DNA from: Cliona cf. orientalis
Lineage: Eukaryota; Porifera; Demospongiae; Clionaida; Clionaidae
NCBI GenBank assembly: GCA_963930775.1
Contig: OZ005693.1
Coordinates: 8,182,006-8,246,005 of the forward strand
Direction of reading: 5' to 3'
Length of the DNA stretch: 64,000 nucleotides
The number at the start of each line of letters is the position of its first letter. The stretch's first letter is position 1. Position numbers and translations under genes: made by a program. This document shows, one piece after another, positions 1-64,000 of this stretch. The notes under the pieces were generated by a model. It was not told the origin of the DNA and searched no databases. It saw only the letters and a program-made list of their open reading frames with translations.

Positions 1-720
1 CCCAGGCTAAATGTCATGGTTACAGTTGCTATATTCTAAATCAGTTAGAGACCTCGTCCAATGGTCTCTACGCTTTTTAAGAGACCCTCAGGCCCTTAGT
101 AGCACCCTCGCTGCGCTCGGGATGCTACAGCCCAGGGCCTTCGGATCTCTTAAAAGGCGTAGAGACCTTGGACTCAGTCTCTAACTATTATATAGAGATG
201 TGGCTGCTGGTAGCTGAACTAAGCGGCTATATAATTGGTTACCTTGCACTGTGACCATTAAATTTTTACATGGATTCAATTGTACAGTCCAGTCACACAC
301 AAAGACTAGACCTCTAGTTGAATACCGTATGGCCAAAAGCCCATTATCTACATAATAGTTAGAGACTGAGTCCAAGGTCTCTATGCATTTTAAGAGACCC
401 AAAGGCCCGAAGCTGTAGCATCCCGAGTGCAGCGAGGGTGCTACTAAGGGCCTGAGGGTCTCTTAAAAAGCATAGAGACCATTGGACGAGGTCTCTAACT
501 GATTTAGAATATAGCAACTGTAACCACGATATTATTTAGCCTGGGGACTAGGCTACTGTTGCACTATGCATCTTTCTTTGCCTTTGGCAGTCCAATAATA
601 AACCAGGACACCTACCTCTCTAAGAGGTCTATAAGTGAATTGAGAGGTCTCTAAATGAAATAATGGACCTCCAACTGACCAATCAGATTGCTGTGTTTGT
701 TACAACTATATTCTAAAACT
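1..720. repeat. Large hairpin (foldback) element, family E copy 1
   Basis: The first ~185 bases are matched in inverted orientation by about 355-543, so the segment folds into one long hairpin. Each arm carries a smaller inverted core around 85-140 and 400-450 containing a TAGCACCCTCGC-like block. A right-hand tail contains CCAATCAGATT and TGTTTGTTACAA (675-712). The same design (GTTAGAGACTG-like end, internal hairpin core, CCAATCA tail) recurs at 25955, 34001 and 56555. I see no coding capacity, so it is probably a non-autonomous DNA element. The left edge may lie outside the window. Confidence 0.75.
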
Positions 721-741
721 ATATACTAGTATTGTCAAAAC

Positions 742-900
742 CTGTTGTAAGATGTCCAGGATTGTCATTGGGGATTGGTCCAACAACAATAAAACTTGTC
801 TCAAATGCCGTGGTTGTGTCAGGAGTTAGAAACCACAGATTCCGAAGAGGACCTTCCAACTGTACATGTATGTCATGCATGCACGTATAGAGTGGGGTAA
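742..900 (-). CDS. Possible coding exon, unrecognised product
   Basis: An open segment lies between a CTATAATAG acceptor above 900 and an ACAG/GTTTTG donor at 741. It reads ...DIHVQLEGPLRNLWFLTP... and then ...FIVVGPIPNDNPG. It may be a further exon of the gene at 1839-3288. Its phase does not join directly to the exon ending at 1839, so an intervening exon would be needed, or it belongs to another gene. I do not recognise the family. Confidence 0.3.
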
Positions 901-1339
901 CTATTATAGAGAACAATATAGTAGCTATTATCATTAACTAGAGCTCATATATAGAGCACATGCATGTACCCCGTGTGCCATGGCAACATCACCATAGATT
1001 ATGAATTCATATAAAATCTATGATATCACCCATGGCCATGCCTCTTCTTTCTTTGAAGTTTAATCTCTTGCTTTTTTGTTCCCTTCTGAGATCCATGATC
1101 ATAAATGACATGTCATTAATTTTGTGCTAGAAGCATGCTGTAGAGAAGCTCGAGCATGCACGGTAGACTTCATAGGCATACTAGGTGGGCGTGGAATGTC
1201 TGACATACTTGCATGATTTGTAGCTTCCCTGGGTATTGCCTAGGATTAAGAACAAGACAGGAGGTGTTTTTTTTCACTGTCTTACACCATTCTATACCAT
1301 AATTTTATTGACCCTACTTTCACTTAAATGTTGAGATTT

Positions 1340-1412
1340 ACATGTATGCTGACTGATGACAGACAAACTGATTGCTTTACCCCTTGCTGCGCATGCACGC
1401 ACGTGGGGTAAT
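1340..1412. repeat. Remnant end of the TTACCCC-type element
   Basis: Read in reverse complement, this matches the first ~70 bases of the elements at 18301, 22594 and 24212: a small TTACCCC...GGGGTAA hairpin followed by AAAGCAATC.GTTTGTC. Only this end is present. Confidence 0.55.
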
Positions 1413-1435
1413 GAAGGTTAGATTCTGTATGACTA

Positions 1436-1555
1436 AAATTTTTCTATGGCCAAAAATTCATTTATATAGCCCAGCTACATACATAATTATTAAAAACAGC
1501 TATGGCCAAAAATTTCATTTATATAGCCCAGCTACATACATAATTATTAAAAACA
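1436..1555. repeat. Short tandem duplication (~60 bp x 2)
   Basis: The segment TATGGCCAAAAATT.CATTTATATAGCCCAGCTACATACATAATTATTAAAAACAG-like occurs twice back to back (about 1446-1500 and 1501-1554), almost unchanged. It looks like a recent local duplication in non-coding DNA. Confidence 0.7.
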
Positions 1556-1838
1556 GATTTTCACCAATGCAGTAAAGGTTGCCACATGTTCTATGTGATT
1601 GCTAAATACACCTGCAGATACCAACAAAACAGGTATAATGGGTGAAATTTTTTAACTTGGTGAAAATTGTTAGCTACATGTTATTATTGCTCGAATAGAA
1701 ACCTCCACCAAATAAATGCCAGTCTCGTTTTGAAGCAAGTCTCGAGAATCAGGAAGGAAATAGAAGCCCGGGCTTGTATTCAAGCATGATATATAATTAT
1801 ACTGTATTATGGTAACTCCAAGACTAACAGTTACTGAC

Positions 1839-3288
1839 CTTGGTTCTGGTTTCTAAAGGAGCTGACAGTATGTTCTCATTACAGGTTATGGTGACCATGT
1901 TGGTATAAAATGCCTTGCACTGAGCAGGCTCCTCACCAGCCGCAGGGTCAAAGGTGGAACTGAAGTGCACAGAACCAACCTAAAACGTGTATATGTAGTG
2001 TATAACAACAGGCTGGTATGAATATTCAAAACCCTGTATTGTAGCTTTAAGCCCCATCTATACTGACATCAAAGGAAATTACTCATTGAGGAGCTTAGCT
2101 TGCAGTGGTCCAAGTGGGGAGAACACAACATAGGTCTTATATACATACCCAGTTGAAGGCTCTTGCTAGAGTTGTTCCATACCCGACACCATCAAATGAA
2201 ATGGAGAGGGCATTCATGTTCTTGGGGTAGCGAGTATAATCTTCATCGTCAGAATTGACTTTGGGCAGTGGGGAGCAAGCAGCATAGCCAAGCACGGCTC
2301 CCAATAGAGTATCAGGGATTTTCTATATTGTAGTTCAGCATAATAATTATAGTTAGTTTCAAATCTAATTACGGTGTATATATGTGTATGCACAATAGTA
2401 TGAATGTGGTCCTACAAAATTTCGTATAAAAATTTCACAATAATAATTATTATACCAATGCATTTTCAGTTGATACAGGTTTGTATTCAAAGTAGAGTCC
2501 CTTCTTTCCTCCTTCTTTGCTGAATTTCCACTTTAGGTACTCCTCAGATGTGTCCTCTTGTCTCTCAGTGGCCTCTTCTGTAAGGAATTCATATTGTTAT
2601 TGTAATAATATTCTTTGCTGGCTATAGCATACAAAGTTTAACTTAAAGGTTACGAGATAGCGTTCCACCCATGCATGGTCAAAGTTCACATGAATAATAA
2701 ATGAGACAGTTACCGTAAATCGCGAATATTTCATGTCTAAAATATTTCATGCGATAATATTTTGCGTTAAACAATTTTCGGACGAACAACCCTGTACCAC
2801 ATTATCGTTAATATTGTACATGTATTTTCGTGCGTTCAATTTTAATTCGCACAAGCTTGGCTGTCCGAAAATATTTTAACAACAAAATATTCGCGATTTA
2901 TGGTATGTTCCAATCTTTGTCCACGTTCTTTGCAGTCTAGGCACAGGTGAGTAGCTCTCCTGATGCCTGCCCCATGGTCCATAAAAACAAAAAGCAAACC
3001 TGTTGCTATCAACCTGCAAGCGCGGGTAAGTATTGCAATTTTCTGCATCAGTTTTTGCCAAGGCAAACAGCCTATATGAAATGACACAGAACGAAATGAT
3101 AGCTTACGAGTCTCTACAGGGCCAAGTATACAAAGCGAACATAAAAACTTACTGATCAGCTGCCATGTGACTCGCTTAATGGCGGGCCTCCAAGACAAAA
3201 CCTTGTCTGACAATTCATCATCTTCGAGTTTTCGAAAAATTAATGCGCTATACTTGACCCTGCTCTGATCGATACAATTATGCATCAA
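1839..3288 (-). CDS. Uncharacterised four-exon gene
   Basis: Four exons join in phase on the minus strand: 3288-3153 (starting MMHNCIDQSRVKYSALIF), 2577-2456, 2322-2149 and 1979-1839. The donors are GTAAGT, GTATAA, GTATGT and GTCAGT, and every acceptor is AG. The exon 1/2 join splits a Lys codon 1+2; the later joins are phase 0. The protein has no obvious signal peptide or membrane segment. Recognisable stretches are KWKFSKEGGKKGLYFEYKP, then LLGAVLGYAACSPLP, then ISFDGVGYGTTLARAFNW, then a Cys-containing end (AQCKAFY, ITCNEN). Reading through the last donor meets a stop after VSNC, so the gene may end near 1825 or continue to 742-900. I do not recognise the family. The consistent splice phases are the main evidence that it is real. 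Intron 1 contains a MITE. Confidence 0.55.
2712..2905. repeat. MITE with TACCGTAAATCGCGAATATT ends
   Basis: Terminal inverted repeats begin TACCGTAAATCGCGAATATT and end with AATATTCGCGATTTATGGTA, about 20 bases each. Internal blocks (CCGAAAATATTTT against AATTTTCGGACG) are also inverted. It sits wholly inside intron 1 of the gene at 1839-3288. Its TACCGTA tip resembles that of the intronic element at 17292-17502, which suggests related families. Confidence 0.8.
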
Positions 3289-3489
3289 ATACTATCCCGT
3301 AACCTTAATGGACAAAGTACTAGCTACTGGAGGGGACTAGGTGATCATAGGTTGAGGTAATGACAAAACGATGTACTACACGTATGTTGAATTATGTCTC
3401 CTTCCCCACCTCCATTGCAAATTTCTCTATCAATTTTGGATTTAAAGGATTTAGATCGTAACATAATGCCGTCTATCACACCAAGAGTA

Positions 3490-4677
3490 TTATATAATAC
3501 TCTTAACCACAAGCACAAATACCATACCATCCTTTTCCTTTTTGATGGTATGCTTGAGGAAGTGGATATGAAGTCTCCTCTGGTCATCCTCCAACAGATC
3601 CTTCAGCGCCAGACTCGTCTGAATATCCTTAAAGGTGTACCCCAACCCACTGTCGGTGCGAAACAGCTGCATCACCATGAAGTCCAAGTCAGAACGAATT
3701 CTTGGCCCACCTCCAAATGTAAACCATGGAACTGTTGCAACACACTTAAGGACACAGCTACGCAGGTATCTACAGCAACTCCATTCAGGGATTGGCAATT
3801 GAGCTACGTAGTATTTAGCAGGCAGACCAGTGAGAAAGCTAAACTTGGCAACGTCCTTGTGCCCCAGCTCTGTGGCATGAGTAAAGAAGCACCAGAGAAT
3901 TGCCCATGTCAGACACACCAGTAGAAGGCATATCAAGCAGAGATAGGCAACTCGTAAGTATGAGATCAGTTCCAGTGTGTTGTAAATACAGAGTGCTTTG
4001 TCAATGAAAGGCCAAAATTCCTCCGATGTTTGATTGCCGCTTGGGCAGAGGAAACCGTCCATAAAGTTACCATTTTGAAAGAGAACGATGGTTGCTACAA
4101 TACTTCCGGCGGTGAATAGCCACTGAAAAGTAAGTTTAAAGACATAGAAGAGAAATATCGTTGATCGTTTCTGTGTAGCAAACACAGTGGTAAGTAGCTC
4201 CACGATTTGAATATTCTGCTGATCACTGTGTACTCCGACAATTTTGACATCTGTCAAACGATTCAGGCTGCTCACTTGTGAGAAGAAAAATTCAAAATTC
4301 CCACGGTAGTGGTTCAACCACAGGTAGTGGGGAATGGCAATGAGGGCCCCTGTGATCATTATGTACACTGGAAAGTATTGCGTAAATGGCAGATTACCAG
4401 AACAGAATGTATTGATGTATTCCTGGGATATATCTCCAATTCCTCCTGGAAGATAGCACTCCACATTACTTCCTCTGACAAATTCAGTGATGACATCTAG
4501 CCCTGTGAGGCCAATAATGGCAGAGATGACAAAGAGAGCAACGCTATCCCAGAAGAAGTCTCTCCGTGTGAGTGTCCCTCCTTCTCCATCATTGTCTTTC
4601 CTTCCTTCAAGGTCTTTAATGTTGACACCGGACGACATCTCGATCATGAATTTGCACGAAGACTTCACTTTTTTCAA
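3490..4677 (-). CDS. Pannexin/innexin/LRRC8-like four-TM channel protein
   Basis: A single-exon reading frame of 395 codons. The predicted topology is four membrane segments: about residues 41-66 (FFWDSVALFVISAIIGL), 100-120 (YIMITGALIAIPHYLW), 175-205 (IFLFYVFKLTFQWLFTAG) and 245-270 (LICLLLVCLTWAILWC). Two extracellular loops each hold two Cys (ECYLPG...TFC; FLCPSG...ALCIY), as in gap-junction-related large-pore channels. The second TM with PHYLW and a charged stretch after it resembles innexins. The post-TM4 segment (SDLDFMVMQLFRTD) resembles the region between pore and repeats in LRRC8. No leucine-rich repeats follow before the stop. A GT just after KKEKDG could instead be a splice donor, so the last ~12 residues are uncertain. 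Start could be Met1 or Met11 or 14. Family is inferred from topology and motifs, not a search. Confidence 0.6.
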   Translation of the reverse strand: MKKVKSSCKFMIEMSSGVNIKDLEGRKDNDGEGGTLTRRDFFWDSVALFVISAIIGLTGLDVITEFVRGSNVECYLPGGIGDISQEYINTFCSGNLPFTQYFPVYIMITGALIAIPHYLWLNHYRGNFEFFFSQVSSLNRLTDVKIVGVHSDQQNIQIVELLTTVFATQKRSTIFLFYVFKLTFQWLFTAGSIVATIVLFQNGNFMDGFLCPSGNQTSEEFWPFIDKALCIYNTLELISYLRVAYLCLICLLLVCLTWAILWCFFTHATELGHKDVAKFSFLTGLPAKYYVAQLPIPEWSCCRYLRSCVLKCVATVPWFTFGGGPRIRSDLDFMVMQLFRTDSGLGYTFKDIQTSLALKDLLEDDQRRLHIHFLKHTIKKEKDGMVFVLVVKSII

Positions 4678-4987
4678 ACATTAAATTTTGTCTCGTGTTT
4701 AGTTCGTTGCCATGACTGCGAAAGTTAAGTATGGCATATCGCGCATGCGCCGGCGCCCGAGGGCTAAGAATATGCGCGTTTAGTATTTTTATCATAATAA
4801 TAATTATTATTTGCGGGCACATCATATGCAGCATCTACTCTACTACTGCGTGTTTATTATTAGTCTACCACAATATCTGCGTATGGGGCATGAGCATCGT
4901 TTACAGCCGTTTGCTGGATTAAGTTTGTGCGTCGTCTTGTCATAGTGCTAGCTATTAATTTTAGTATGGCTCTCACGGCCACCATGT

Positions 4988-5562
4988 TATTAACCCTCGC
5001 CGCAAAGCGTAGGCGGAGGGTTACTGCAGTTGTTTGGCGATTTTTGTCCGTCTGTCCGTCCGTCCGTCAGTCGCAACCCTCCTTTGCTAAATGGTAAGGG
5101 TCGTCATAGAGAAAGTACGCATTCTAGGTATACGTAGCATAAAGGAAGAGTGATCATGTTCAGTCCTGCCCAGTGGAGTAGTAGTGTGCAGCTGTTGCAA
5201 CTTGCCAGTCTGTGTTTACATGGCACCTACCTCAACTACATGACTGATTATCATTCTGTGCTTTGCTGGTCAGTTGTCAACGCAGTGACAGTGTAAACAG
5301 GGAGTGGCTCTCTAGTGCATAATTCAGATGAAGTATGTCACAGAGTGGCAGAGCCAGGTGCCGGACTCTAAGGAAAATAGCTAGTTCCAGAACTCTGTTT
5401 AGGTGCAGGGTATGTACTAGTTTAGTAGTACCACAACCCTATTCAGGTGCAGGGTATGTAGTTCAATACTCCTGGCATTGAATAGTATACACAGTGAGCT
5501 ATGTGATATAGTATCTCCAGCTATATTATAATATGCATGCATGTAGCGGTGAGGGTTCTGCA
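4988..5562. repeat. Putative MITE with AACCCTCgCCGC ends
   Basis: It starts with a small hairpin (TAACCCTCGCCGC...GGCGGAGGGTTA) followed by TTTTTGTCCGTCTGTCCGTC. It ends with GCGGTGAGGGTT near 5559, the inverse of the start. The layout (tip hairpin, then a GTCCGTC run) resembles the TTACCCC elements at 18301 and 24212. I see no coding potential. Confidence 0.5.
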
Positions 5563-5882
5563 CTCCTGTGCATTCATTGTTTACAGTATGCTCTAAGAGA
5601 GAAGACTGAGCTACTATAATACTATCTTTTTCATTGCCACAGGCTGGGGTGTGGCTGATGCTATGTGGACTACCATAAAATTTAATGAGGACGCCTCCTT
5701 TAGTTAGGACACCAAAGGTGTCCAGAATAGATTGGGTTCCACTGTATGCTGTATTTAATATAAACCACCGCTATAGTTTAATATTATTATTATTTTTCCA
5801 AAACCAGGCTTGTTGATATACTTCAACTCAACTTAATTTTATAAAAATTATACCCCGGTATCTTGTAGGTTTGACTGGAATA

Positions 5883-5942
5883 CTGTTTGCTCATTCAGAT
5901 GTTGCCTATAGTACTATAGGCAACATCTGAATGAGCAAACAG
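5883..5942. repeat. 60-bp perfect palindrome
   Basis: Starting CTGTTTGCTCATTCAGATG and centred on AGTACT, the two 30-base halves are exact reverse complements. It lies directly beside a second palindrome. I see no gene here. Confidence 0.9.
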
Positions 5943-6010
5943 CAGCCTGATAATATCCTCATTGATAATATCCTCATCACACTAGTGTGATGAGGATATT
6001 ATCAGGCTGC
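5942..6010. repeat. Second palindrome with a duplicated left arm
   Basis: Bases 5963-6004 form a perfect 42-bp palindrome centred on ACTAGT. The left arm sequence TGATAATATCCTCA also occurs just before it (5948-5961). The right arm continues into CAGGCTGC, which pairs with GCAGCCTG at 5942-5949. The right arm can therefore pair with either of two left arms. 6011-6880 shows no supportable gene. Confidence 0.85.
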
Positions 6011-6888
6011 TGGCTTCACCATTGGCTTAATTTGCAATGGCAAAGCTGCTCAACTTCAATAGCCAGTTGTGCATGGGTGCCACTGAGTGCAGCAGTACTG
6101 GAAACCCTATGTAGTATGATCATTAAACTTGCAACCCAGTCTAAAGAAGATCTCCTACCTTGTGTATCGCAGCATCAAGAGTAAAAAAAATCAGAATCCG
6201 AAAGTTTCATGAATGTATACACATGTACACCAACATTATGAGAGTATTGAGCCACCTGACCAAGAACAAGCTGCATGGTGTCCATCAAAACTCCACATTT
6301 CTAGTGTACCGAGGACGCCGACCCAGTGCCATGTCCGACTGGCTGGTCACAGCTGACAGCCTGGATAGTGCTGTATCAGCAACTTATGACTCTAAAGAGC
6401 CACAAGAGTGTAGTCATGATACTAGTCTTGCTGATTGTGAATGTTTGCTGGCACCATGATCAACCCACTGCTGTCAATACCTCTGTCAGTGGGGAAACAC
6501 TTCTAGAGATAAAGCTACAACACAGCAAGTATACCCGAGCATGTTGAATTTCTTTTGTATGCTTGATTGAATGTCAAATCCGTTTATAATGCAACATTAA
6601 TTTTTGTCAATGATCTTTACCAGTACATGATAGTTACACTGCCGGTAGGTGTGGCTACAATGGCTAACAAAAAGGCACTATGCCATGCCCTCATGTAATG
6701 ACACGGACTATATTATTATAAGAAAAATGACCGTCTGAAAATATTTTTTTGTTGTATATAGTATAATAATTATAGTATAAATTAATTAATTATGTTAACT
6801 ATAATGATTATGACATTGCTACAGTAACAAGTACTGTTCTCTTTTTTATTTTACTTATAATACTGAAAAAATTATCTTTACTTCCTAA

Positions 6889-8101
6889 CTACACTGCTTG
6901 TGGTTCTTTGTCAACATTACCAATGTATGTATGTTGTAGGGTTTCATATAAACTCTCACTTTCAGTCAGGGGAGCACCTAGGCACTTAGCACTCTCACTG
7001 AGGCCATCCGTATCTTCTGGGGACCAGCTCAAGATTTTGTAGTCCGGATGCTGTAAAGCTACGACTATCGTCAAGAATGATACTCGTACATCAGGGTTTG
7101 GGACCCTATATTAATAATACAAAATATCATTATTACACAATGTTTAGTTTACTGTGCAGTGAGGATGAGGGGAATTCGAATGTATATGCATTACATTCTC
7201 TAGTACATGCGATATTGTTTTAATGGGGGGAATGGTAAGGTGCAAAAGGTCGATTGTGGTGTATTCTCCTTACCAACATTGAATCATGATAGTGTAGATT
7301 GCCCTAGGGCATCCAGGTGGAGGTGGAAGACGATAACCTGAGCCAACTTTTCTCACAACCTGAATAGTTCCAAGATTGTTTATCATTACCATAGTAATAA
7401 TATGGTTCCTATAGCAATAATACGAAATAGATGCATGCCCAACTCACCTCAGCATTGGTGAATGTACTAAATGGTTTGTATCCCAGTGACCATATCTCAT
7501 AGAGGAGGCAGCCATAGCTCCAGACATCACTGGCAGTGGAGTGAGGCTTAGATCTGTTGCAATTGTTGGAATTGAATTGACAAGGAATCCACAAGTCTGA
7601 GCTTCCTGTGACATGAGGTACAGTCCAGTAGCTGGTGAAGGCATGCCACCATCTTCTACTCCTTCAACACGTAGGTTACCAAAGACATATTCTCTAGCTA
7701 TAAAATGTATACCATCTTACTCATCTTGTTAAATAATATGTAGCTAAAATATGTAAAGGCCATTTTGACTCGATGATAATACTTTTGAATTCCTAGTACC
7801 TATAGCTAGAGTCCTATGGTTGATAATAGAATTAAGGGTCTTTTAATAGTTAAAAGTAACTCACAAGTTGAATGTGATTCTGAGTCTGTCATTTCACTCC
7901 CAGATATAGGTTCAGTTTGATCTATTATTCAATAATGTGATCCTTTATCACAACCTATGATAATATTATAGTATAGCCCTGTAACATACACTACTAGTGC
8001 TACTACCTACCTCCACTTTCAGTGCTGGCTACATTGAGTGATAAGTAGCATATCAAGGCTAGTTTCACAAACATGGTGCTATTTTCCCACTTTACACCCA
8101 T
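6889..8101 (-). pseudogene. Collapsed receptor tyrosine kinase copy (ectodomain fused to kinase C-lobe)
   Basis: A paralogue of the gene at 9561-15233. Exons in order: signal peptide 8101-8011 (MGVKWENS... then [12 protein letters not shown]), 7921-7865 (DQTEPISGSEM), fused exon 7697-7448, 7359-7274 ([19 protein letters not shown]) and C-terminal 7105-6889. In the fused exon the ectodomain sequence ...[15 protein letters not shown] runs straight into the kinase exon coding [17 protein letters not shown]. The TM segment, juxtamembrane region, N-lobe and catalytic loop present in the intact paralogue are missing. The junction puts the kinase part in the wrong frame, and translation ends soon after at ...VHSPMLR. 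The product, if any, would be a short secreted ectodomain fragment. Decay is more likely than function, but the signal peptide and first splice sites are intact. Confidence 0.75.
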
Positions 8102-9014
8102 CTTTAAATTATTGCTAGTAGCCTTGTTAATATTATACTCTACCAAGATCTGCTATGGGATTTCAGTTGACTTCCTCAGAGTCCACACTTCACGCCCTGA
8201 TAATATGAATTCAGCTTCCTGTAGATGTGTGTACGTACCCAATTGGATTTTATCATAAAGTCGGTAGACTCTATAGGTATGGATGGCCTGGATATGCCAT
8301 ATATTATATGTAATACAAAAAATAAATAACTTGAGCAAATTTTATTCATGATCTACACCAGAATACCTATCTATCAAGCCCCAGATCATCCATGGAAACG
8401 ATCATGTAGCTATGTCTGAACCATGCAGCTGTGTAAAAATCTCAGTCTTCTTATCTTCTTCTCTTCTTCTCTTCTATAGGGCTAACTCAAGACTGGCTTG
8501 ACCGCTCACTTTGGTTCGAATATAAATCCACTCCATTTTGTCGTACACACATCTGTGGCTTGCTAGTTTTGTGATATCAGAAAAGAACAGCAACCAATAT
8601 TGAAAATTAAAGGATGAAGTATAGGGATACCATATGGTATAGTGCCAAAAGGTACACAAACGATTTGTGTACATAGGGATAACCTATCACATCCACTATG
8701 TATCCCTACGCTTGTGGGAGTCTACATCTATAGGTGTGACATGATAATATTATTATTATGATGATCACAAATTAAAAGAAATTGGTTCGCTAACACAATT
8801 TTTATTTCCAATTGTTCTTGGGAGGTGTAAGGTGATCTATGTGTCATATTTTAGGGGAAGAAATGGGCTCAATGATTGGTAGATAATATGTTATCAAACA
8901 TACATAGCTTCTCGGTGACACTTGCATGCAACATATGAAGTATCAATTTTTCAATTTCACACTCCACATAAAATTAAAGTTGCTTTGCTGAGTTAGGTGG
9001 AGTGTTAATTTTAA
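8102..9014. other. Non-coding stretch with dispersed repeat
   Basis: I see no gene. 8255-8300 (AGTCGGTAGACTCTAT...GATGGCCTGGATATGCCATATAT) is repeated at 42586-42635, so it is part of a dispersed element. The rest has only simple AT-rich sequence. Confidence 0.5.
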
Positions 9015-9027
9015 TAATGTTACTCTT

Positions 9028-9239
9028 AGTCATCAAATGGAATCTCCTTGATGTTCAGGCTGCCAATTTGCTCCGGCCTTTAATCTATAGCTAGTCTCTG
9101 GTTCCCTATAATCCTCTACATCTGCATACTCATATTCCATTTCCAACTCTTCATCGATATTATTCATGCTGCTGACATTTTCATAATACTGTGTGTCTTC
9201 TTCACAGCTTTGGGTTCCATGTGTTACTATGACTTGAAG
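9028..9239 (-). CDS. Candidate exon with tyrosine-rich tail
   Basis: A splice acceptor (TTTTCACAG) precedes an open segment beginning VIVTHGTQSCEEDTQYYENV, continuing EYEYADVEDYREPETSY and ending in a stop after HQGDSI. Several Tyr lie in acidic contexts (YYENV, YEYADV, DYREP) like SH2-docking sites of receptor tails. It lies just downstream of the receptor tyrosine kinase gene at 9561-15233 on the same strand. That gene has its own stop at 9561, so this could be an alternative 3' exon. I found no donor in matching phase, so the link is unproven. Confidence 0.35.
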
Positions 9240-9560
9240 TCTGTGAAAAGATGCATTTCATTTACTAGACGTCATCATGGAGTAGTCATTGGGAAAACAA
9301 GACTATGGCACTATGCATGCACAACGTTGTACATTATCATGTATGTACCATGGCCACATTAATTCAAAGGTCCAGTTTTTGTATATAGTCATCTAGATAA
9401 TGAATTATGTGTGGCATCATTCACTTATTGAGCCAATAATAATTATTATTTGCTAAACATTATTATTATCACGGTACTTTGGTCACGTTAACTATAATAG
9501 TTATGTAACAAGTACTGCTCTTTTTTCAGTTTATTTATAAAAATTATCTTTACTTCCTAA

Positions 9561-12500
9561 CTACACTGTTTGTGGTTCTCTGTCAACATTACCAATGTAT
9601 GTATGTTGTAGGGTTTTATATAAACTTTCACTTTCAGTCAGGGGAGCACCTAGGCACTTAGCATTCTCACTGAGGCCATCTGTATCTTCTGGGGACCAGC
9701 TCAAGATTTTGTAGTCCGGATGCTGTAAAGCCACGATTATCGTCAAGAATGATACTCGCACATCAGGGTTTGGGTCCCTATATAATAGTATTCATTAACA
9801 TAATTATATTAAGTAGGACATAGTAATGTACAGAAAGGATGCTCAAGTGGGAAGTGGTGTGTGTTGGCCTTGATTACATCCTCAAGTAGAGCATGCATGG
9901 TTTAATACATATAATGTTGTAGATTCACTAAGATTTAATGATAATAATTAGCTAGCTATAACGATAATGAGGGGAATAATTATAATAATATTATTATTAT
10001 AGCAAAATGCAAAAGGTCACTATAGCTATAGTGGTGTTTTCCTTACCAACATTGAATCATGATAGTGTAGATTGCCCTAGGGCATCCAGGTGGAGGTGGA
10101 AGACGATAACCTGAGCCAACTTGTCTCACAACCTGAATAGTTCCAAGATTGTTTATCATTACCATAGTAATAATATGGTTCCTATAGCAATAATACGAAA
10201 TACATGTAGTTGCATGCCCTACTCATGATCACCTCAGCATTGGTGAATGTACTAAATGGTTTGTATCCCAGTGACCATATCTCATAGAGGAGGCAGCCAT
10301 AGCTCCAGACATCACTGGCAGTGGAGTACTTGCGATAGTGAAGGGCCTCTGGAGCTGTCCACTTGACTGGAATCTTCCCTCCTTGGGAAACATAGTAGTC
10401 TTTATTTTGGAGATTTTGGGAGAGGCCAAAGTCAGCAATCTGAGTGTTTAAATAAGATCACTTAAGCTGTTTTCTTTGCATCTTCAAAAACGGTTATACC
10501 GTATCCACATGTACATACACTATTAAATATTTGCATTATACACCGCTGATTTGAGATAATAATGTTATTATGAAAGTGTGCATTTCAATCCAAGGACATC
10601 TCTATAGGTATTTCATGTACGTAACAGTGGATTAACTGTTGATTGGAAACAACAAGACTGCACATGCATGCAAAGGGTGGATGCACTGATGGGGAGTCCA
10701 GATTCAATTGCAATGGAATATGAAATGATGGAATGGAATAGTGGAATGGTGGAACAATGGAATATGGATTTATGGTGGAAAGAACAAGTAATGACCATGT
10801 ACGGTATAAGTGGGCCAATTGGCATGCGCACTAGCAGCATTGAAAACATGAGATGGCCCAGATACGAGACTAGCTAACTGTTACTGGAGAACTATCGACA
10901 TGTCTCTACAACTTGAAAGAATGTTTTAAAGCTGTGTAAAAAACGCCTGTCACTGTATGTGTTGTTGTGTTGTTGTGTTGTGCACAGCATAGCGACTGAC
11001 TGCTCAGCAGTGGAGTAGTCAATAAGCCGTATCAACGCCTGGCACACACTTGAAAACTTGTGATAGGTAGCTACTGAAGCACTGATTGACTCGTCAGCCA
11101 CCACTGGACCTAGGCTAAAGGAGGAACAAAGAAGACTACATTCAGGGAGATTGAAGTATGCAATACAGTGGAGAATTATAATTAAGGAACTAGCTATGCA
11201 CACACATACAATACTGTCATACACACACTCATATAAATTATTAGGACTTGACAGTAGTGAACATTAATAATGTTTTGAAACACCATATCAAATACAATAC
11301 ACAAGACTTAGTGATACGATAAAGTGTGTACTCACTGCCAGAGTCACTGGCGTAGAAAGCATGGGTACACTGAGTGCTGGTGCACCCATGAAATTTCTGA
11401 GTGGAACACACACAAAGTCACACTTTGCTCAGAATTGTTTTTTATGTTATCAATTTAGTGTACACATAGGCATCAGAGCACAAATCATCTTCCTACACCT
11501 AAGGCACTTTATGAATATTTGATTGGTTGACTATGGCATCCAGCTGAGTGCCACAGGGAGCTAGTGTTCCCAATCTAATGCAACAGGCACTGCGACCAAA
11601 GAAGTTTAATATATAGAATTTACTGGGCCTTGGTCCCAGGCAGTGTGAGAGATATAGCATTCAAGGCCATTATATGGCATGGTAACAGGCTGAGCAATGA
11701 ATAGGCGCCATACTAAGGTAGATATTCTGTCTGTGCAGGAAGTAGCTGTACATCTAGATCTACAGCTAGACTATCAGCATTAAATTTTGTTCTGTGGCTT
11801 TTGCCTCTCTGTCTTTCTCTGAGTCTACATACCACCGTTCCACCATTCCACTATTCCATTCCACCGTTCCATGTTCCATTGAATCTAGACTCCCGCACTG
11901 ATGTATGGATTGGGTGCATATGAATCCACACACACCCACTAACAACGCCACTGAGTTTTATGTAGCTCTCCAAAATTAAATTTTAGCCTTCACACACAAA
12001 GGTCAACAGAATTAGATGACCTAAAATAGCCCTAGCTTCCTCTTTAATTATTTCATGCATACACACACTTATAAATACACACATAATCACACGCAGCACA
12101 CATATAAACTTGACAATGGGTATGCAAATTATGGCCGCATTACTTTACAAATGCCATCATTGGCGACTAAGACATTCCTGGCAGCCAGATCACGATGAAT
12201 AAACTTCTTACAGCTGAGATAGTGCATACCAAATGCCACCTGTCGAGAGTAACTCAGAAGAGTAGGACCTAGCGTGTGAGAGGCTTCTTGACCTTCCCTG
12301 TGGTATAGAAAACAATGAAATAATGTTGTGGCAATAATATTATTATGGTGTACAAGCCCTAAGATTTTCCCTGTGTACTAGCACTAAGTCTTGTATACCC
12401 TTCCTCCCCACCATCTTGCTCCCAGGAGCTTGGTAGCTCAACTGGTAGAGTATCATACCAAAGATGTGAGTGTGTTGGCTCGATCCCCACTCAAGGGCTT

Positions 12501-15233
12501 GTAGCTATGCTACAGTTTATGATTGTGGGATGGATTGGGCCTAATAGCTATAGAGCATCTAGCTACTAGCTGAGTGCTGCAGGTGACAGCATTGTCACCC
12601 ACAGCAGAGAAGTTTAATACCTAATATTATTAGCTATAAATTATTATGTCGTCACGTACTTGGGACGAAGTGATTGTAAATGGTGGTGAAGGTCCCCAAT
12701 GTGCATTAAATCAACTATCAGAATTGGCTGCACGTAAAAAACAATTATTGTTAAAACACAATGTCATCGAACTCTCAAATGAAAACCTTCATGTCATCAT
12801 CATAAGAAAGAGCAAGCATCTGTAAGATATTGGGATGCTCAAATTGTCCCATGATAGCCGCTTCCTGCAAAAACTTGATCCTCTCTTCCTCACTGGCTTC
12901 GCCCTTAAGGCACTTCACTGCCACATCCTTGAAGGAATCGTGTAGTTTTGGACACCTCCACACACCATGATGGACTTTTGCAAACTGACCACAGCCAAGC
13001 TGCTCTTTTATTCTGTAGTACGATGGTGGATAGATACATGCACGGCCGACCTCAGATATTTGAAATGAAGTAGCTAGCTAACTTAATGTACTAAACCTTG
13101 TGGTTGGGCGATAGATGGTTAGCATTGGCAGGTATAATATAACAAAGGAGCATGCAAGGAAATGGGAACTTGAACTAAGCCGCCCCCCCCCCCCCAATAC
13201 ACTTATAATATACACATTTACACATAAAATCAGCCATGCAATGTCATGATTATACTAAGCTAAATTTATCGCTTAACTCTAATTCTTCTATTGGAACCTG
13301 CTGGATGTTTAAACATAAGAGTTGCTCCTTCAGTCCACTCTCCTGGTCTGCTGGTTCCCAGAATTGCTCAAGGTTAGCATAGTCATAGTCTCCTCCCTTC
13401 AGCTTCTGCTCTCCAAGAAAGTCACTATCCTTTTCATAATGATCCTCTGGGACTTGTAGAATTGCTGCTTGCCCTTCAGTGGAATATTCATTTTTTATCA
13501 TGATCTGTATGATAGTAAACAGATAATAATTATGCAATCGTAATACTCCGGTAATTGTTATTATCAATAGTACAGTCACAATACATTACTCCCATAGGGG
13601 ATTACACCTGTAATTATTACTTTCACTCTGTAATTGGTACTCTAGCTAATAGTACCCTAGTGCAAATTCTATACTATTATCAATTAATCACACACTTTAA
13701 TCCTCATACAACTAGGGCAGCAACAGTCTTCTTAAGTGTACTCGTAAAGCCAAATATCACTCACTATCTCTCGTGCTATTACTGATTGTACTCATATAAT
13801 ATTATGTAAGAGTAGCTACTGATTACTGTCCTAATCTTGCTCGAAGTGTGTGATTTATTATACTAACACTACCAGAACAATTCAGAATTGGCCACAATAT
13901 TATAGTCACTTACATCTGTAGAGGGCTGTTGATGCCCATGATCATGATGATGTGACCATGACTGTAAATTGCTACTCTTTGTGAAGTTCATTTCCTGCAC
14001 TTTAACTCTTCGTTTCCAACAAAAGTAGGCTACTATCAGCGATAAGACGATTATTACAATGACGATCAACACAACTCCAATTGCTGTTGTGATGCCAATG
14101 AGAATAATATTATCATTCACAGTGTCTAGTGTTCCGTAATTTATTTCAGCACACATAGGTGATACCAATTCATGATCTACAGGATCATCTGTTTCTGTAT
14201 TTCAAAAAGATTTTAATCAAATGGCAGAACACAAAATCGAAGACTTACCAACAGTGATATTCATGTTTATGAACGCATTGACGGGATTGCCATCAACAAC
14301 ATGAATTCTTTCAGGCATCATTTTATCATCCATAGTGCTGTTAAAGTAGAGAGCTTGACTGCAATTGCTTGGTGAATCAATCATGTTTATGTGAGCTGGG
14401 CAAGTGTACTCAAGAGAATTAATTGCACGTTGGTAGCAGTTACCCGGTCGGACAAAAACTCCAGCTTTATCTCCTTTCGATACTGGAAGCATACCAGAGG
14501 GAAGGTTAAAATTACCACAGCCAAATGAACTATTGGCATTGACAGTTAACGCAAATACGAATTGTTCAGTATGTCTTTCATAATAGTTACTGACAAATTT
14601 GTAGCTAGCTACATAGAAGATGAGGCTTAGATCTGTTGCAAATGTTGGAATTGAATTGACAAGGAATCCACAAGCCTGTAGCCTTCTTAGCCAACCAGAA
14701 GTCTGAGCATCCTGTGACATGAGGTACAGTCCAGTATCTGGTGAAGGCACGCCACCATCTTCTACTACTTCAACGTGTAGGTTACCAAAGACATATTCTC
14801 TAGCTGTAAAATGGATATCATCTTACTCATTTTTACAATAGCTATAATATTAATGTGAAGTGCATGTCCATGGACTATACCAGACTATATAAGAGCCATT
14901 AAATTTTTGAACTAAACTATAGCTAGAGTCGACGTCCTACAGTCAATTAATAGAATCATGCTTAACAGTAAAGTAACTCACCAGTATGTGATTCTGAGTC
15001 TGTCATTTCACTTCCAGATGTAGGTTCAGTTTGATCTATTATTCCAAGATAGATGTATAATATGATCGCTTATCACAATCTATGGTATAGCTAGAATTAT
15101 TATCACGCTGTAGCATACACTATTACTGCTATATATAGTACCTACCTCCACTTTCAGTGCTGGCTACAAGTGATAAGTAGCATATCAAGGCTAGTTTCAC
15201 AAACACGATGCTATTTTCCCATTTTACACTCAT
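9561..15233 (-). CDS. Receptor tyrosine kinase, spliced, apparently intact
   Basis: Exons: 15233-15146 ([20 protein letters not shown], signal peptide), 15035-14982, 14803-14249 (ectodomain, about six Cys, N-glycosylation-type sites), 14194-13914 ([21 protein letters not shown], then WKRR stop-transfer), 13504-13256 (juxtamembrane, [10 protein letters not shown]), ~13010-12787 (GCGQFAKV glycine loop, VAVKCLK lysine, FLQEAAIM helix-C Glu), 12727-12660, 12297-12144 ([10 protein letters not shown] catalytic loop), 10439-10233 (DFGLS, then [12 protein letters not shown]), 10132-10047, 9777-9561. All canonical tyrosine-kinase residues are visible. The ectodomain matches no family I know, in keeping with sponge-specific receptor expansions. 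The acceptor of the glycine-loop exon is uncertain by ~10 bases: the CAG/AAT site gives the wrong phase, while GAG/CAG eight bases later fits. Intron 12143-10440 carries an inverted GGAAT repeat. Confidence 0.85.
10675..10785. repeat. GGAAT-rich repeat, left arm of inverted pair
   Basis: Contains GGAATGGAATAGTGGAATGG and a preceding GGAGTCCAGATTCAAT block. Reverse-complement copies of both lie at 11815-11925. The pair flanks ~1 kb within an intron of the receptor tyrosine kinase gene. That interval shows no gene. Confidence 0.75.
11500..11620. repeat. SINE-like 3' body, copy without tRNA head
   Basis: The blocks GCATCCAGCTGAGTGCCACAGG and AAGAAGTTTAATA resemble the segment 12560-12625 of the tRNA-like element, which suggests a second copy of the same family. 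I see no A or B box here. Confidence 0.4.
11815..11925. repeat. GGAAT-rich repeat, right arm of inverted pair
   Basis: Reverse complement of 10675-10785. The order of the motifs (ATTCCA run, then ATTGAATCTAGACTCC, then CACTGATG) mirrors the left arm, so the whole segment, not only the simple repeat, is inverted. It lies in the same intron. Confidence 0.75.
12424..12635 (+). repeat. tRNA-derived SINE-like element
   Basis: The head resembles a tRNA: TAGCTCAACTGGTAGAG matches an A box / D arm and GGCTCGATCCCCACT a B box / T arm. A five-pair anticodon stem is possible between them. Acceptor stem pairing is poor, so it is not a functional tRNA. The body that follows (GCTGAGTGCTGCAGG...GAAGTTTAATA) has a relative at 11500-11620. 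It lies in an intron of the receptor tyrosine kinase gene, opposite strand. Confidence 0.5.
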
Positions 15234-15239
15234 CTTTAT

Positions 15240-16676
15240 TGCCATAGCTAGTAGTAGCCTTGTTAATTGTGCTCTACCAAGATCTTGTATGGGTTTCCAG
15301 TTGACTTCCTCCAGACTTTGAATTCAGCCCTGATTATATGAATTCAACTTCCTGTATATAGGTGTGTGTGCATACCCAATTGGATTTTGTTATATTGTAA
15401 TGTTTTCTGTTCAGTCAGCAAAATCTTCAGTGTGCAAATTTATGCATCATTCTGGGTCCCCATTCACAACTGTTGTAACAACATTACGGTAGCCATGAGC
15501 TCAACAGTTTCAATTTGTGATAGGCTATACATGATTGTGCATGTACAGCTCCTACATTGTACTCATAAAGTGTCATAATAATATGTATAATATTAAGTAG
15601 TCTCATGCCCAAGCTGCAGGCTCTTGGACACGAAGCTACTGATAGTGTGTTCAGGCATGGCTTGGGTTTGCCAGGCTGTGATGCTGCATGTTATTGTAGA
15701 GATGTCTTCTGGATATGGATGCATGACATCTATAATAATAATATAGGACTTCACTAATAAGTGCTCAGTTATTTATATTACAATATTATAATAATACATT
15801 ACAATAATAATAATTATTATTATAATATATAGAGTGAATTTCAAAGTCTTACTACCGTCAAAGATCCTGCCACAGAAGGGTCGCTTCCAGGTAGCTATGC
15901 AGATGCAAATGTAGTTACACCATCACTGACAGCATAATAATTGTATGTTTGCTAAACATCATCCATACTCAATGCATACCAGTCACCACATAAGGTTTCT
16001 TAAATTAGAAGCCGTGGAAGAGGAAATAAGACACCGTGCCCTGTAGATACATCCAGGTACTGTAACATGTACCTCACCCTACAACATAGTATTTGTCTAA
16101 ACCCTCTGTTACAGTAACCTATCCCAGACAATATTATGTGGGTTATATTTATCTGGTTCTATTATATATAGTCCCAAGAGTATCTAATACATAGCTATAC
16201 AGGGATTCTATACTGTTGTATATCACTATAATAATGAAAAGCTGAGTATTTAAGAGTCGAACATATTATATTGATCCATATATACCTTTAAGTTAAACTT
16301 CACTGTTGTGTACCTTGTTGTATGTGATATTTATTCTGTACACCAGTGCATGCACACAGCAAAAACAAGTGCTGGATCACACTAATCTAATGTGGGTTGC
16401 CTCAGTTGCACTGGTACATTAATTCCTATCATAGTTCTTGTAATTGAGTTAATTATAGATACTATCTCAAACTTGCCAGTTTATGAGATAGAGTTGCTAC
16501 ACAGTCATAAATTTGATAACTCTCATGGGACAAGTGGTACGTGCAATTATGCCTAATATTTGTCATAAACTGGCTTTGACATATATTATTATTATGAGAA
16601 CTATAGGTATAGTGTGTGCAACTGAAGTAACCCACGTCATTTAATATGAGCCACTTGTTTTTACTGTGTGCATGTG
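15240..16676. other. 1.4 kb without recognisable gene
   Basis: This lies between the 5' end of the receptor tyrosine kinase gene (minus) and the ALDH1L fragment (plus). It would be the shared upstream or intergenic region. It is AT-rich, with ATAATAATTATTATTATAAT runs near 15780-15835. I see no supportable exon, and no ALDH1L 5' exons, which are therefore missing from this copy. Confidence 0.5.
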
Positions 16677-16743
16677 CACTTGAACACAGTAACTGTTGTG
16701 AGCGTTCAAGCATAAATTATTAAATTTGTCAAACTCTCGTCAG
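16677..16743 (-). pseudogene. Relic of a kinase-kelch gene
   Basis: Plus-strand CACTTGAACACAGTA, ACTGTTGTGAGCGTTCAAGC and TTTGTCAAACTCTCGTCA match, in order, the kinase-domain segment found in all six kinase-kelch copies (for example 58779-58850). A few bases are missing and an AT-rich stretch is inserted. It abuts the point where the ALDH1L copy begins to align with its paralogue, so it marks a recombination junction. Confidence 0.75.
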
Positions 16744-17291
16744 CCTCCCCAGGCCACTCCACATGCAAGTTTATCGATGTCATAAACCTGAGATGAGGCT
16801 GCATGTAGAGAGCTCTTTGCCTGATTACTCAAATTACCATGATATTATTAATTAAGCCTTGCTTTGTTTTATTCTCCTGCAGACTATAGCTGACCTGATG
16901 GACCAACACAAGGAGGAGCTGGCTACCCTGGAGAGTGTGGACTCTGGAGCAGTGTACACGCTGGCCCTCAAGACACACGTGGGATTCTCCATCGACACGT
17001 TCCGCTACTTTGCCGGCTCGTGTGACAAGATACAGGCTCCACTATCCCCATCAACAACGCCAGACCGAACTCTAACCTCTGTCTCACAAAGAGGGAGCCC
17101 ATTGGGTAAATAGTGCAGGAGTGAGTTAGTGAAGATCAGTAGCTATTGCAACTTGTAAGTACATCATTATGGCAAAACAAATGGTAGTACAGTGGATTTC
17201 AGCCCACTAGGAACTTCAGCTCAGTTCATTTCTTTTCTTTTTGCACATTATCAAGTGCTCCAAGTGAGCTGCAAACCACTTTAAACTTTGA

Positions 17292-17502
17292 TACTGTATA
17301 GCCGGAAATATTAAGCTGGAATTAAATTTGGTGGTTGAGCCCCCAAAATTGCTATTACAAAAATATTGGCAGATTTAAATTTGGCGGTTGAGTACGGGAT
17401 TGCCGTACATATATATGCGAGTAAGAAAATTTGGCTGATTTTAATTTGGCAGATGTAATATAGACCGCCAAACCGCCAAATTTTCTGGCTAGCTATACGG
17501 TA
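17292..17502. repeat. Intronic MITE (TACTGTATAGCCGGAAATATT ends)
   Basis: The left end TACTGTATAGCCGGAAAT is mirrored by AAATTTTCTGGCTA...TACGGTA on the right. Internal GGCGG/CCGCC blocks are also inverted. The same element lies in the same intron of the paralogue (62074-62294), so it inserted before the duplication. Confidence 0.8.
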
Positions 17503-18300
17503 TAATTGTTGTTTTGTGCAGAGTGTGTGGCCTTGTTGTTCCATGGAACTACCCTCTCATGATGCTGGCTTGGAAGATGGTAGCTACCTTGCCTCGCTGC
17601 CGGAAACACACTCGTACTCAAACCTGCCGAGGTCAGCATAATTTGTTAAAATGACAATGTTATGTGCGTCCACTTTGATAGTGTATGTTGGTTTTTGATA
17701 AGGTGACACCACTGACTGCAATGAAATTTGCTGAGCTGGTCGTCCGTGCTGGTATTCCCCCTGGTGTGGTCAACATACTGCCTGGAAAAGGTATAATATA
17801 CATGTACATGTACTTGCACCTAGCTACATGTAGCTAAATGGCTCCAGAGTGAAATGGCTCTGCCTTGCTGGGGTTAGGCTTCCCTGAGCAGGCAATGGGA
17901 TGTACATCATGTGTATTATAACTAGACAATAATGTGTAGTCACAGTCATGTTTATGTGTTCATGTAGGTTGTATTGTTGGTCAGGCCATGACAGACCACA
18001 TGGACGTCCGAAAGATAGGGTTCACGGGGTCAACTGGCGTTGGGAAGACAATCATGAAGAGTGCTGCCGAGAGCAATGTCAAGAAGGTCTCCCTGGAGTT
18101 CGGGGGAAGTCCCCGCTAATTATCTTCGGGAACTGCGACTTGGACAAATCGAAATTATTATTGTGGCTAATTAATAATTATTATAGGGTGCACAGTCTGT
18201 GTTCTTCAACAAGGGAGAGAACTGCATAGCAGCTGGTATGCTCAACTACAGTTGTTTTTTTCTTTGCCATTTAGCCTCGTTCCCAGGCCCACTCTCATTG

Positions 18301-18655
18301 TTACCCCGCGCGCATGGGGACGAGGCTATTGTCGTCGTTGTTTGTCGTCGGCACGAAAATCGCCAGATCGCTAGTTCTAGGCGTCTGTGCGTGCTGTAAG
18401 CACAATCAGTCGATAGATACGTGCTTTAAATTGCTCAAAAAGGCTTACTAGTGCTACAAATCGTGCATTATCTGTTCAGCATGCCTGTGGTTAATCGACC
18501 ACACCCACTTCATCGGCATAATATTATACTAATGCAATTATGCATGCTCAAGTTCAGTGTTGGAAAGGGTCGTCAAGTCATAAAACAGCTCTACGCTAGC
18601 GCTACAGACTACAGTGGCTACAGAGCGCGCGGGGTATGTGCTCTACAGAGCTCTA
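18301..18655 (+). repeat. TTACCCC-type non-autonomous element, copy 1
   Basis: It starts with TTACCCCGCGCGCATG and ends GCGGGGTATGTGCTCTACAGAGCTCTA-like. The inner TACCCCGCGCG is inverted between the ends, and the right tip forms an AGAGC hairpin. The homologous intron of the ALDH1L paralogue (63252-63379) lacks it, which gives an empty site. There is no coding capacity. Confidence 0.8.
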
Positions 18656-19614
18656 ATTTCAGATGAAAATGGAGCTATAATTACATATACCGTAGTTAAT
18701 CGAATGATCCAAAGAAATTAGCATTTTATGAATTCTCATATTAAGCGTTTATATGGAGCGATTGACTAGCTACCTTTACTAGAAAAACGTGCATTTTTCA
18801 AAATTTTATTCTTTTTCCATGCGTTGTAGCTATTAGATTAAGTACGGTAGTGTCATCAAGAGTATATTGGTATATATCATCATGACATTGTATGTTTCTG
18901 TAGGTCATCTGTTCGTGGAGAGGTGTGTCCATGATGAGTTCCTGGAGAGAATGGTCGAGGAAGTGAAGAAGATGAAAATTGGTGATCATGACCCCCTGGA
19001 CAGATCTGTTTCCCATGGCCCCCAGAACCACGAGTGAGTCATGTACTATGTGTACAGCGATGAATCGTAGATAAGTCATCATGTTAGCCTCATCTCCACG
19101 TTCCTTGCCAGCCTTTGTTGCATGCTAAAAAGCTTTGCACTCTTTCAGCATGAAAACATAGAAAATGCTGGTGGGCCTGGTATAAGGCTAGTTACATCTA
19201 TATTATGTATGCAGGCTAGTGTCTAACTGCTTTACCACAACCATTTTTCAGCAAGCATCTCCAGAGTCTTCTTGACTACTGTAAGACAGGTGAAGATGAA
19301 GGAGCCACTCTGGTCTGTAGAGGAAGACAGACAAGGTAAATAACAGCCATTTTTTTGTCTCCTCCCTCTTTCCAACCTATGATCTCTTATCTGAGGGAGA
19401 TGTAGCTTGTACATGTTTCTGTTCATTTTAGGATTTTTCATGGAGCCAAACGGCCATCTTCACAAATGTCGAGGACCACATGTTCATTGCGACGAAGGAG
19501 GCGTCATTTGGTCCAGTAATGGTCATCTCCATCTTTGAAAACGGGTGAGAAAGCACTCTAGACTTGTAGCTTAGTAGTGACTAATACTATCCATTGGGAT
19601 TTTTTTTGTCTATC

Positions 19615-19646
19615 TGCCCCCCCCCCCCCCCCCCCACCCTCCCTCT

Positions 19647-19681
<35 letters not shown>
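19615..19681. repeat. Poly-C and (CT)n simple repeats
   Basis: A run of about 20 C is followed by CCCTCCCTCTTCAT and about 14 CT units, immediately before the exon at 19686. The CT tract may serve as the polypyrimidine tract. Confidence 0.9.
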
Positions 19682-20511
19682 TCAGTGATATTGATGGCGT
19701 TCTGAGGAGAGCTAATGCCACAGACTATGGCCTGGCTTCTGGTGTCTTCACTAGGGATATTAATAAGGTGAAAAAACTTAACTATAATCACTTGATATTT
19801 TCTCACGTGCTGCAGGCTCTAAGAGTGAGTGATGATCTTCAAGCTGGCACTGTCTATGTTAACACTTACAACAAAACCGACGTCACTGCTCCGTTCGGTG
19901 GCTTCAAGCAGTCTGGATTTGGAAAAGATGTCAAGTCTACAATTAACGATTAGCTATGCCCTATTCTAGATCATGAAAGCAGCTATTTTTGTATTAGTCT
20001 GAGCTGTGGTGATTTTTTGTTGTTTTTTGTCACAGGTGAGGAGGCACTGAATGAGTATCTGAAGATGAAGGTGGTGACAGTGGAGTAGCTACTGAGCATG
20101 TCTCAGAGCAATGATTCTTTCAAAAACAATAATAATTATTTTATGACAGATGGTAGCTATACAGGCTATATTTTAATATACACACATAGTGTGCTGATTT
20201 TTTTTCTGCTGATGTTCTGAGATGTTTAATAATGAGAGGGTAGTTCCATGGAACATGCATGGTGTATCAATCAGTTATAGTAGTATACTGTGTTTAGAAT
20301 ACGAGCTAAAAAATAATTACGATTTTAATTTTAGCGCAATTTTCTGGTAAAGGTCGTCACACTCTGCATAATTTTGGGGATAATCGATTTCCAGCTATAC
20401 GGTAATAATATACTGTGTGTGCATAATATTATTGACCCTTCATCACCTATTCTTGGTGCCTTAGAGTTGGGATTGAATATTCTGTTGCTATGTCATTGCT
20501 CTATGTTGCAG

Positions 20512-21804
20512 GTATATAAGCTGCTGCAAACTTAAGGTCATGAGGTAGTGGCCGTGTTCACTATTCCCGATGCATGCGATGTTGGTGGAAGACCTGACCC
20601 TCTGCATGGCTGAAGTGGCAGAGGAAGATGGAGTCCCAGTACTCAAGTTCAAGCAGTGGAGAAAGAAGGGAGAGATTATTCCAGAAGTGAGAAGAGAGAG
20701 TGAAGGATGAAAGGAGGAAGAGAGAGGGAGGGAGGGGGTGGCGAAGCAAAGAAATGAAGCTGCCAAGTGCATAATATGTGTGTATTCTGGGCAAATGACT
20801 GGCTGGACACTGGACCAATACTGCAGAAGGAAACGGATGTCGACATCAGCGATACGGTGGACTCACTCTACTGACGATTCCTCTACCCTGAGGGAATACG
20901 AGCAATGGTATCAAGATTATGTGGTGTACAAGTACATGACTGTACAAGATATTTGATTGATATAAATTACGCCTGACATCTTATTGTGATTGTGTGTGAG
21001 TGAGACCTAGCCTCGTCCCCAGCCTCCCCGGTCTTTTTCAATGCACGTGAGAGAAAAGAAGGGAATTTCTCTCATGTGCGTTGAAAAAGAATGGGGGGGG
21101 GGGGGGGGAGGAGGTGTCTGGAGGGAGATAGGGGAGAGAGAGAGTAAGTGGAGAAGTTGCATCCTTAATCATTCCATTAATCTTCACAGGGTGAAGCTGT
21201 TCGTCTAATTAGTAAGGGGAAAGTCCCCAACATGCCCCAGTGGGAGGGCGGGGCCACGTACGACCAGATCTGGCAGAAGAAAGAGGTCGCGGAGGTCAAC
21301 TGGAACCAGCCTGTTCTCAAGATACACAACTTCATCTGAGGTAGCAACAAGGTTCCAGGGGCGTGGTCAAAGATCGACGGACAGGTATAATGATAACAGT
21401 AATAAGATGATAATTACTTCATCCCGAGTATATTGAAAAGCTTAGAAGGATTCCTTAATTTAGAGGATGGTTGGGAGAGCAGAGGGATTTGCCACCTCCC
21501 ACCCCTGACATTGATTTCTCCTCCCTAGAATTTCTAAAGTGTACGAACATGTAAAGAATACTAAGGTATGATGAACATAGCTGATTTCCCCTTTCCTCCA
21601 GAAGAACCATTGGACCTACTCTACATATATTTTGTATGATTGTGTAACTTTTGTCGTACAATGTAGATGATAATATTCTGTGGTTCTCGGTACATTGATG
21701 ACTGCCTGCTAGTGGAGGGGTCAGAGGTCAACATATCTGGGCTCGCTCGACCAGCTGTTGTCAATAATGATGGAATGTACATTTTTGGCAGTGATGGAAA
21801 GAAG
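20512..21804 (+). pseudogene. ALDH1L: ALDH1L formyltransferase half, broken copy 2 (5' exons)
   Basis: Four exons match the N-terminal hydrolase/formyltransferase domain: 20512-20686 (GHEVVAVFTIPD; EEDGVPVLKFKQWRKKGE), ~20789-20907 (WANDWLDTGPILQKETDVD; FLYPEGIRAM), 21190-21384 (GEAVRLISKGKVPNMPQWE; NKVPGAWSKIDGQ) and 21667-21804 (IIFCGSRYIDDCLLVEGSEV; ARPAVVNNDGMYIFG). The exon that should carry the HPSLLPRHRG-type active site between the first two is not found, nor is the first (MKIAVIG-like) exon. A frameshift lies in the first exon, and TGA codons lie in the second (after DSLY) and third (after HNFI). This is therefore a pseudogene. It begins only ~420 bases after the stop of copy 1. The continuation of the reading order is at 59506, 37.7 kb away. 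Confidence 0.8.
21032..21092. repeat. Hairpin with ~25-bp arms
   Basis: TCTTTTTCAATGCACGTGAGAG is mirrored by CTCTCATGTGCGTTGAAAAAGA. It follows a TAGCCTCGTCCCCAG start and is followed by a poly-G run (21093-21109). It lies in an intron of the ALDH1L 5' half. Confidence 0.8.
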
Positions 21805-21908
21805 GTATATTATGTACATAGAAACTCTTGTATATGTAGTGTGCATGAATGCTTATGAATTGACGACCCTTATATACCTATCATGAGCATGGGCATAAGC
21901 AGCATAAT

Positions 21909-22437
21909 CACTAGGGTGATGTAAATCATTGAGGGGGCGAGCCTTCGCTCATAGACTATAATAGTAGAGGGGAAGGTACCCCCTCTACTATCCGAGGGTT
22001 CGATCCATAGTACATACAGTACAAGCAGCTATCTGTTGCTCAGCTGATTCAGTCTATTGTCACTATAAAGATCAAGGGATGAGGACAGTTGCGTACCATG
22101 CATGATTCATCCCCAGTGCGTCGGGAGTTTTGCCACTGAGGTTACTCTGACTACTACATGTACAGAATTGTACAGCTAGCTAGCTACTGAAATTAGATCA
22201 TAACGTAGTCCTTGCACCCAGACTATAGGCTTAGCCTTCAATTTTGCTGTGTACTGATGCCTTACCTTTTCTTGTCTTCTAGCAGTCTAGAGTGGATGCG
22301 AGCTGCATCTTTTGGTGAGCTATAATATTTAGAGTTAAACGTGGCCAACGTTGACGATCTTTACCGTAATAATTATGCGCATGCGCTATGAGCTAGCGAG
22401 ACGTATTGCTACATACAATGTCATACCATAGATTATA
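21909..22437. repeat. Segmental duplication, unit 1
   Basis: It starts ACTAGGGTGATGTAAATCAT and includes a small GTAGAGGGG/CCCCTCTAC hairpin. It runs on to GAGCTAGCGAG. A direct second copy follows immediately at 22438-23345. No gene is seen. It lies in the giant intron or gap of ALDH1L copy 2. Confidence 0.75.
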
Positions 22438-23345
22438 TACTAGGGTGATGTAAATCATCAAGGGGACGAGCCTTCGCTCATAATAATATAGACTTTAATA
22501 GTAGAGGGGGAGAATTGGGATGCCCCCTCTACTATCTTCAATCCATAGTACATACAGCTATCTGTTGCTTAACTGATTGTCTATTGTCACAACTAGAGCT
22601 CTGTAGAGCACATACCCCGCATGTTCTGTAGCCACTGTAGCGTAGTATTGCAACACCCTGCGGCATATATATATAGCTGTTCTACCCTTTCCAACATTGA
22701 GCTTGAGCATGCGCAGTCACATCAGCATACTATTATGCTAGTAGAGTGGGTGTGGTCGATGAACCACAGGCATGCTGATCAGAAAATGCACGATTTGTAG
22801 CAGTCTTTTTGAACAATTTGAAGCGCGTAAAAACCAGTTTTTCACCGATATCTACCGATTGGTTGTGCTTATAGCACGCACAGATGCCTAGAACGCGAGA
22901 TCTGGCGATTTTCATGCCAACAACAACGACGATGACAACGACAGACGGACAAACCGATTGCTTTATCCCTTGCGCATGCGCGCGGGGTAATAAAGACCAT
23001 TAAGGGATGAACAGTACAAATGACAGTTGCGTACCATGCATGACTCATCCCCATTAAGTCGGGAATTTTGCCACTGAGGTGATGTATATAGCTACAGAAT
23101 TGTACAGCTAGCTAGCTACTAAAATTACATCATAACGTAGTCCTTGCACCCAGACTATAGGCCTAGCCTTCAATTTTGCTGCAGATACTTGTACTGATGC
23201 CTTATCTTTTCTTGTTTTCTAGCAGTCTACGCGAGTGGATGCGAGCTGCATGTTTTGGTGAGCTATATTTAGAGTTAAAACGCGGCCAACATTGACGATT
23301 TTACCGCAATAATTTGTGCATGTGCTGTGAGCTAGCGAGCATATG
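22438..23345. repeat. Segmental duplication, unit 2 (with nested element)
   Basis: The same sequence as 21909-22437 in the same order, but split by the TTACCCC-type element at 22594-22990. Unit 1 supplies the uninterrupted version (GTCACTATAAAG against GTCACAA...TAAAG). Confidence 0.75.
22594..22990 (-). repeat. TTACCCC-type non-autonomous element, copy 2
   Basis: Inverse orientation to copy 1: it begins TAGAGCTCTGTAGAGCACAT and ends GCGCGCGGGGTAA. It is inserted into the second unit of a direct duplication, so the unoccupied target is visible at about 22070. A short TAA or ATAA duplication may flank it. Confidence 0.8.
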
Positions 23346-23601
23346 TTTGACGTATCACTACATACAAACATACATAAGTACAGCGGTTTTCTCATAGTAC
23401 TGATTAGTGTGGGGCTCACTCAGGCTCGACCCAATAATATAATGTCCTGGCATATGTAGCTACATGTACACGTAGGTGTGGTCAATAGGTGTGGCCTAAC
23501 AGAAGCTCAATTTATAGTGCACACACTAAAATAAGAATAAAAGTGGCTTGTCAATAGAATAATCAGACTACTAGAATTAAGATTGGCTATAATAAGTAAT
23601 T

Positions 23602-25962
23602 TCAATTATGATCAATAACAGTACGCATCCTCGTTTCAATGCAACCACCAACAACCATCATCTCATTGGTTGGGAGGACTGCAACAATACTAAGATATCC
23701 AGCAGTTGGCATGTTGCTGATGAGACCCCAGGAGTTAGTTGTTGGGCTGTACTTGTGAATGGCAGATGAAGGTTTCCTATCTTTATCACATCCACCAACT
23801 ACCAGTAGCTCTCCATTGACAGCTGCACAGGTGGAGTGGTAAGCTGGGGTATCAGCAACTCTGTGCCATATTGCTGATGATGATGGTGATGATCGTAGCA
23901 GTTTTGTCAGTGAGCAGATCAGCACTAACTTGGTCATGCCTTTGTAATTCCATCCTCCCAGCATGTACAGTTGATCTCCATAGATAAAACCTGATGCTAA
24001 AGAGTAGGGGTGAGGGAGGCTGGCCGCTGTTGACCAGACTAGACTTTTAGTGTTCATCACTTCTACTGCGTTAAGCCCATCAGCATATGAAAACCCAATT
24101 GCCCTGCCAGCCACTATGAGGTGCTCCTTTGATGTCACTGCAGTTGTGTCCCGCCTCTTTGTTGGCATGGCAGGGAAGACCTCCTTGTAACCTGGCAGAC
24201 TGAGCAGTTTGTTACCCCGCGCGCATGCGCAAGGGGTAAAGCAATCGGTTTGTCCGTCTGTCGTTGTCGTCGTCGTCGTTGGCACGAAAATCGCCAGATC
24301 TCGAGTTCTAGGCGTCTGTGCATACTATAAGCACAACCCATTGGTAGATATCGGTGAAAAACTGGTTTATACAGGCTTCGAATTGCTCAAAAGGGCTTAC
24401 TAGTGCTACAAATCGTGTATTTTCTGTTCAATATGCCTGTGGTTTATCGACCACACCCACTCTTTAGCATGTTGATGCGACTGCGCATGCTCAAGCTCAG
24501 TGTTGGAAGAGTCGTCAGGTCATAAAACAGCTATGCCGCCGAGTGTTGCAGTACTACGCTACAGTTGCTACAGAGCGTGCGGGGTATGTGCTCTACAGAG
24601 CTCTATGTTTATCCTCATTGAAAACATTCTTACATCCACCAATAGCTGTCAGTTGACCATTGATGATTGCTAAACTACAATATTTGTAGGGATATTCTGG
24701 AAGTTTGCTCCACTTCTTGTTAGATACATCGTAGGAACATGCATACTTCACCATTCCAGTTCATGAAGTAAACCATAAACCCATCCTCCACAGCAGCTCC
24801 CCTGAATATCTTAAATGGTGCCTTGCCACCATCCCTCCAATTTGATGTCATCTTCCTAACTCTGTGTGGGTGTGGCTTGTGGTCTACTTGGAGAGATGGT
24901 TGTATTGGTAATTGTTTCCTTGACTCTCTCTCCTGGAGTTGTCTTCCCCTAACCTGAGCTTGAGAAGGAGGAGGTGGCCGTGCATGGTGGCTTTAGACTT
25001 TGCTGATTCAACTGTTGTCACGTTGCAGTTGTTCCACCTGTCTCTGTAGAGAGTAGTTAGTCTGTTGGATCTCTGCCGTCACTTGCTCTTGTTCTTCCAG
25101 CTGTTTGTTCATTTGTCAAAATCGTCTTTCTCGTGATGCTCTCTCTTCTTGAAGTTGTCTCTCCTCTTGCAACAGTCTATCTCGTTCTTGGAGTTTATTG
25201 TCTTTCTGCTGCAATATTTGATCCTTTTTACGAAGCATTTCATCCTTTTGTCTGTCCTTTTCAAGAATTTGTCTATCCTTTTCTTGCAGCTGCTGTGTTA
25301 GCAGAAGAACTTGATCACTATTCGATTGAACTTCATCTTGTATTTGATGTGTGCTCTCTCTATGCTCCCTGGATTCCTTGAGACCAGCCAGCCTCTGGCA
25401 CAGCTCCTCACTTGAAGGTCGGCCATTCTCTTGGTAATGGAGGCAGTCTACTGCAATCAGTAGCAACATATGGGTAGGATTTATCATATCGATATAATTT
25501 TTCTCCTTTCAGTTTCGAGTACGGGTATGTCTATTGTTCCAGTTGGAGATCTAGAGTCAGGAACGAGTTGATTTCGAGGTCCAGGCTCAGGCACAGTCAG
25601 GTGCACACTTGTATCATGATCACACCCACAGAGAAGCAGTCCAGCTTCTTTGTGTACCTTGGTGGCTCCCTCAGCGCTTCTGGAGGCATGTAAGCCAGCG
25701 TTCCTGGGCACATGGTGAGAGGGGTCATGCTTGGAGCTGCACCAGCTAGCTTGGACATGCCAAAGTCGGTCACTTTAGCTCTTCTCCCAACAATCATCAG
25801 CACATTGTTGCTGGAGAGGTCTCGGTGGATGATGTCATTGGAGTGGAGGTAGGCAATTGCTAAAGCTATATCGTGGCAGATATCCACTTGAACACAGTAG
25901 GCTAGCGACTGCCGTGAGCATTCAAGCATCTTTGTCAAACTCTCGTCAAGCGGTTCCATCAC
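23602..25962 (-). pseudogene. Kinase-kelch gene copy 1, truncated and interrupted
   Basis: It retains kinase residues from MEPLDESLTKML through HRDLSSNNVLM, VTDFGMSKL and YMPPEAL, then coiled-coil and kelch parts. The first ~105 codons and the 5' flank are gone. Family E element 25955-26256 sits exactly at the break, beyond which the usual upstream spacer of the family resumes. A second element (24212-24605) interrupts the kelch region after CQTEQFVT-equivalent sequence. Several frameshifts separate the kinase, coil and kelch segments. The last kelch part is open (about 227 codons after a chimeric start) and ends at 23602. No functional protein is expected. Confidence 0.85.
24212..24605 (+). 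repeat. TTACCCC-type non-autonomous element, copy 3
   Basis: The best-preserved copy: TTACCCCGCGCGCATGCGC...AAGGGGTAA tip hairpin, then GTTTGTCCGTCTGTC, ending GTGCTCTACAGAGCTCTA. It is inserted in the kelch part of the first kinase-kelch copy. The five other kelch copies show the uninterrupted sequence. Confidence 0.85.
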
Positions 25963-26256
25963 GTGATTTAGAAGACCGAAGGGCTCTGTGTAGAATCCCG
26001 AGTGAAGCGAGGGTTCTACTGAGCCCTGAGGTCTTCTAAATCACGTAGAAACAGACTAAGCAGTGTCTAACATGTTTAGATCCTAGCAACAATGCCCAAA
26101 AGCTAGACACATAAACTGCTACCTAACAACAACCCTATAACCATAGGCAAGAAAATTTACATGATTTTCTACAGAGCTTTACATGATTTTCTAAGAAGGA
26201 TAGTTTAACCAATCAGATCACAGTATTTGTTACAAATATGATCTAATGATAATTAT
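25955..26256. repeat. Hairpin element, family E copy 2
   Basis: The core TTTAGAAGACC...GGGCTC...GAGCCC...GGTCTTCTAAA forms a hairpin with an inner AGAATCCCGAGTGAAGCGAG loop region. GTGTCTAAC, then TTTAGATCC and a tail CCAATCAGATCACAGTATTT follow. It replaces the 5' part of the first kinase-kelch copy. Confidence 0.8.
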
Positions 26257-27655
26257 GGCATGTGATACACCCACATATTCAGTGTACTCAATGAATTCTA
26301 TTATGTGGTACACGTGTATATATATATACATTATACAGTAATTCCCTATCAGCTATATATGCTACACACTTCACTCAAAGAGAAACTGTCCCCTAATTTA
26401 ACTGTGGGGAGGGAGAATGTGTAACCAAGGCATACTGAGTGCACTAGCTCATTATCCGGCCTTATGCAGCAGACATGGCATACTATCAACAAACAATTAT
26501 GTTCTGTAGAGTATATTCTGTGTATGTATGGTGATTGAGTGCAAATATCCCACCGTGAGCCTATTGCCTTTCAAGCTGGGCAGACACCTACACTAGCCTT
26601 GTCCCCAGGCCACTGCCGATTTCTCAACATTGAAAAATCTGGAGTGGCCTGGGGACGAGGCTACACCTACACTACTGGTATATATACGTACAATGCAGAT
26701 CTGCAAAAGTATGTTGAAACTGGTATAGATATCCAAGTTAATGATTTTCCTCCACCCTACTGCACTACAGTGTGTAGTGTACAAGAGCCACACTTCCTTT
26801 TAGTTGGTCTTTTCTAACATCTCAAAGCTATACGAATATTTTTTATAGTGGGAGATTTCAAGGAGTCCAATTTTGCCGTTTTCATGATTGATCCACTATC
26901 CACAAAAATTTAATAACCATATTTGTATATTCATGTAACAGCATGATCGCACACATCTACAATGTATGAAAAATGAACTGAAAAAAATTATGAAATTGTC
27001 AACCCATGAAAATTGAATTCCTCAAAAATTTTCTGCTATAAGGTAGCTCTGTACACAACCTCATACAATTTACCCCGGCTGCAAGTGAAACTATAATTAT
27101 TCTGTAAAGCATAGACCCCACGGGCACTGCACTACCATTGCCATTGTGGTGCACTAGTACATGTGTAGCCTAGAGCCAAGTCAAGTGCCATGCATACACA
27201 TACATTGTACAGTTGCATAATACCCGGTATTATGTAGTGTGTATACATATAAATTGACGACCCTTACCTATCACGAGCTCAAGTACGAGTGTGCAGTTGG
27301 TGTGTATGTCTCGTTGTGGTTAATTATTCAGAACCATAATTTATAGTGTTTGTGAACTTTATCAACCAACTGGAAGCTGAAAAATTTTTTGTCTATTTTT
27401 TTACCATTATATTTTTTGATATCATGACTATGCTATCCCTTCACTAAGACGCTTAGATATTGAGATCTGTTCAATTACAGTAATAGTGATAGAACTGATT
27501 ATTTTACCCTACCCATGTGGGATAAAAGGTTGTAGGGATTTGGGACAGTTACACATTTACATGTACACACTGAAAAAATAATTATAAAAAATGAAAGTGG
27601 ATCATCAATGGAAAAAGTAGACTACTCAGATAGGCTACCTAAACTGTACATATGT
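26257..27655. other. Spacer between kinase-kelch copies 1 and 2
   Basis: Non-coding. It shares blocks with the other spacers: GGCATGTGATACACC near 26270, an ACTGTCCCC...AACTGTGG block at 26385-26405 and GAATTGACGACCCTTACC at 27252. It carries a short TAGCCT hairpin at 26594. I see no gene. Confidence 0.6.
26594..26663. repeat. TAGCCT...AGGCTA hairpin element
   Basis: TAGCCTTGTCCCCAGGCCAC is mirrored by GTGGCCTGGGGACGAGGCTA around a CAACATTGAAAAATC loop. The same hairpin lies in the homologous spacers at 30335 and 39071. A shorter relative lies at 43791. Confidence 0.85.
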
Positions 27656-29953
27656 CTATAAAAATTTAAGACAAGTTAAAGTAGCAATTTCAATTTTATC
27701 ATTATCAACATCATAATGATTAATGTACCCACCAACAACCATCATCTCATTGGTTGGGAGGACTGCAACAAAACTGCGCCATCTAGCTGTTGGCATGTTG
27801 CTGATGAGATCCCAGGAGTTAGTTGTTGGGTTGTACTTGTGAATGGCAGATGAAGATTTCCCATCTTTATCACGTCCACCAACTACCAGTAGCTCTCCAT
27901 TGACAGCTGCACAGGTGCAGTAGAGGCCAGCTGGGGCATCAGCAACTCTGTGCCATATTGACGATGACGATGATAATGATGATTCTAGTAGTTTTGTCAG
28001 TGAGCAAGTCAGCACTAACTTGGTGTCTTTTCTGTCACCGTAACCTCCCAGCATGTAGAGTTGATCTCCACAGATTGTTCCTGATGCTTCAGTATAGAGG
28101 TGAGGGAGGCTGGCCACTGTTGACCAGACTAGACTTTTAGTGTTCATCACTTCTACAATGTTCACTTCACCACCAATTGTTCCTCCAGCCACTATGAGGT
28201 GCTCCTTTGATGTCAATGCTGTTGTACTCCGCCTCTTTGTTGGCATGGCGGGGAAGATCTCCTTGTAACCTGGCAGACTGAGCAGTTTGTTGGTGTATGT
28301 ATCCTTATTGCTAACATCCTTACATCCACCAATAGCCGTCAGTTGACCATTGACGACTGCTAAACTGCTATAGTGATAGGGATATTTTGGAAGTTTGCTC
28401 CATTTCTTTTCATGTATATTGTAGGAACACACTTCACCATTCCAGTTCATGAAGTAAGCCACATCCCCATCCACCACAGCAGCTCCTCTGTACATCTTGA
28501 ATGGTGCCTTGCCTCCATCCCTCCAATTAAATGTTATCTTCATAATTTTGTGTGGGTGTGGCTTGTGGTCTACTTGGAGAGATGGTTGTACTGGTAATTG
28601 TTTCCTTGACTCTCTCTCCTGGAGTTGTCTTCCCCTAACCTGAGCTTGAGAAGGAGGAGGTGGCTGTGGTAGCTTTAGACTTTGCTGACTCAGCTGTTGT
28701 TGCAGTTGTTCCACCTGTCTCTGTAGAGAGTGGTTAGTCTGCTTGATCTCAGCCGTTACTTGCTCTTGTTCTTTCAACTGTTGAAATTGTGTCTCTCGTA
28801 TCATTCTCTCTTCTTGAAGTTGTCTCTCCTTCTGTTGTAACAACCTATCTTGCTCTTGAATTTCATTATTTTTCTGTTGCAATGCTCTGCGTGCATCTTG
28901 AACTTGTCGATTGTTTGCATCACCCATTTCGTGAATTGTTTTATCCTTTTCAAGAATTTGTCTATCCTTTTCTTGCAACTGTTGTGTCAGCAGGAGAACT
29001 TGATCGCTATTCGATTGAATGTTATTCTGTATTTGACGTATGCTCTCTCTGTACTCCCTGGACTCCTTGAGACCAGCCAGCCTCTGGCACAGCTCCTCAC
29101 TTGAAGGTCGATCCTTCTCCTGGTAATGGAGGCAGTCCACTGCAATTGGTAGCAACATATGGGTAGGACTTATCATGTCAATATGATTTTTTCTCCTTTC
29201 TGTTTCAAGTACGGGCATGTCTGTCATTCCAGTTGGAGATCTAGAGTCAGGAAGAAGTTGATTTCGAGGTCCAGGCTCAGGCCACAGTCGGGTGCACACT
29301 TGTATCATGATCACACCCTCAGAGAAGCAGTCCAGCTTCTTTGTGTACCTTGGTGGATCTCTCAGTGCTTCTGGAGGCATGTAAGCCAGTGTTCCTGGGC
29401 ACATGGTGAGAGGGGTCATGATTGGAGCTGCACCAGCTAGCTTGGACATGCCAAAGTCAGTCACTTTAGCTCTTCTACCAGCAATCATTAGCACATTGTT
29501 GCTAGAGAGGTCTCGGTGGATGATGTCATTGGAGTGGAGGTAGGTGACTGCTAAAGCAATATCATGGCAGATATCCACTTGAACACAATAGGCTAGCGAC
29601 TGTTGTGAGTGTTCAAACATCTTTGTCAAACTCTCATCAAGCAGTTCCATCAGCAGCACTGGTAGTCTGGACTCAGGATCTCTAGTCATGCCGAGGTACT
29701 GCACAATGTTTGGGTGTCGGATGCTTTCAAGAAAATCACACTCCTGTTGAAATCTACTCATGATTGTGCCCACTCCTGGGTCTGCGGGGTCTAGGATTGT
29801 TGGGTGGAGGACTTTAGCAGCACACGGCAGCTGGTCACACTTGGCCTTGTAGACAGCTCCATAGGAGCCATGGCCGAGGGGTTGGCTCTTGTTTATGTGG
29901 AAGCTTTGATATCGAAAGACATGTTGTTGAGCTTGAAGAATTCGATGGGCCAT
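27656..29953 (-). CDS. Kinase / coiled-coil / kelch protein, copy 2, intact
   Basis: Intronless, 765 codons, start MAHRILQAQQ. The kinase domain is at about 20-310: glycine loop GHGSYG (27-32), AAK lysine 47, helix-C Glu 71, HRDLSSNNVL (146-155), DFG 166-168, PPEA (193-196). HRDLSSNN is typical of TKL / plant RLK-Pelle kinases rather than tyrosine kinases. A Gln/Glu-rich coiled coil (LQEKDRQILEKDK...) spans about 315-440, then a Pro linker (PQPPPPSQAQ), then six kelch repeats to the end, each with a ...VxGG or IxGG strand. No signal peptide or TM is seen, so it is likely cytoplasmic. It probably phosphorylates Ser/Thr, with oligomerisation through the coil and ligand binding through the propeller (inference). 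Neighbour copies on both sides share strand and spacer, which indicates tandem duplication. Confidence 0.9.
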   Translation of the reverse strand: MAHRILQAQQHVFRYQSFHINKSQPLGHGSYGAVYKAKCDQLPCAAKVLHPTILDPADPGVGTIMSRFQQECDFLESIRHPNIVQYLGMTRDPESRLPVLLMELLDESLTKMFEHSQQSLAYCVQVDICHDIALAVTYLHSNDIIHRDLSSNNVLMIAGRRAKVTDFGMSKLAGAAPIMTPLTMCPGTLAYMPPEALRDPPRYTKKLDCFSEGVIMIQVCTRLWPEPGPRNQLLPDSRSPTGMTDMPVLETERRKNHIDMISPTHMLLPIAVDCLHYQEKDRPSSEELCQRLAGLKESREYRESIRQIQNNIQSNSDQVLLLTQQLQEKDRQILEKDKTIHEMGDANNRQVQDARRALQQKNNEIQEQDRLLQQKERQLQEERMIRETQFQQLKEQEQVTAEIKQTNHSLQRQVEQLQQQLSQQSLKLPQPPPPSQAQVRGRQLQERESRKQLPVQPSLQVDHKPHPHKIMKITFNWRDGGKAPFKMYRGAAVVDGDVAYFMNWNGEVCSYNIHEKKWSKLPKYPYHYSSLAVVNGQLTAIGGCKDVSNKDTYTNKLLSLPGYKEIFPAMPTKRRSTTALTSKEHLIVAGGTIGGEVNIVEVMNTKSLVWSTVASLPHLYTEASGTICGDQLYMLGGYGDRKDTKLVLTCSLTKLLESSLSSSSSIWHRVADAPAGLYCTCAAVNGELLVVGGRDKDGKSSSAIHKYNPTTNSWDLISNMPTARWRSFVAVLPTNEMMVVGGYINHYDVDNDKIEIATLTCLKFL

Positions 29954-31166
29954 GGCACTTTGAAACTAACTACATGTACCTAATACTTCACCGATAAGGA
30001 TATAATAATAATAGTACCTATAACTGTATTGCACAATGATCGGGTAACCTTCTACTGATGATGATAGCCTACACATTCCAATCCATTAAGTGTGTATGAA
30101 GTCAGGTACACTAATAGGGGAACTGTCCCCAACATAACTGTGGCCAAAGAATATTAACCAAGGAATGCTGAGTCCACCAGCTGCCATCTGTCCTCATGTA
30201 GACAAACTCACAACCAGATACCAGTGCATGTACTATCAACAAACAATGTAGACATTAGGTTCTGTAGGGTATGCATTCTGTGTATTGTGGTTGAGTGCAC
30301 ATAGCCCACCCTGAGCCTTTTTGCCTTCCTACACTAGCCTCATCCCCAGGCCACTACCGACTTCAATATTGAAAAATCTGGAGTGGCCTGGGGACAAGGC
30401 TACACCTACACTACTACGATGCATGTACCATGCAGATCTGCAGAAGTATGATTGTGAAACTGGTGTAGGTATCCAAGCTACAGCGATTCTCCTCCACCCT
30501 ACTGCACTACAGTGTGCAGTGTACAAGAGCCATACTTCGTTTCAGTCAGTCTTTTCCAACATCTCAAAGCTATGCGATTATTTTTTTAGTGGGAGATTTT
30601 TCAAGGAGTCCAATTTTCACTGTTTTCGTGATTGATCAACTATCCGCAAATTGTGTTTGCACATAACAGCATGATTGCACACATTTACGTGTATGAAAAA
30701 TGAACTAAAGAAAATTATGAAAATCATCTACCCATGAAAATTGTGAACTCCTTGAAAATGTTCTGCTATAAGGTAGCTAGCTTTGTACACAGGTTTTTCA
30801 TACAAACTAATCCCAGATGCAAGTGAAATTATAACTCTGTAAAGCACAGATCCCATACACACTGTACTACTATTGCCATTGTGGTGCATTAGCTTAGAGC
30901 CATGCAAAGTTTATGCAAAGTTCCATGCATACACTTACGTCTTACATTTGCGTGTGAATTGATGACCCTTACCTAAACAAGCTCAGGAATGTATATACAT
31001 GTACGTGTGGTAAATAGGCGTGGCTAAACAAAACACAATTTATAGCATTCGTGACTCTTATCAAGAATTCTAAAGTGAAATAAGTAAGTTTTTGACATTG
31101 TGACAGCACAATCGATCCATTCACTAGGATGTAATGATATTGATTTTTGTGTGAACAACAAAATTT
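29954..31166. other. Spacer between kinase-kelch copies 2 and 3 (5' flank of copy 2)
   Basis: The first ~100 bases after the start codon (AATACTTCACCGATAAGGAT, then CACAATGATCGGGT) recur upstream of every copy, so they are the best candidate promoter region. It then holds an ACTGTCCCC block, a TAGCCT hairpin at 30335 and GATGACCCTTACC at 30961. No gene is seen. Confidence 0.6.
30335..30402. repeat. TAGCCT...AGGCTA hairpin element
   Basis: TAGCCTCATCCCCAGGCCAC pairs with GTGGCCTGGGGACAAGGCTA around TTCAATATTGAAAAATC. It lies in the homologous position to the hairpin at 26594. Confidence 0.85.
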
Positions 31167-33464
31167 TCAATAATGCAAGGTAAAGTTAACGATTTCAATT
31201 GTATTAATACCATGATCAAGCTCTTTATTACTTCCACCAACAACCATCATCTCATTGGTTGGGAGGACTGCAACAAGACTGATCCATCTAGCAGTTGGCA
31301 TGTTGTTGATAAGATCCCAAGAGTTAGTTTTAGGGTTGTACTTGTGAATGGCAGATGAAGGTTTCCAATCTTTATCACATCCACCAACTGTCAGTAGCTC
31401 TCCATTGACAGCTGCACAGGTGGAGCAGTAAGCTGGGGTATCAGCAACTCTGTGCCATATTATTGATGATGATGATGTTGATTGTAGCAGTTCTGTCAAT
31501 GAGCAGGTCAGCACTGACTTGATCCTGCCATTGTCATCCGCTCCTCCCAGCATGTAGAGTTGATCTCCACAGATGGTCCCTGATGCTCTAGAGTAGGGGC
31601 GAGGGAGGCTGGCCACTGTTAACCAGACTAGACTTTTAGTGTCCATCAATTCTACTGTGTTAAGTCTATTGAACACTAACACTCCAATTACCCCACCAGC
31701 CACTATGAGGTGCTCCTTTGATGTCACTGCAGTTGTGCCCCGCCTCTTTGTTGGCATGGCAGGGAAGACCTCCTTGTAAACTGGCGGACTGAGCAGTTTG
31801 TTGGTGTATGTATCCTTATTGTAAGCATTCTTACATCCACCAATAGTCGTCAGTTGACCATTTATGACGGCTAAACTACTAAACTGATAAGGACATTTTG
31901 GAAGTTTGCTCCACTTGTTGCTAGATACATTATAGGAACACACTTTACCATTCCAGTTCATGAAGTAAGCCACATCCCCATCCACCACAGCAGCTCCTCT
32001 GTACATCTTGAATGGTGCCTTGCCTCCATCCCTCCATTTTAATGATATCTCCCTAACACTGTGTGGGTGTGGTTTGTGGTCTACTTGGAGAGATGGTTGT
32101 ACTGGTAATTGTTTCCTTGACTCTCTCTCTTGGAGTTGTCTTCCCCTAACCTGAGCTTGAGAAGGAGGAGGTGGCTGTGGTGGCTTTAGACTTTGCTGAC
32201 TCAGCTGTTGTTGCAGTTGTTCCACCTGTCTCTGTAGAAAGTGGTTAGTCTGCTGGATCTCTGCCGCCATTTGCTTTTGTTCTTTCAGCAGTCGAAATTC
32301 TCTCTCTCGTATGATTCTTTCTTCTTGAAGTTGTCTGTCCTTCTGTTGTAACAACCTATCTCGCTCTTGAATTTCGTTATTTTTCCGTTGCAATGCTCTG
32401 CGTGCATCTTGAACTTGTTGATCGTTTGCATCACCCATTTCGTGAATTGTTTTATCCTTTTCAAGAACTTGTCTATCCTTTTCTTGCGACTGCTGTATCA
32501 GCAGGAGAACTTGATCACTATTCGATTGAATGTTATCCTGTATTTGCCGTATGCTCTCTCTGTACTCCCTGGACTCCTTGAGACCAGCCAGCCTCTGACA
32601 CAGCTCCTCACTTGAAGGTCGATCCTTCTCCTGGTAATGGAGGCAGTCCACTGCAGTCGGTAGCAATATATGGGTGGGATTAATCTTGTCGATGTGATTT
32701 TTTCTCCTTTCAGTTTCGAGTACGGGTAAGTCTGTCATTCCAGTAGGAGATCTAGAGTCAGGAACGAGTTGATTTCGAGGTCCAGGCTCAGGCCACAGTC
32801 GGGTGCACACTTGTATCATGATCACACCCTCAGAGAAGCAGTCCAGCTTCTTTGTGTACCTTGGTGGCTCCATCAGTGCTTCTGGAGGCATGTAGGCCAG
32901 CGTTCCTGGACACATTGTGAGAGGGGTCATGCTTGGAGCTGCATCAGCTAGCTTGGACATACCAAAGTCGGTCACTTTAGCTCTGCTCCCAGCAATCATC
33001 AGCACATTGTTGCTGGAGAGGTCGCGGTGGATGATGTCATTGGAGTGGAGGTAGGCAACTGCTAAAGATATATCATGGCAAATATCAACTTGAACACAGT
33101 AGGCTAGTGACTGTTGTGAGCGTTCAAGCATCTTTGTCAAACTCTCATCAAGCAGTTCCATCAGCAGCACTGGTAGTCTGGACTCAGGATCTCTAGTCAT
33201 GCCGAGGTACTGCACAATGTTTGGGTGTCGGATGCTTTCAAGAAAACCACACTCCTGTTGAAACCTGTCCATGATCTTGCCTGCTCCTGGATCTGCGGGG
33301 TCTAGGATTGTTGGATGGAGGATTTTAGCAGCACAGGGCAACTGGTCACACTTGGCCTTGTAGACAGCTCCATAGGAGCCATGGCCGAGGGGTTGGCTCT
33401 TGTTGATGTGGAAACTTTGGTAGCGAAAGATATGTTGTTGAGTTTGAAGCATTTGATGGGCCAT
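31167..33464 (-). CDS. Kinase / coiled-coil / kelch protein, copy 3, intact
   Basis: Intronless. I take the start at MAHQML (33464), where the other copies begin; an in-frame ATG four codons upstream (MRSAM...) is not conserved. All kinase landmarks are present (GHGSYG, CAAKIL, HRDLSSNNVL, VTDFGMSKL, YMPPEAL). The coil differs in length and repeats from copy 2 (QVLEKDKTIHEMGD, LQRKNNEIQERD). The six kelch repeats differ chiefly at short loop positions: CPYQFSS, KRRGTT, RPYSRASG, TPAYCST, TARWISL, and after AGG, where it reads VIGVLVFNRLN. It ends ...TIEIVNFTLHY. Function and location as for copy 2. The Ser run in the fourth or fifth repeat is shorter (STSSSS). Confidence 0.9.
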   Translation of the reverse strand: MAHQMLQTQQHIFRYQSFHINKSQPLGHGSYGAVYKAKCDQLPCAAKILHPTILDPADPGAGKIMDRFQQECGFLESIRHPNIVQYLGMTRDPESRLPVLLMELLDESLTKMLERSQQSLAYCVQVDICHDISLAVAYLHSNDIIHRDLSSNNVLMIAGSRAKVTDFGMSKLADAAPSMTPLTMCPGTLAYMPPEALMEPPRYTKKLDCFSEGVIMIQVCTRLWPEPGPRNQLVPDSRSPTGMTDLPVLETERRKNHIDKINPTHILLPTAVDCLHYQEKDRPSSEELCQRLAGLKESREYRESIRQIQDNIQSNSDQVLLLIQQSQEKDRQVLEKDKTIHEMGDANDQQVQDARRALQRKNNEIQERDRLLQQKDRQLQEERIIREREFRLLKEQKQMAAEIQQTNHFLQRQVEQLQQQLSQQSLKPPQPPPPSQAQVRGRQLQERESRKQLPVQPSLQVDHKPHPHSVREISLKWRDGGKAPFKMYRGAAVVDGDVAYFMNWNGKVCSYNVSSNKWSKLPKCPYQFSSLAVINGQLTTIGGCKNAYNKDTYTNKLLSPPVYKEVFPAMPTKRRGTTAVTSKEHLIVAGGVIGVLVFNRLNTVELMDTKSLVWLTVASLPRPYSRASGTICGDQLYMLGGADDNGRIKSVLTCSLTELLQSTSSSSIIWHRVADTPAYCSTCAAVNGELLTVGGCDKDWKPSSAIHKYNPKTNSWDLINNMPTARWISLVAVLPTNEMMVVGGSNKELDHGINTIEIVNFTLHY

Positions 33465-34000
33465 GGCACTTCGCAACTAGCTATACGTAGTTAATACTTC
33501 ACTGACAAGGATAATATAATAATATTTTGAGTAACTGTATCACACAATGATCGGGTGATCCTTCTACTGGTAATGATGGCCTACACATTCCAATCCATTA
33601 AGGGAACTGTCCCCAACTTAACTGTGGCCAAAGAATATTAACCAAGGAATGCTGAGTACACCAGCTGCCATCTGGCCTCATGTAGACAAACCCACAACCA
33701 GACACCAGATTATTGTATTTTTACTGTGAAGTTTTTAAATGCCATCACTCTCACTAGCCTGAGCTGGCTAGATATCTGCAGTGCATGGAACTCTTCTTAA
33801 TGGCCACAATTATTTAGGGAAAAAAACTGAGATGTGGCCACCCCTCTATATATAATATTATAACCTTAATTTGTGACCTGCTCTGAGAAAAGGGACCTTA
33901 TGGCGTAAATGTTCATTTTCCAATATTGGCTGAAAATGTGAAAAATCTAGTTTTCTACTTTTTAGTGTATCAAAACTTGAAGGTTTTGGCTTTATTTTGA
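33465..34000. other. 5' flank of kinase-kelch copy 3, first spacer unit
   Basis: It contains the shared upstream block (TTAATACTTCACTGACAAGG, then CACAATGATCGGGTGA), then CTGTCCCCAACTTAACTGTGG. It also contains CTGCTCTGAGAAAAGGGACC, a block that repeats at 35065. Non-coding. Confidence 0.6.
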
Positions 34001-34306
34001 TTTAGATCCTACTTGTAGCAAATACAGTGATCTGATTGGTTGAACTGCAGTATCTATCCTTCATAAAAAAAACCTTGTAAGCCCCATAAAAATCTTGTAA
34101 GCTCCATAAAAACCTGGTAAATTTTTTTGGCCTATGGCTAGTTTGTTCCTAGGCATTTGTTTATATACAAAGCTTTTGGGCATTGTTGCTAGGATCTAAA
34201 GTAGTTAGACACTGTTTAGTTGGTTTCTACGTGATTTAGAAGACCTCAGGGCTCAGCCCTTCGGTCTTCTAAATCACGTAGAAACCTTCTAAACAGTGTC
34301 TAACTA
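34001..34306. repeat. Hairpin element, family E copy 3
   Basis: Opposite orientation to copy 2: TTTAGATCCTACTTG, CAGTGATCTGATTGGTT, ... GTTAGACACTG, then the hairpin CTACGTGATTTAGAAGACC / GGTCTTCTAAATCACGTAG. The duplicated spacer at 35190-35200 shows the empty site (GGCTTTATTTGATATAATA), so the borders are well supported. Confidence 0.85.
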
Positions 34307-34555
34307 TTTTATATGTTTGTATCAAATAAAATGTAGCTATGAGTGTAATTAATTGCCCTGATATATCCAATTTAATTTAATTAAAAATGCCCCGTGTATA
34401 TAACTCTGCTTGTGGTCAATATTTTTCCTTGAAATTTGCAACATTGTACTCAGCATAGAGAGAGAGCTATTGATTCATGCTAAAATCTCAATATTCATGA
34501 AGAATTCTGGAAGGTCCCTTTTCTCAGAGAAGGTCACCTTTGATCTTTGACCATG

Positions 34556-35683
34556 GCACTTTGCAACTAACTATACGTACTTAACCAACAACTATATAAT
34601 AATATTTTGAATATACCTCTAACCGTATCACACAATGATCGGGTGACCCTTCTACTGATAATGATGGCCTACACATTCCAATCCATTAAGTGGTACATGC
34701 TATATGTGTACATTGTACAGTAATTCCCCATTAATGTAGTCAGGTATGCTACAGGGGAACTGTCCCCAACCCAAGAATATTAATAAAATTAACCATAGCA
34801 TGTTGAGTACACCAGCTGGCCATCTGGCCTCATGTACAAACCCACAAACCCACAACCAGATACAGGATTGTTAAATAATATTTTTACTGTGATATTTTAA
34901 ACACCTTCACTCTTGCTAGCCTGAGCTGGCTAGATATCTTCTGTGGAACTCTTCTTAATGGCCACCCCTGACTGTATTGCCTTAATTATTTTACACATAT
35001 TAAAATCTGAGATGTGGCCACCCCTCTATAATAATAATATTATTATAACCTTAATTAATGTGACCTGCTCTGAGAAAAGGGACTTAGGGCGTAAATATTC
35101 ATTTTCCAATAATGGCTGAAATGTGAAAAGTCTAGTTTTCTTCAATTTTCTACTTTTTAGTCTATCAAAACTTGAAGGTTTTGGCTTTATTTGATATAAT
35201 AATGTTTATACATTTGAATGTGGCTATGGGTGCAATTAATAATTATTGCCCTGTGAATTTAAATAAAAATTCCTATTTTCAAAAAACGACTCGTGTGTAT
35301 AAAAAATTTAATGGTTATAAATCTGCTTGTGATCAATATTTTTCCTTGAAACTTGTACCATTGTACTCAGACATAGAGAGAACTATCAATTCATGCTAAA
35401 ATCAATATTCATGAAAAATCTGGAAGGTCCCTTTTCTCAGAGCTGGTCATGCACCTTTGATCTTTGGAAATCTGGTACCTTGCATATGTATACCGTGTAC
35501 ACTTATGATTTGATGACCATTACCTATCTTGAAAGCATTATGTCATGGCATACCTACATGTACATGACCATTACCTATCTTGAAAGCGTTATGTCATGGC
35601 ATACCTACATGTACATGTATGGTCAATAGGCGTGGCCAAACAGAAGCTCAATTTGTTATTACACACAAAATAAAAGTGGATTA
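34556..35683. other. Duplicated spacer with an orphan gene-start remnant
   Basis: It begins CATGGCACTTTGCAACTAAC, exactly the start-codon region plus 5' flank of a kinase-kelch gene, but with no gene attached. It then repeats the whole preceding spacer (ATGATCGGGTGACCC, CTGTCCCCAACCC, CTGCTCTGAGAAAAGGGACT). This marks a lost gene copy or a spacer duplication. A 57-bp direct repeat (GACCATTACCTATCTTGAAAG...) lies at about 35514-35620. Confidence 0.65.
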
Positions 35684-38010
35684 TCAATAGAATAATAGAA
35701 AATAATCAAGATTGGCTGAAATTAGTAATTCAAATTTATCAAGAATATCATGCATCATTGTTCCAATGCTCACACCAACAACAATTATCTCATTGGTTGG
35801 GAGAACTGCAACAAGACTGTACCATCTAGCAGTTGGCATGTTGCTGATAAGATCCCAGGATTCCATGTACTTGTTGGGTTATACTTGTGAATGGCAGATG
35901 AAGGATTATGATCTCTGTCACATCCACCAACTGCCAGTAGCTCTCCATTGATAGCTGTACAGGTAGAGCGATAAGCTGGGGCATCAGCAACTCTGTGCCA
36001 TATTGATGATGATGATGATGATGATTGTAGTAGTTCTGTTAGTGAGCAGGTCAGCACTGACTTGGTCTTGTCTTTGTCATCTGTTCCTCCCAGCATGTAG
36101 AGTTGATCTCCACAGATGGTCCCTGATGCACTGAGGTAGGGGTGAGGGAGGCTGGCCACTGTTGACCAGACTAGACTTTTAGTGTCCATCACTTCTACTG
36201 TGTTAAGCTTATCTGATAATCCAATTGCCCCACCAGCCACTATGAGGTGCTCCTTTGATGTCACTGCAGTTGTGCTCCGCCTCTTTGTTGGCATGGTGGG
36301 GAAGACCTCTTCATAACCTGGCAGACTGAGCAGTTTGTTGGTGTATGTATCTTTGTTGATAATATCCTTATATCCACCAATAGCTGTCAGTTGACCATTG
36401 ACGACTGCTAAACTACTAGAACGATAGGGATATTTTGGAAGTTTGCTCCACTTTTTGCTAGACACATTGTAGGAACACACTTCACCATTCCAGTTCATGA
36501 AGTAAGCCATATCCCCATCCACCACAGCAGCTCCCCTGCTTATCTTAAATGGTGCCTTGGCACCATCCCTCCAGTTTAATGTCACCTTCCTAACTGTGTG
36601 TGGGTGCGGCTTGTTGTCTACTTGGAGAGATGGTTGTACTATTAATTGTTTCCTTGACTCTCTCTCCTGGAGTTGTCTTCCCCTAACCTGAGCTTGAGGA
36701 GGAGGAGGTGGCTTTAGCCTCGGACTTTGCTGACTCAGCTGTTGTTGCAGTTGTTCCACCTGTCTCTGTAGAGAGTGGTTAGTCTGCTGGATCTCTGCTG
36801 TCACTTGCTCTTGTTCTTCCAGCTATTGGTTCAACTGTCGAAGCTGTCTCTCTCGTAATGCTCTCCCTTCTTGAAGTTGTTTTTCCTTCTGTTGCAATAG
36901 CCTATCTCGTTCTTGAATTTTGCTATCTTTCTGTTGCAGTGCTCTATCTTTTTCTTGAACGCTTCTCAATACTTCAGTGTCCCTTTCAAGAAGCATTCCA
37001 TCTTTCTGTTGCAATGATCTGTCCTTTTCTTGCAGCTGCTGTGTCAGCAGGAGAATTTGATCATTATTCGATTGAACTCCATTGTGTATTTGCTGAAGTC
37101 TCTCTCTGTACTCTCTGGACTCCTTGAGACCAGCCATCCTCTGACACAGCTCCTCACTTGATGGTCTACTTCTCTCCTGGTATTGGAGGCAGTGGTTAAT
37201 GATTGGCACAAGAGGGTGGTCACGCTGAATCATGTCGATGTGGTTCTTTCTTCTCTTGGTCTCAAGCACAGGAACTTCCACTTCACCAGTAGGAGAAGTT
37301 GGGTCAACTCTTCGTTCAGTCCGCGGTCCAGGCTCAGGCCATGATCGGGTGCACACTTGTATCATGATCACACCCTCAGAGAAGCAGTCCAGCTTCTTTG
37401 TGTACCTTGGTGGCTCCCTCAGCGCTTCTGGAGGCATATAAGCCAGTGTTCCTGGGCACATGGTGAGAGGGGTCATGCTTGGAGCTGCACCAGCTAGCTT
37501 GGACATGCCAAAGTCAGTCACTTTAGCTCTTCTCTCAGCAATCATCAGTACATTGTTGCTGGAGAGGTCTCGGTGGATGATATCATTGGAGTGGAGGTAG
37601 GGGACTGCCAAAGCAATATCATGGCAAATATCCACTTGAACACAGTAGGCTAGCGACTGTTGCGAACGTTCAAGCATCTTTGTCAAACTCTCGTCAAGCA
37701 GTTCCATCAGAAGCACTGGTAGTCTGGACTCAGGATCTCTAGTCATGCCGAGGTATTGAACAATGTTTGGATGTCGGATGCTTTCAAGAAAACCACACTC
37801 CTGCTGAAACCTGTCCATGATCTTGCCCGCTCCTGGGTCTGCGGGGTCTAGGATTGTTGGGTGGAGGACTTTAGCAGCACAGGGCAGCTGGTCACACTTG
37901 GCCTTGTAGACAGCTCCATAGGAGCCATGGCCGAGGGGTTGGCTCTTGTTGATGTGGAAGCTTTGGTAGTGAAAGATATGTTGTTGAGCTTGAAGCAATC
38001 GATGGGCCAT
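35684..38010 (-). pseudogene. Kinase / coiled-coil / kelch gene copy 4, two lesions
   Basis: Start MAHRLLQAQQ. The kinase domain is intact (GHGSYG, AAKVL, HRDLSSNNVL, DFGMSKL). The segment after the kinase differs from the others (RTERRVDPTSPTGEVEVPVLE). A TAG replaces the second Gln of the LNQQLEEQEQ motif at about 36822, separating kinase plus coil (395 codons) from the kelch half. A frameshift near 35870 (within SAIHKYNPT...W) breaks the sixth repeat. Both lesions are recent-looking single events in an otherwise well-kept sequence. A truncated kinase plus coil protein could still be made. The kelch half keeps its copy-specific loops (YRSSS, LSASG, YRST). Confidence 0.85.
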
Positions 38011-40165
38011 GGCACTTTGTACCTACATGTAGCTATATGTAGCTAATACTTTGCAGACAAGGATATAATATTTTGAACACACATCTACAGTGTAACTGTA
38101 TCACACAATGGTCAAGTGACCCTTGTACTGATCATAATGGCATCGGATGTACATGTATACACACATTCAATGCACTCTATTAAGCTGTACATACATATAA
38201 GTACTTAATACACTTATCAATTATTGTTATCAGCTATATTATTATATGCTACACACACTCTCATAGTGAAACTGTCCCATGCAATAACTGTGACTGAGAA
38301 TGAGTCAACATTGGGTACTGAGTGCCACTATCTCATTCTCGCCTTATGCAAACAAACCCACAATCATTTATACTATATACATCGAAAAATATTTTTCAGA
38401 GCGACAATTTTCTTTTATAGTCCGTATCATTACATGAGGGCATGGATACACGTGTTGGATGCGCCCGGTTGCTATGAACGTACGGCGCAGGCGGAGAGAA
38501 ACTCCCCACTACAAGGCTCAGGATTGGTCAGAACTGTAGGGCCGTGTGCACAAAGCAGAGTGCCTTGGACCATTGCTACAACTAGAGATGCATTGTCGAA
38601 CGATCGGTGAGAAAGCACCACGCGTTTCTAGAGGCCTGCTAAGCAGGTGCTGGTGCTAGCCACCGAGCCTCTAGCGAAGCGAGAGGCGAGGTCTGTTCTT
38701 TGTCGGTAGTCCGGTAGCAATGTTCGAGCAGAGCGAGAACGTCACCATTGCATATGTACACTTAGTTGCTATGAGGGGTGTGGTCTCTGCAAACCTTTCC
38801 ATCTGCGCATGTGCACGGTACTAATGGGCAATCTTGCCCAGGCAGGATATTGTTTGTGCATGAACTACGTCTCTATGTTTTGTGAGCATGTACTGTTAAT
38901 AGATGATCATGCATACATACTAAACACATTATCCCATGATTGTGACATTAAACATACTTGTTATCAACAAACAATATTACAAGTTCTATAGAGTACACTC
39001 CATATATTGTGATTGAGTGCACATAATCCACCGTGAGATTTTTGCTTTACTCTAAGGCAGCCATCTACACTAGCCTCATCCCCAGGCAACTCGCGATTTC
39101 TCAACATTGAAAAATCGGGAGCGGTCCGGGGACGAGGCTACACCTATACTACTATGATGCATGTACAGTGCAGATCTGCAGCAGTATGTTTGTGAAACTG
39201 GTGTAGGTATCCAGCTTAGAGCCATGTGAAGTTCCACGTATAGCTATCGACATTAATTTTGCACATGCAGTACATACGTTTATGAATTGACGACCTTAAC
39301 CTATCACGAGGTCAAGCATGAGCGGTTGAAACAGCACATGGCTGATCTACATGTACATGTAGGTAGGGTATCCAACGAAAAAAATCAAACTTTCCAAAAA
39401 CCGCTCATTTTGCGACATTTAGCTAGCCTACTGGGACGGTCCCTAAATCTCGAATGATACTGTGCAAAATTATTCTTACGTGGAGATACAAAAATTTGGC
39501 GTTTTTTGGTGAAATTGTCGCGCCAAATGGTTAATATGCTCCATGCAACCTGTGATTTATTGTGGCTGCCTAACTAAATTGATCGTCCTCATCCAGTGAC
39601 TGCATGAGGAAGCGTTTACCATACTGTATAACGATGGTACCCCACGTTTTGGCGAATTTTGCCAAAATTTGGAGAATAGCTAATTAAAGTCTCGATATCT
39701 CGACAAATGAACATGGGGGAGTGACCTGGAGTGAGAATTAGTGTTAGTCCAAGAAAATCTTCGTCCTACCAGAGTTTTGAGAAGTTTTGAAAAACTTCAT
39801 TTTTTTGTGTGGAAACCCTAAATTAATGTAGGTATGGTCAATGAGCGTGGCTAAAAGAATTGAATTTGTAGCGTTCCTGACCCTTATCAAGCACTTTAAA
39901 GCAAAATCCTGTCTATTTTTTACCTGACCTTTTTGACATTGTGACTGTGCTATCCCTTTGCTAACTTGACGTCTAAATGTCAAAATCTGTTGAATGGTAA
40001 CAAAAATGATGGAACCAATTACTTTACCCTGTGCGGGGTAAAATCTGGTAGGGGTATGTGACAGTAGTACATGTGAAAACTGAAAAATGATTATGAAAAT
40101 GAAAGTATATTATCAGTGGAAAAAAATAAATTACTCAGACAGACTACCTTCATAGTTTTAGGTGA
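38011..40165. other. Spacer between kinase-kelch copies 4 and 5
   Basis: The upstream block of copy 4 (CTAATACTTTGCAGACAAGG, CACAATGGTCAAGTGACC) is followed by a GC-rich island, 38450-38760, with CGAGCCTCTAGCGAAGCGAGAGG palindromic sequence. It then holds a TAGCCT hairpin at 39071 and GAATTGACGACC at 39295, and a plain AT-rich stretch 39360-40160. I see no supportable gene. Confidence 0.55.
39071..39140. repeat. TAGCCT...AGGCTA hairpin element
   Basis: TAGCCTCATCCCCAGG pairs imperfectly with CCGGGGACGAGGCTA around CTCAACATTGAAAAATC. It is more diverged than the copies at 26594 and 30335. Confidence 0.8.
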
Positions 40166-42443
40166 TTAAGACGGGGTAAAATTAGAAATTTCTATATCAG
40201 TATAACCACTAATGCACCCACCAACAACCATCATCTCATTGGTTGGGAGGACTGCAACAAGACTGATTCATCTAGCAGTTGGCATGTTGCTGATGAGATC
40301 CCAAGTGTTAACTGTTGGGTTGTACTTGTGAATGGCAGATGAAGGTTCATTATCTTTATCATATCCACCAACTGCCAGTAGCTCTCCATTGACAGCTACA
40401 CAGGTGGAGCTGTAAGCTGGGGCATCAGCAACTCTGTGCCATATTGATGATGATGATGATGATTGTAGCAGTTCTATTAGTGAGCAGGTCAGCACTGACT
40501 TGGACTCCCTATTGTAATCCACTCCTAGCATGTAGAGTTGATCTCCACAGATCGTCCCTGATGCATCAGTGTAGAGGTAAGGGAGGCTGGCCACTGTTGA
40601 CCAGACTAGACTTTTAGTGTCCATCACTTCTACTAATTTTAGTCTATTTAACACTCCGATCATCCCACCAGCCACTATGAGGTGCTCCTTTGATGTCACT
40701 GTGGTTGTGCTCCTCCTCTTTTTTGGCATGGCGGGGAAGACCTCCTTGTAGCCTGGCAGACTGAGCATTTTGTTGGTGTATGTATCTTTAATGAAAACGT
40801 CCTCACATCCACCAATAGCTATTGGTTGACCATTGATGACTGCTAAACTACTCTTAGACTACTGATAGGGACATTTTAGAAGTTTGCTCCACTTCTTATT
40901 TGATACATTGTAGGAACACACTTCACCATTCCAGCTCATGAAGTAAGCCACATCCCCATCCACCACAGCAGCTCCCATTCTCATCACCAGTGGTACCTTG
41001 CCACCATCTCTCCAGTTTAATGTCATCTTCCTAACTCTGTGTGGGTGTGGTTTGTGGTCTACTTGGAGAGATGGTTGTACTGGTAATTGTTTCCTTGACT
41101 CTCTCTCCTGGAGTTGTCTTCCCCTAACCTGAGCTTGAGAAGGAGGAGGTGGCTTTAGACTTTGCTGACTCAGCTGTTGTTGCAGTTGTTCCACCTGTCT
41201 CTGTAGAGAGTGGTTAGTCTGCTGGATCTCTGCTATCACTTGCTCTTGCTCTTCCAATTGTTGGTTCAACTGTCGAAGTTGTCTTTCTCGTGATGGTCTC
41301 TCTTCTTGAAGTTGTCTCTCCTTCTGTTGCAACAGCTTATTTTGTTCTTGGAATTCATTATCTTTCTGCTGCAATATTTGATCTCTTTCTTGAACTCTTT
41401 TCAATATTTCGTTGTCCTTTTCACAAAGCACTCTCTCTTGCTGTTGTAATGATCTGTCCTTTTCTTGCAGCTGCTGTGTCAGCAGAAGAACTTGATCGCT
41501 GTTTGGTTGAACTTCATTCTGAATCTGCTGAACGCTCTCTCTGTAGTCTCTGGACTCCTTGAGACTGGCCAGCCTTTGGCACAGCTCCTCACTTGAAGGT
41601 CGGCCATTCTCTCGGTAATGGAGGCAGTCCACTGCAATCGATAGCAATTTATGGGTAGTATTTATTATGTCAATGTGATTTTTTCTTCTTTCAGTTTCGA
41701 GTGCAGGCATGTCTGTCATTCCAGTAGGAGATCTAGAGTCAGGAACGAGCTGATTTTGAGGTCCAGGCTCAGGCCACAGTCGGGTGCACACTTGTATCAT
41801 GATCACACCCTCAGAAAAGCAGTCCAACTTCTTGGTGTAACTTGGTGGCTTCCTCAGTGTTTCTGGAGGCATGTAGGCTAGCGTTTCTGGGTATGTGGTG
41901 AGAGGGGTCATGCTTGGAGCTGCACCAGCTAGCTTGGACATGCCAAAGTCAGTCACTTTAGCTCTCCTCCCAGCAATCATCAGCACATTGTTGCTGGAGA
42001 GGTCTCGGTGGATGATGTCATTGGAGTGGAGGTAGGCGACTGCTAAAGCTATATCATGGCAAATATCCACTTGAACACAGTAGGCTAGTGACTGTTGTGA
42101 GCGTTCAAGCATTTTTGTCAAACTCTCGTCAAGCAGTTCCATCAGCAGCACTGGTAGTCTGGACTCAGGATCTCTAGTCATGCCGAGGTACTGCACAATG
42201 TTGGGTGTCGGATGCTTTCAAGAAAATCACACTCCTGTTGAAATCTAGTCATGATCGTGCCTGCTCCTGGGTCTGTGGGGTCTAGGATTGTTGGGTGGAG
42301 GACTTTAGCAGCACAGGGCAGCTGATCACACTTGGCCTTGTAGACAGCTCCATAGGAGCCATGGCCGAGGGGTGGCTCTTGTTGATGTGAAAGCTTTGGT
42401 AGCGAAAGATACGTTGTTGAGCTTGAAGCATTCGATGGGCCAT
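40166..42443 (-). pseudogene. Kinase / coiled-coil / kelch gene copy 5, broken
   Basis: The conserved start MAHRMLQAQQ lies at 42443. One-base losses occur in the GTTGGCTC codon region (about 42372) and at GTTTGGGTG (about 42203), early in the kinase domain. An insertion and stop near 40858 interrupt the second kelch repeat. A TGA replaces Trp in NMPTARW near 40268, and the natural end is at 40166 (...EISNFTPS). The kinase core is otherwise unchanged except YPETLAYMPPETL. The activation-segment Cys-Pro-Gly seen in the other copies has become YPE, a further sign of relaxed constraint. It has at least four lesions. Confidence 0.85.
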
Positions 42444-43530
42444 GGCACCTTTCAGCTACATGTAGTTACACTTAGCAAAATCACCGACAATGAACAGAAT
42501 ATGTCGACATTTATTTCACAATGGTCAGGTGATGACCATGATATATAGGATACACCCACACATTCCGTGCACTCAATGAATCATAGAGTCGGTAGACTCT
42601 ATATAAGTAGAGATGGCCTGGATATGCCATATATGTTAATAACTCAGAGCAAATAAAATTTTAAGGTTTTTAACTTAAAGATGGCTCTTTGTAAACATAT
42701 AGCTAGCTACATTCCATTAATTTATATGACAAAATCTCTGATGCAAGTAGCTAAAACTAGAACTCTCTATAGCACATATCCCATGTGTGCACTGCACAAC
42801 TATTGCTACTGTATTGTACTGGTGTGCAAAGTTACATTATATTATAATGAACCCTTGACCATCTCCCCAGTAGCTGCATAGTATAATGGTGCATGTGGTA
42901 AAGGGTCGTCTATAGAATGCGTACACATCGATCGATGCTCGCCCCAGAAATCATGGAGATGGCGTCTAAGATCGACTCTCAGCCTTGACAGCGACAAGTT
43001 TCGATGCTTCAATCACAGAGACGAACTCGACAGTACAGTATTCCTTCCGAACTTCAGGTTGGTCACGCTGCTGCAGTCGCGCGCGTGACAGCCCCTTGTG
43101 ACAATGCGTGCTATATATAGCGCAAGGCTAGCTTTATTTATCCACGGCATTACGTAAGCCAAGAAAACACGTGAAGTTCAACCAACAGTACTTCTCAGAG
43201 AAAGTAGCGCTCAGCTTGTAATGTATTCACCGGATACACGCGTAAGATACTCTACATATTTACTGATTTTCAAGTCTCCAGCGAGGCCCTGAATTTTCTC
43301 ATAATTACCTCATAGAATACCTAAGAGATTACACCATAGGTTTCATCATAATAATTACACCATAATTACCTCATAACCACAGAAAAGTAAATTGCTACTG
43401 GGGAGATAATGAACAACTCAGAGACTACGTCCAGAGTCCCTCATGGATACGTCGCCATAAATTCGAACTGGGACACATCGACAAACTGCGCATGCTCCGT
43501 ATACGCGTACAATATTGGGGCGCGCGGCTT
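42444..43530. other. 5' flank of copy 5 and left border of the satellite block
   Basis: The family upstream block ends near 42550. 42586-42635 repeats the element at 8255. From ~42850 the sequence is unlike the other spacers and GC-richer. It has TACGTCCAGAGTCCC (43426) and CATAGGTTTCATCATAA (43337); both motifs recur at the other border (56295, 56211), the first inverted and the second in the same sense. No gene is seen. Confidence 0.5.
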
Positions 43531-43568
43531 GTGTAGTGTCGTGGTTAGTGAACGTCGCCGTTAGTGAA
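43531..43568 (+). repeat. Left inverted repeat bounding the satellite block
   Basis: GTGTAGTGTCGTGGTTAGTG and the following AACGTCGCCGTTAGTGA are matched in reverse complement at 55968-56005, with about 36 of 38 bases the same. They enclose the satellite arrays and the LTR fossil. The GTGGTTAGTG core also occurs in each satellite monomer. Confidence 0.85.
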
Positions 43569-43790
43569 ATGACACTTATGCGCATGCGCACGTGCGGCCA
43601 ACGTAGGTCAATATTAACCCTATTAAAACTCCAAAGTCCGTATGTACGCGCTGAACAACCCGAACTTCCCTGCGAGGGCGGGGTCTGGGGACGACACTAG
43701 TATCGCCGAGTATCGCGCCTATGTTTCTGAGTAAATCTAAGGATGGGCGCCTATATAACTCAGCTCAGAGTAAGCGTACTGCCCCCAGGT

Positions 43791-43829
43791 TAGCCTCGAA
43801 CCCAGACTCTGAGCCTGGGCTCGAGGCTA
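43791..43829. repeat. Short TAGCCTCGA...TCGAGGCTA hairpin
   Basis: TAGCCTCGAACCCAG pairs with CTGGGCTCGAGGCTA around an ACTCTGAGC loop. It is a minimal member of the TAGCCT hairpin family. Confidence 0.8.
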
Positions 43830-43977
43830 CCCCGTGGTAGGCCCTCCTGCATGCATGAAGTTTTTTTACATAACTGTAATGTAATCCATAATTAAATGCA
43901 TAGCAGCAATATTTACTCATCAGGCTCAAACGCATACAGATTAGGTGGTCAACTATTCCATATAAGCCATTCATTGA

Positions 43978-46900
43978 TGTTCACTAACTGCAGCAGCTTC
44001 AACGAATGGGCTATGGTTAGTGGAAACATTGATGAGACAAGCATAATCAGATGCAATGCTCACTAGATAGGTGATCGGCTATACATTATACATTTTAGTG
44101 TTCACTAACTGCAGCAGCTTCAACGAAGGCGCTGTGGTTAGTGGAAACATTGATGAAACAAGCATAATCAGATGCAATACTCATCAGGCTCAAAGGCATA
44201 CAGATTAGGTGGTCAATTATGCACTATATGAGCCATTTTATTGATGTTCACTAACTGAGGCAGCTTCAACGAAGGGGCTGTGGTTAGTGGAAACATTGAT
44301 GAGACAAGTATAATCAGATGCAATACTCATCAGGCTCAAATGCATACAGATTAGGTGGTCAACTATGCACTATATGAGCCATTTTATTGATGTTCACTAA
44401 CTGAGGCAGCTTCAACGAAGGGGCTGTGGTTAGTGGAAACACTGATGAGACAAGTATAATCAGATGCAATGCTCATCAGCTTCAATGGTATACAGATTAG
44501 GTGGTCACCTATGCGCTATGAGCCATTTTATTGATGTTCACTAACTGAGGCAGCTTCAACGAAGAGGCTGTGGTTAGTGGAAACACTGATGAGACAAGTA
44601 TAATCAGATGCAATGCTCATCAGGTTCAATGGTATACAGATTAGGTGGTCACCTATGCACTCTGAGCCATTTTATTGTTGTTCGCTAACTGAGGCAGCTT
44701 CAACGAAGGGGCTGTGGTTAGTGGAAATATTGATGAGACAAGTATAATCATATGCAATGCTCATCAGGGGCTGTGGTTAGTGGAAACACTGATGAGACAA
44801 GTATAATCAGATGCAATGCTCATCAGGTTCAATGGTATACAGATTAGGTGGTCACCTATGCACTATGAGTCATTTTATTGATGTTCACTAACTGAGGCAG
44901 CTTCAACGAAGGGGCTATGGTTAGTGGAACACTGATGAGACAAGTATAATCAGATACAATGCTCATCAGATTCAATGGTATACAGATTAGGTGGTCACCT
45001 ATGCACTATGAGCCATTTTATTGATGTTCACTAACTGAGGCAGCTTCAACGAAGGGGCTGTGGTTAGTGGAAACACTGATGAGACAAGTATAATCATATG
45101 CAATGCTCATCAGGGGCTGTGGTTAGTGGAAACACTGATGAGACAAGTATAATCAGATGCAATGCTCATCAGCTTCAGTGGTATACAGATTAGGTGGTCA
45201 CCTATGCGCTATGAGCCATTTTATTGATGTTCACTAACTGAGGCAGCTTCAACGAAGAGGCTGTGGTTAGTGGAAACACTGATGAGACAAGTATAATCAG
45301 ATGCAATGCTCATCAGCTTCACCTAATCTGTATGCCATTGAACCTGATGAGCATTGCATCTGATTATACTTGTCTCATCAGTGTTTCCACTAACCACAGC
45401 CCCAAGTATAATCAGATGCAATGCTCATCAGGTTCAATGGCATACAGATTAGGTGGTCAATTATGCACTATATGAGCCATTTTATTGATGTTCACTAACT
45501 GAGGCAGCTTCAACGAAGGGGCTGTGGTTAGTGGAAACATTGATGAGTCATTTTATTGATGTTCACTAACTGAGGCAGCTTTAACGAAGGGGCTGTGGTT
45601 AGTGGAAACACTGATGAGACAAGTATAATCAGATGCAATGCTCATCAGATTCAATGGTATACAGATTAAGTGGTCACCTATGCACTATGAGCCATTTTAT
45701 TGATGTTCACTAACTGAGGCAGCTTCAACGAAGGGGCTGTGGTTAGTGGAAACACTGATGAGACAAGTATAATCAGATGCAATGCTCATCAGGTTCAATG
45801 GTATACAGATTAGGTGGTCACCTATGCACTATGAGCCATTTTATTGTTGTTCGCTAACTGAGGCAGCTTCATCGAAGGGGCTGTGGTTAGTGGAAATATT
45901 GATGAGACAAGTATAATCATATGCAATGCTCATCAGGGGCTATGGTTAGTGGAAACATTGATGAGACAAGCATAATCAGATGCAATGCTCACTAGATAGG
46001 TGATCGGCTATACATTATACATTTTAGTGTTCACTAACTGCAGCAGCTTCAACGAAGGCGCTGTGGTTAGTGGAAACATTGATGAAACAAGCATAATCAG
46101 ATGCAATACTCATCAGGCTCAAAGGCATACAGATTAGGTGGTCAATTATGCACTATATGAGCCATTTTATTGATGTTCACTAACTGAGGCAGCTTCAACG
46201 AAGGGGCTGTGGTTAGTGGAAACATTGATGAGACAAGTATAATCAGATGCAATACTCATCAGGCTCAAATGCATACAGATTAGGTGGTCAACTATGCACT
46301 ATATGAGCCATTTTATTGATGTTCACTAACTGAGGCAGCTTCAACGAAGGGGCTGTGGTTAGTGGAAACACTGATGAGACAAGTATAAGCAGATGCAATA
46401 CTCATCAGGCTCAAATGCATACAGATTAGGTTGTCAACTATGCACTATATGAGCCATTTTATTGATGTTCACTAACTGAGGCAGCTTCAACGAAGGGGCT
46501 ATGGTTAGTGGAAACACTAATGAGACAAGTATAATCAGATGCAATGCTCATCAGCTTCAATGGTATACAGATTAGGTGGTCACCTATGCACTATGAGCCA
46601 TTTTATTGATGTTCACTAACTGAGGCAGCTTCAACGAAGAGGCTGTGGTTAGTGAAAACACTGATGAGACAAGTATAATCAGATGCAATACTTATCCGGC
46701 TCAAATGCATACAGATTAGGTGGTCAACTATGCACTATATGAGCCATTTTATTGATGTTCACTAACTGAGGCAGCTTCAACGAAGGGACTGTGGTTAGTA
46801 GAAACACTGATGAGACAAGTATAATCAGATGCACTGCTCATCAGGTTCAATGGTATACAGATTAGGTGATCACCTATGCACTATGACCCATTATAATATT

Positions 46901-47125
46901 GATGTTCACTAACTGAGGCAGCTTCAACGAAGGCGCTGTGGTTAATGGAAATACTGATGAGACAAATATAATCAGATGCAATGCTCATCAGGTCACTGAC
47001 ATATACAGATTAGGTGGTCACCTATGCACTATGAGCCATTTTATTGACTGCAGCAGCTTCAACGAAGGGGCTGTGGTTAGTGGAAACATTAATGAGATAA
47101 GCATAATTAGATGCAAAACTCACTA
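43978..47125 (+). repeat. Satellite array, forward orientation (~145 bp monomer)
   Basis: About 20 monomers. Each contains GTTCACTAACTGAGGCAGC, TTCAACGAAGGGGCTGTGG, TTAGTGGAAACACTGATGAG, CAGATGCAATGCTCATCAG and ACAGATTAGGTGGTCA. Spacings of the GTTCAC start are 146, 144 and 144 at 44246, 44392, 44536 and 44680. Each monomer can form two hairpins: CACTAAC/GTTAGTG with CAGC/GCTG inside, and CTGATGAG/CTCATCAG. Truncated monomers joined at CATCAGGGGCTG recur at 44767, 45114 and 45936, and the block 44008-44500 recurs near 45938-46430. One partial monomer at 45318-45403 is inverted. Confidence 0.95.
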
Positions 47126-48054
47126 GGTGCAAAGTTACAAAAGTCTAGGTCGCCAGTCGTCACAGAGGCTGGTTGAGCATGCATGTCCACTTACGTTTAG
47201 TTAATGTATATTCACCATGCATGCATGGTTATTGTAAGGGCTTTTAGCTAGTTAGTCTATCAATAATATAGTGTATTGTGTCTATATCTGCTGCTATAAA
47301 AATAGGAGAAATGACGAGAATTCAGTTGAGGAGATCCTTTCAAAAGTGATTACACAGGAAGCAAACTGGAGATCCAGCCTTGCCACAGCAACGTGGATAG
47401 GTATGCGGCAGAAATAGAAATAGTAAAGGTATAGTGTGAGCTTGAGAAGCACCAGGCCCTAGAATTGTTAAGAGGGGAAAATGCAGGTCAGCTTAAGTTC
47501 CTCGATGTACTAGAGGGTGAGCTGTATAAACAGCAAACATGCTCCAAATACCATGATCCTTTCAGTTGTTTTCAGTCAGATTGTGATATAAATTCAGGGC
47601 TACAGCACCTACCTGGGAGTCATCTTGTTGACCAGCCTTGTTCAACAGATGTACCATTTCTGTTATTTACACGCATATAGGGCACCATCCAAGAATCAGT
47701 GAGAAAATCACCATTCTATTTGCTCTATGGTAGAGATCCGTGCTTACCTACTGAAAATTTCCTAAGGAATATACCAAACTATGAAGTAGATGTTGGAGAT
47801 TACCATTTACCTGTCAGAAGCTTGCAATTGGAGGTTGGCAAAGAGCAGCGCCCTGCTGAGCTAGCTCAAGTCAAGCAGAAAGAAATGTATGACAAAGACT
47901 CCCAACTGCCACAGTATGGAATTGGTGCTAGATTATTTATGGTGTTTATACCAAATGGGAACAAAGACATGATATTTAGCCATGCTATTCCTGTGCATGG
48001 GCCATGTTGCATTCTTAATCGCACACCAAACAATGCAAAAGTTTTTCTCATATA

Positions 48055-48995
48055 TTGATAATGTATGGGGTGCAATTTGTGTCAAAATTCATTTTTGGCA
48101 GGCATTTAGAAAAGCTAGTCTGGAGATTTACGGAAATCACAGTGAAATTTTTGACATGGATCACAGAAGACATATTTTAGAGATGCTACAACTGTGGAGA
48201 TTTATGAAAGTAGCGGATATTTACGTAAATCTCACTGGTAGACACCATATAAATTGCAGATATTAGATTTTAGTGATGTCACAGGAATTTACAAATTTAT
48301 GAAAGTAGTGGATGTTACAAAAGAACATATGTATAATAGACATTAAAATTAATATTATAGTAATTGCAACGTCATCCCCATAGGTTGTGTGCCCCATGCA
48401 TATAAGTGGTGCTGTGAGGATTAAACTACCACCAAAGCAGAGGTGTGTTGACAGAGATCTATAATAATTATTGGCTAATACAATTAGCAAATCGTATTGT
48501 GAGTACTTTTGGTCAGAAATGGGAGGGGTCAGTAAGAGACAGGGATGATTATGCAAGTCCATGGTCATCGGAAAGGCCCCTGAAGAATTAAAATTAATAA
48601 TTAACCTTGGCATGCCCCAAATCTTGAGTCCAGTATTAAATTTTGTGCTCGTGTGTGTTTATATAGGGCACACAATTATATAGTATTATAATAATTGATT
48701 TCAATGTCCACTGTGTTGTTTTTGTAAACATCCACTACTTTCATAAATTCCTGCGACATCTGCCATTACAGAATTTCGTCACAAACTGTGCTGCAATTTA
48801 CATGTCTACCAGTGATATTTATGTAAATAACCACTACTTTCATAAATCCCCACAGTTGTAGCATCTCTAATTAATGTCCGTGATTAATGTCAAATTATGC
48901 ACAGTGACTGTGATTTAAGCAAATATCCACTATATGGCTACTTTCGTAATCCCCAAATTTTTCTAAATGTGGAAGATCATTATTATGGGGTGTCG
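48055..48995. repeat. Foldback element with ~250 bp inverted arms
   Basis: The left arm (48060-48330) contains TTTATGAAAGTAGCGGATAT and AAATTTATGAAAGTAGTGG. Their complements ATCCACTACTTTCATAAAT and CCACTACTTTCATAAATCCC lie in the right arm (48715-48985). It lies inside the LTR fossil. No coding capacity is seen. Confidence 0.65.
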
Positions 48996-49080
48996 TTTAC
49001 TGTATATGGCACACTTGAACCGTCTCTGAAACAGAAATATTTCTGTTTCAGAGTTCAAGTGTGCTATATACAGTAAACAG
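48996..49080. repeat. Strong hairpin
   Basis: TTTACTGTATATGGCACACTTGAAC is mirrored by TTCAAGTGTGCTATATACAGTAAA, and inside it CTCTGAAACAGAAATA pairs with TATTTCTGTTTCAGAG. It adjoins the right arm of the foldback element. Confidence 0.85.
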
Positions 49081-49704
49081 TATCCCTGAACTTCCAGATA
49101 GCACAAACAAAAGCGCAGCCATCAAAAGATGACACTCAAGAACAGAACGCTGCTGCTACTTGAAAGAAGATCCTATACCTTCTATATATAGTGGGAGGGA
49201 GTGTAGGAACTGTAGATATTTGATTTTATGTTGAATTAAGTAAGTTATGTGGATATTTGATTTTTATGTGGAAGTTATGATAATATTATTATTATCGTTG
49301 AGTTATTGTATCGGAATTCACCATGGACTGTAAGAAGCATTGTAAGGGCTATTAGTATTAGCTGTTAGTCAGTCTACTATAGTCAATAATATTATTGTGT
49401 ATTGTACCTCTGCTGCTATCAATATTAATACAAAGCTCCTCTGCAACATGGTCTACCCTCAACAGTTTGCTTATAGCTACCTAAGATCCTGAGCTTTAGC
49501 TACATGATAGCGTGCATTGTCACTTGATAGATAGTTTACCTTCTCGATCACTTCCTTTAACACTTATATATAATCAGTAATTTAAAGTTACAGGTTGAGA
49601 TTGCAGATGAAAATTAATTATGTTGCAGTTACAGGAGCAGCAGTATCAGCATGTTTATTAGAAAGAGCAGGTAGAAATTCTCTTTAATTTGAATAGGGCA
49701 ATTA

Positions 49705-52700
49705 GTGCAACATAGTTGACCACCTAATCTGTATGTCTTTAAACCTGATGAGCATTGCATCTGATTATACTTGTCTCATCAGTGTTTCCACTAACCACAG
49801 CCCCTTCGTTGAAGCTGCCGTAGTTAGTAAACATCAATAAAATGGCTCATGATCATAGTGCATAAGTGACCACCTAATCTGTATGTCTTTAAACCTGATG
49901 AGCATTGCATCTGATTATACTTGTCTCATCAGTGTTTCCACTAACCACAGCCCCTTCGTTGAAGCTGCCGCAGTTAGTAAACATCAATAAAATGGCTCAT
50001 GATCATATTGCATAAGTGACCACCTAATCTGTATGCATTTGAGCCTGATGAGCATTGCATATGATCATACTTGTCTCATCAATGTTTCCACTAACCACAG
50101 CCCCTTCGTTGAAGCTGCCTTGGTTAGTGAACATCAATAAAATGGCTCATAGTGCATAGGTGACCACCTAATCTGTATACCATTGAACCTGATGAGCATT
50201 GCATCTGATTATACTTGTCTCATCAGTGTTTCCACTAACCACAGCCCCTTCGTTGAAGCTGCCGCAGTTAGTGAACATCAATAAATTTAATGGTTCATAT
50301 TTTTGCATAACTGACCATAATCTGTATGCCTTTGAGCCTGATGAGTATTGCATCTAATTATGCTCGTCTCATCAGTGTTTCTACTAACCACAGCCCCTTC
50401 GTTAAAGTTGCGGCAGTTAGTGAACATCAAGAGGATGGCTAATAATGCATAGCTGACCACCTAATCTGTTACAACTTTGCATCTAGTGAGAACTGCATCT
50501 GATTATACTTGTCTTATCAGTGTTTCCACTCACCACAGCCCCTTCATTGACGCTGCGGCAGTTAGTGAACATCAATGAAATAGCTCATAATACATAGCTG
50601 ACAACCTACGTCATTTCTCCTATTTTTATAGCAGCAGATATAGACACAATACACCATATTATTGATAGACTAACTAGCTAAAAGCCCTTACAATAACCAT
50701 GCATGCATGGTGAATATACATTAACTAAACGTAAGTGGACATGCATGCTCAACCAGCCTCTGTGACAACTGGCGACCTACACTTTTGTAACTTCGCACCT
50801 GGTGAGTTTTGCATCTAATTATGCTTATCTCATTAATGTTTCCACTAACCACAGCCCCTTTGTTGAAGCTGCTGCAGTTAGTGAACATCAATAAAATGGC
50901 TGTCTCACCTCATCTGTATATGCCAGTGACCTGATGAGTATTGCATCTGATTATACTTCTCTCATCAGTATTTCCACTAACAACAGCCCCTTCATTGAAG
51001 CTGCCTCAGTTAGTGAACATCAATATTATAATGGGTCATAGTGCATAGGTGACCACACCTAATCTGTATACCATTGAACCTGATGAGCATTACATCTGAT
51101 TATACTTGTCTCATCAGTGTATCTACTAACCACAGCCTCTTCGTTGAAGTTCCCGCAGTTAGTGAACATCAATAAAATGACTCATAGTGCATAGGTGACC
51201 ACCTAATCTGTATGCATTTGAGCCTGATGAGCATTGCATATGATTATACTTGTCTCATCAGTGTTTCCATTAACCACAGCCCCTTCGTTGAAGCTGCCGC
51301 AGTTAGTAAACAGCAATAAAATGGCTCATAGTGCACAGGTGATCACCTAATCTGTATGCATTTGAGCCTGATGAGCATTGCATATGAATATACTTGTCTC
51401 ATCAGTGTTTCCACTAACCACAGCCCCTTCGTTGAAGCTGCCTCAGTTAGTGAACATCAATAAAATGGCTCATAGTGCATAGGTGATCACCTAATCTGCA
51501 TGCATTTGAGCCTGATGAGCATTGCATATGATTATACTTGTCTCATCAGTGTTTCCACTAACCACAGCCCCTTCGTTGAAGCTGCCTCAGTTAGTGAACA
51601 TCAATAAAATGGCTCAGGTGACCACCTAATCTGTATACCATTGAACCTGATGAACATTGTATCTGATTATACTTGTTTCATCAGTGAACATCAATAAAAT
51701 CGCTCATAAATGTGTAGCTGACCACCTAATCTGTTGCAACTTTGCATCTAGTGTGTACTGCATCTGACTATGCTTGTCTTATCAGTGTTTCCACTAACCA
51801 CAGCCCCTTCGTTAAAGCTGCGGCAGTTAGTGAACATCAATGAAATGGTTTATAATGTGTAGCTGACCACCTAATTTATTACAACTTTGCATCAGCTTCT
51901 TAGACTAGTGAGTACTAGCTACGTCTAATTATGCTTGTCTCATCAGTGTTTCCACTAACCACAGCCCCTTCATAGAAGTTGCGGCAGTTAGTGAACATCA
52001 ATAAAATCTCTCATAAATGTGTAGCTGACCACCTAATCTGTTGCAACTTTGCATCTAGTGTGTACTGCATCTGACTATGCTTGTCTCATCAGTGTTTTCA
52101 CTAACCACAGCCCCTTCATTGAAGCTGCGGCAGTTAGTGAACATCAATAGGATGGCTAATGTTGCATAGCTGACCACCTAATCTGTTACAACGTTGCATC
52201 TAATGAGAACTGCATCTGATTATACCTGTCTTATCAGTGTTTCCACTAACCACAGCCCCTCCATTAAAGCTGCGGCAGTTAGTGAACATCAATGAAATGG
52301 CTCATAATGCATAGCTGACAACCTAGTCTGTTACAATTTTACATCTAGTGAGTAATGCATCTAAATGATAATATTATGCTTGTCTCATCAGTGTTTCCAC
52401 TAACCACAGCCCCTTCATAGAAGTTGCGGCAGTTAGTCTCGGAACATCAATAAAATTGCTCATAAATGTGTAGCTGACCACCTAATCTGTTGCAACTTTG
52501 CATCTAGTGTGTACTGCATCTGACTATGCTTGTCTTATCAGTGTTTCCACTAACCACAGCCCCTTCGTTAAAGCTGCGGCAGTTAGTGAACATCAATGAA
52601 ATGGTTTATAATGCGTAGCTGACCACCTAATCTATTACAACTTTGCATCAGCTTCTTAGACTAGTGAGTACTAGCTACGTCTAATTATGCTTGTCTCATC

Positions 52701-55120
52701 AGTATTTCCACTAACCACAGCCCCTTCATAGAAGTTGCGGCAGTTAGTGAACATCAATAAAATCGCTCATAAAATTAATGTGTAGCTGACCACCTAATCT
52801 GTTGCAACTTTGCATCTAGTGTGTACTGCATCTGGCTATGCTTGTCTCATCAGTGTTTCCACTAACCACAGCCCCTTCGTTAAAGCTGCGGCAGTTAGTG
52901 AACATCAATGAAATGGTTTATAATGCGTAGCTGACCACCTAATCTATTACAACTTTGCATCAGCTTCTTAGACTAGTGAGTACTAGCTACGTCTAATTAT
53001 GCTTGTCTCATCAGTGTTTCCACTAACCACAGCCCCTTCATAGAAGTTGCGGCAGTTAGTGAACATCAATAAAATTGCTCATAAATGTGTAGCTGACCAC
53101 CTAATCTGTTGCAACTTTGCATCTAGTGTGTACTGCATCTGACTATGCTTGTCTTATCAGTGTTTCCACTAACCACAGCCCCTTCGTTAAAGCTGCGGCA
53201 GTTAGTGAACATCAATGAAATGGTTTATAATGCGTAGCTGACCACCTAATCTATTACAACTTTGCATCAGCTTCTTAGACTAGTGAGTACTAGCTACGTC
53301 TAATTATGCTTGTCTCATCAGTGTTTCCACTAACCACAGCCCCTTCATAGAAGTTGCGGCAGTTAGTGAACATCAATAAAATTGCTCATAAATGTGTAGC
53401 TGACCACCTAATCTGTTGCAACTTTGCATCTAGTGTGTACTGCATCTGACTATGCTTGTCTTATCAGTGTTTCCACTAACCACAGCCCCTTCGTTAAAGC
53501 TGCGGCAGTTAGTGAACATCAATGAAATGGTTTATAATGCGTAGCTGACCACCTAATCTATTACAACTTTGCATCAGCTTCTTAGACTAGTGAGTACTAG
53601 CTACGTCTAATTATGCTTGTCTCATCAGTGTTTCCACTAACCACAGCCCCTTCATAGAAGTTGCGGCAGTTAGTGAACATCAATAAAATCGCTCATAAAA
53701 TTAATGTGTAGCTGACCACCTAATCTGTTGCAACTTTGCATCTAGTGTGTACTGCATCTGGCTATGCTTGTCTCATCAGTGTTTCCACTAACCACAGCCC
53801 CTTCGTTAAAGCTGCGGCAGTTAGTGAACATCAATGAAATGGTTTATAATGCGTAGCTGACCACCTAATCTATTACAACTTTGCATCAGCTTCTTAGACT
53901 AGTGAATACTAGCTACGTCTAATTATGCTTGTCTCATCAGTGTTTCCACTAACCACAGCCCCTTCATTGAAGGTGCGGTTGTTAGTAAACATCAATAGAA
54001 TGCCTAATAATGCATAGCTGACCACGTAATCTGTTACCACTTTGAGTACTGCATCTAATTATGCTTGTCTCATCAGTGTTTCCACTAACCACAGCCCCTT
54101 CATTGAAGCTGCGGCAGTTAGTGAACATCAATGAAATGGTTTATAATGCGTAGCTGACCACCTAATCTATTACAACTTTGCATCTAGTGTGTACTGCATC
54201 TGACTATGCTTGTCTCATCAGTGTTTCCACTAACCACAGCCCCTTCGTTAAAGCTGCGGCAGTTAGTGAATGAAATGGTTTAGCTATAATGCGTAGCTTA
54301 CCACCTAATCTATTACAACTTTGCATCAGCTTCTTAGACTAGTGAGTACTAGCTACGTCTAATTATGCTTGTCTCATCAGTGTTTACACTAACCACAGCC
54401 CCTTCATTGAAGCTGCGGCAGTTAGTGAACATCAATAAAATCGGTCATAATGTATAGTTGACCACCTAGTCTGTTACAACTTTGCATCTATAGTGAGTAC
54501 TGCATGTAATTATGCTCGTCTCATCAGTGTTTCCACTAACCACAGCCCCTTCATTGAAGCTGCGGCAGTTAGTGAACATCAATAGGATGGCTAATATTGC
54601 ATATCTGACCACCTAATCTGTTACAATGTTGCATCTAGTGAGAACTGCATCTGATTATACCTGTCTTATCAGTGTTTCCACTAACCACAGCCCCTCCGTT
54701 AAAGCTGCGGCAGTTAGTGAACATCAATGAAATGGCTCATAATGCATAGCTGACAACCTAGTCTGTTACAATTTTACATCTAGTTAGTAATGCATCTAAA
54801 TGATAATATTATGCTTGTCTCATCAGTGTTTCCACTAACCACAGCCCCTTCATTGAAGGTGCGGCTGTTAGTAAACATCAATAAAATGCCTAATAATGCA
54901 TAGCTGACCACCTCATCTGTTACAACTTTGCACCTAGTGAGTATTGCATCTCATTATGCTTGTCTCATCAGTGTTTCCATTAACCAAAGCACCTTAGTTA
55001 AAGCTGCGGCAGCTAGTGAATATCAATAAAATGTATAACTGACCACCTCATCTGTTATGCCTTATAATTTTTTAGTGTTACATGCATCTATTAAATTTAT
55101 GCGACAGACAGCTGTTAGTG
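49705..55120 (-). repeat. Satellite array, reverse orientation with higher-order units
   Basis: The same monomer as 43978-47125 but reversed (GACCACCTAATCTGTATG, CTTGTCTCATCAGTGTTTCC, ACTAACCACAGCCCCTTCG, GCAGTTAGTGAACATCAA). About 38 monomers. From about 52450 to 53900, two monomer types alternate (TTGCAACTTTGCATCTAGTG and CATCAGCTTCTTAGACTAG), giving a ~310 bp dimer repeated about five times with few changes, at about 52456, 52786, 53087, 53395 and 53710. The far end decays. Confidence 0.95.
50605..50795 (-). repeat. Inverted duplicate of the left array/LTR junction
   Basis: The reverse complement of 47120-47320, covering the end of the forward array and the presumed first LTR remnant (CATGCATGCATGGTTATTGT, CTGCTGCTATAAAAATAGG). 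It is embedded within the reverse array. It shows that one arm arose by inverted duplication of the other after the LTR element had landed. Confidence 0.8.
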
Positions 55121-55967
55121 AACTGTGATAAAGCCATAATGTGTATACTGACAGAATTCTGTAGCTTACTATAATAGTTACTAATGTGTATTAATATTAT
55201 TATTAATAGATGACTGCTAAGCTAGTGAAGATAATAATTATTGTTATAATATGGCTGTTATAATATTATTATCAATAGTGCACTGGAATAGTTTCACATC
55301 CCTCCACTAATTAATCACATTCCCTCTCCAAAATTAATTTTCATAGCTGATCGCCTACAGTAATGAATATTAAGCATTCATCAAGGACTTGTTAATGCTT
55401 CCAGATATCGATTCTATGCAATAATAATAGTTAGCTATCATAATTATAATAGCTATGAATGAACACATAATGATACTATCACTTTGCAGGTATGAACAAA
55501 AAAAAATAAAATTTATTCTACACTCTCCAGATAACACATTCTTCTTGGAACTCAGCTGTATGTTGTGTACAGTCTTGTGATCCTGTAGCTATATGACAGC
55601 AAAATATAGCAGTAAAAATGCAGTCAATCAAAAATTATCCACGATCATCCTAGGCTTACACAGAGAATCGGAGGACCGCTCGTGTTGGGCAGTATGTATT
55701 AGCTAAAACGATGGCAACATGTAGTGTACTTCATTTCATACTTCCTGGCCCCTTGTCCTTGTTTCATTCAGCGATAGGCCTTGCCACTGACTTGTTATAA
55801 TAGTCTGGCGTGCCAGTTCCATACAGGCTTCACAATGCACGCCCAAAGCGTAGCAGGATCAGACTCTTTAGTTCTCAGCGAGCACGCGCACGCAGGACGC
55901 ACACGTACGCGTTTGAAACTTCCCGCCTGATTGGCGAGTAGCGGCCCGCTCTTGTAATATTCATGAG
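55121..55967. other. Right flank of the reverse array
   Basis: AT-rich decayed sequence to about 55640, then a GC-richer segment (55660-55960) with AGCACGCGCACGCAGGACGC. No gene is supportable. Confidence 0.5.
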
Positions 55968-56005
55968 CTCACTAACGGCGACGTTCACTAACCACGACAC
56001 TACAG
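55968..56005 (-). repeat. Right inverted repeat bounding the satellite block
   Basis: CTCACTAACGGCGACGTTCA and CTAACCACGACACTACAG are the reverse complement of 43531-43568. Outside it, 56200-56320 shares short motifs with the left border region. Confidence 0.85.
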
Positions 56006-56199
56006 CTTGAGCCGGTTGACCTTCACCTGCCATGTGCTCGACTGAATAGGGAAATCCCCCCGAGTGCGAGCTCGCCAAAGAAAGCGAACCGAGAAAATCG
56101 CCATATCTCATCGATAGTCCACGATGTCTTCTACGCTAGGTTTGAATTCTGGGTCCCAACACCCTGTCATGTGAGCTAAACTTTTTGAAACAGTTTCAC

Positions 56200-56275
56200 A
56201 GCAATTACATCATAGGTTTCATCATAAATTTCATCATAGATTTCATCATCATTTCATCATAATTTCATCATAGCG
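56200..56275. repeat. TTTCATCATA short tandem repeat
   Basis: Units of TTTCATCATAA/G are repeated about six times. The flanking CATAGGTTTCATCATAA also occurs at the left border (43337). Confidence 0.8.
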
Positions 56276-56554
56276 AGAGCCGAATTCTTAGTTTCTAATT
56301 GGGACTCTGGACGTAACGTAATAACATTGTACGTTGCCCATGCACTTATGAATTGACGACCTTTACCTACAAAGAGCTCAGGTAAGTAGTTGAAATACCA
56401 CATGGCATGATATTGTACATACATGTGTACTTGTAAGGGATCAATAGATGGCAAAAGCACAATTTTTTAATAATAAGATAAAGCTATCCCTTCACCAAGA
56501 AAACTAGATATCGAGATCTGTTGATTTCTATGAATAACAATAATGCAACTAAAT

Positions 56555-56875
56555 GCAAGTTAGACACTGAAGCCAAGGGATCTACAGGATTTAGAATACT
56601 GAAGACACTGATATAAAATCCCGAAGGTGAAGCCTGAGGGTTTTATAAGTGTCTGAAGTATTCAAAAGACTGTAGATCCCATTGGCTGAAGTGTCTAACT
56701 TGTTTAGACTCGAGCATGCTGTTGCTTAGTAACTTCTTTTATGTTGTTGCCTAAAGAACTAGCTTTCTAAGTAGAGGGATTCTAAGTAGAGGGGTTCTAA
56801 GTATTAAACTTAGAACCCTTGTTTTTAACCAATCAAATCACAGTATTTGTGACAACTAGAGTCTAACTATATGGA
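56555..56875. repeat. Hairpin element, family E copy 4
   Basis: AAGTTAGACACTGAAGCCAA pairs with TTGGCTGAAGTGTCTAACTT (56681-56702), with an inner hairpin around AAATCCCGAAGGTGAAGCC. A tail has CCAATCAAATCACAGTATTT. It lies just downstream of the sixth kinase-kelch gene. Confidence 0.8.
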
Positions 56876-56989
56876 GACAATAGCACATATTATACAAGAA
56901 GTAAACAAAAACGGATCATCAATGGAAAAATCAGACTACTGAGACGGACTACCAGGTTCTACATGTACATATTGTGTAGTCTAATCTGT

Positions 56990-59158
56990 TTAAGATATCC
57001 TATTAGTAATTTCAATTGTATCAAGATCATCACCCTTCATTTTAGTGCAACCACCAACAACCATCATCTCATTGGTTGGGAGGACTGCAACAAGAGTATA
57101 ATATCTAGCAGTTGGCATGTTGCTGATGAGATTCCAGGAGTCTGCTGTTGAGTTGTACTTGTGAATGGCAGATGAAGGCTTGTCACCCTTATCACATCCA
57201 CCAACTGCCAGTAGCACTCCATTGACAGCTGCACAGGTGGAGCGGTAAGCTGGGATGTCAGCAGCTCTGTGCCATATTGATGATGATGATGATTGTAGCA
57301 GTTCTGTCAGTGAGCAGGTCAGAACTGACTTGGTATTGCCTTTGCCATCCGCTCCTCCCAGCATGTAGAGTTGATCTCCACAGATGGTCCCTGATGCAAA
57401 AGAGTAGGGGTGAGGGAGGCTGGCCACTGTTGACCAGACTAGAGTTTTAATATCCATCACTTCTACTGTGTGAAGCCCATTGAACACTCCAATTATCCCA
57501 CCAGCCACTATGAGGTGCTCCTTTGATGTCACTACAGTTGTGTTCCGCCTCTTTGTTGGCATGGCGGGGAAGATCTCCTCGTAACCTGGCAGACAGAGCA
57601 GTTTGTTGGTGTATGTATCCTTGTTGCCAAGTGCTTTACATCCACCAATAGCTGTCAGTTGACCATTGACGACTGCTAAACTACTATAGTAATATGAATA
57701 TTCTAGAAGTTTGCTCCACTTTTTGCTAGACACATTGTAGGAACACACTTCACCATCCCGGCTCATGAAGTAAGCCACATCCCCATCCACCACAGCAGCT
57801 CCCCTGAACATCTTGAATGGTGCCTTGCCACCATTTCTCAAGTTTAGTATCATCTTCTTAACTGTGTGTGGGTGTGGCTTGTGGTTTGAACTTCGCTGAC
57901 TCAGCTGTTTTTCCAATTGTTCCAACTGTCTCTGTAGAGAGTGGTTAGTCCGCTGGATCTCTGCCGTCACTTTCTCTTGTTCTTCCAGTTGTTGGTTCAA
58001 CTCTCGATGCTGTGGCATTAACTCTAGATCTTGAAGCTGTCTCTCCTTCTGTTGTAATAGCCTATCTCGTTTTTGGATTTCATTGTCTTTCTTCTGCAAT
58101 AATCTATCTTTTTCACGAAGCATTTCGTCTTTCTGTTGTAATGATCTATCCTTTTTAAGAACTTGTCTATCCTTTTCTTGCAGCTGCTGTGTCAGTAGGA
58201 AAACTTGATTGTTATTCGATTGAACTGCATCCTGTATTTGATGTGTGTTCTCTCTATACTCCCTGGACTCCTTGAGACCAGCCAGCCTCTGGCACAGCTC
58301 CTCACTTGAAGGTCGATCATTCTCCTGGTAATGGAGGCAGTCCACTGCAATCGGTAGCAACATGTGGGTAGGATTTATCTTATCGATATGATTTTTTCTC
58401 CTTTCAGTTTCAAGTATGGGCATGTCTGTCATTCCAATTGGAGATCTAGAGTCAGGAACAAGTTGATTTCGAGGTCCAGGCTCAGGCCACAGTCGGGTGC
58501 ACACTTGTATCATGATCACACCCTCAGAGAAGCAGTCCAGCTTCTTTGTGTACCTTGGTGGCTCCCTCAGTGCTTCTGGAGGCATGTAGGCCAGCGTTCC
58601 TGGGCACATGGTGAGAGGGGTCATGCTTGGAGCTGCACCAGCTAGCTTGGACATGCCAAAGTCGGTCACTTTAGCTCTTCTCCCAGCAATCATCAGCACA
58701 TTGTTGCTGGAGAGGTCTCGGTGGATGATATCATTGGAGTGGAGGTAGGCGACTGCTAAAGCTATATCGTGGCAGATATCCACTTGAACACAGTAGGCTA
58801 GCGACTGTTGTGAGCGTTCAAGTATCTTTGTCAAACTCTCGTCAAGCAGTTCCATCAGCAGCACTGGTAGTCTGGATTCAGGATCTCTAGTCATGCCGAG
58901 GTACTGCACAATGTTTGGGTGTCGGATACTTTCAAGAAAACCACACTCCTGTTGAAACCTGTCCATGATCTTGCCCACTCCTGGGTCTGCGGGGTCTAGG
59001 ATTGTTGGGTGGAGGATTTTAGCAGCACAGGGCAGCTGGTCACACTTGGCCTTGTAGACAGCTCCATAGGAGCCACGGCCGAGGGGTTGGCTCTTGTTGA
59101 TGTGGAAGCTTTGATAGTGAAAGACATGTTGTTGAGCTTGAAGCATTCGTTGGGCCAT
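56990..59158 (-). CDS. Kinase / coiled-coil / kelch protein, copy 6, intact
   Basis: Intronless, 722 codons, start MAQRMLQAQQ. The kinase domain is complete (GRGSYG glycine loop, CAAKIL, HRDLSSNNVL, VTDFGMSKL, YMPPEAL). The coil (QVLKKDRSLQQKDEMLREKD...) is shorter, and the proline/RGRQLQERESRKQL linker seen in the others is missing: RSSNHKPHPH joins directly to the kelch part. Six kelch repeats follow with their own loop residues (MFRG, SYYYSS, KRRNTT, HPYSFASG, IPAYRST, TARYYTL). It is separated from copy 5 by the ~13 kb satellite block, yet keeps the same strand, upstream block (59185-59225) and downstream motif (GAATTGACGACC, 56350). It was therefore part of the original array. No membrane segment is seen. 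Confidence 0.9.
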   Translation of the reverse strand: MAQRMLQAQQHVFHYQSFHINKSQPLGRGSYGAVYKAKCDQLPCAAKILHPTILDPADPGVGKIMDRFQQECGFLESIRHPNIVQYLGMTRDPESRLPVLLMELLDESLTKILERSQQSLAYCVQVDICHDIALAVAYLHSNDIIHRDLSSNNVLMIAGRRAKVTDFGMSKLAGAAPSMTPLTMCPGTLAYMPPEALREPPRYTKKLDCFSEGVIMIQVCTRLWPEPGPRNQLVPDSRSPIGMTDMPILETERRKNHIDKINPTHMLLPIAVDCLHYQENDRPSSEELCQRLAGLKESREYRENTHQIQDAVQSNNNQVFLLTQQLQEKDRQVLKKDRSLQQKDEMLREKDRLLQKKDNEIQKRDRLLQQKERQLQDLELMPQHRELNQQLEEQEKVTAEIQRTNHSLQRQLEQLEKQLSQRSSNHKPHPHTVKKMILNLRNGGKAPFKMFRGAAVVDGDVAYFMSRDGEVCSYNVSSKKWSKLLEYSYYYSSLAVVNGQLTAIGGCKALGNKDTYTNKLLCLPGYEEIFPAMPTKRRNTTVVTSKEHLIVAGGIIGVFNGLHTVEVMDIKTLVWSTVASLPHPYSFASGTICGDQLYMLGGADGKGNTKSVLTCSLTELLQSSSSSIWHRAADIPAYRSTCAAVNGVLLAVGGCDKGDKPSSAIHKYNSTADSWNLISNMPTARYYTLVAVLPTNEMMVVGGCTKMKGDDLDTIEITNRIS

Positions 59159-59505
59159 GGCACTTTGCCGCTTGATATACGTACGCTTAGCAAATACTTC
59201 ACCAATAAGGATATTTTGGACACACCCCTAGCTCTAACCTGGGCCTATCATAGCACCATGTGACCATGTGTACTTATAATCATGGCATGTGATACACCTA
59301 TGCACTCATGAATTCTATTAGCATAAGGTACATGTGTATGTAAATATGGACTTCTACAGCATTTATCAATTGTAATTAACTATGCTACACATTGCATGCC
59401 AACCACTCTGCAGTATGCCGATCTTTACCGACTCGTGATTGTGGAGTCGGTAAAGGTCGTTAGAATGAGCACAATAACATTATAGATTTTTTGTGCACAC
59501 CACAG
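59159..59505. other. Upstream region of kinase-kelch copy 6
   Basis: It contains the family upstream block (AATACTTCACCAATAAGGAT) and GGCATGTGATACACC, then a small hairpin CTTTACCGACTC...GAGTCGGTAAAG (59421-59457). The ALDH1L exon begins at 59506, so the kinase-kelch promoter and the ALDH1L exon are ~350 bases apart on opposite strands. Confidence 0.6.
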
Positions 59506-60058
59506 GAGTTTGAAGATGGTCACATGATCCCAGCCTGGAAGTGGGGTAAAGCAGAGAAGCACGAAAAACTCGAGCTAACCCCCGAGGAGGAGCAATTACA
59601 GGAAAAAATCCGTACCATCTGATCCGGAATTCTCTCTGGGCAAACCATCGACGACTTTTTCAAGAGTGGGGCGGGGTCTATGGATGTGACACGCCTCCTG
59701 GAGGAGGTACGGGAGGTGACGTGACGGGGAAAATGATGACGTGTACATGAATTCAACATTCGATATTCTCGGAGTTTGTGAAGCAGCTGGTCTTGACCAG
59801 TCGCGGAGGGCAGGACACTGAGCTCGAGTATGATGCTGTTAGTCTGTGCTACGATACCACTATTGTAGCCAATCCATGAAAATTTAGCTGATTTTAGGCC
59901 CCAATTCGTTGATTATTAGTTTCTCATCAACCGCCCGCATCAATTTTTCAAGTTAGAATTTATCACCATTATTTCATTAGTGCATTCCAATGACGTAATA
60001 AAAGGCGTGGACAATCATGTGACCGACCGTGTGCATGCAACAATGTTGTTGAAGAGCT

Positions 60059-60521
60059 GGGGGGGGGGGGGGAGTCTGGCGGGCCAGCCCCTTCGCAAGA
60101 GGGAGGAAGGGTCTGGTGTCATGCCTATATGCGATTTGTACCGCTGCAGCCAGGAGTGCAGCCCAATCAGATCGCGCCACGTCACCACCAATATTGTGGA
60201 GCTATCTAAATACTCGGGCTGACCAATCAGATGCCTGCTCTTCGTTTTTAATAAATTGTTATGATCGCCAGCCTCATAAAGATCTAGCACCTGGTTGGTC
60301 AAAACGCGTGGTAGGGACAACCCCAACCGTTTATTGAACAAGAAGAGCGGGCCTCTGATTGGTCGGCCTGCATACCAGTAGCCACGCAATATTAGTGGTG
60401 ACGTGGAGCGATCTGATTGGGCTGCACTCCTGGCTGCAGCAGTACAAGTTGTGTATAGGCATGACACCAGACCCTTCCTCCCTCTTGCGAAGGGGCTGGC
60501 CCGCCAGACTAGGGGGGGGGG
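60059..60521. repeat. Foldback/MITE with ~150 bp inverted arms
   Basis: After a poly-G tip, GTCTGGCGGGCCAGCCCC...GAGGGAGGAAGGGTCTGG (60073-60115) and GCAGCCAATCAGATCGC-like sequence are mirrored at 60370-60515 (GCGATCTGATTGGGCTGCAC, CCCGCCAGACTAG). The middle ~150 bases are unique. It is inserted between ALDH1L exons. Confidence 0.85.
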
Positions 60522-60819
60522 GTGGGTGCTATGGCTCTGGTAAGCATCTGTGTACTGCCTAACCATGCTACTTTCACGACTGACACTTTTGATGCCACTT
60601 TTGTGACTAGTATACTGTTTGTGTGTGCCAATAGCAATGTTTGCCCAGGCAGCACCATGCATTTTATGTGCCTTTCAAGTGTTGCATAAGTTGTGGTCAA
60701 CATTAATTAAATAATGGTAATACCCGCCCGCCCGCATGGTATGTTGGGAAACTACCTGATGAGAAACTAATAATCAAGGAATTGGGGCTTTATCTTCTAC
60801 TACCAATCCCACACCTGGA

Positions 60820-60836
60820 GGGGGGGGGGGGGGAAG
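60820..60836. repeat. Poly-G run
   Basis: A run of about 17 G in an ALDH1L intron. Similar G or C runs lie at 13184, 21093, 60059, 60511 and 61361. Confidence 0.9.
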
Positions 60837-61239
60837 CACCTGTACATCCACATACACTTACATTAGCGATTCCGGACGATCGACCTAGGCGCATAAAAGC
60901 AGTTATAACTCAGCACCGGAGGGGATTGACAACAAAAAACAAAGATCACAAGATAGCTTAGGAAATTCTCTTTCATTTAAGCCTTGAAAAAAGCAGATCA
61001 GTTGAGTACACGCCTTGCAATTTTAGCTCTATGGAAAAATGTATGGAAAAACAATAAACGGCGCGTAAATCGGGCACACTTCAACCTTTCAACAAAAAAA
61101 CGCATATCACTGAATAGGCCTCACCGAGTGGAAGCTATCGACACCTTAACCATATAAATTGCTATTGCCACCAGTTTGCACCATCGAGCCGAAAAATTAG
61201 GCGTCCGGAATCGCTACTTACATGTACACTTCTCTGTCA

Positions 61240-61283
61240 CTCTGCCCCTCCTCCTCCCTCCTCCCTCCTCCCTCCTCTTTCAG
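61240..61283. repeat. (CTCCTCC)n pyrimidine tract
   Basis: A CTCCTCCCTCCTCCCTCC run immediately before the TTTCAG acceptor of the exon at 61284. It probably acts as the polypyrimidine tract. Confidence 0.7.
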
Positions 61284-62073
61284 GCCATCATCACTTGAGA
61301 TACGATACCCACGTCAGTGTTTCATCAATAATGAGTTCGTGGATGCATCTCTACTACCCGCCCCCCCCCCCCCCCCCCCCATGTGTGTGACACATAATGT
61401 AGAAGATGGCATTGTTATTATAATTTCAGGATGCCTTTGAGAAGGGTCCGTGGAAGAACATGAACGCCAGAGACAGAGGGAAGCTCATCTACAGGTGAGG
61501 AGCCATGACTAGATACATGTACGTCTTCGTAGCCTCATCCGCAGGCCACTACATAGTTTATCAATATCTTAAACCTAGGATGTGGCTATAGAGCTCTTTG
61601 CCTGATTACTCAAACTACCATGATATTATTAAGCCTTGCTTTGTTTTATTCTCCTGCAGGCTAGCTGACCTAATGGACCAGCACAAGGAGGAGCTGGCTA
61701 CTCTGGAGAGTGTAGACTCCGGAGCAGTGTACACGCTGGCCCTCAAGACACACGTGGGATTCTCCATCGACACGTTCCACTACTTTGCCGGCTGGTGCGA
61801 CAAGATACAGGGCTCCACTATCCCCATCAACAACACCAGACCGAACTCTAACCTCTGTCTCACAAAGAGGGAGCCCATTGGGTAAGTAGTGCAGGAGTGA
61901 GTTAGTGAAGATCAGTAGCTATCAGCGCTTTTTGGAACTTATGAGTACATCATTATGGCAAAACAAATGATGATAATACAGTGGATTTCAGCCCACTAGG
62001 AACTTCAGCTCAGTTCACTTTTTTTCTTTTTGCACATTATCAAGTGCTCCAAGTCATCCACTTTAGACTTTGA

Positions 62074-62294
62074 TACCGTATAGCCGGAAATATTGGCGGG
62101 AATTAAATTTGGCTGTTGAGCCCCAAATTGCTATTACAAAAATATTGGCGGATTTAAATTTGGCGGTTCAGTATGGGATTGCCGTACATATATATGCAAG
62201 TAAGAAATTTTGGTGGATTTTAATTTGGCAGATGTAATATAGACCGCCAAACCGCCAAATTTAATTCTCCGCCAAATTTTCTGGCTATACTGTA
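62074..62294. repeat. Intronic MITE, orthologous to 17292-17502
   Basis: TACCGTATAGCCGGAAATAT and TTTTCTGGCTATACTGTA ends. It lies in the same intron and orientation as the copy in ALDH1L copy 1, so it predates the gene duplication. Confidence 0.8.
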
Positions 62295-62704
62295 TAATTG
62301 TTGTTTTGTGCAGAGTGTGTGGCCTTGTTGTTCCATGGAACTACCCTCTCATGATGCTGGCTTGGAAGATGGCACCTTGCCTCGCCGCTGGAAACACACT
62401 CGTACTCAAACCTGCCGAGGTCAGCATAATTTGTTAAAATTACGATATTATGTGCATTGATTTTGATAGTGGTTTTTTTTTAATAATAAGGTGAAACCAC
62501 TGACTGCAATGAAATTTGCTGAACTGGTCGTCCGCGCTGGTATTCCCCCTGGTATGGTCAACATACTGCCTGGAAAAGGTATAATAATATAATTATACAT
62601 GTATATGCACCTAAATGTAAGTGGCTCTGCCTATATAGCTTGCTGGGAGATTAGGCTTCCCTGAGCATGCAATGGGATGTACATCGTGTGTAATATAATT
62701 TGAC

Positions 62705-62885
62705 ATGGTAATTGGGGTGCATGAGATGCATGGTTGAATGCATCCCAATTACTGTCAGATAACTATTTTGTTGGTAATTGATTTCTGTTCATCATTGGCC
62801 TACTTTATGATGACCCAACCCCTCCCATAGTCGGCAAATTGCCTATAAAAACTTTGATTGCTAGGCAACTACCAACAAATGTACA
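62705..62885. repeat. Extra insertion in one ALDH1L intron
   Basis: Compared with the homologous intron of copy 1 (17791-17967), about 180 bases starting GGTAATTGGGGTGCATGAGA are extra here. They contain an inverted GTAATTGGG.TGCAT / ATGCATCCCAATTAC pair at 62706-62754, so this is probably a small hairpin insertion. Confidence 0.55.
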
Positions 62886-64000
62886 GTCATTTACATGTGT
62901 ATTATAACTAGACTATAGTGTGTAGTCACAGTCATATTTATGTGTTGATGTAGGTCGTGTTGTTGGTCAGGCCATGACAGACCATATGGACGTCCGAAAG
63001 ATAGGGTTCACAGGGTCAACTGGTGTCGGAAAGACCATCATGAAGAGTGCTGCCGAGAGCAACATCAAGAAGGTCTCGGGGGGAAGTCCCCACTAATTAT
63101 CTTTGGGGACTGTGACTTGGACTAAGCCGTCAGATTGGTAAACAAAAATGTAACAGCTAAATCAAAATTATTATTGTGGTTAATTAATAATAATTATTAC
63201 AGGGTGCACAATCTGTGTTCTTCAACAAGGGAGAGAACTGCATAGCAGCTGGTATGTTCAACTAAAGGTGTTTTTTTTTCCTATCTGTCCTCGTTCCCAG
63301 ATCCACTCTCATCATTTCGGATCAAAATGGAGCTATAATTAGATTTCGTACTGGATATAATGTCATATACGTTTTGTAGGTCGTCTGTTCGTGGAGAGGT
63401 GTGTCCATGATGAGTTCCTGGAGAGAATGGTCGAGGAAGTGAAGAAGATGAAAATTGGTGACCCCCTGGACAGATCTGTTTCCCATGGCCCCCAGAACCA
63501 TGAGTGAGTCATGTACTAAGTGTACAGTGATGAATCGTAGATAAGTCATCATGTTAGCCTGATCTCCACGTTCCTTGCCAGCCTTTGTTGCATGCTAAAA
63601 AGCTTTGCACTCTTTCAGCATGAAAACATAGAAAATGCTGGTGGGCCTGGTATGAGGCTAGTTACATCTATATTATGTATGCAGGCTAGTGTCTAACTGC
63701 TTTACCACAACCATTTTTCAGCAAGCATCTCCAGAGTCTTCTTGACTACTGTAAGACAGGTGAAGATGAAGGAGCCACTCTGGTCTATGGAGGAAAGAGG
63801 ATAGACAGACAAGGTAAATAACTGCCATTTTTGTCTACGGTAGTAGCCTCGATCCCTCTTTCCAACCTAAGATCTCTTGTCTAAGGGAGATGTAGCTTGT
63901 ACAATCATGTTTCTGTTCATTTTAGGATTTTTCATGGAGCCAATCATGTTCGCGAATGTCGAGGACCACATGTCCATTGCGAAGGAGGAGTCATTTGGTC

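Follow-up and report, generated by a model that had tools for sequence, protein, structure and literature searches.

Amino-acid change focused on the predicted ligand face of kelch propellers in a tandem kinase family of the sponge Cliona cf. orientalis

Introduction

Kelch propellers offer surfaces that select ligands, and most known examples belong to conserved proteins. A tandem cluster of six kinase–coiled coil–kelch propeller genes in Cliona cf. orientalis raises the question of what it means when this surface differs from one copy to the next. The initial annotation of the locus had claimed that one equivalent position varies in each of the six blades of a propeller joined to a constant kinase, and had proposed a recognition family with a shared output. 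Based on open reading frames, Pfam searches, AlphaFold models and codon site models, these claims were followed up in the window, that is, the whole analysed stretch of 64,000 nucleotides (contig OZ005693.1, positions 8,182,006 to 8,246,005), to which all coordinates below refer.

Results

Layout and integrity of the copies

The cluster spans positions 23602–59158, and every one of its genes, like all features given below, lies on the minus strand. Only three copies are open from ATG to end: c1 (27656..29953; 765 aa; PF00069 with E 1.7e-38, Kelch_1 with E 2.9e-21), c2 (31167..33464) and c5 (56990..59158; 722 aa). All three are intact single-exon genes, as judged by open reading frame and Pfam. 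The copy c2 has the architecture of c1 and supplied the kelch domain for the AlphaFold model; in c5, the alignment shows a shorter linker before the propeller. The remaining copies (3/6) are broken. Specifically, c0 (23602..25962) is without the 5' part of the kinase and carries a stop, frameshifts and an insertion of ~0.4 kb in blade 2; c3 (35774..38010) has an in-frame TAG in the coil and, between blades 5 and 6, an insertion that shifts the frame; c4 (40175..42443) has two 1-base deletions in the kinase, and its blades 2 and 6 contain stops.

The blade strings listed by the initial annotation are present in the sequence, and several of them stem from copies whose breakage it overlooked: MRMG, YTDAS and YSST from c4, RRD, YSLAS, YHST and YLSI from c0, and ISRG, YRSSS, YLSAS and WYSL from c3, where WYSL lies behind the frameshift. 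Because half of the copies are broken, any shared output is confined to the three intact ones.

Beyond the six copies, no seventh copy of the c1 kelch DNA was found in the window (best outside match E 2), and searches for RNA families and tRNAs gave none. In the ~270 bases before the ATG, c1 resembles c2, and the remaining copies are weakly alike. The best trees of the kinase and kelch regions disagree, with small likelihood margins. Protein-guided scans of viral and of bacterial and archaeal contigs, collections without animal genomes as such, returned no relative of the whole protein. A 67-residue query led to one bacterial kelch protein (L001) in these contig scans; neither this query nor L001 had a match in viral contigs.

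Domain architecture and predicted structure

In c1, the kinase domain (aa 1–292; 29078..29953; phmmer E 3.7e-24 to IRAK4) is followed by a glutamine-rich coiled coil and a proline-rich linker, recognized in the sequence (aa 293–465; 28559..29077), and by a six-bladed kelch propeller (aa 466–765; 27659..28558) assigned by Pfam and the homologous c2 model. PF00069 was matched in all three intact proteins from residue 20–22 onwards (E 5.2e-39 and 6.2e-40 besides the value for c1). The catalytic motifs GxGxxG, K47, HRD and DFG are invariant in the alignment of the intact copies. With fold and motifs present, the domain is a predicted kinase.

The AlphaFold model of the c2 kelch domain is confident (pLDDT 85.3, pTM 0.85) and has 24 strands, which we interpret as six four-stranded blades. 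Foldseek gave E-values from 4e-20 to 6e-17 among 50 matches listed, with designed SAKe proteins, NS1-BP, KLHL20, KLHL12 and KEAP1 as the nearest solved structures among them. The full-length model is of low confidence (pLDDT 37) and shows a single long helix at 299–422. A hydrophobic N-terminus is absent in all three intact proteins. Stretches of 19 residues above 1.6 were found neither in c1 nor in c5, and the only one in c2 lies within the propeller; both observations fit an intracellular protein. No Pfam match at E up to 1 was obtained in these proteins for BTB or BACK domains, nor for a Death or TIR domain that would link them to a known immune pathway.

Distribution of variable positions

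Among the intact pairs, identity is 92–94% in the kinase and 76–79% in the kelch domain. At least four different residues among the copies were found in 22 kelch columns, of which 12 lie in BC loops, six in DA loops, three in strands and one in a CD loop.

Each of the six blades has one variable DA column, in agreement with the initial annotation. Four of these are hypervariable (residues given for c0 to c5, positions as in c1): aa 488 in blade 1 (28490..28492; F, Y, Y, S, R, F), aa 527 in blade 2 (28373..28375; K, H, Q, R, Q, Y), aa 622 in blade 4 (28088..28090; L, E, R, S, D, F) and aa 726 in blade 6 (27776..27778; L, R, I, Y, I, Y). The DA codons of blade 3 (aa 576; 28226..28228; D, S, G, S, S, N) and blade 5 (aa 678; 27920..27922; H, Y, C, R, S, R) are variable as well; the former had a site-model posterior below 0.8, and the latter adjoins an indel and was masked in the site models.

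The BC loops vary equally. Hypervariable codons were found at aa 548 in blade 2 (28310..28312; F, S, Y, I, F, G), at aa 592 in blade 3, the first after GG (28178..28180; A, T, V, A, M, I), at aa 638, 642 and 643 in blade 4 (loop at 28025..28042) and at aa 698 in blade 5 (27860..27862; R, G, W, H, N, D). One position per blade is thus half the picture, because the BC loops hold more than half of the 22 columns; the statement that the sequence between the DA points is almost fixed was wrong.

The claim that variation is concentrated on the predicted ligand face stood. Codons with at least four residues make up 18/82 in DA and BC loops versus 4/194 in the rest of the kelch domain (Fisher p 1.9e-7), and 13/75 versus 3/189 without the poorly aligned C-terminal end (p 9e-6). 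On the opposite face, the AB and CD loops have 1/45 such codons, and 17/30 CD codons are variable. Diversity per base is 0.59 inside hypervariable codons, 0.20–0.23 at a distance of 1–4 bases and 0.03–0.15 at 7 to 24 bases.

Selection on the kinase and the kelch domain

For the kinase, the comparison of M8a and M8 gave 2dlnL values of 1.9 (six copies) and 0 (three intact copies) without a class of dN/dS above 1, and the value remained 0 with six copies when double and triple mutations were allowed. Fixed classes gave a kinase dN/dS of 0.22–0.40. The kinase evolves under purifying selection and is conserved, as claimed; given the identities above, it is not constant. For the coil, M0 gave 1.19 and simple counting 0.34–0.69; the M0 value was set aside because the coil alignment contains indels.

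A conserved kinase also fits an alternative in which the propeller acts as a docking arm and chooses the kinase target, the copies diverging together with their substrates, e.g. reproductive proteins. The equivalent face of KEAP1 selects the substrate for the enzyme complex to which it is joined. Near-saturated codons in a background of low divergence may suit an arms race better than stable new substrates; we regard this alternative as unlikely.

In the kelch domain, the same comparison gave 2dlnL 106 with six copies, with 6% of the codons at a dN/dS of ~13. The value was 103 on a second tree, 126 on a star tree and 26 with the three intact copies. Allowing double and triple mutations reduced it to 65.7 (six) and 7.8 (three). 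The M1a/M2a value of the three copies (7.86) was matched or exceeded in 2/100 null simulations. Multi-base mutation as the only cause was ruled out with six copies, and more weakly with three. In support of the initial annotation, the site models thus point to a few kelch codons, and to none in the kinase, with a dN/dS well above 1.

With codon classes derived from the model, dN/dS with six copies was 1.96 in DA loops, 1.63 in BC loops, 0.68 in AB and CD loops, 0.50 in strands and 0.40 in the kinase. On the AlphaFold model, 10/11 of the six-copy sites fall within DA or BC loops. This confinement to one face was looser for the three intact copies, with 8/13 of the sites above 0.8 in DA or BC loops and 5/13 outside. 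In that set, the AB and CD loops had a dN/dS near 1, and BC loops alone did not exceed 1 with multi-base mutations (p 0.18). A set of 19 codons equivalent to the KEAP1 pocket, built from published residue numbers (PMC9150106), holds 8/11 of the six-copy sites (Fisher 2.6e-8) and captures only 0–3/11 when moved by 2 to 10 residues. By simple counting, its pN/pS is 1.3.

Class-specific synonymous rates were 1.6–2.3-fold higher at variable sites. With the synonymous rate left free, dN/dS in DA and BC loops was 1.3 (six) and 1.04 (three), and that of the KEAP1-equivalent set was 2.36 (six, p 0.043) and 1.58 (three, p 0.45). Under this model, the excess over 1 is marginal for six copies and non-significant for three. 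Overall, neither sites scattered over the propeller nor loop dN/dS values well below 1 were found, which would have spoken against the initial annotation; the excess weakens with a free synonymous rate.

These last values, compatible with a dN/dS of 1 in the intact copies, together with the broken half of the cluster and the variable CD loops of the opposite face, are what drift in tolerant loops of a decaying cluster would give. We consider such relaxed constraint improbable, somewhat more so than substrate choice, since the site models reject a dN/dS of at most 1 even for intact copies with multi-base mutations, since highly variable codons are rare in AB and CD loops compared to DA and BC loops, and since drift is not expected to saturate single codons beside nearly fixed neighbours.

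Synonymous divergence per pair was 0.22–0.23 within 2 codons of variable codons (16 codons), 0.04–0.07 at 3–10 codons and ~0.10 beyond. This local elevation, like the raised synonymous rates in the DA and BC loops and the KEAP1-equivalent set, would be expected if gene conversion in a larger family evened the framework and selection retained ancient loop differences; the true rate would then lie below the model estimates. Usual conversion tracts are longer than a single codon, the resolution seen here, the best kinase and kelch trees differ by small margins only, and selection at the loops would still be required. We give this explanation little credence; on the synonymous rates, it and a mutation hot spot were rejected only in part. 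Codon-targeted mutagenesis as by diversity-generating retroelements, which change bases only at template adenines and keep the third codon base, was rejected as very improbable, since that base varies in 12/14 listed columns and no c1 kelch DNA was found in the window beyond the six copies, although the columns at aa 548 and aa 678 fit with NNC in all six copies.

Discussion

Amino-acid change in this cluster is focused on single codons of DA and BC loops. According to the model, the face concerned corresponds to that bearing the ligand contacts of KEAP1. On balance, we favour the view that these intracellular IRAK/TKL-like kinases form a tandem family subject to birth and death, in which a putative ligand face diversifies. 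The ligand touched by the variable residues would be a peptide or a protein, differing among copies or shifting over time. The coiled coil would pair or cluster the proteins, and ligand binding may bring the kinases together to phosphorylate each other or a common downstream target. Duplication would yield new copies, many of which decay. By analogy, defence or self-recognition would be the most likely setting. A wider reading is possible, though rather doubtful: an early-branching animal would have a large repertoire of intracellular receptor kinases that is spread over the genome and varies among individuals. Its hypervariable recognition surface would be the kelch domain, in place of leucine-rich repeats or immunoglobulin domains, and each blade of the ring would contribute about two variable contact points.

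If true, a near-saturated kelch surface joined to a conserved kinase would be an additional recognition scaffold for animals without antibodies. The three intact, expressible genes supply a directly testable set of predicted contact residues. Among the matches listed in a search of titles and abstract openings, with most subscription journals outside its scope, there was no published report of such a family.

Several known systems resemble parts of this family. In KEAP1, the substrate face is formed by the DA and BC loops (PMC4668279). The six-bladed propeller resembles those of KEAP1 and KLHL proteins (TM-score about 0.7), and the variable residues correspond to the positions and loops that contact the ligand, Nrf2, in KEAP1, the ligand face being a predicted one here. 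In contrast to KEAP1 and KLHL proteins, the family has no BTB or BACK match, and a kinase in the same chain replaces the Cul3 link. Judged from strand order, the D strand that closes the ring seems to be N-terminal, whereas in KEAP1 a C-terminal A strand takes this role (PMC4668279). Kinase and kelch domains are joined in a single protein in Entamoeba and Leishmania, for which the parts of the reports available do not describe a diversifying tandem family (PMC2939887; PMC1266030).

Among solved structures, the kinase is nearest to IRAK4 in a ranking by sequence similarity. Unlike IRAK/Pelle kinases (TKL), the family has no Death domain match, and its kinase is N-terminal with a C-terminal kelch propeller. 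The SAKe proteins, the best listed matches of the propeller in sequence and fold, are artificial designs that tolerate loop change. Nematode MATH-BTB and F-box adaptors and plant NLRs combine a conserved output with a positively selected recognition domain in birth-and-death clusters; they use other domains, and their output is ubiquitin ligation or cell death, whereas here it is presumably phosphorylation.

Results

Six minus-strand copies of one kinase-kelch gene were found within 23602-59158. The copies c1 (27656-29953), c2 (31167-33464), and c5 (56990-59158) are intact, each a single exon encoding 722-765 residues. The copies c0 (23602-25962), c3 (35774-38010), and c4 (40175-42443) are broken by stops and frameshifts, c0 additionally lacking its 5' part and carrying an inserted element. 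In every intact protein, Pfam identified kelch repeats (aa 466-765 in c1, whose numbering is used here) C-terminal to a protein kinase domain (aa 1-292); the glutamine-rich stretch between them is probably a coiled coil. By sequence comparison, IRAK4 was the nearest solved kinase, and the nearest solved propellers were the designed SAKe proteins, KLHL12, and KLHL3, with KEAP1 lower in the ranking. No Pfam match to a Death domain was obtained in the kinase-kelch proteins. As the hydropathy scan revealed neither a hydrophobic N-terminus nor a clear membrane segment in the three intact proteins, the protein is likely intracellular; the single stretch slightly over the threshold, in c2, is located inside the propeller.

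The insert in the kelch part of c0 (~0.4 kb, 24214-24609, ends ACCCCGC...GCGGGGT) is a small terminal-inverted-repeat element with an 85% identical inverted copy nearby (22591-22994). Between c4 and c5 lies a large satellite of ~145-base units, its blocks (43914-47316 and 49703-55038) in mutually opposite orientation. The segments on either side of the cluster (16737-19950 and 61527-64000) are 87-91% identical where they align, and both contain a frame that matches aldehyde dehydrogenase. Receptor-like kinase exons (best Pfam PF07714) occupy 10185-14822 on the minus strand; the PF07714 kinase exons (10185-14201, minus) adjoin a frame with a membrane-like segment, and the upstream end of the region (14695-15388) is 79% identical to a segment at 7589-8251. 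Judging by these kinase exons and the aldehyde dehydrogenase pieces, the window is eukaryotic and most likely animal; the animal may be a sponge. A 395-aa frame at 3490-4677 gave no match in the Pfam scan. It has 28 windows above 1.6, in several segments of strong hydrophobicity, and by eye looks like a pannexin/LRRC8-type channel. The 219-aa minus-strand open frame at 60018-60674 has a stretch in common with a plus-strand frame (60053-60334); it is therefore probably no gene but an inverted repeat.

The c2 propeller was modeled with AlphaFold from an eight-row alignment of the three intact copies, pieces of the broken copies (c4 as two), and one bacterial kelch protein (mean pLDDT 85.3, pTM 0.85). 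The model has 24 strands, interpretable as six four-stranded blades, the last of which is completed by the most N-terminal strand. Where four strands run antiparallel in a blade, loops D-A and B-C share one face and loops A-B and C-D the opposite one; loop faces were deduced from this strand order rather than measured. The substrate pocket of KEAP1 is built from DA and BC loops, according to the available text of PMC4668279.

At least four residues occurred among the copies in 22 of 276 classified kelch codons: 6/29 in DA, 12/53 in BC, 0/15 in AB, and 1/30 in CD loops, and 3/149 in strands. Any change was found in 18/29, 37/53, 1/15, 17/30, and 57/149, respectively. The initial annotation had claimed one variable position per blade, which describes the DA columns (aa 488, 527, 576, 622, 678, and 726) but misses the 12 BC columns. 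Five of these 12 lie in the last BC loop, a part of uncertain alignment; with this end removed, DA+BC codons stand at 13/75 versus 3/189 for other kelch codons.

Change at the variable codons is extreme and codon-precise. Base diversity was 0.59 inside them and 0.20-0.23 at 1-4 bases distance; positions five and six bases away had 0.07 and 0.20, and those 7-24 away 0.03-0.15. At aa 698, the six copies carry AGG, GGG, TGG, CAT, AAT, and GAC between nearly fixed neighboring codons. Twelve of the 14 listed columns vary at the third base, which does not fit a template-adenine mutagenesis mechanism.

Pairwise counting (15 pairs) put dN/dS at 0.18-0.62 in the kinase and at 0.56-1.30 in kelch. The proposed contrast between a conserved kinase and a varying propeller was supported by site models: for kelch (257 codons, six copies), M8a versus M8 yielded 2dlnL of 106 on the best tree, 126 on a star tree, and 103 on a further tree, with dN/dS 13-14 in roughly 6% of codons, and 26 for the intact copies alone, versus 1.9 (six) and 0 (three) for the kinase. 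Multi-base mutations are a known cause of false signals, and the models were therefore refitted allowing double and triple changes. Kelch retained 2dlnL of 65.7 and 64.2 (two trees, six copies) and 7.8 (three intact copies), and the kinase gave 0. In null simulations for the intact copies, 2 of 100 datasets gave an M1a/M2a value as large as the observed one.

With classes fixed from the model, dN/dS was 1.96 for DA, 1.63 for BC, 0.68 for AB+CD, 0.50 for strands, and 0.40 for the kinase in six copies, and 2.37, 1.69, 1.07, 0.45, and 0.24 in three. Including multi-base mutations, the values were 1.64 (DA, p 0.0095) and 1.37 (BC, p 0.047) in six copies, and 2.01 (p 0.011) and 1.39 (p 0.18) in three. 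Of 13 three-copy sites with posterior >0.8, eight lie in DA/BC loops, three in CD loops, one at a strand end, and one before the first strand.

The variable sites were also compared with 22 KEAP1 pocket residues listed in the available text of PMC9150106. Four places per blade were considered: the residue preceding strand A, its successor, and residues 1 and 6 past the double glycine. Nineteen of the 22 fall there by spacing arithmetic based on the presumed register of the KEAP1 repeats. Counting from the double glycines (in blade 1, from the MN pair that matches them) gave 24 equivalent codons (19 analysable), with the DA register certain to about one residue only because hairpin lengths vary among blades. 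Eight of the 11 codons chosen by the six-copy site model belong to this set (p 2.6e-8), compared to six or two after moving it one residue (N-terminal direction or the other) and 0-3 after moving it 2 to 10. The other three codons (548, 642, and 698) lie beside the set, each the fifth residue past GG.

Discussion

Selection is the best explanation for the change at the variable kelch codons; estimates of its strength depend on how the synonymous rate is treated. Left free, this rate came out, relative to the remaining kelch, at 1.63 in DA+BC loops and 1.72 in the kinase for six copies (joint test p 0.007); for three copies the corresponding figures were 1.72 and 1.07 (p 0.29). DA+BC dN/dS then became 1.3 (six) and 1.04 (three). 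The KEAP1-equivalent set, with a rate factor of 2.3, had a dN/dS of 2.36 in six copies (p 0.043) and of 1.58 in three (p 0.45). Counted pN/pS was 1.3 for this set and 0.8 for the rest of the DA+BC codons; AB+CD had 0.75 in six copies or 1.1 in three, strands 0.4-0.6, and the kinase 0.2-0.3. Synonymous differences at unchanged residues were raised within two codons of variable sites (16 codons only). With near-saturated codons and six sequences, the synonymous/non-synonymous split is hard to estimate.

The kinase is conserved, the propeller varies mainly on one side, and the copies duplicate and decay. The DA/BC face may bind a changing ligand, the coil would pair the protein, and the kinase would pass the signal on. 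Roles in defence, self-recognition, reproduction, or substrate choice are indistinguishable here.

No diversifying kinase-kelch family appeared among the literature matches listed, which cover subscription journals thinly and so are weak evidence of novelty. Expression of kelch-motif genes drops in sponges given microbial molecules (PMC6208332); the available text of that article contains no kinase link for these genes. As far as the available texts go, a few kinases of Entamoeba (PMC2939887) and a single one of Leishmania (PMC1266030) are described as carrying kelch domains. In structure, the c2 propeller model resembles NS1-BP, KLHL20, KLHL12, and KEAP1, with Foldseek TM-scores near 0.7 among the matches listed.
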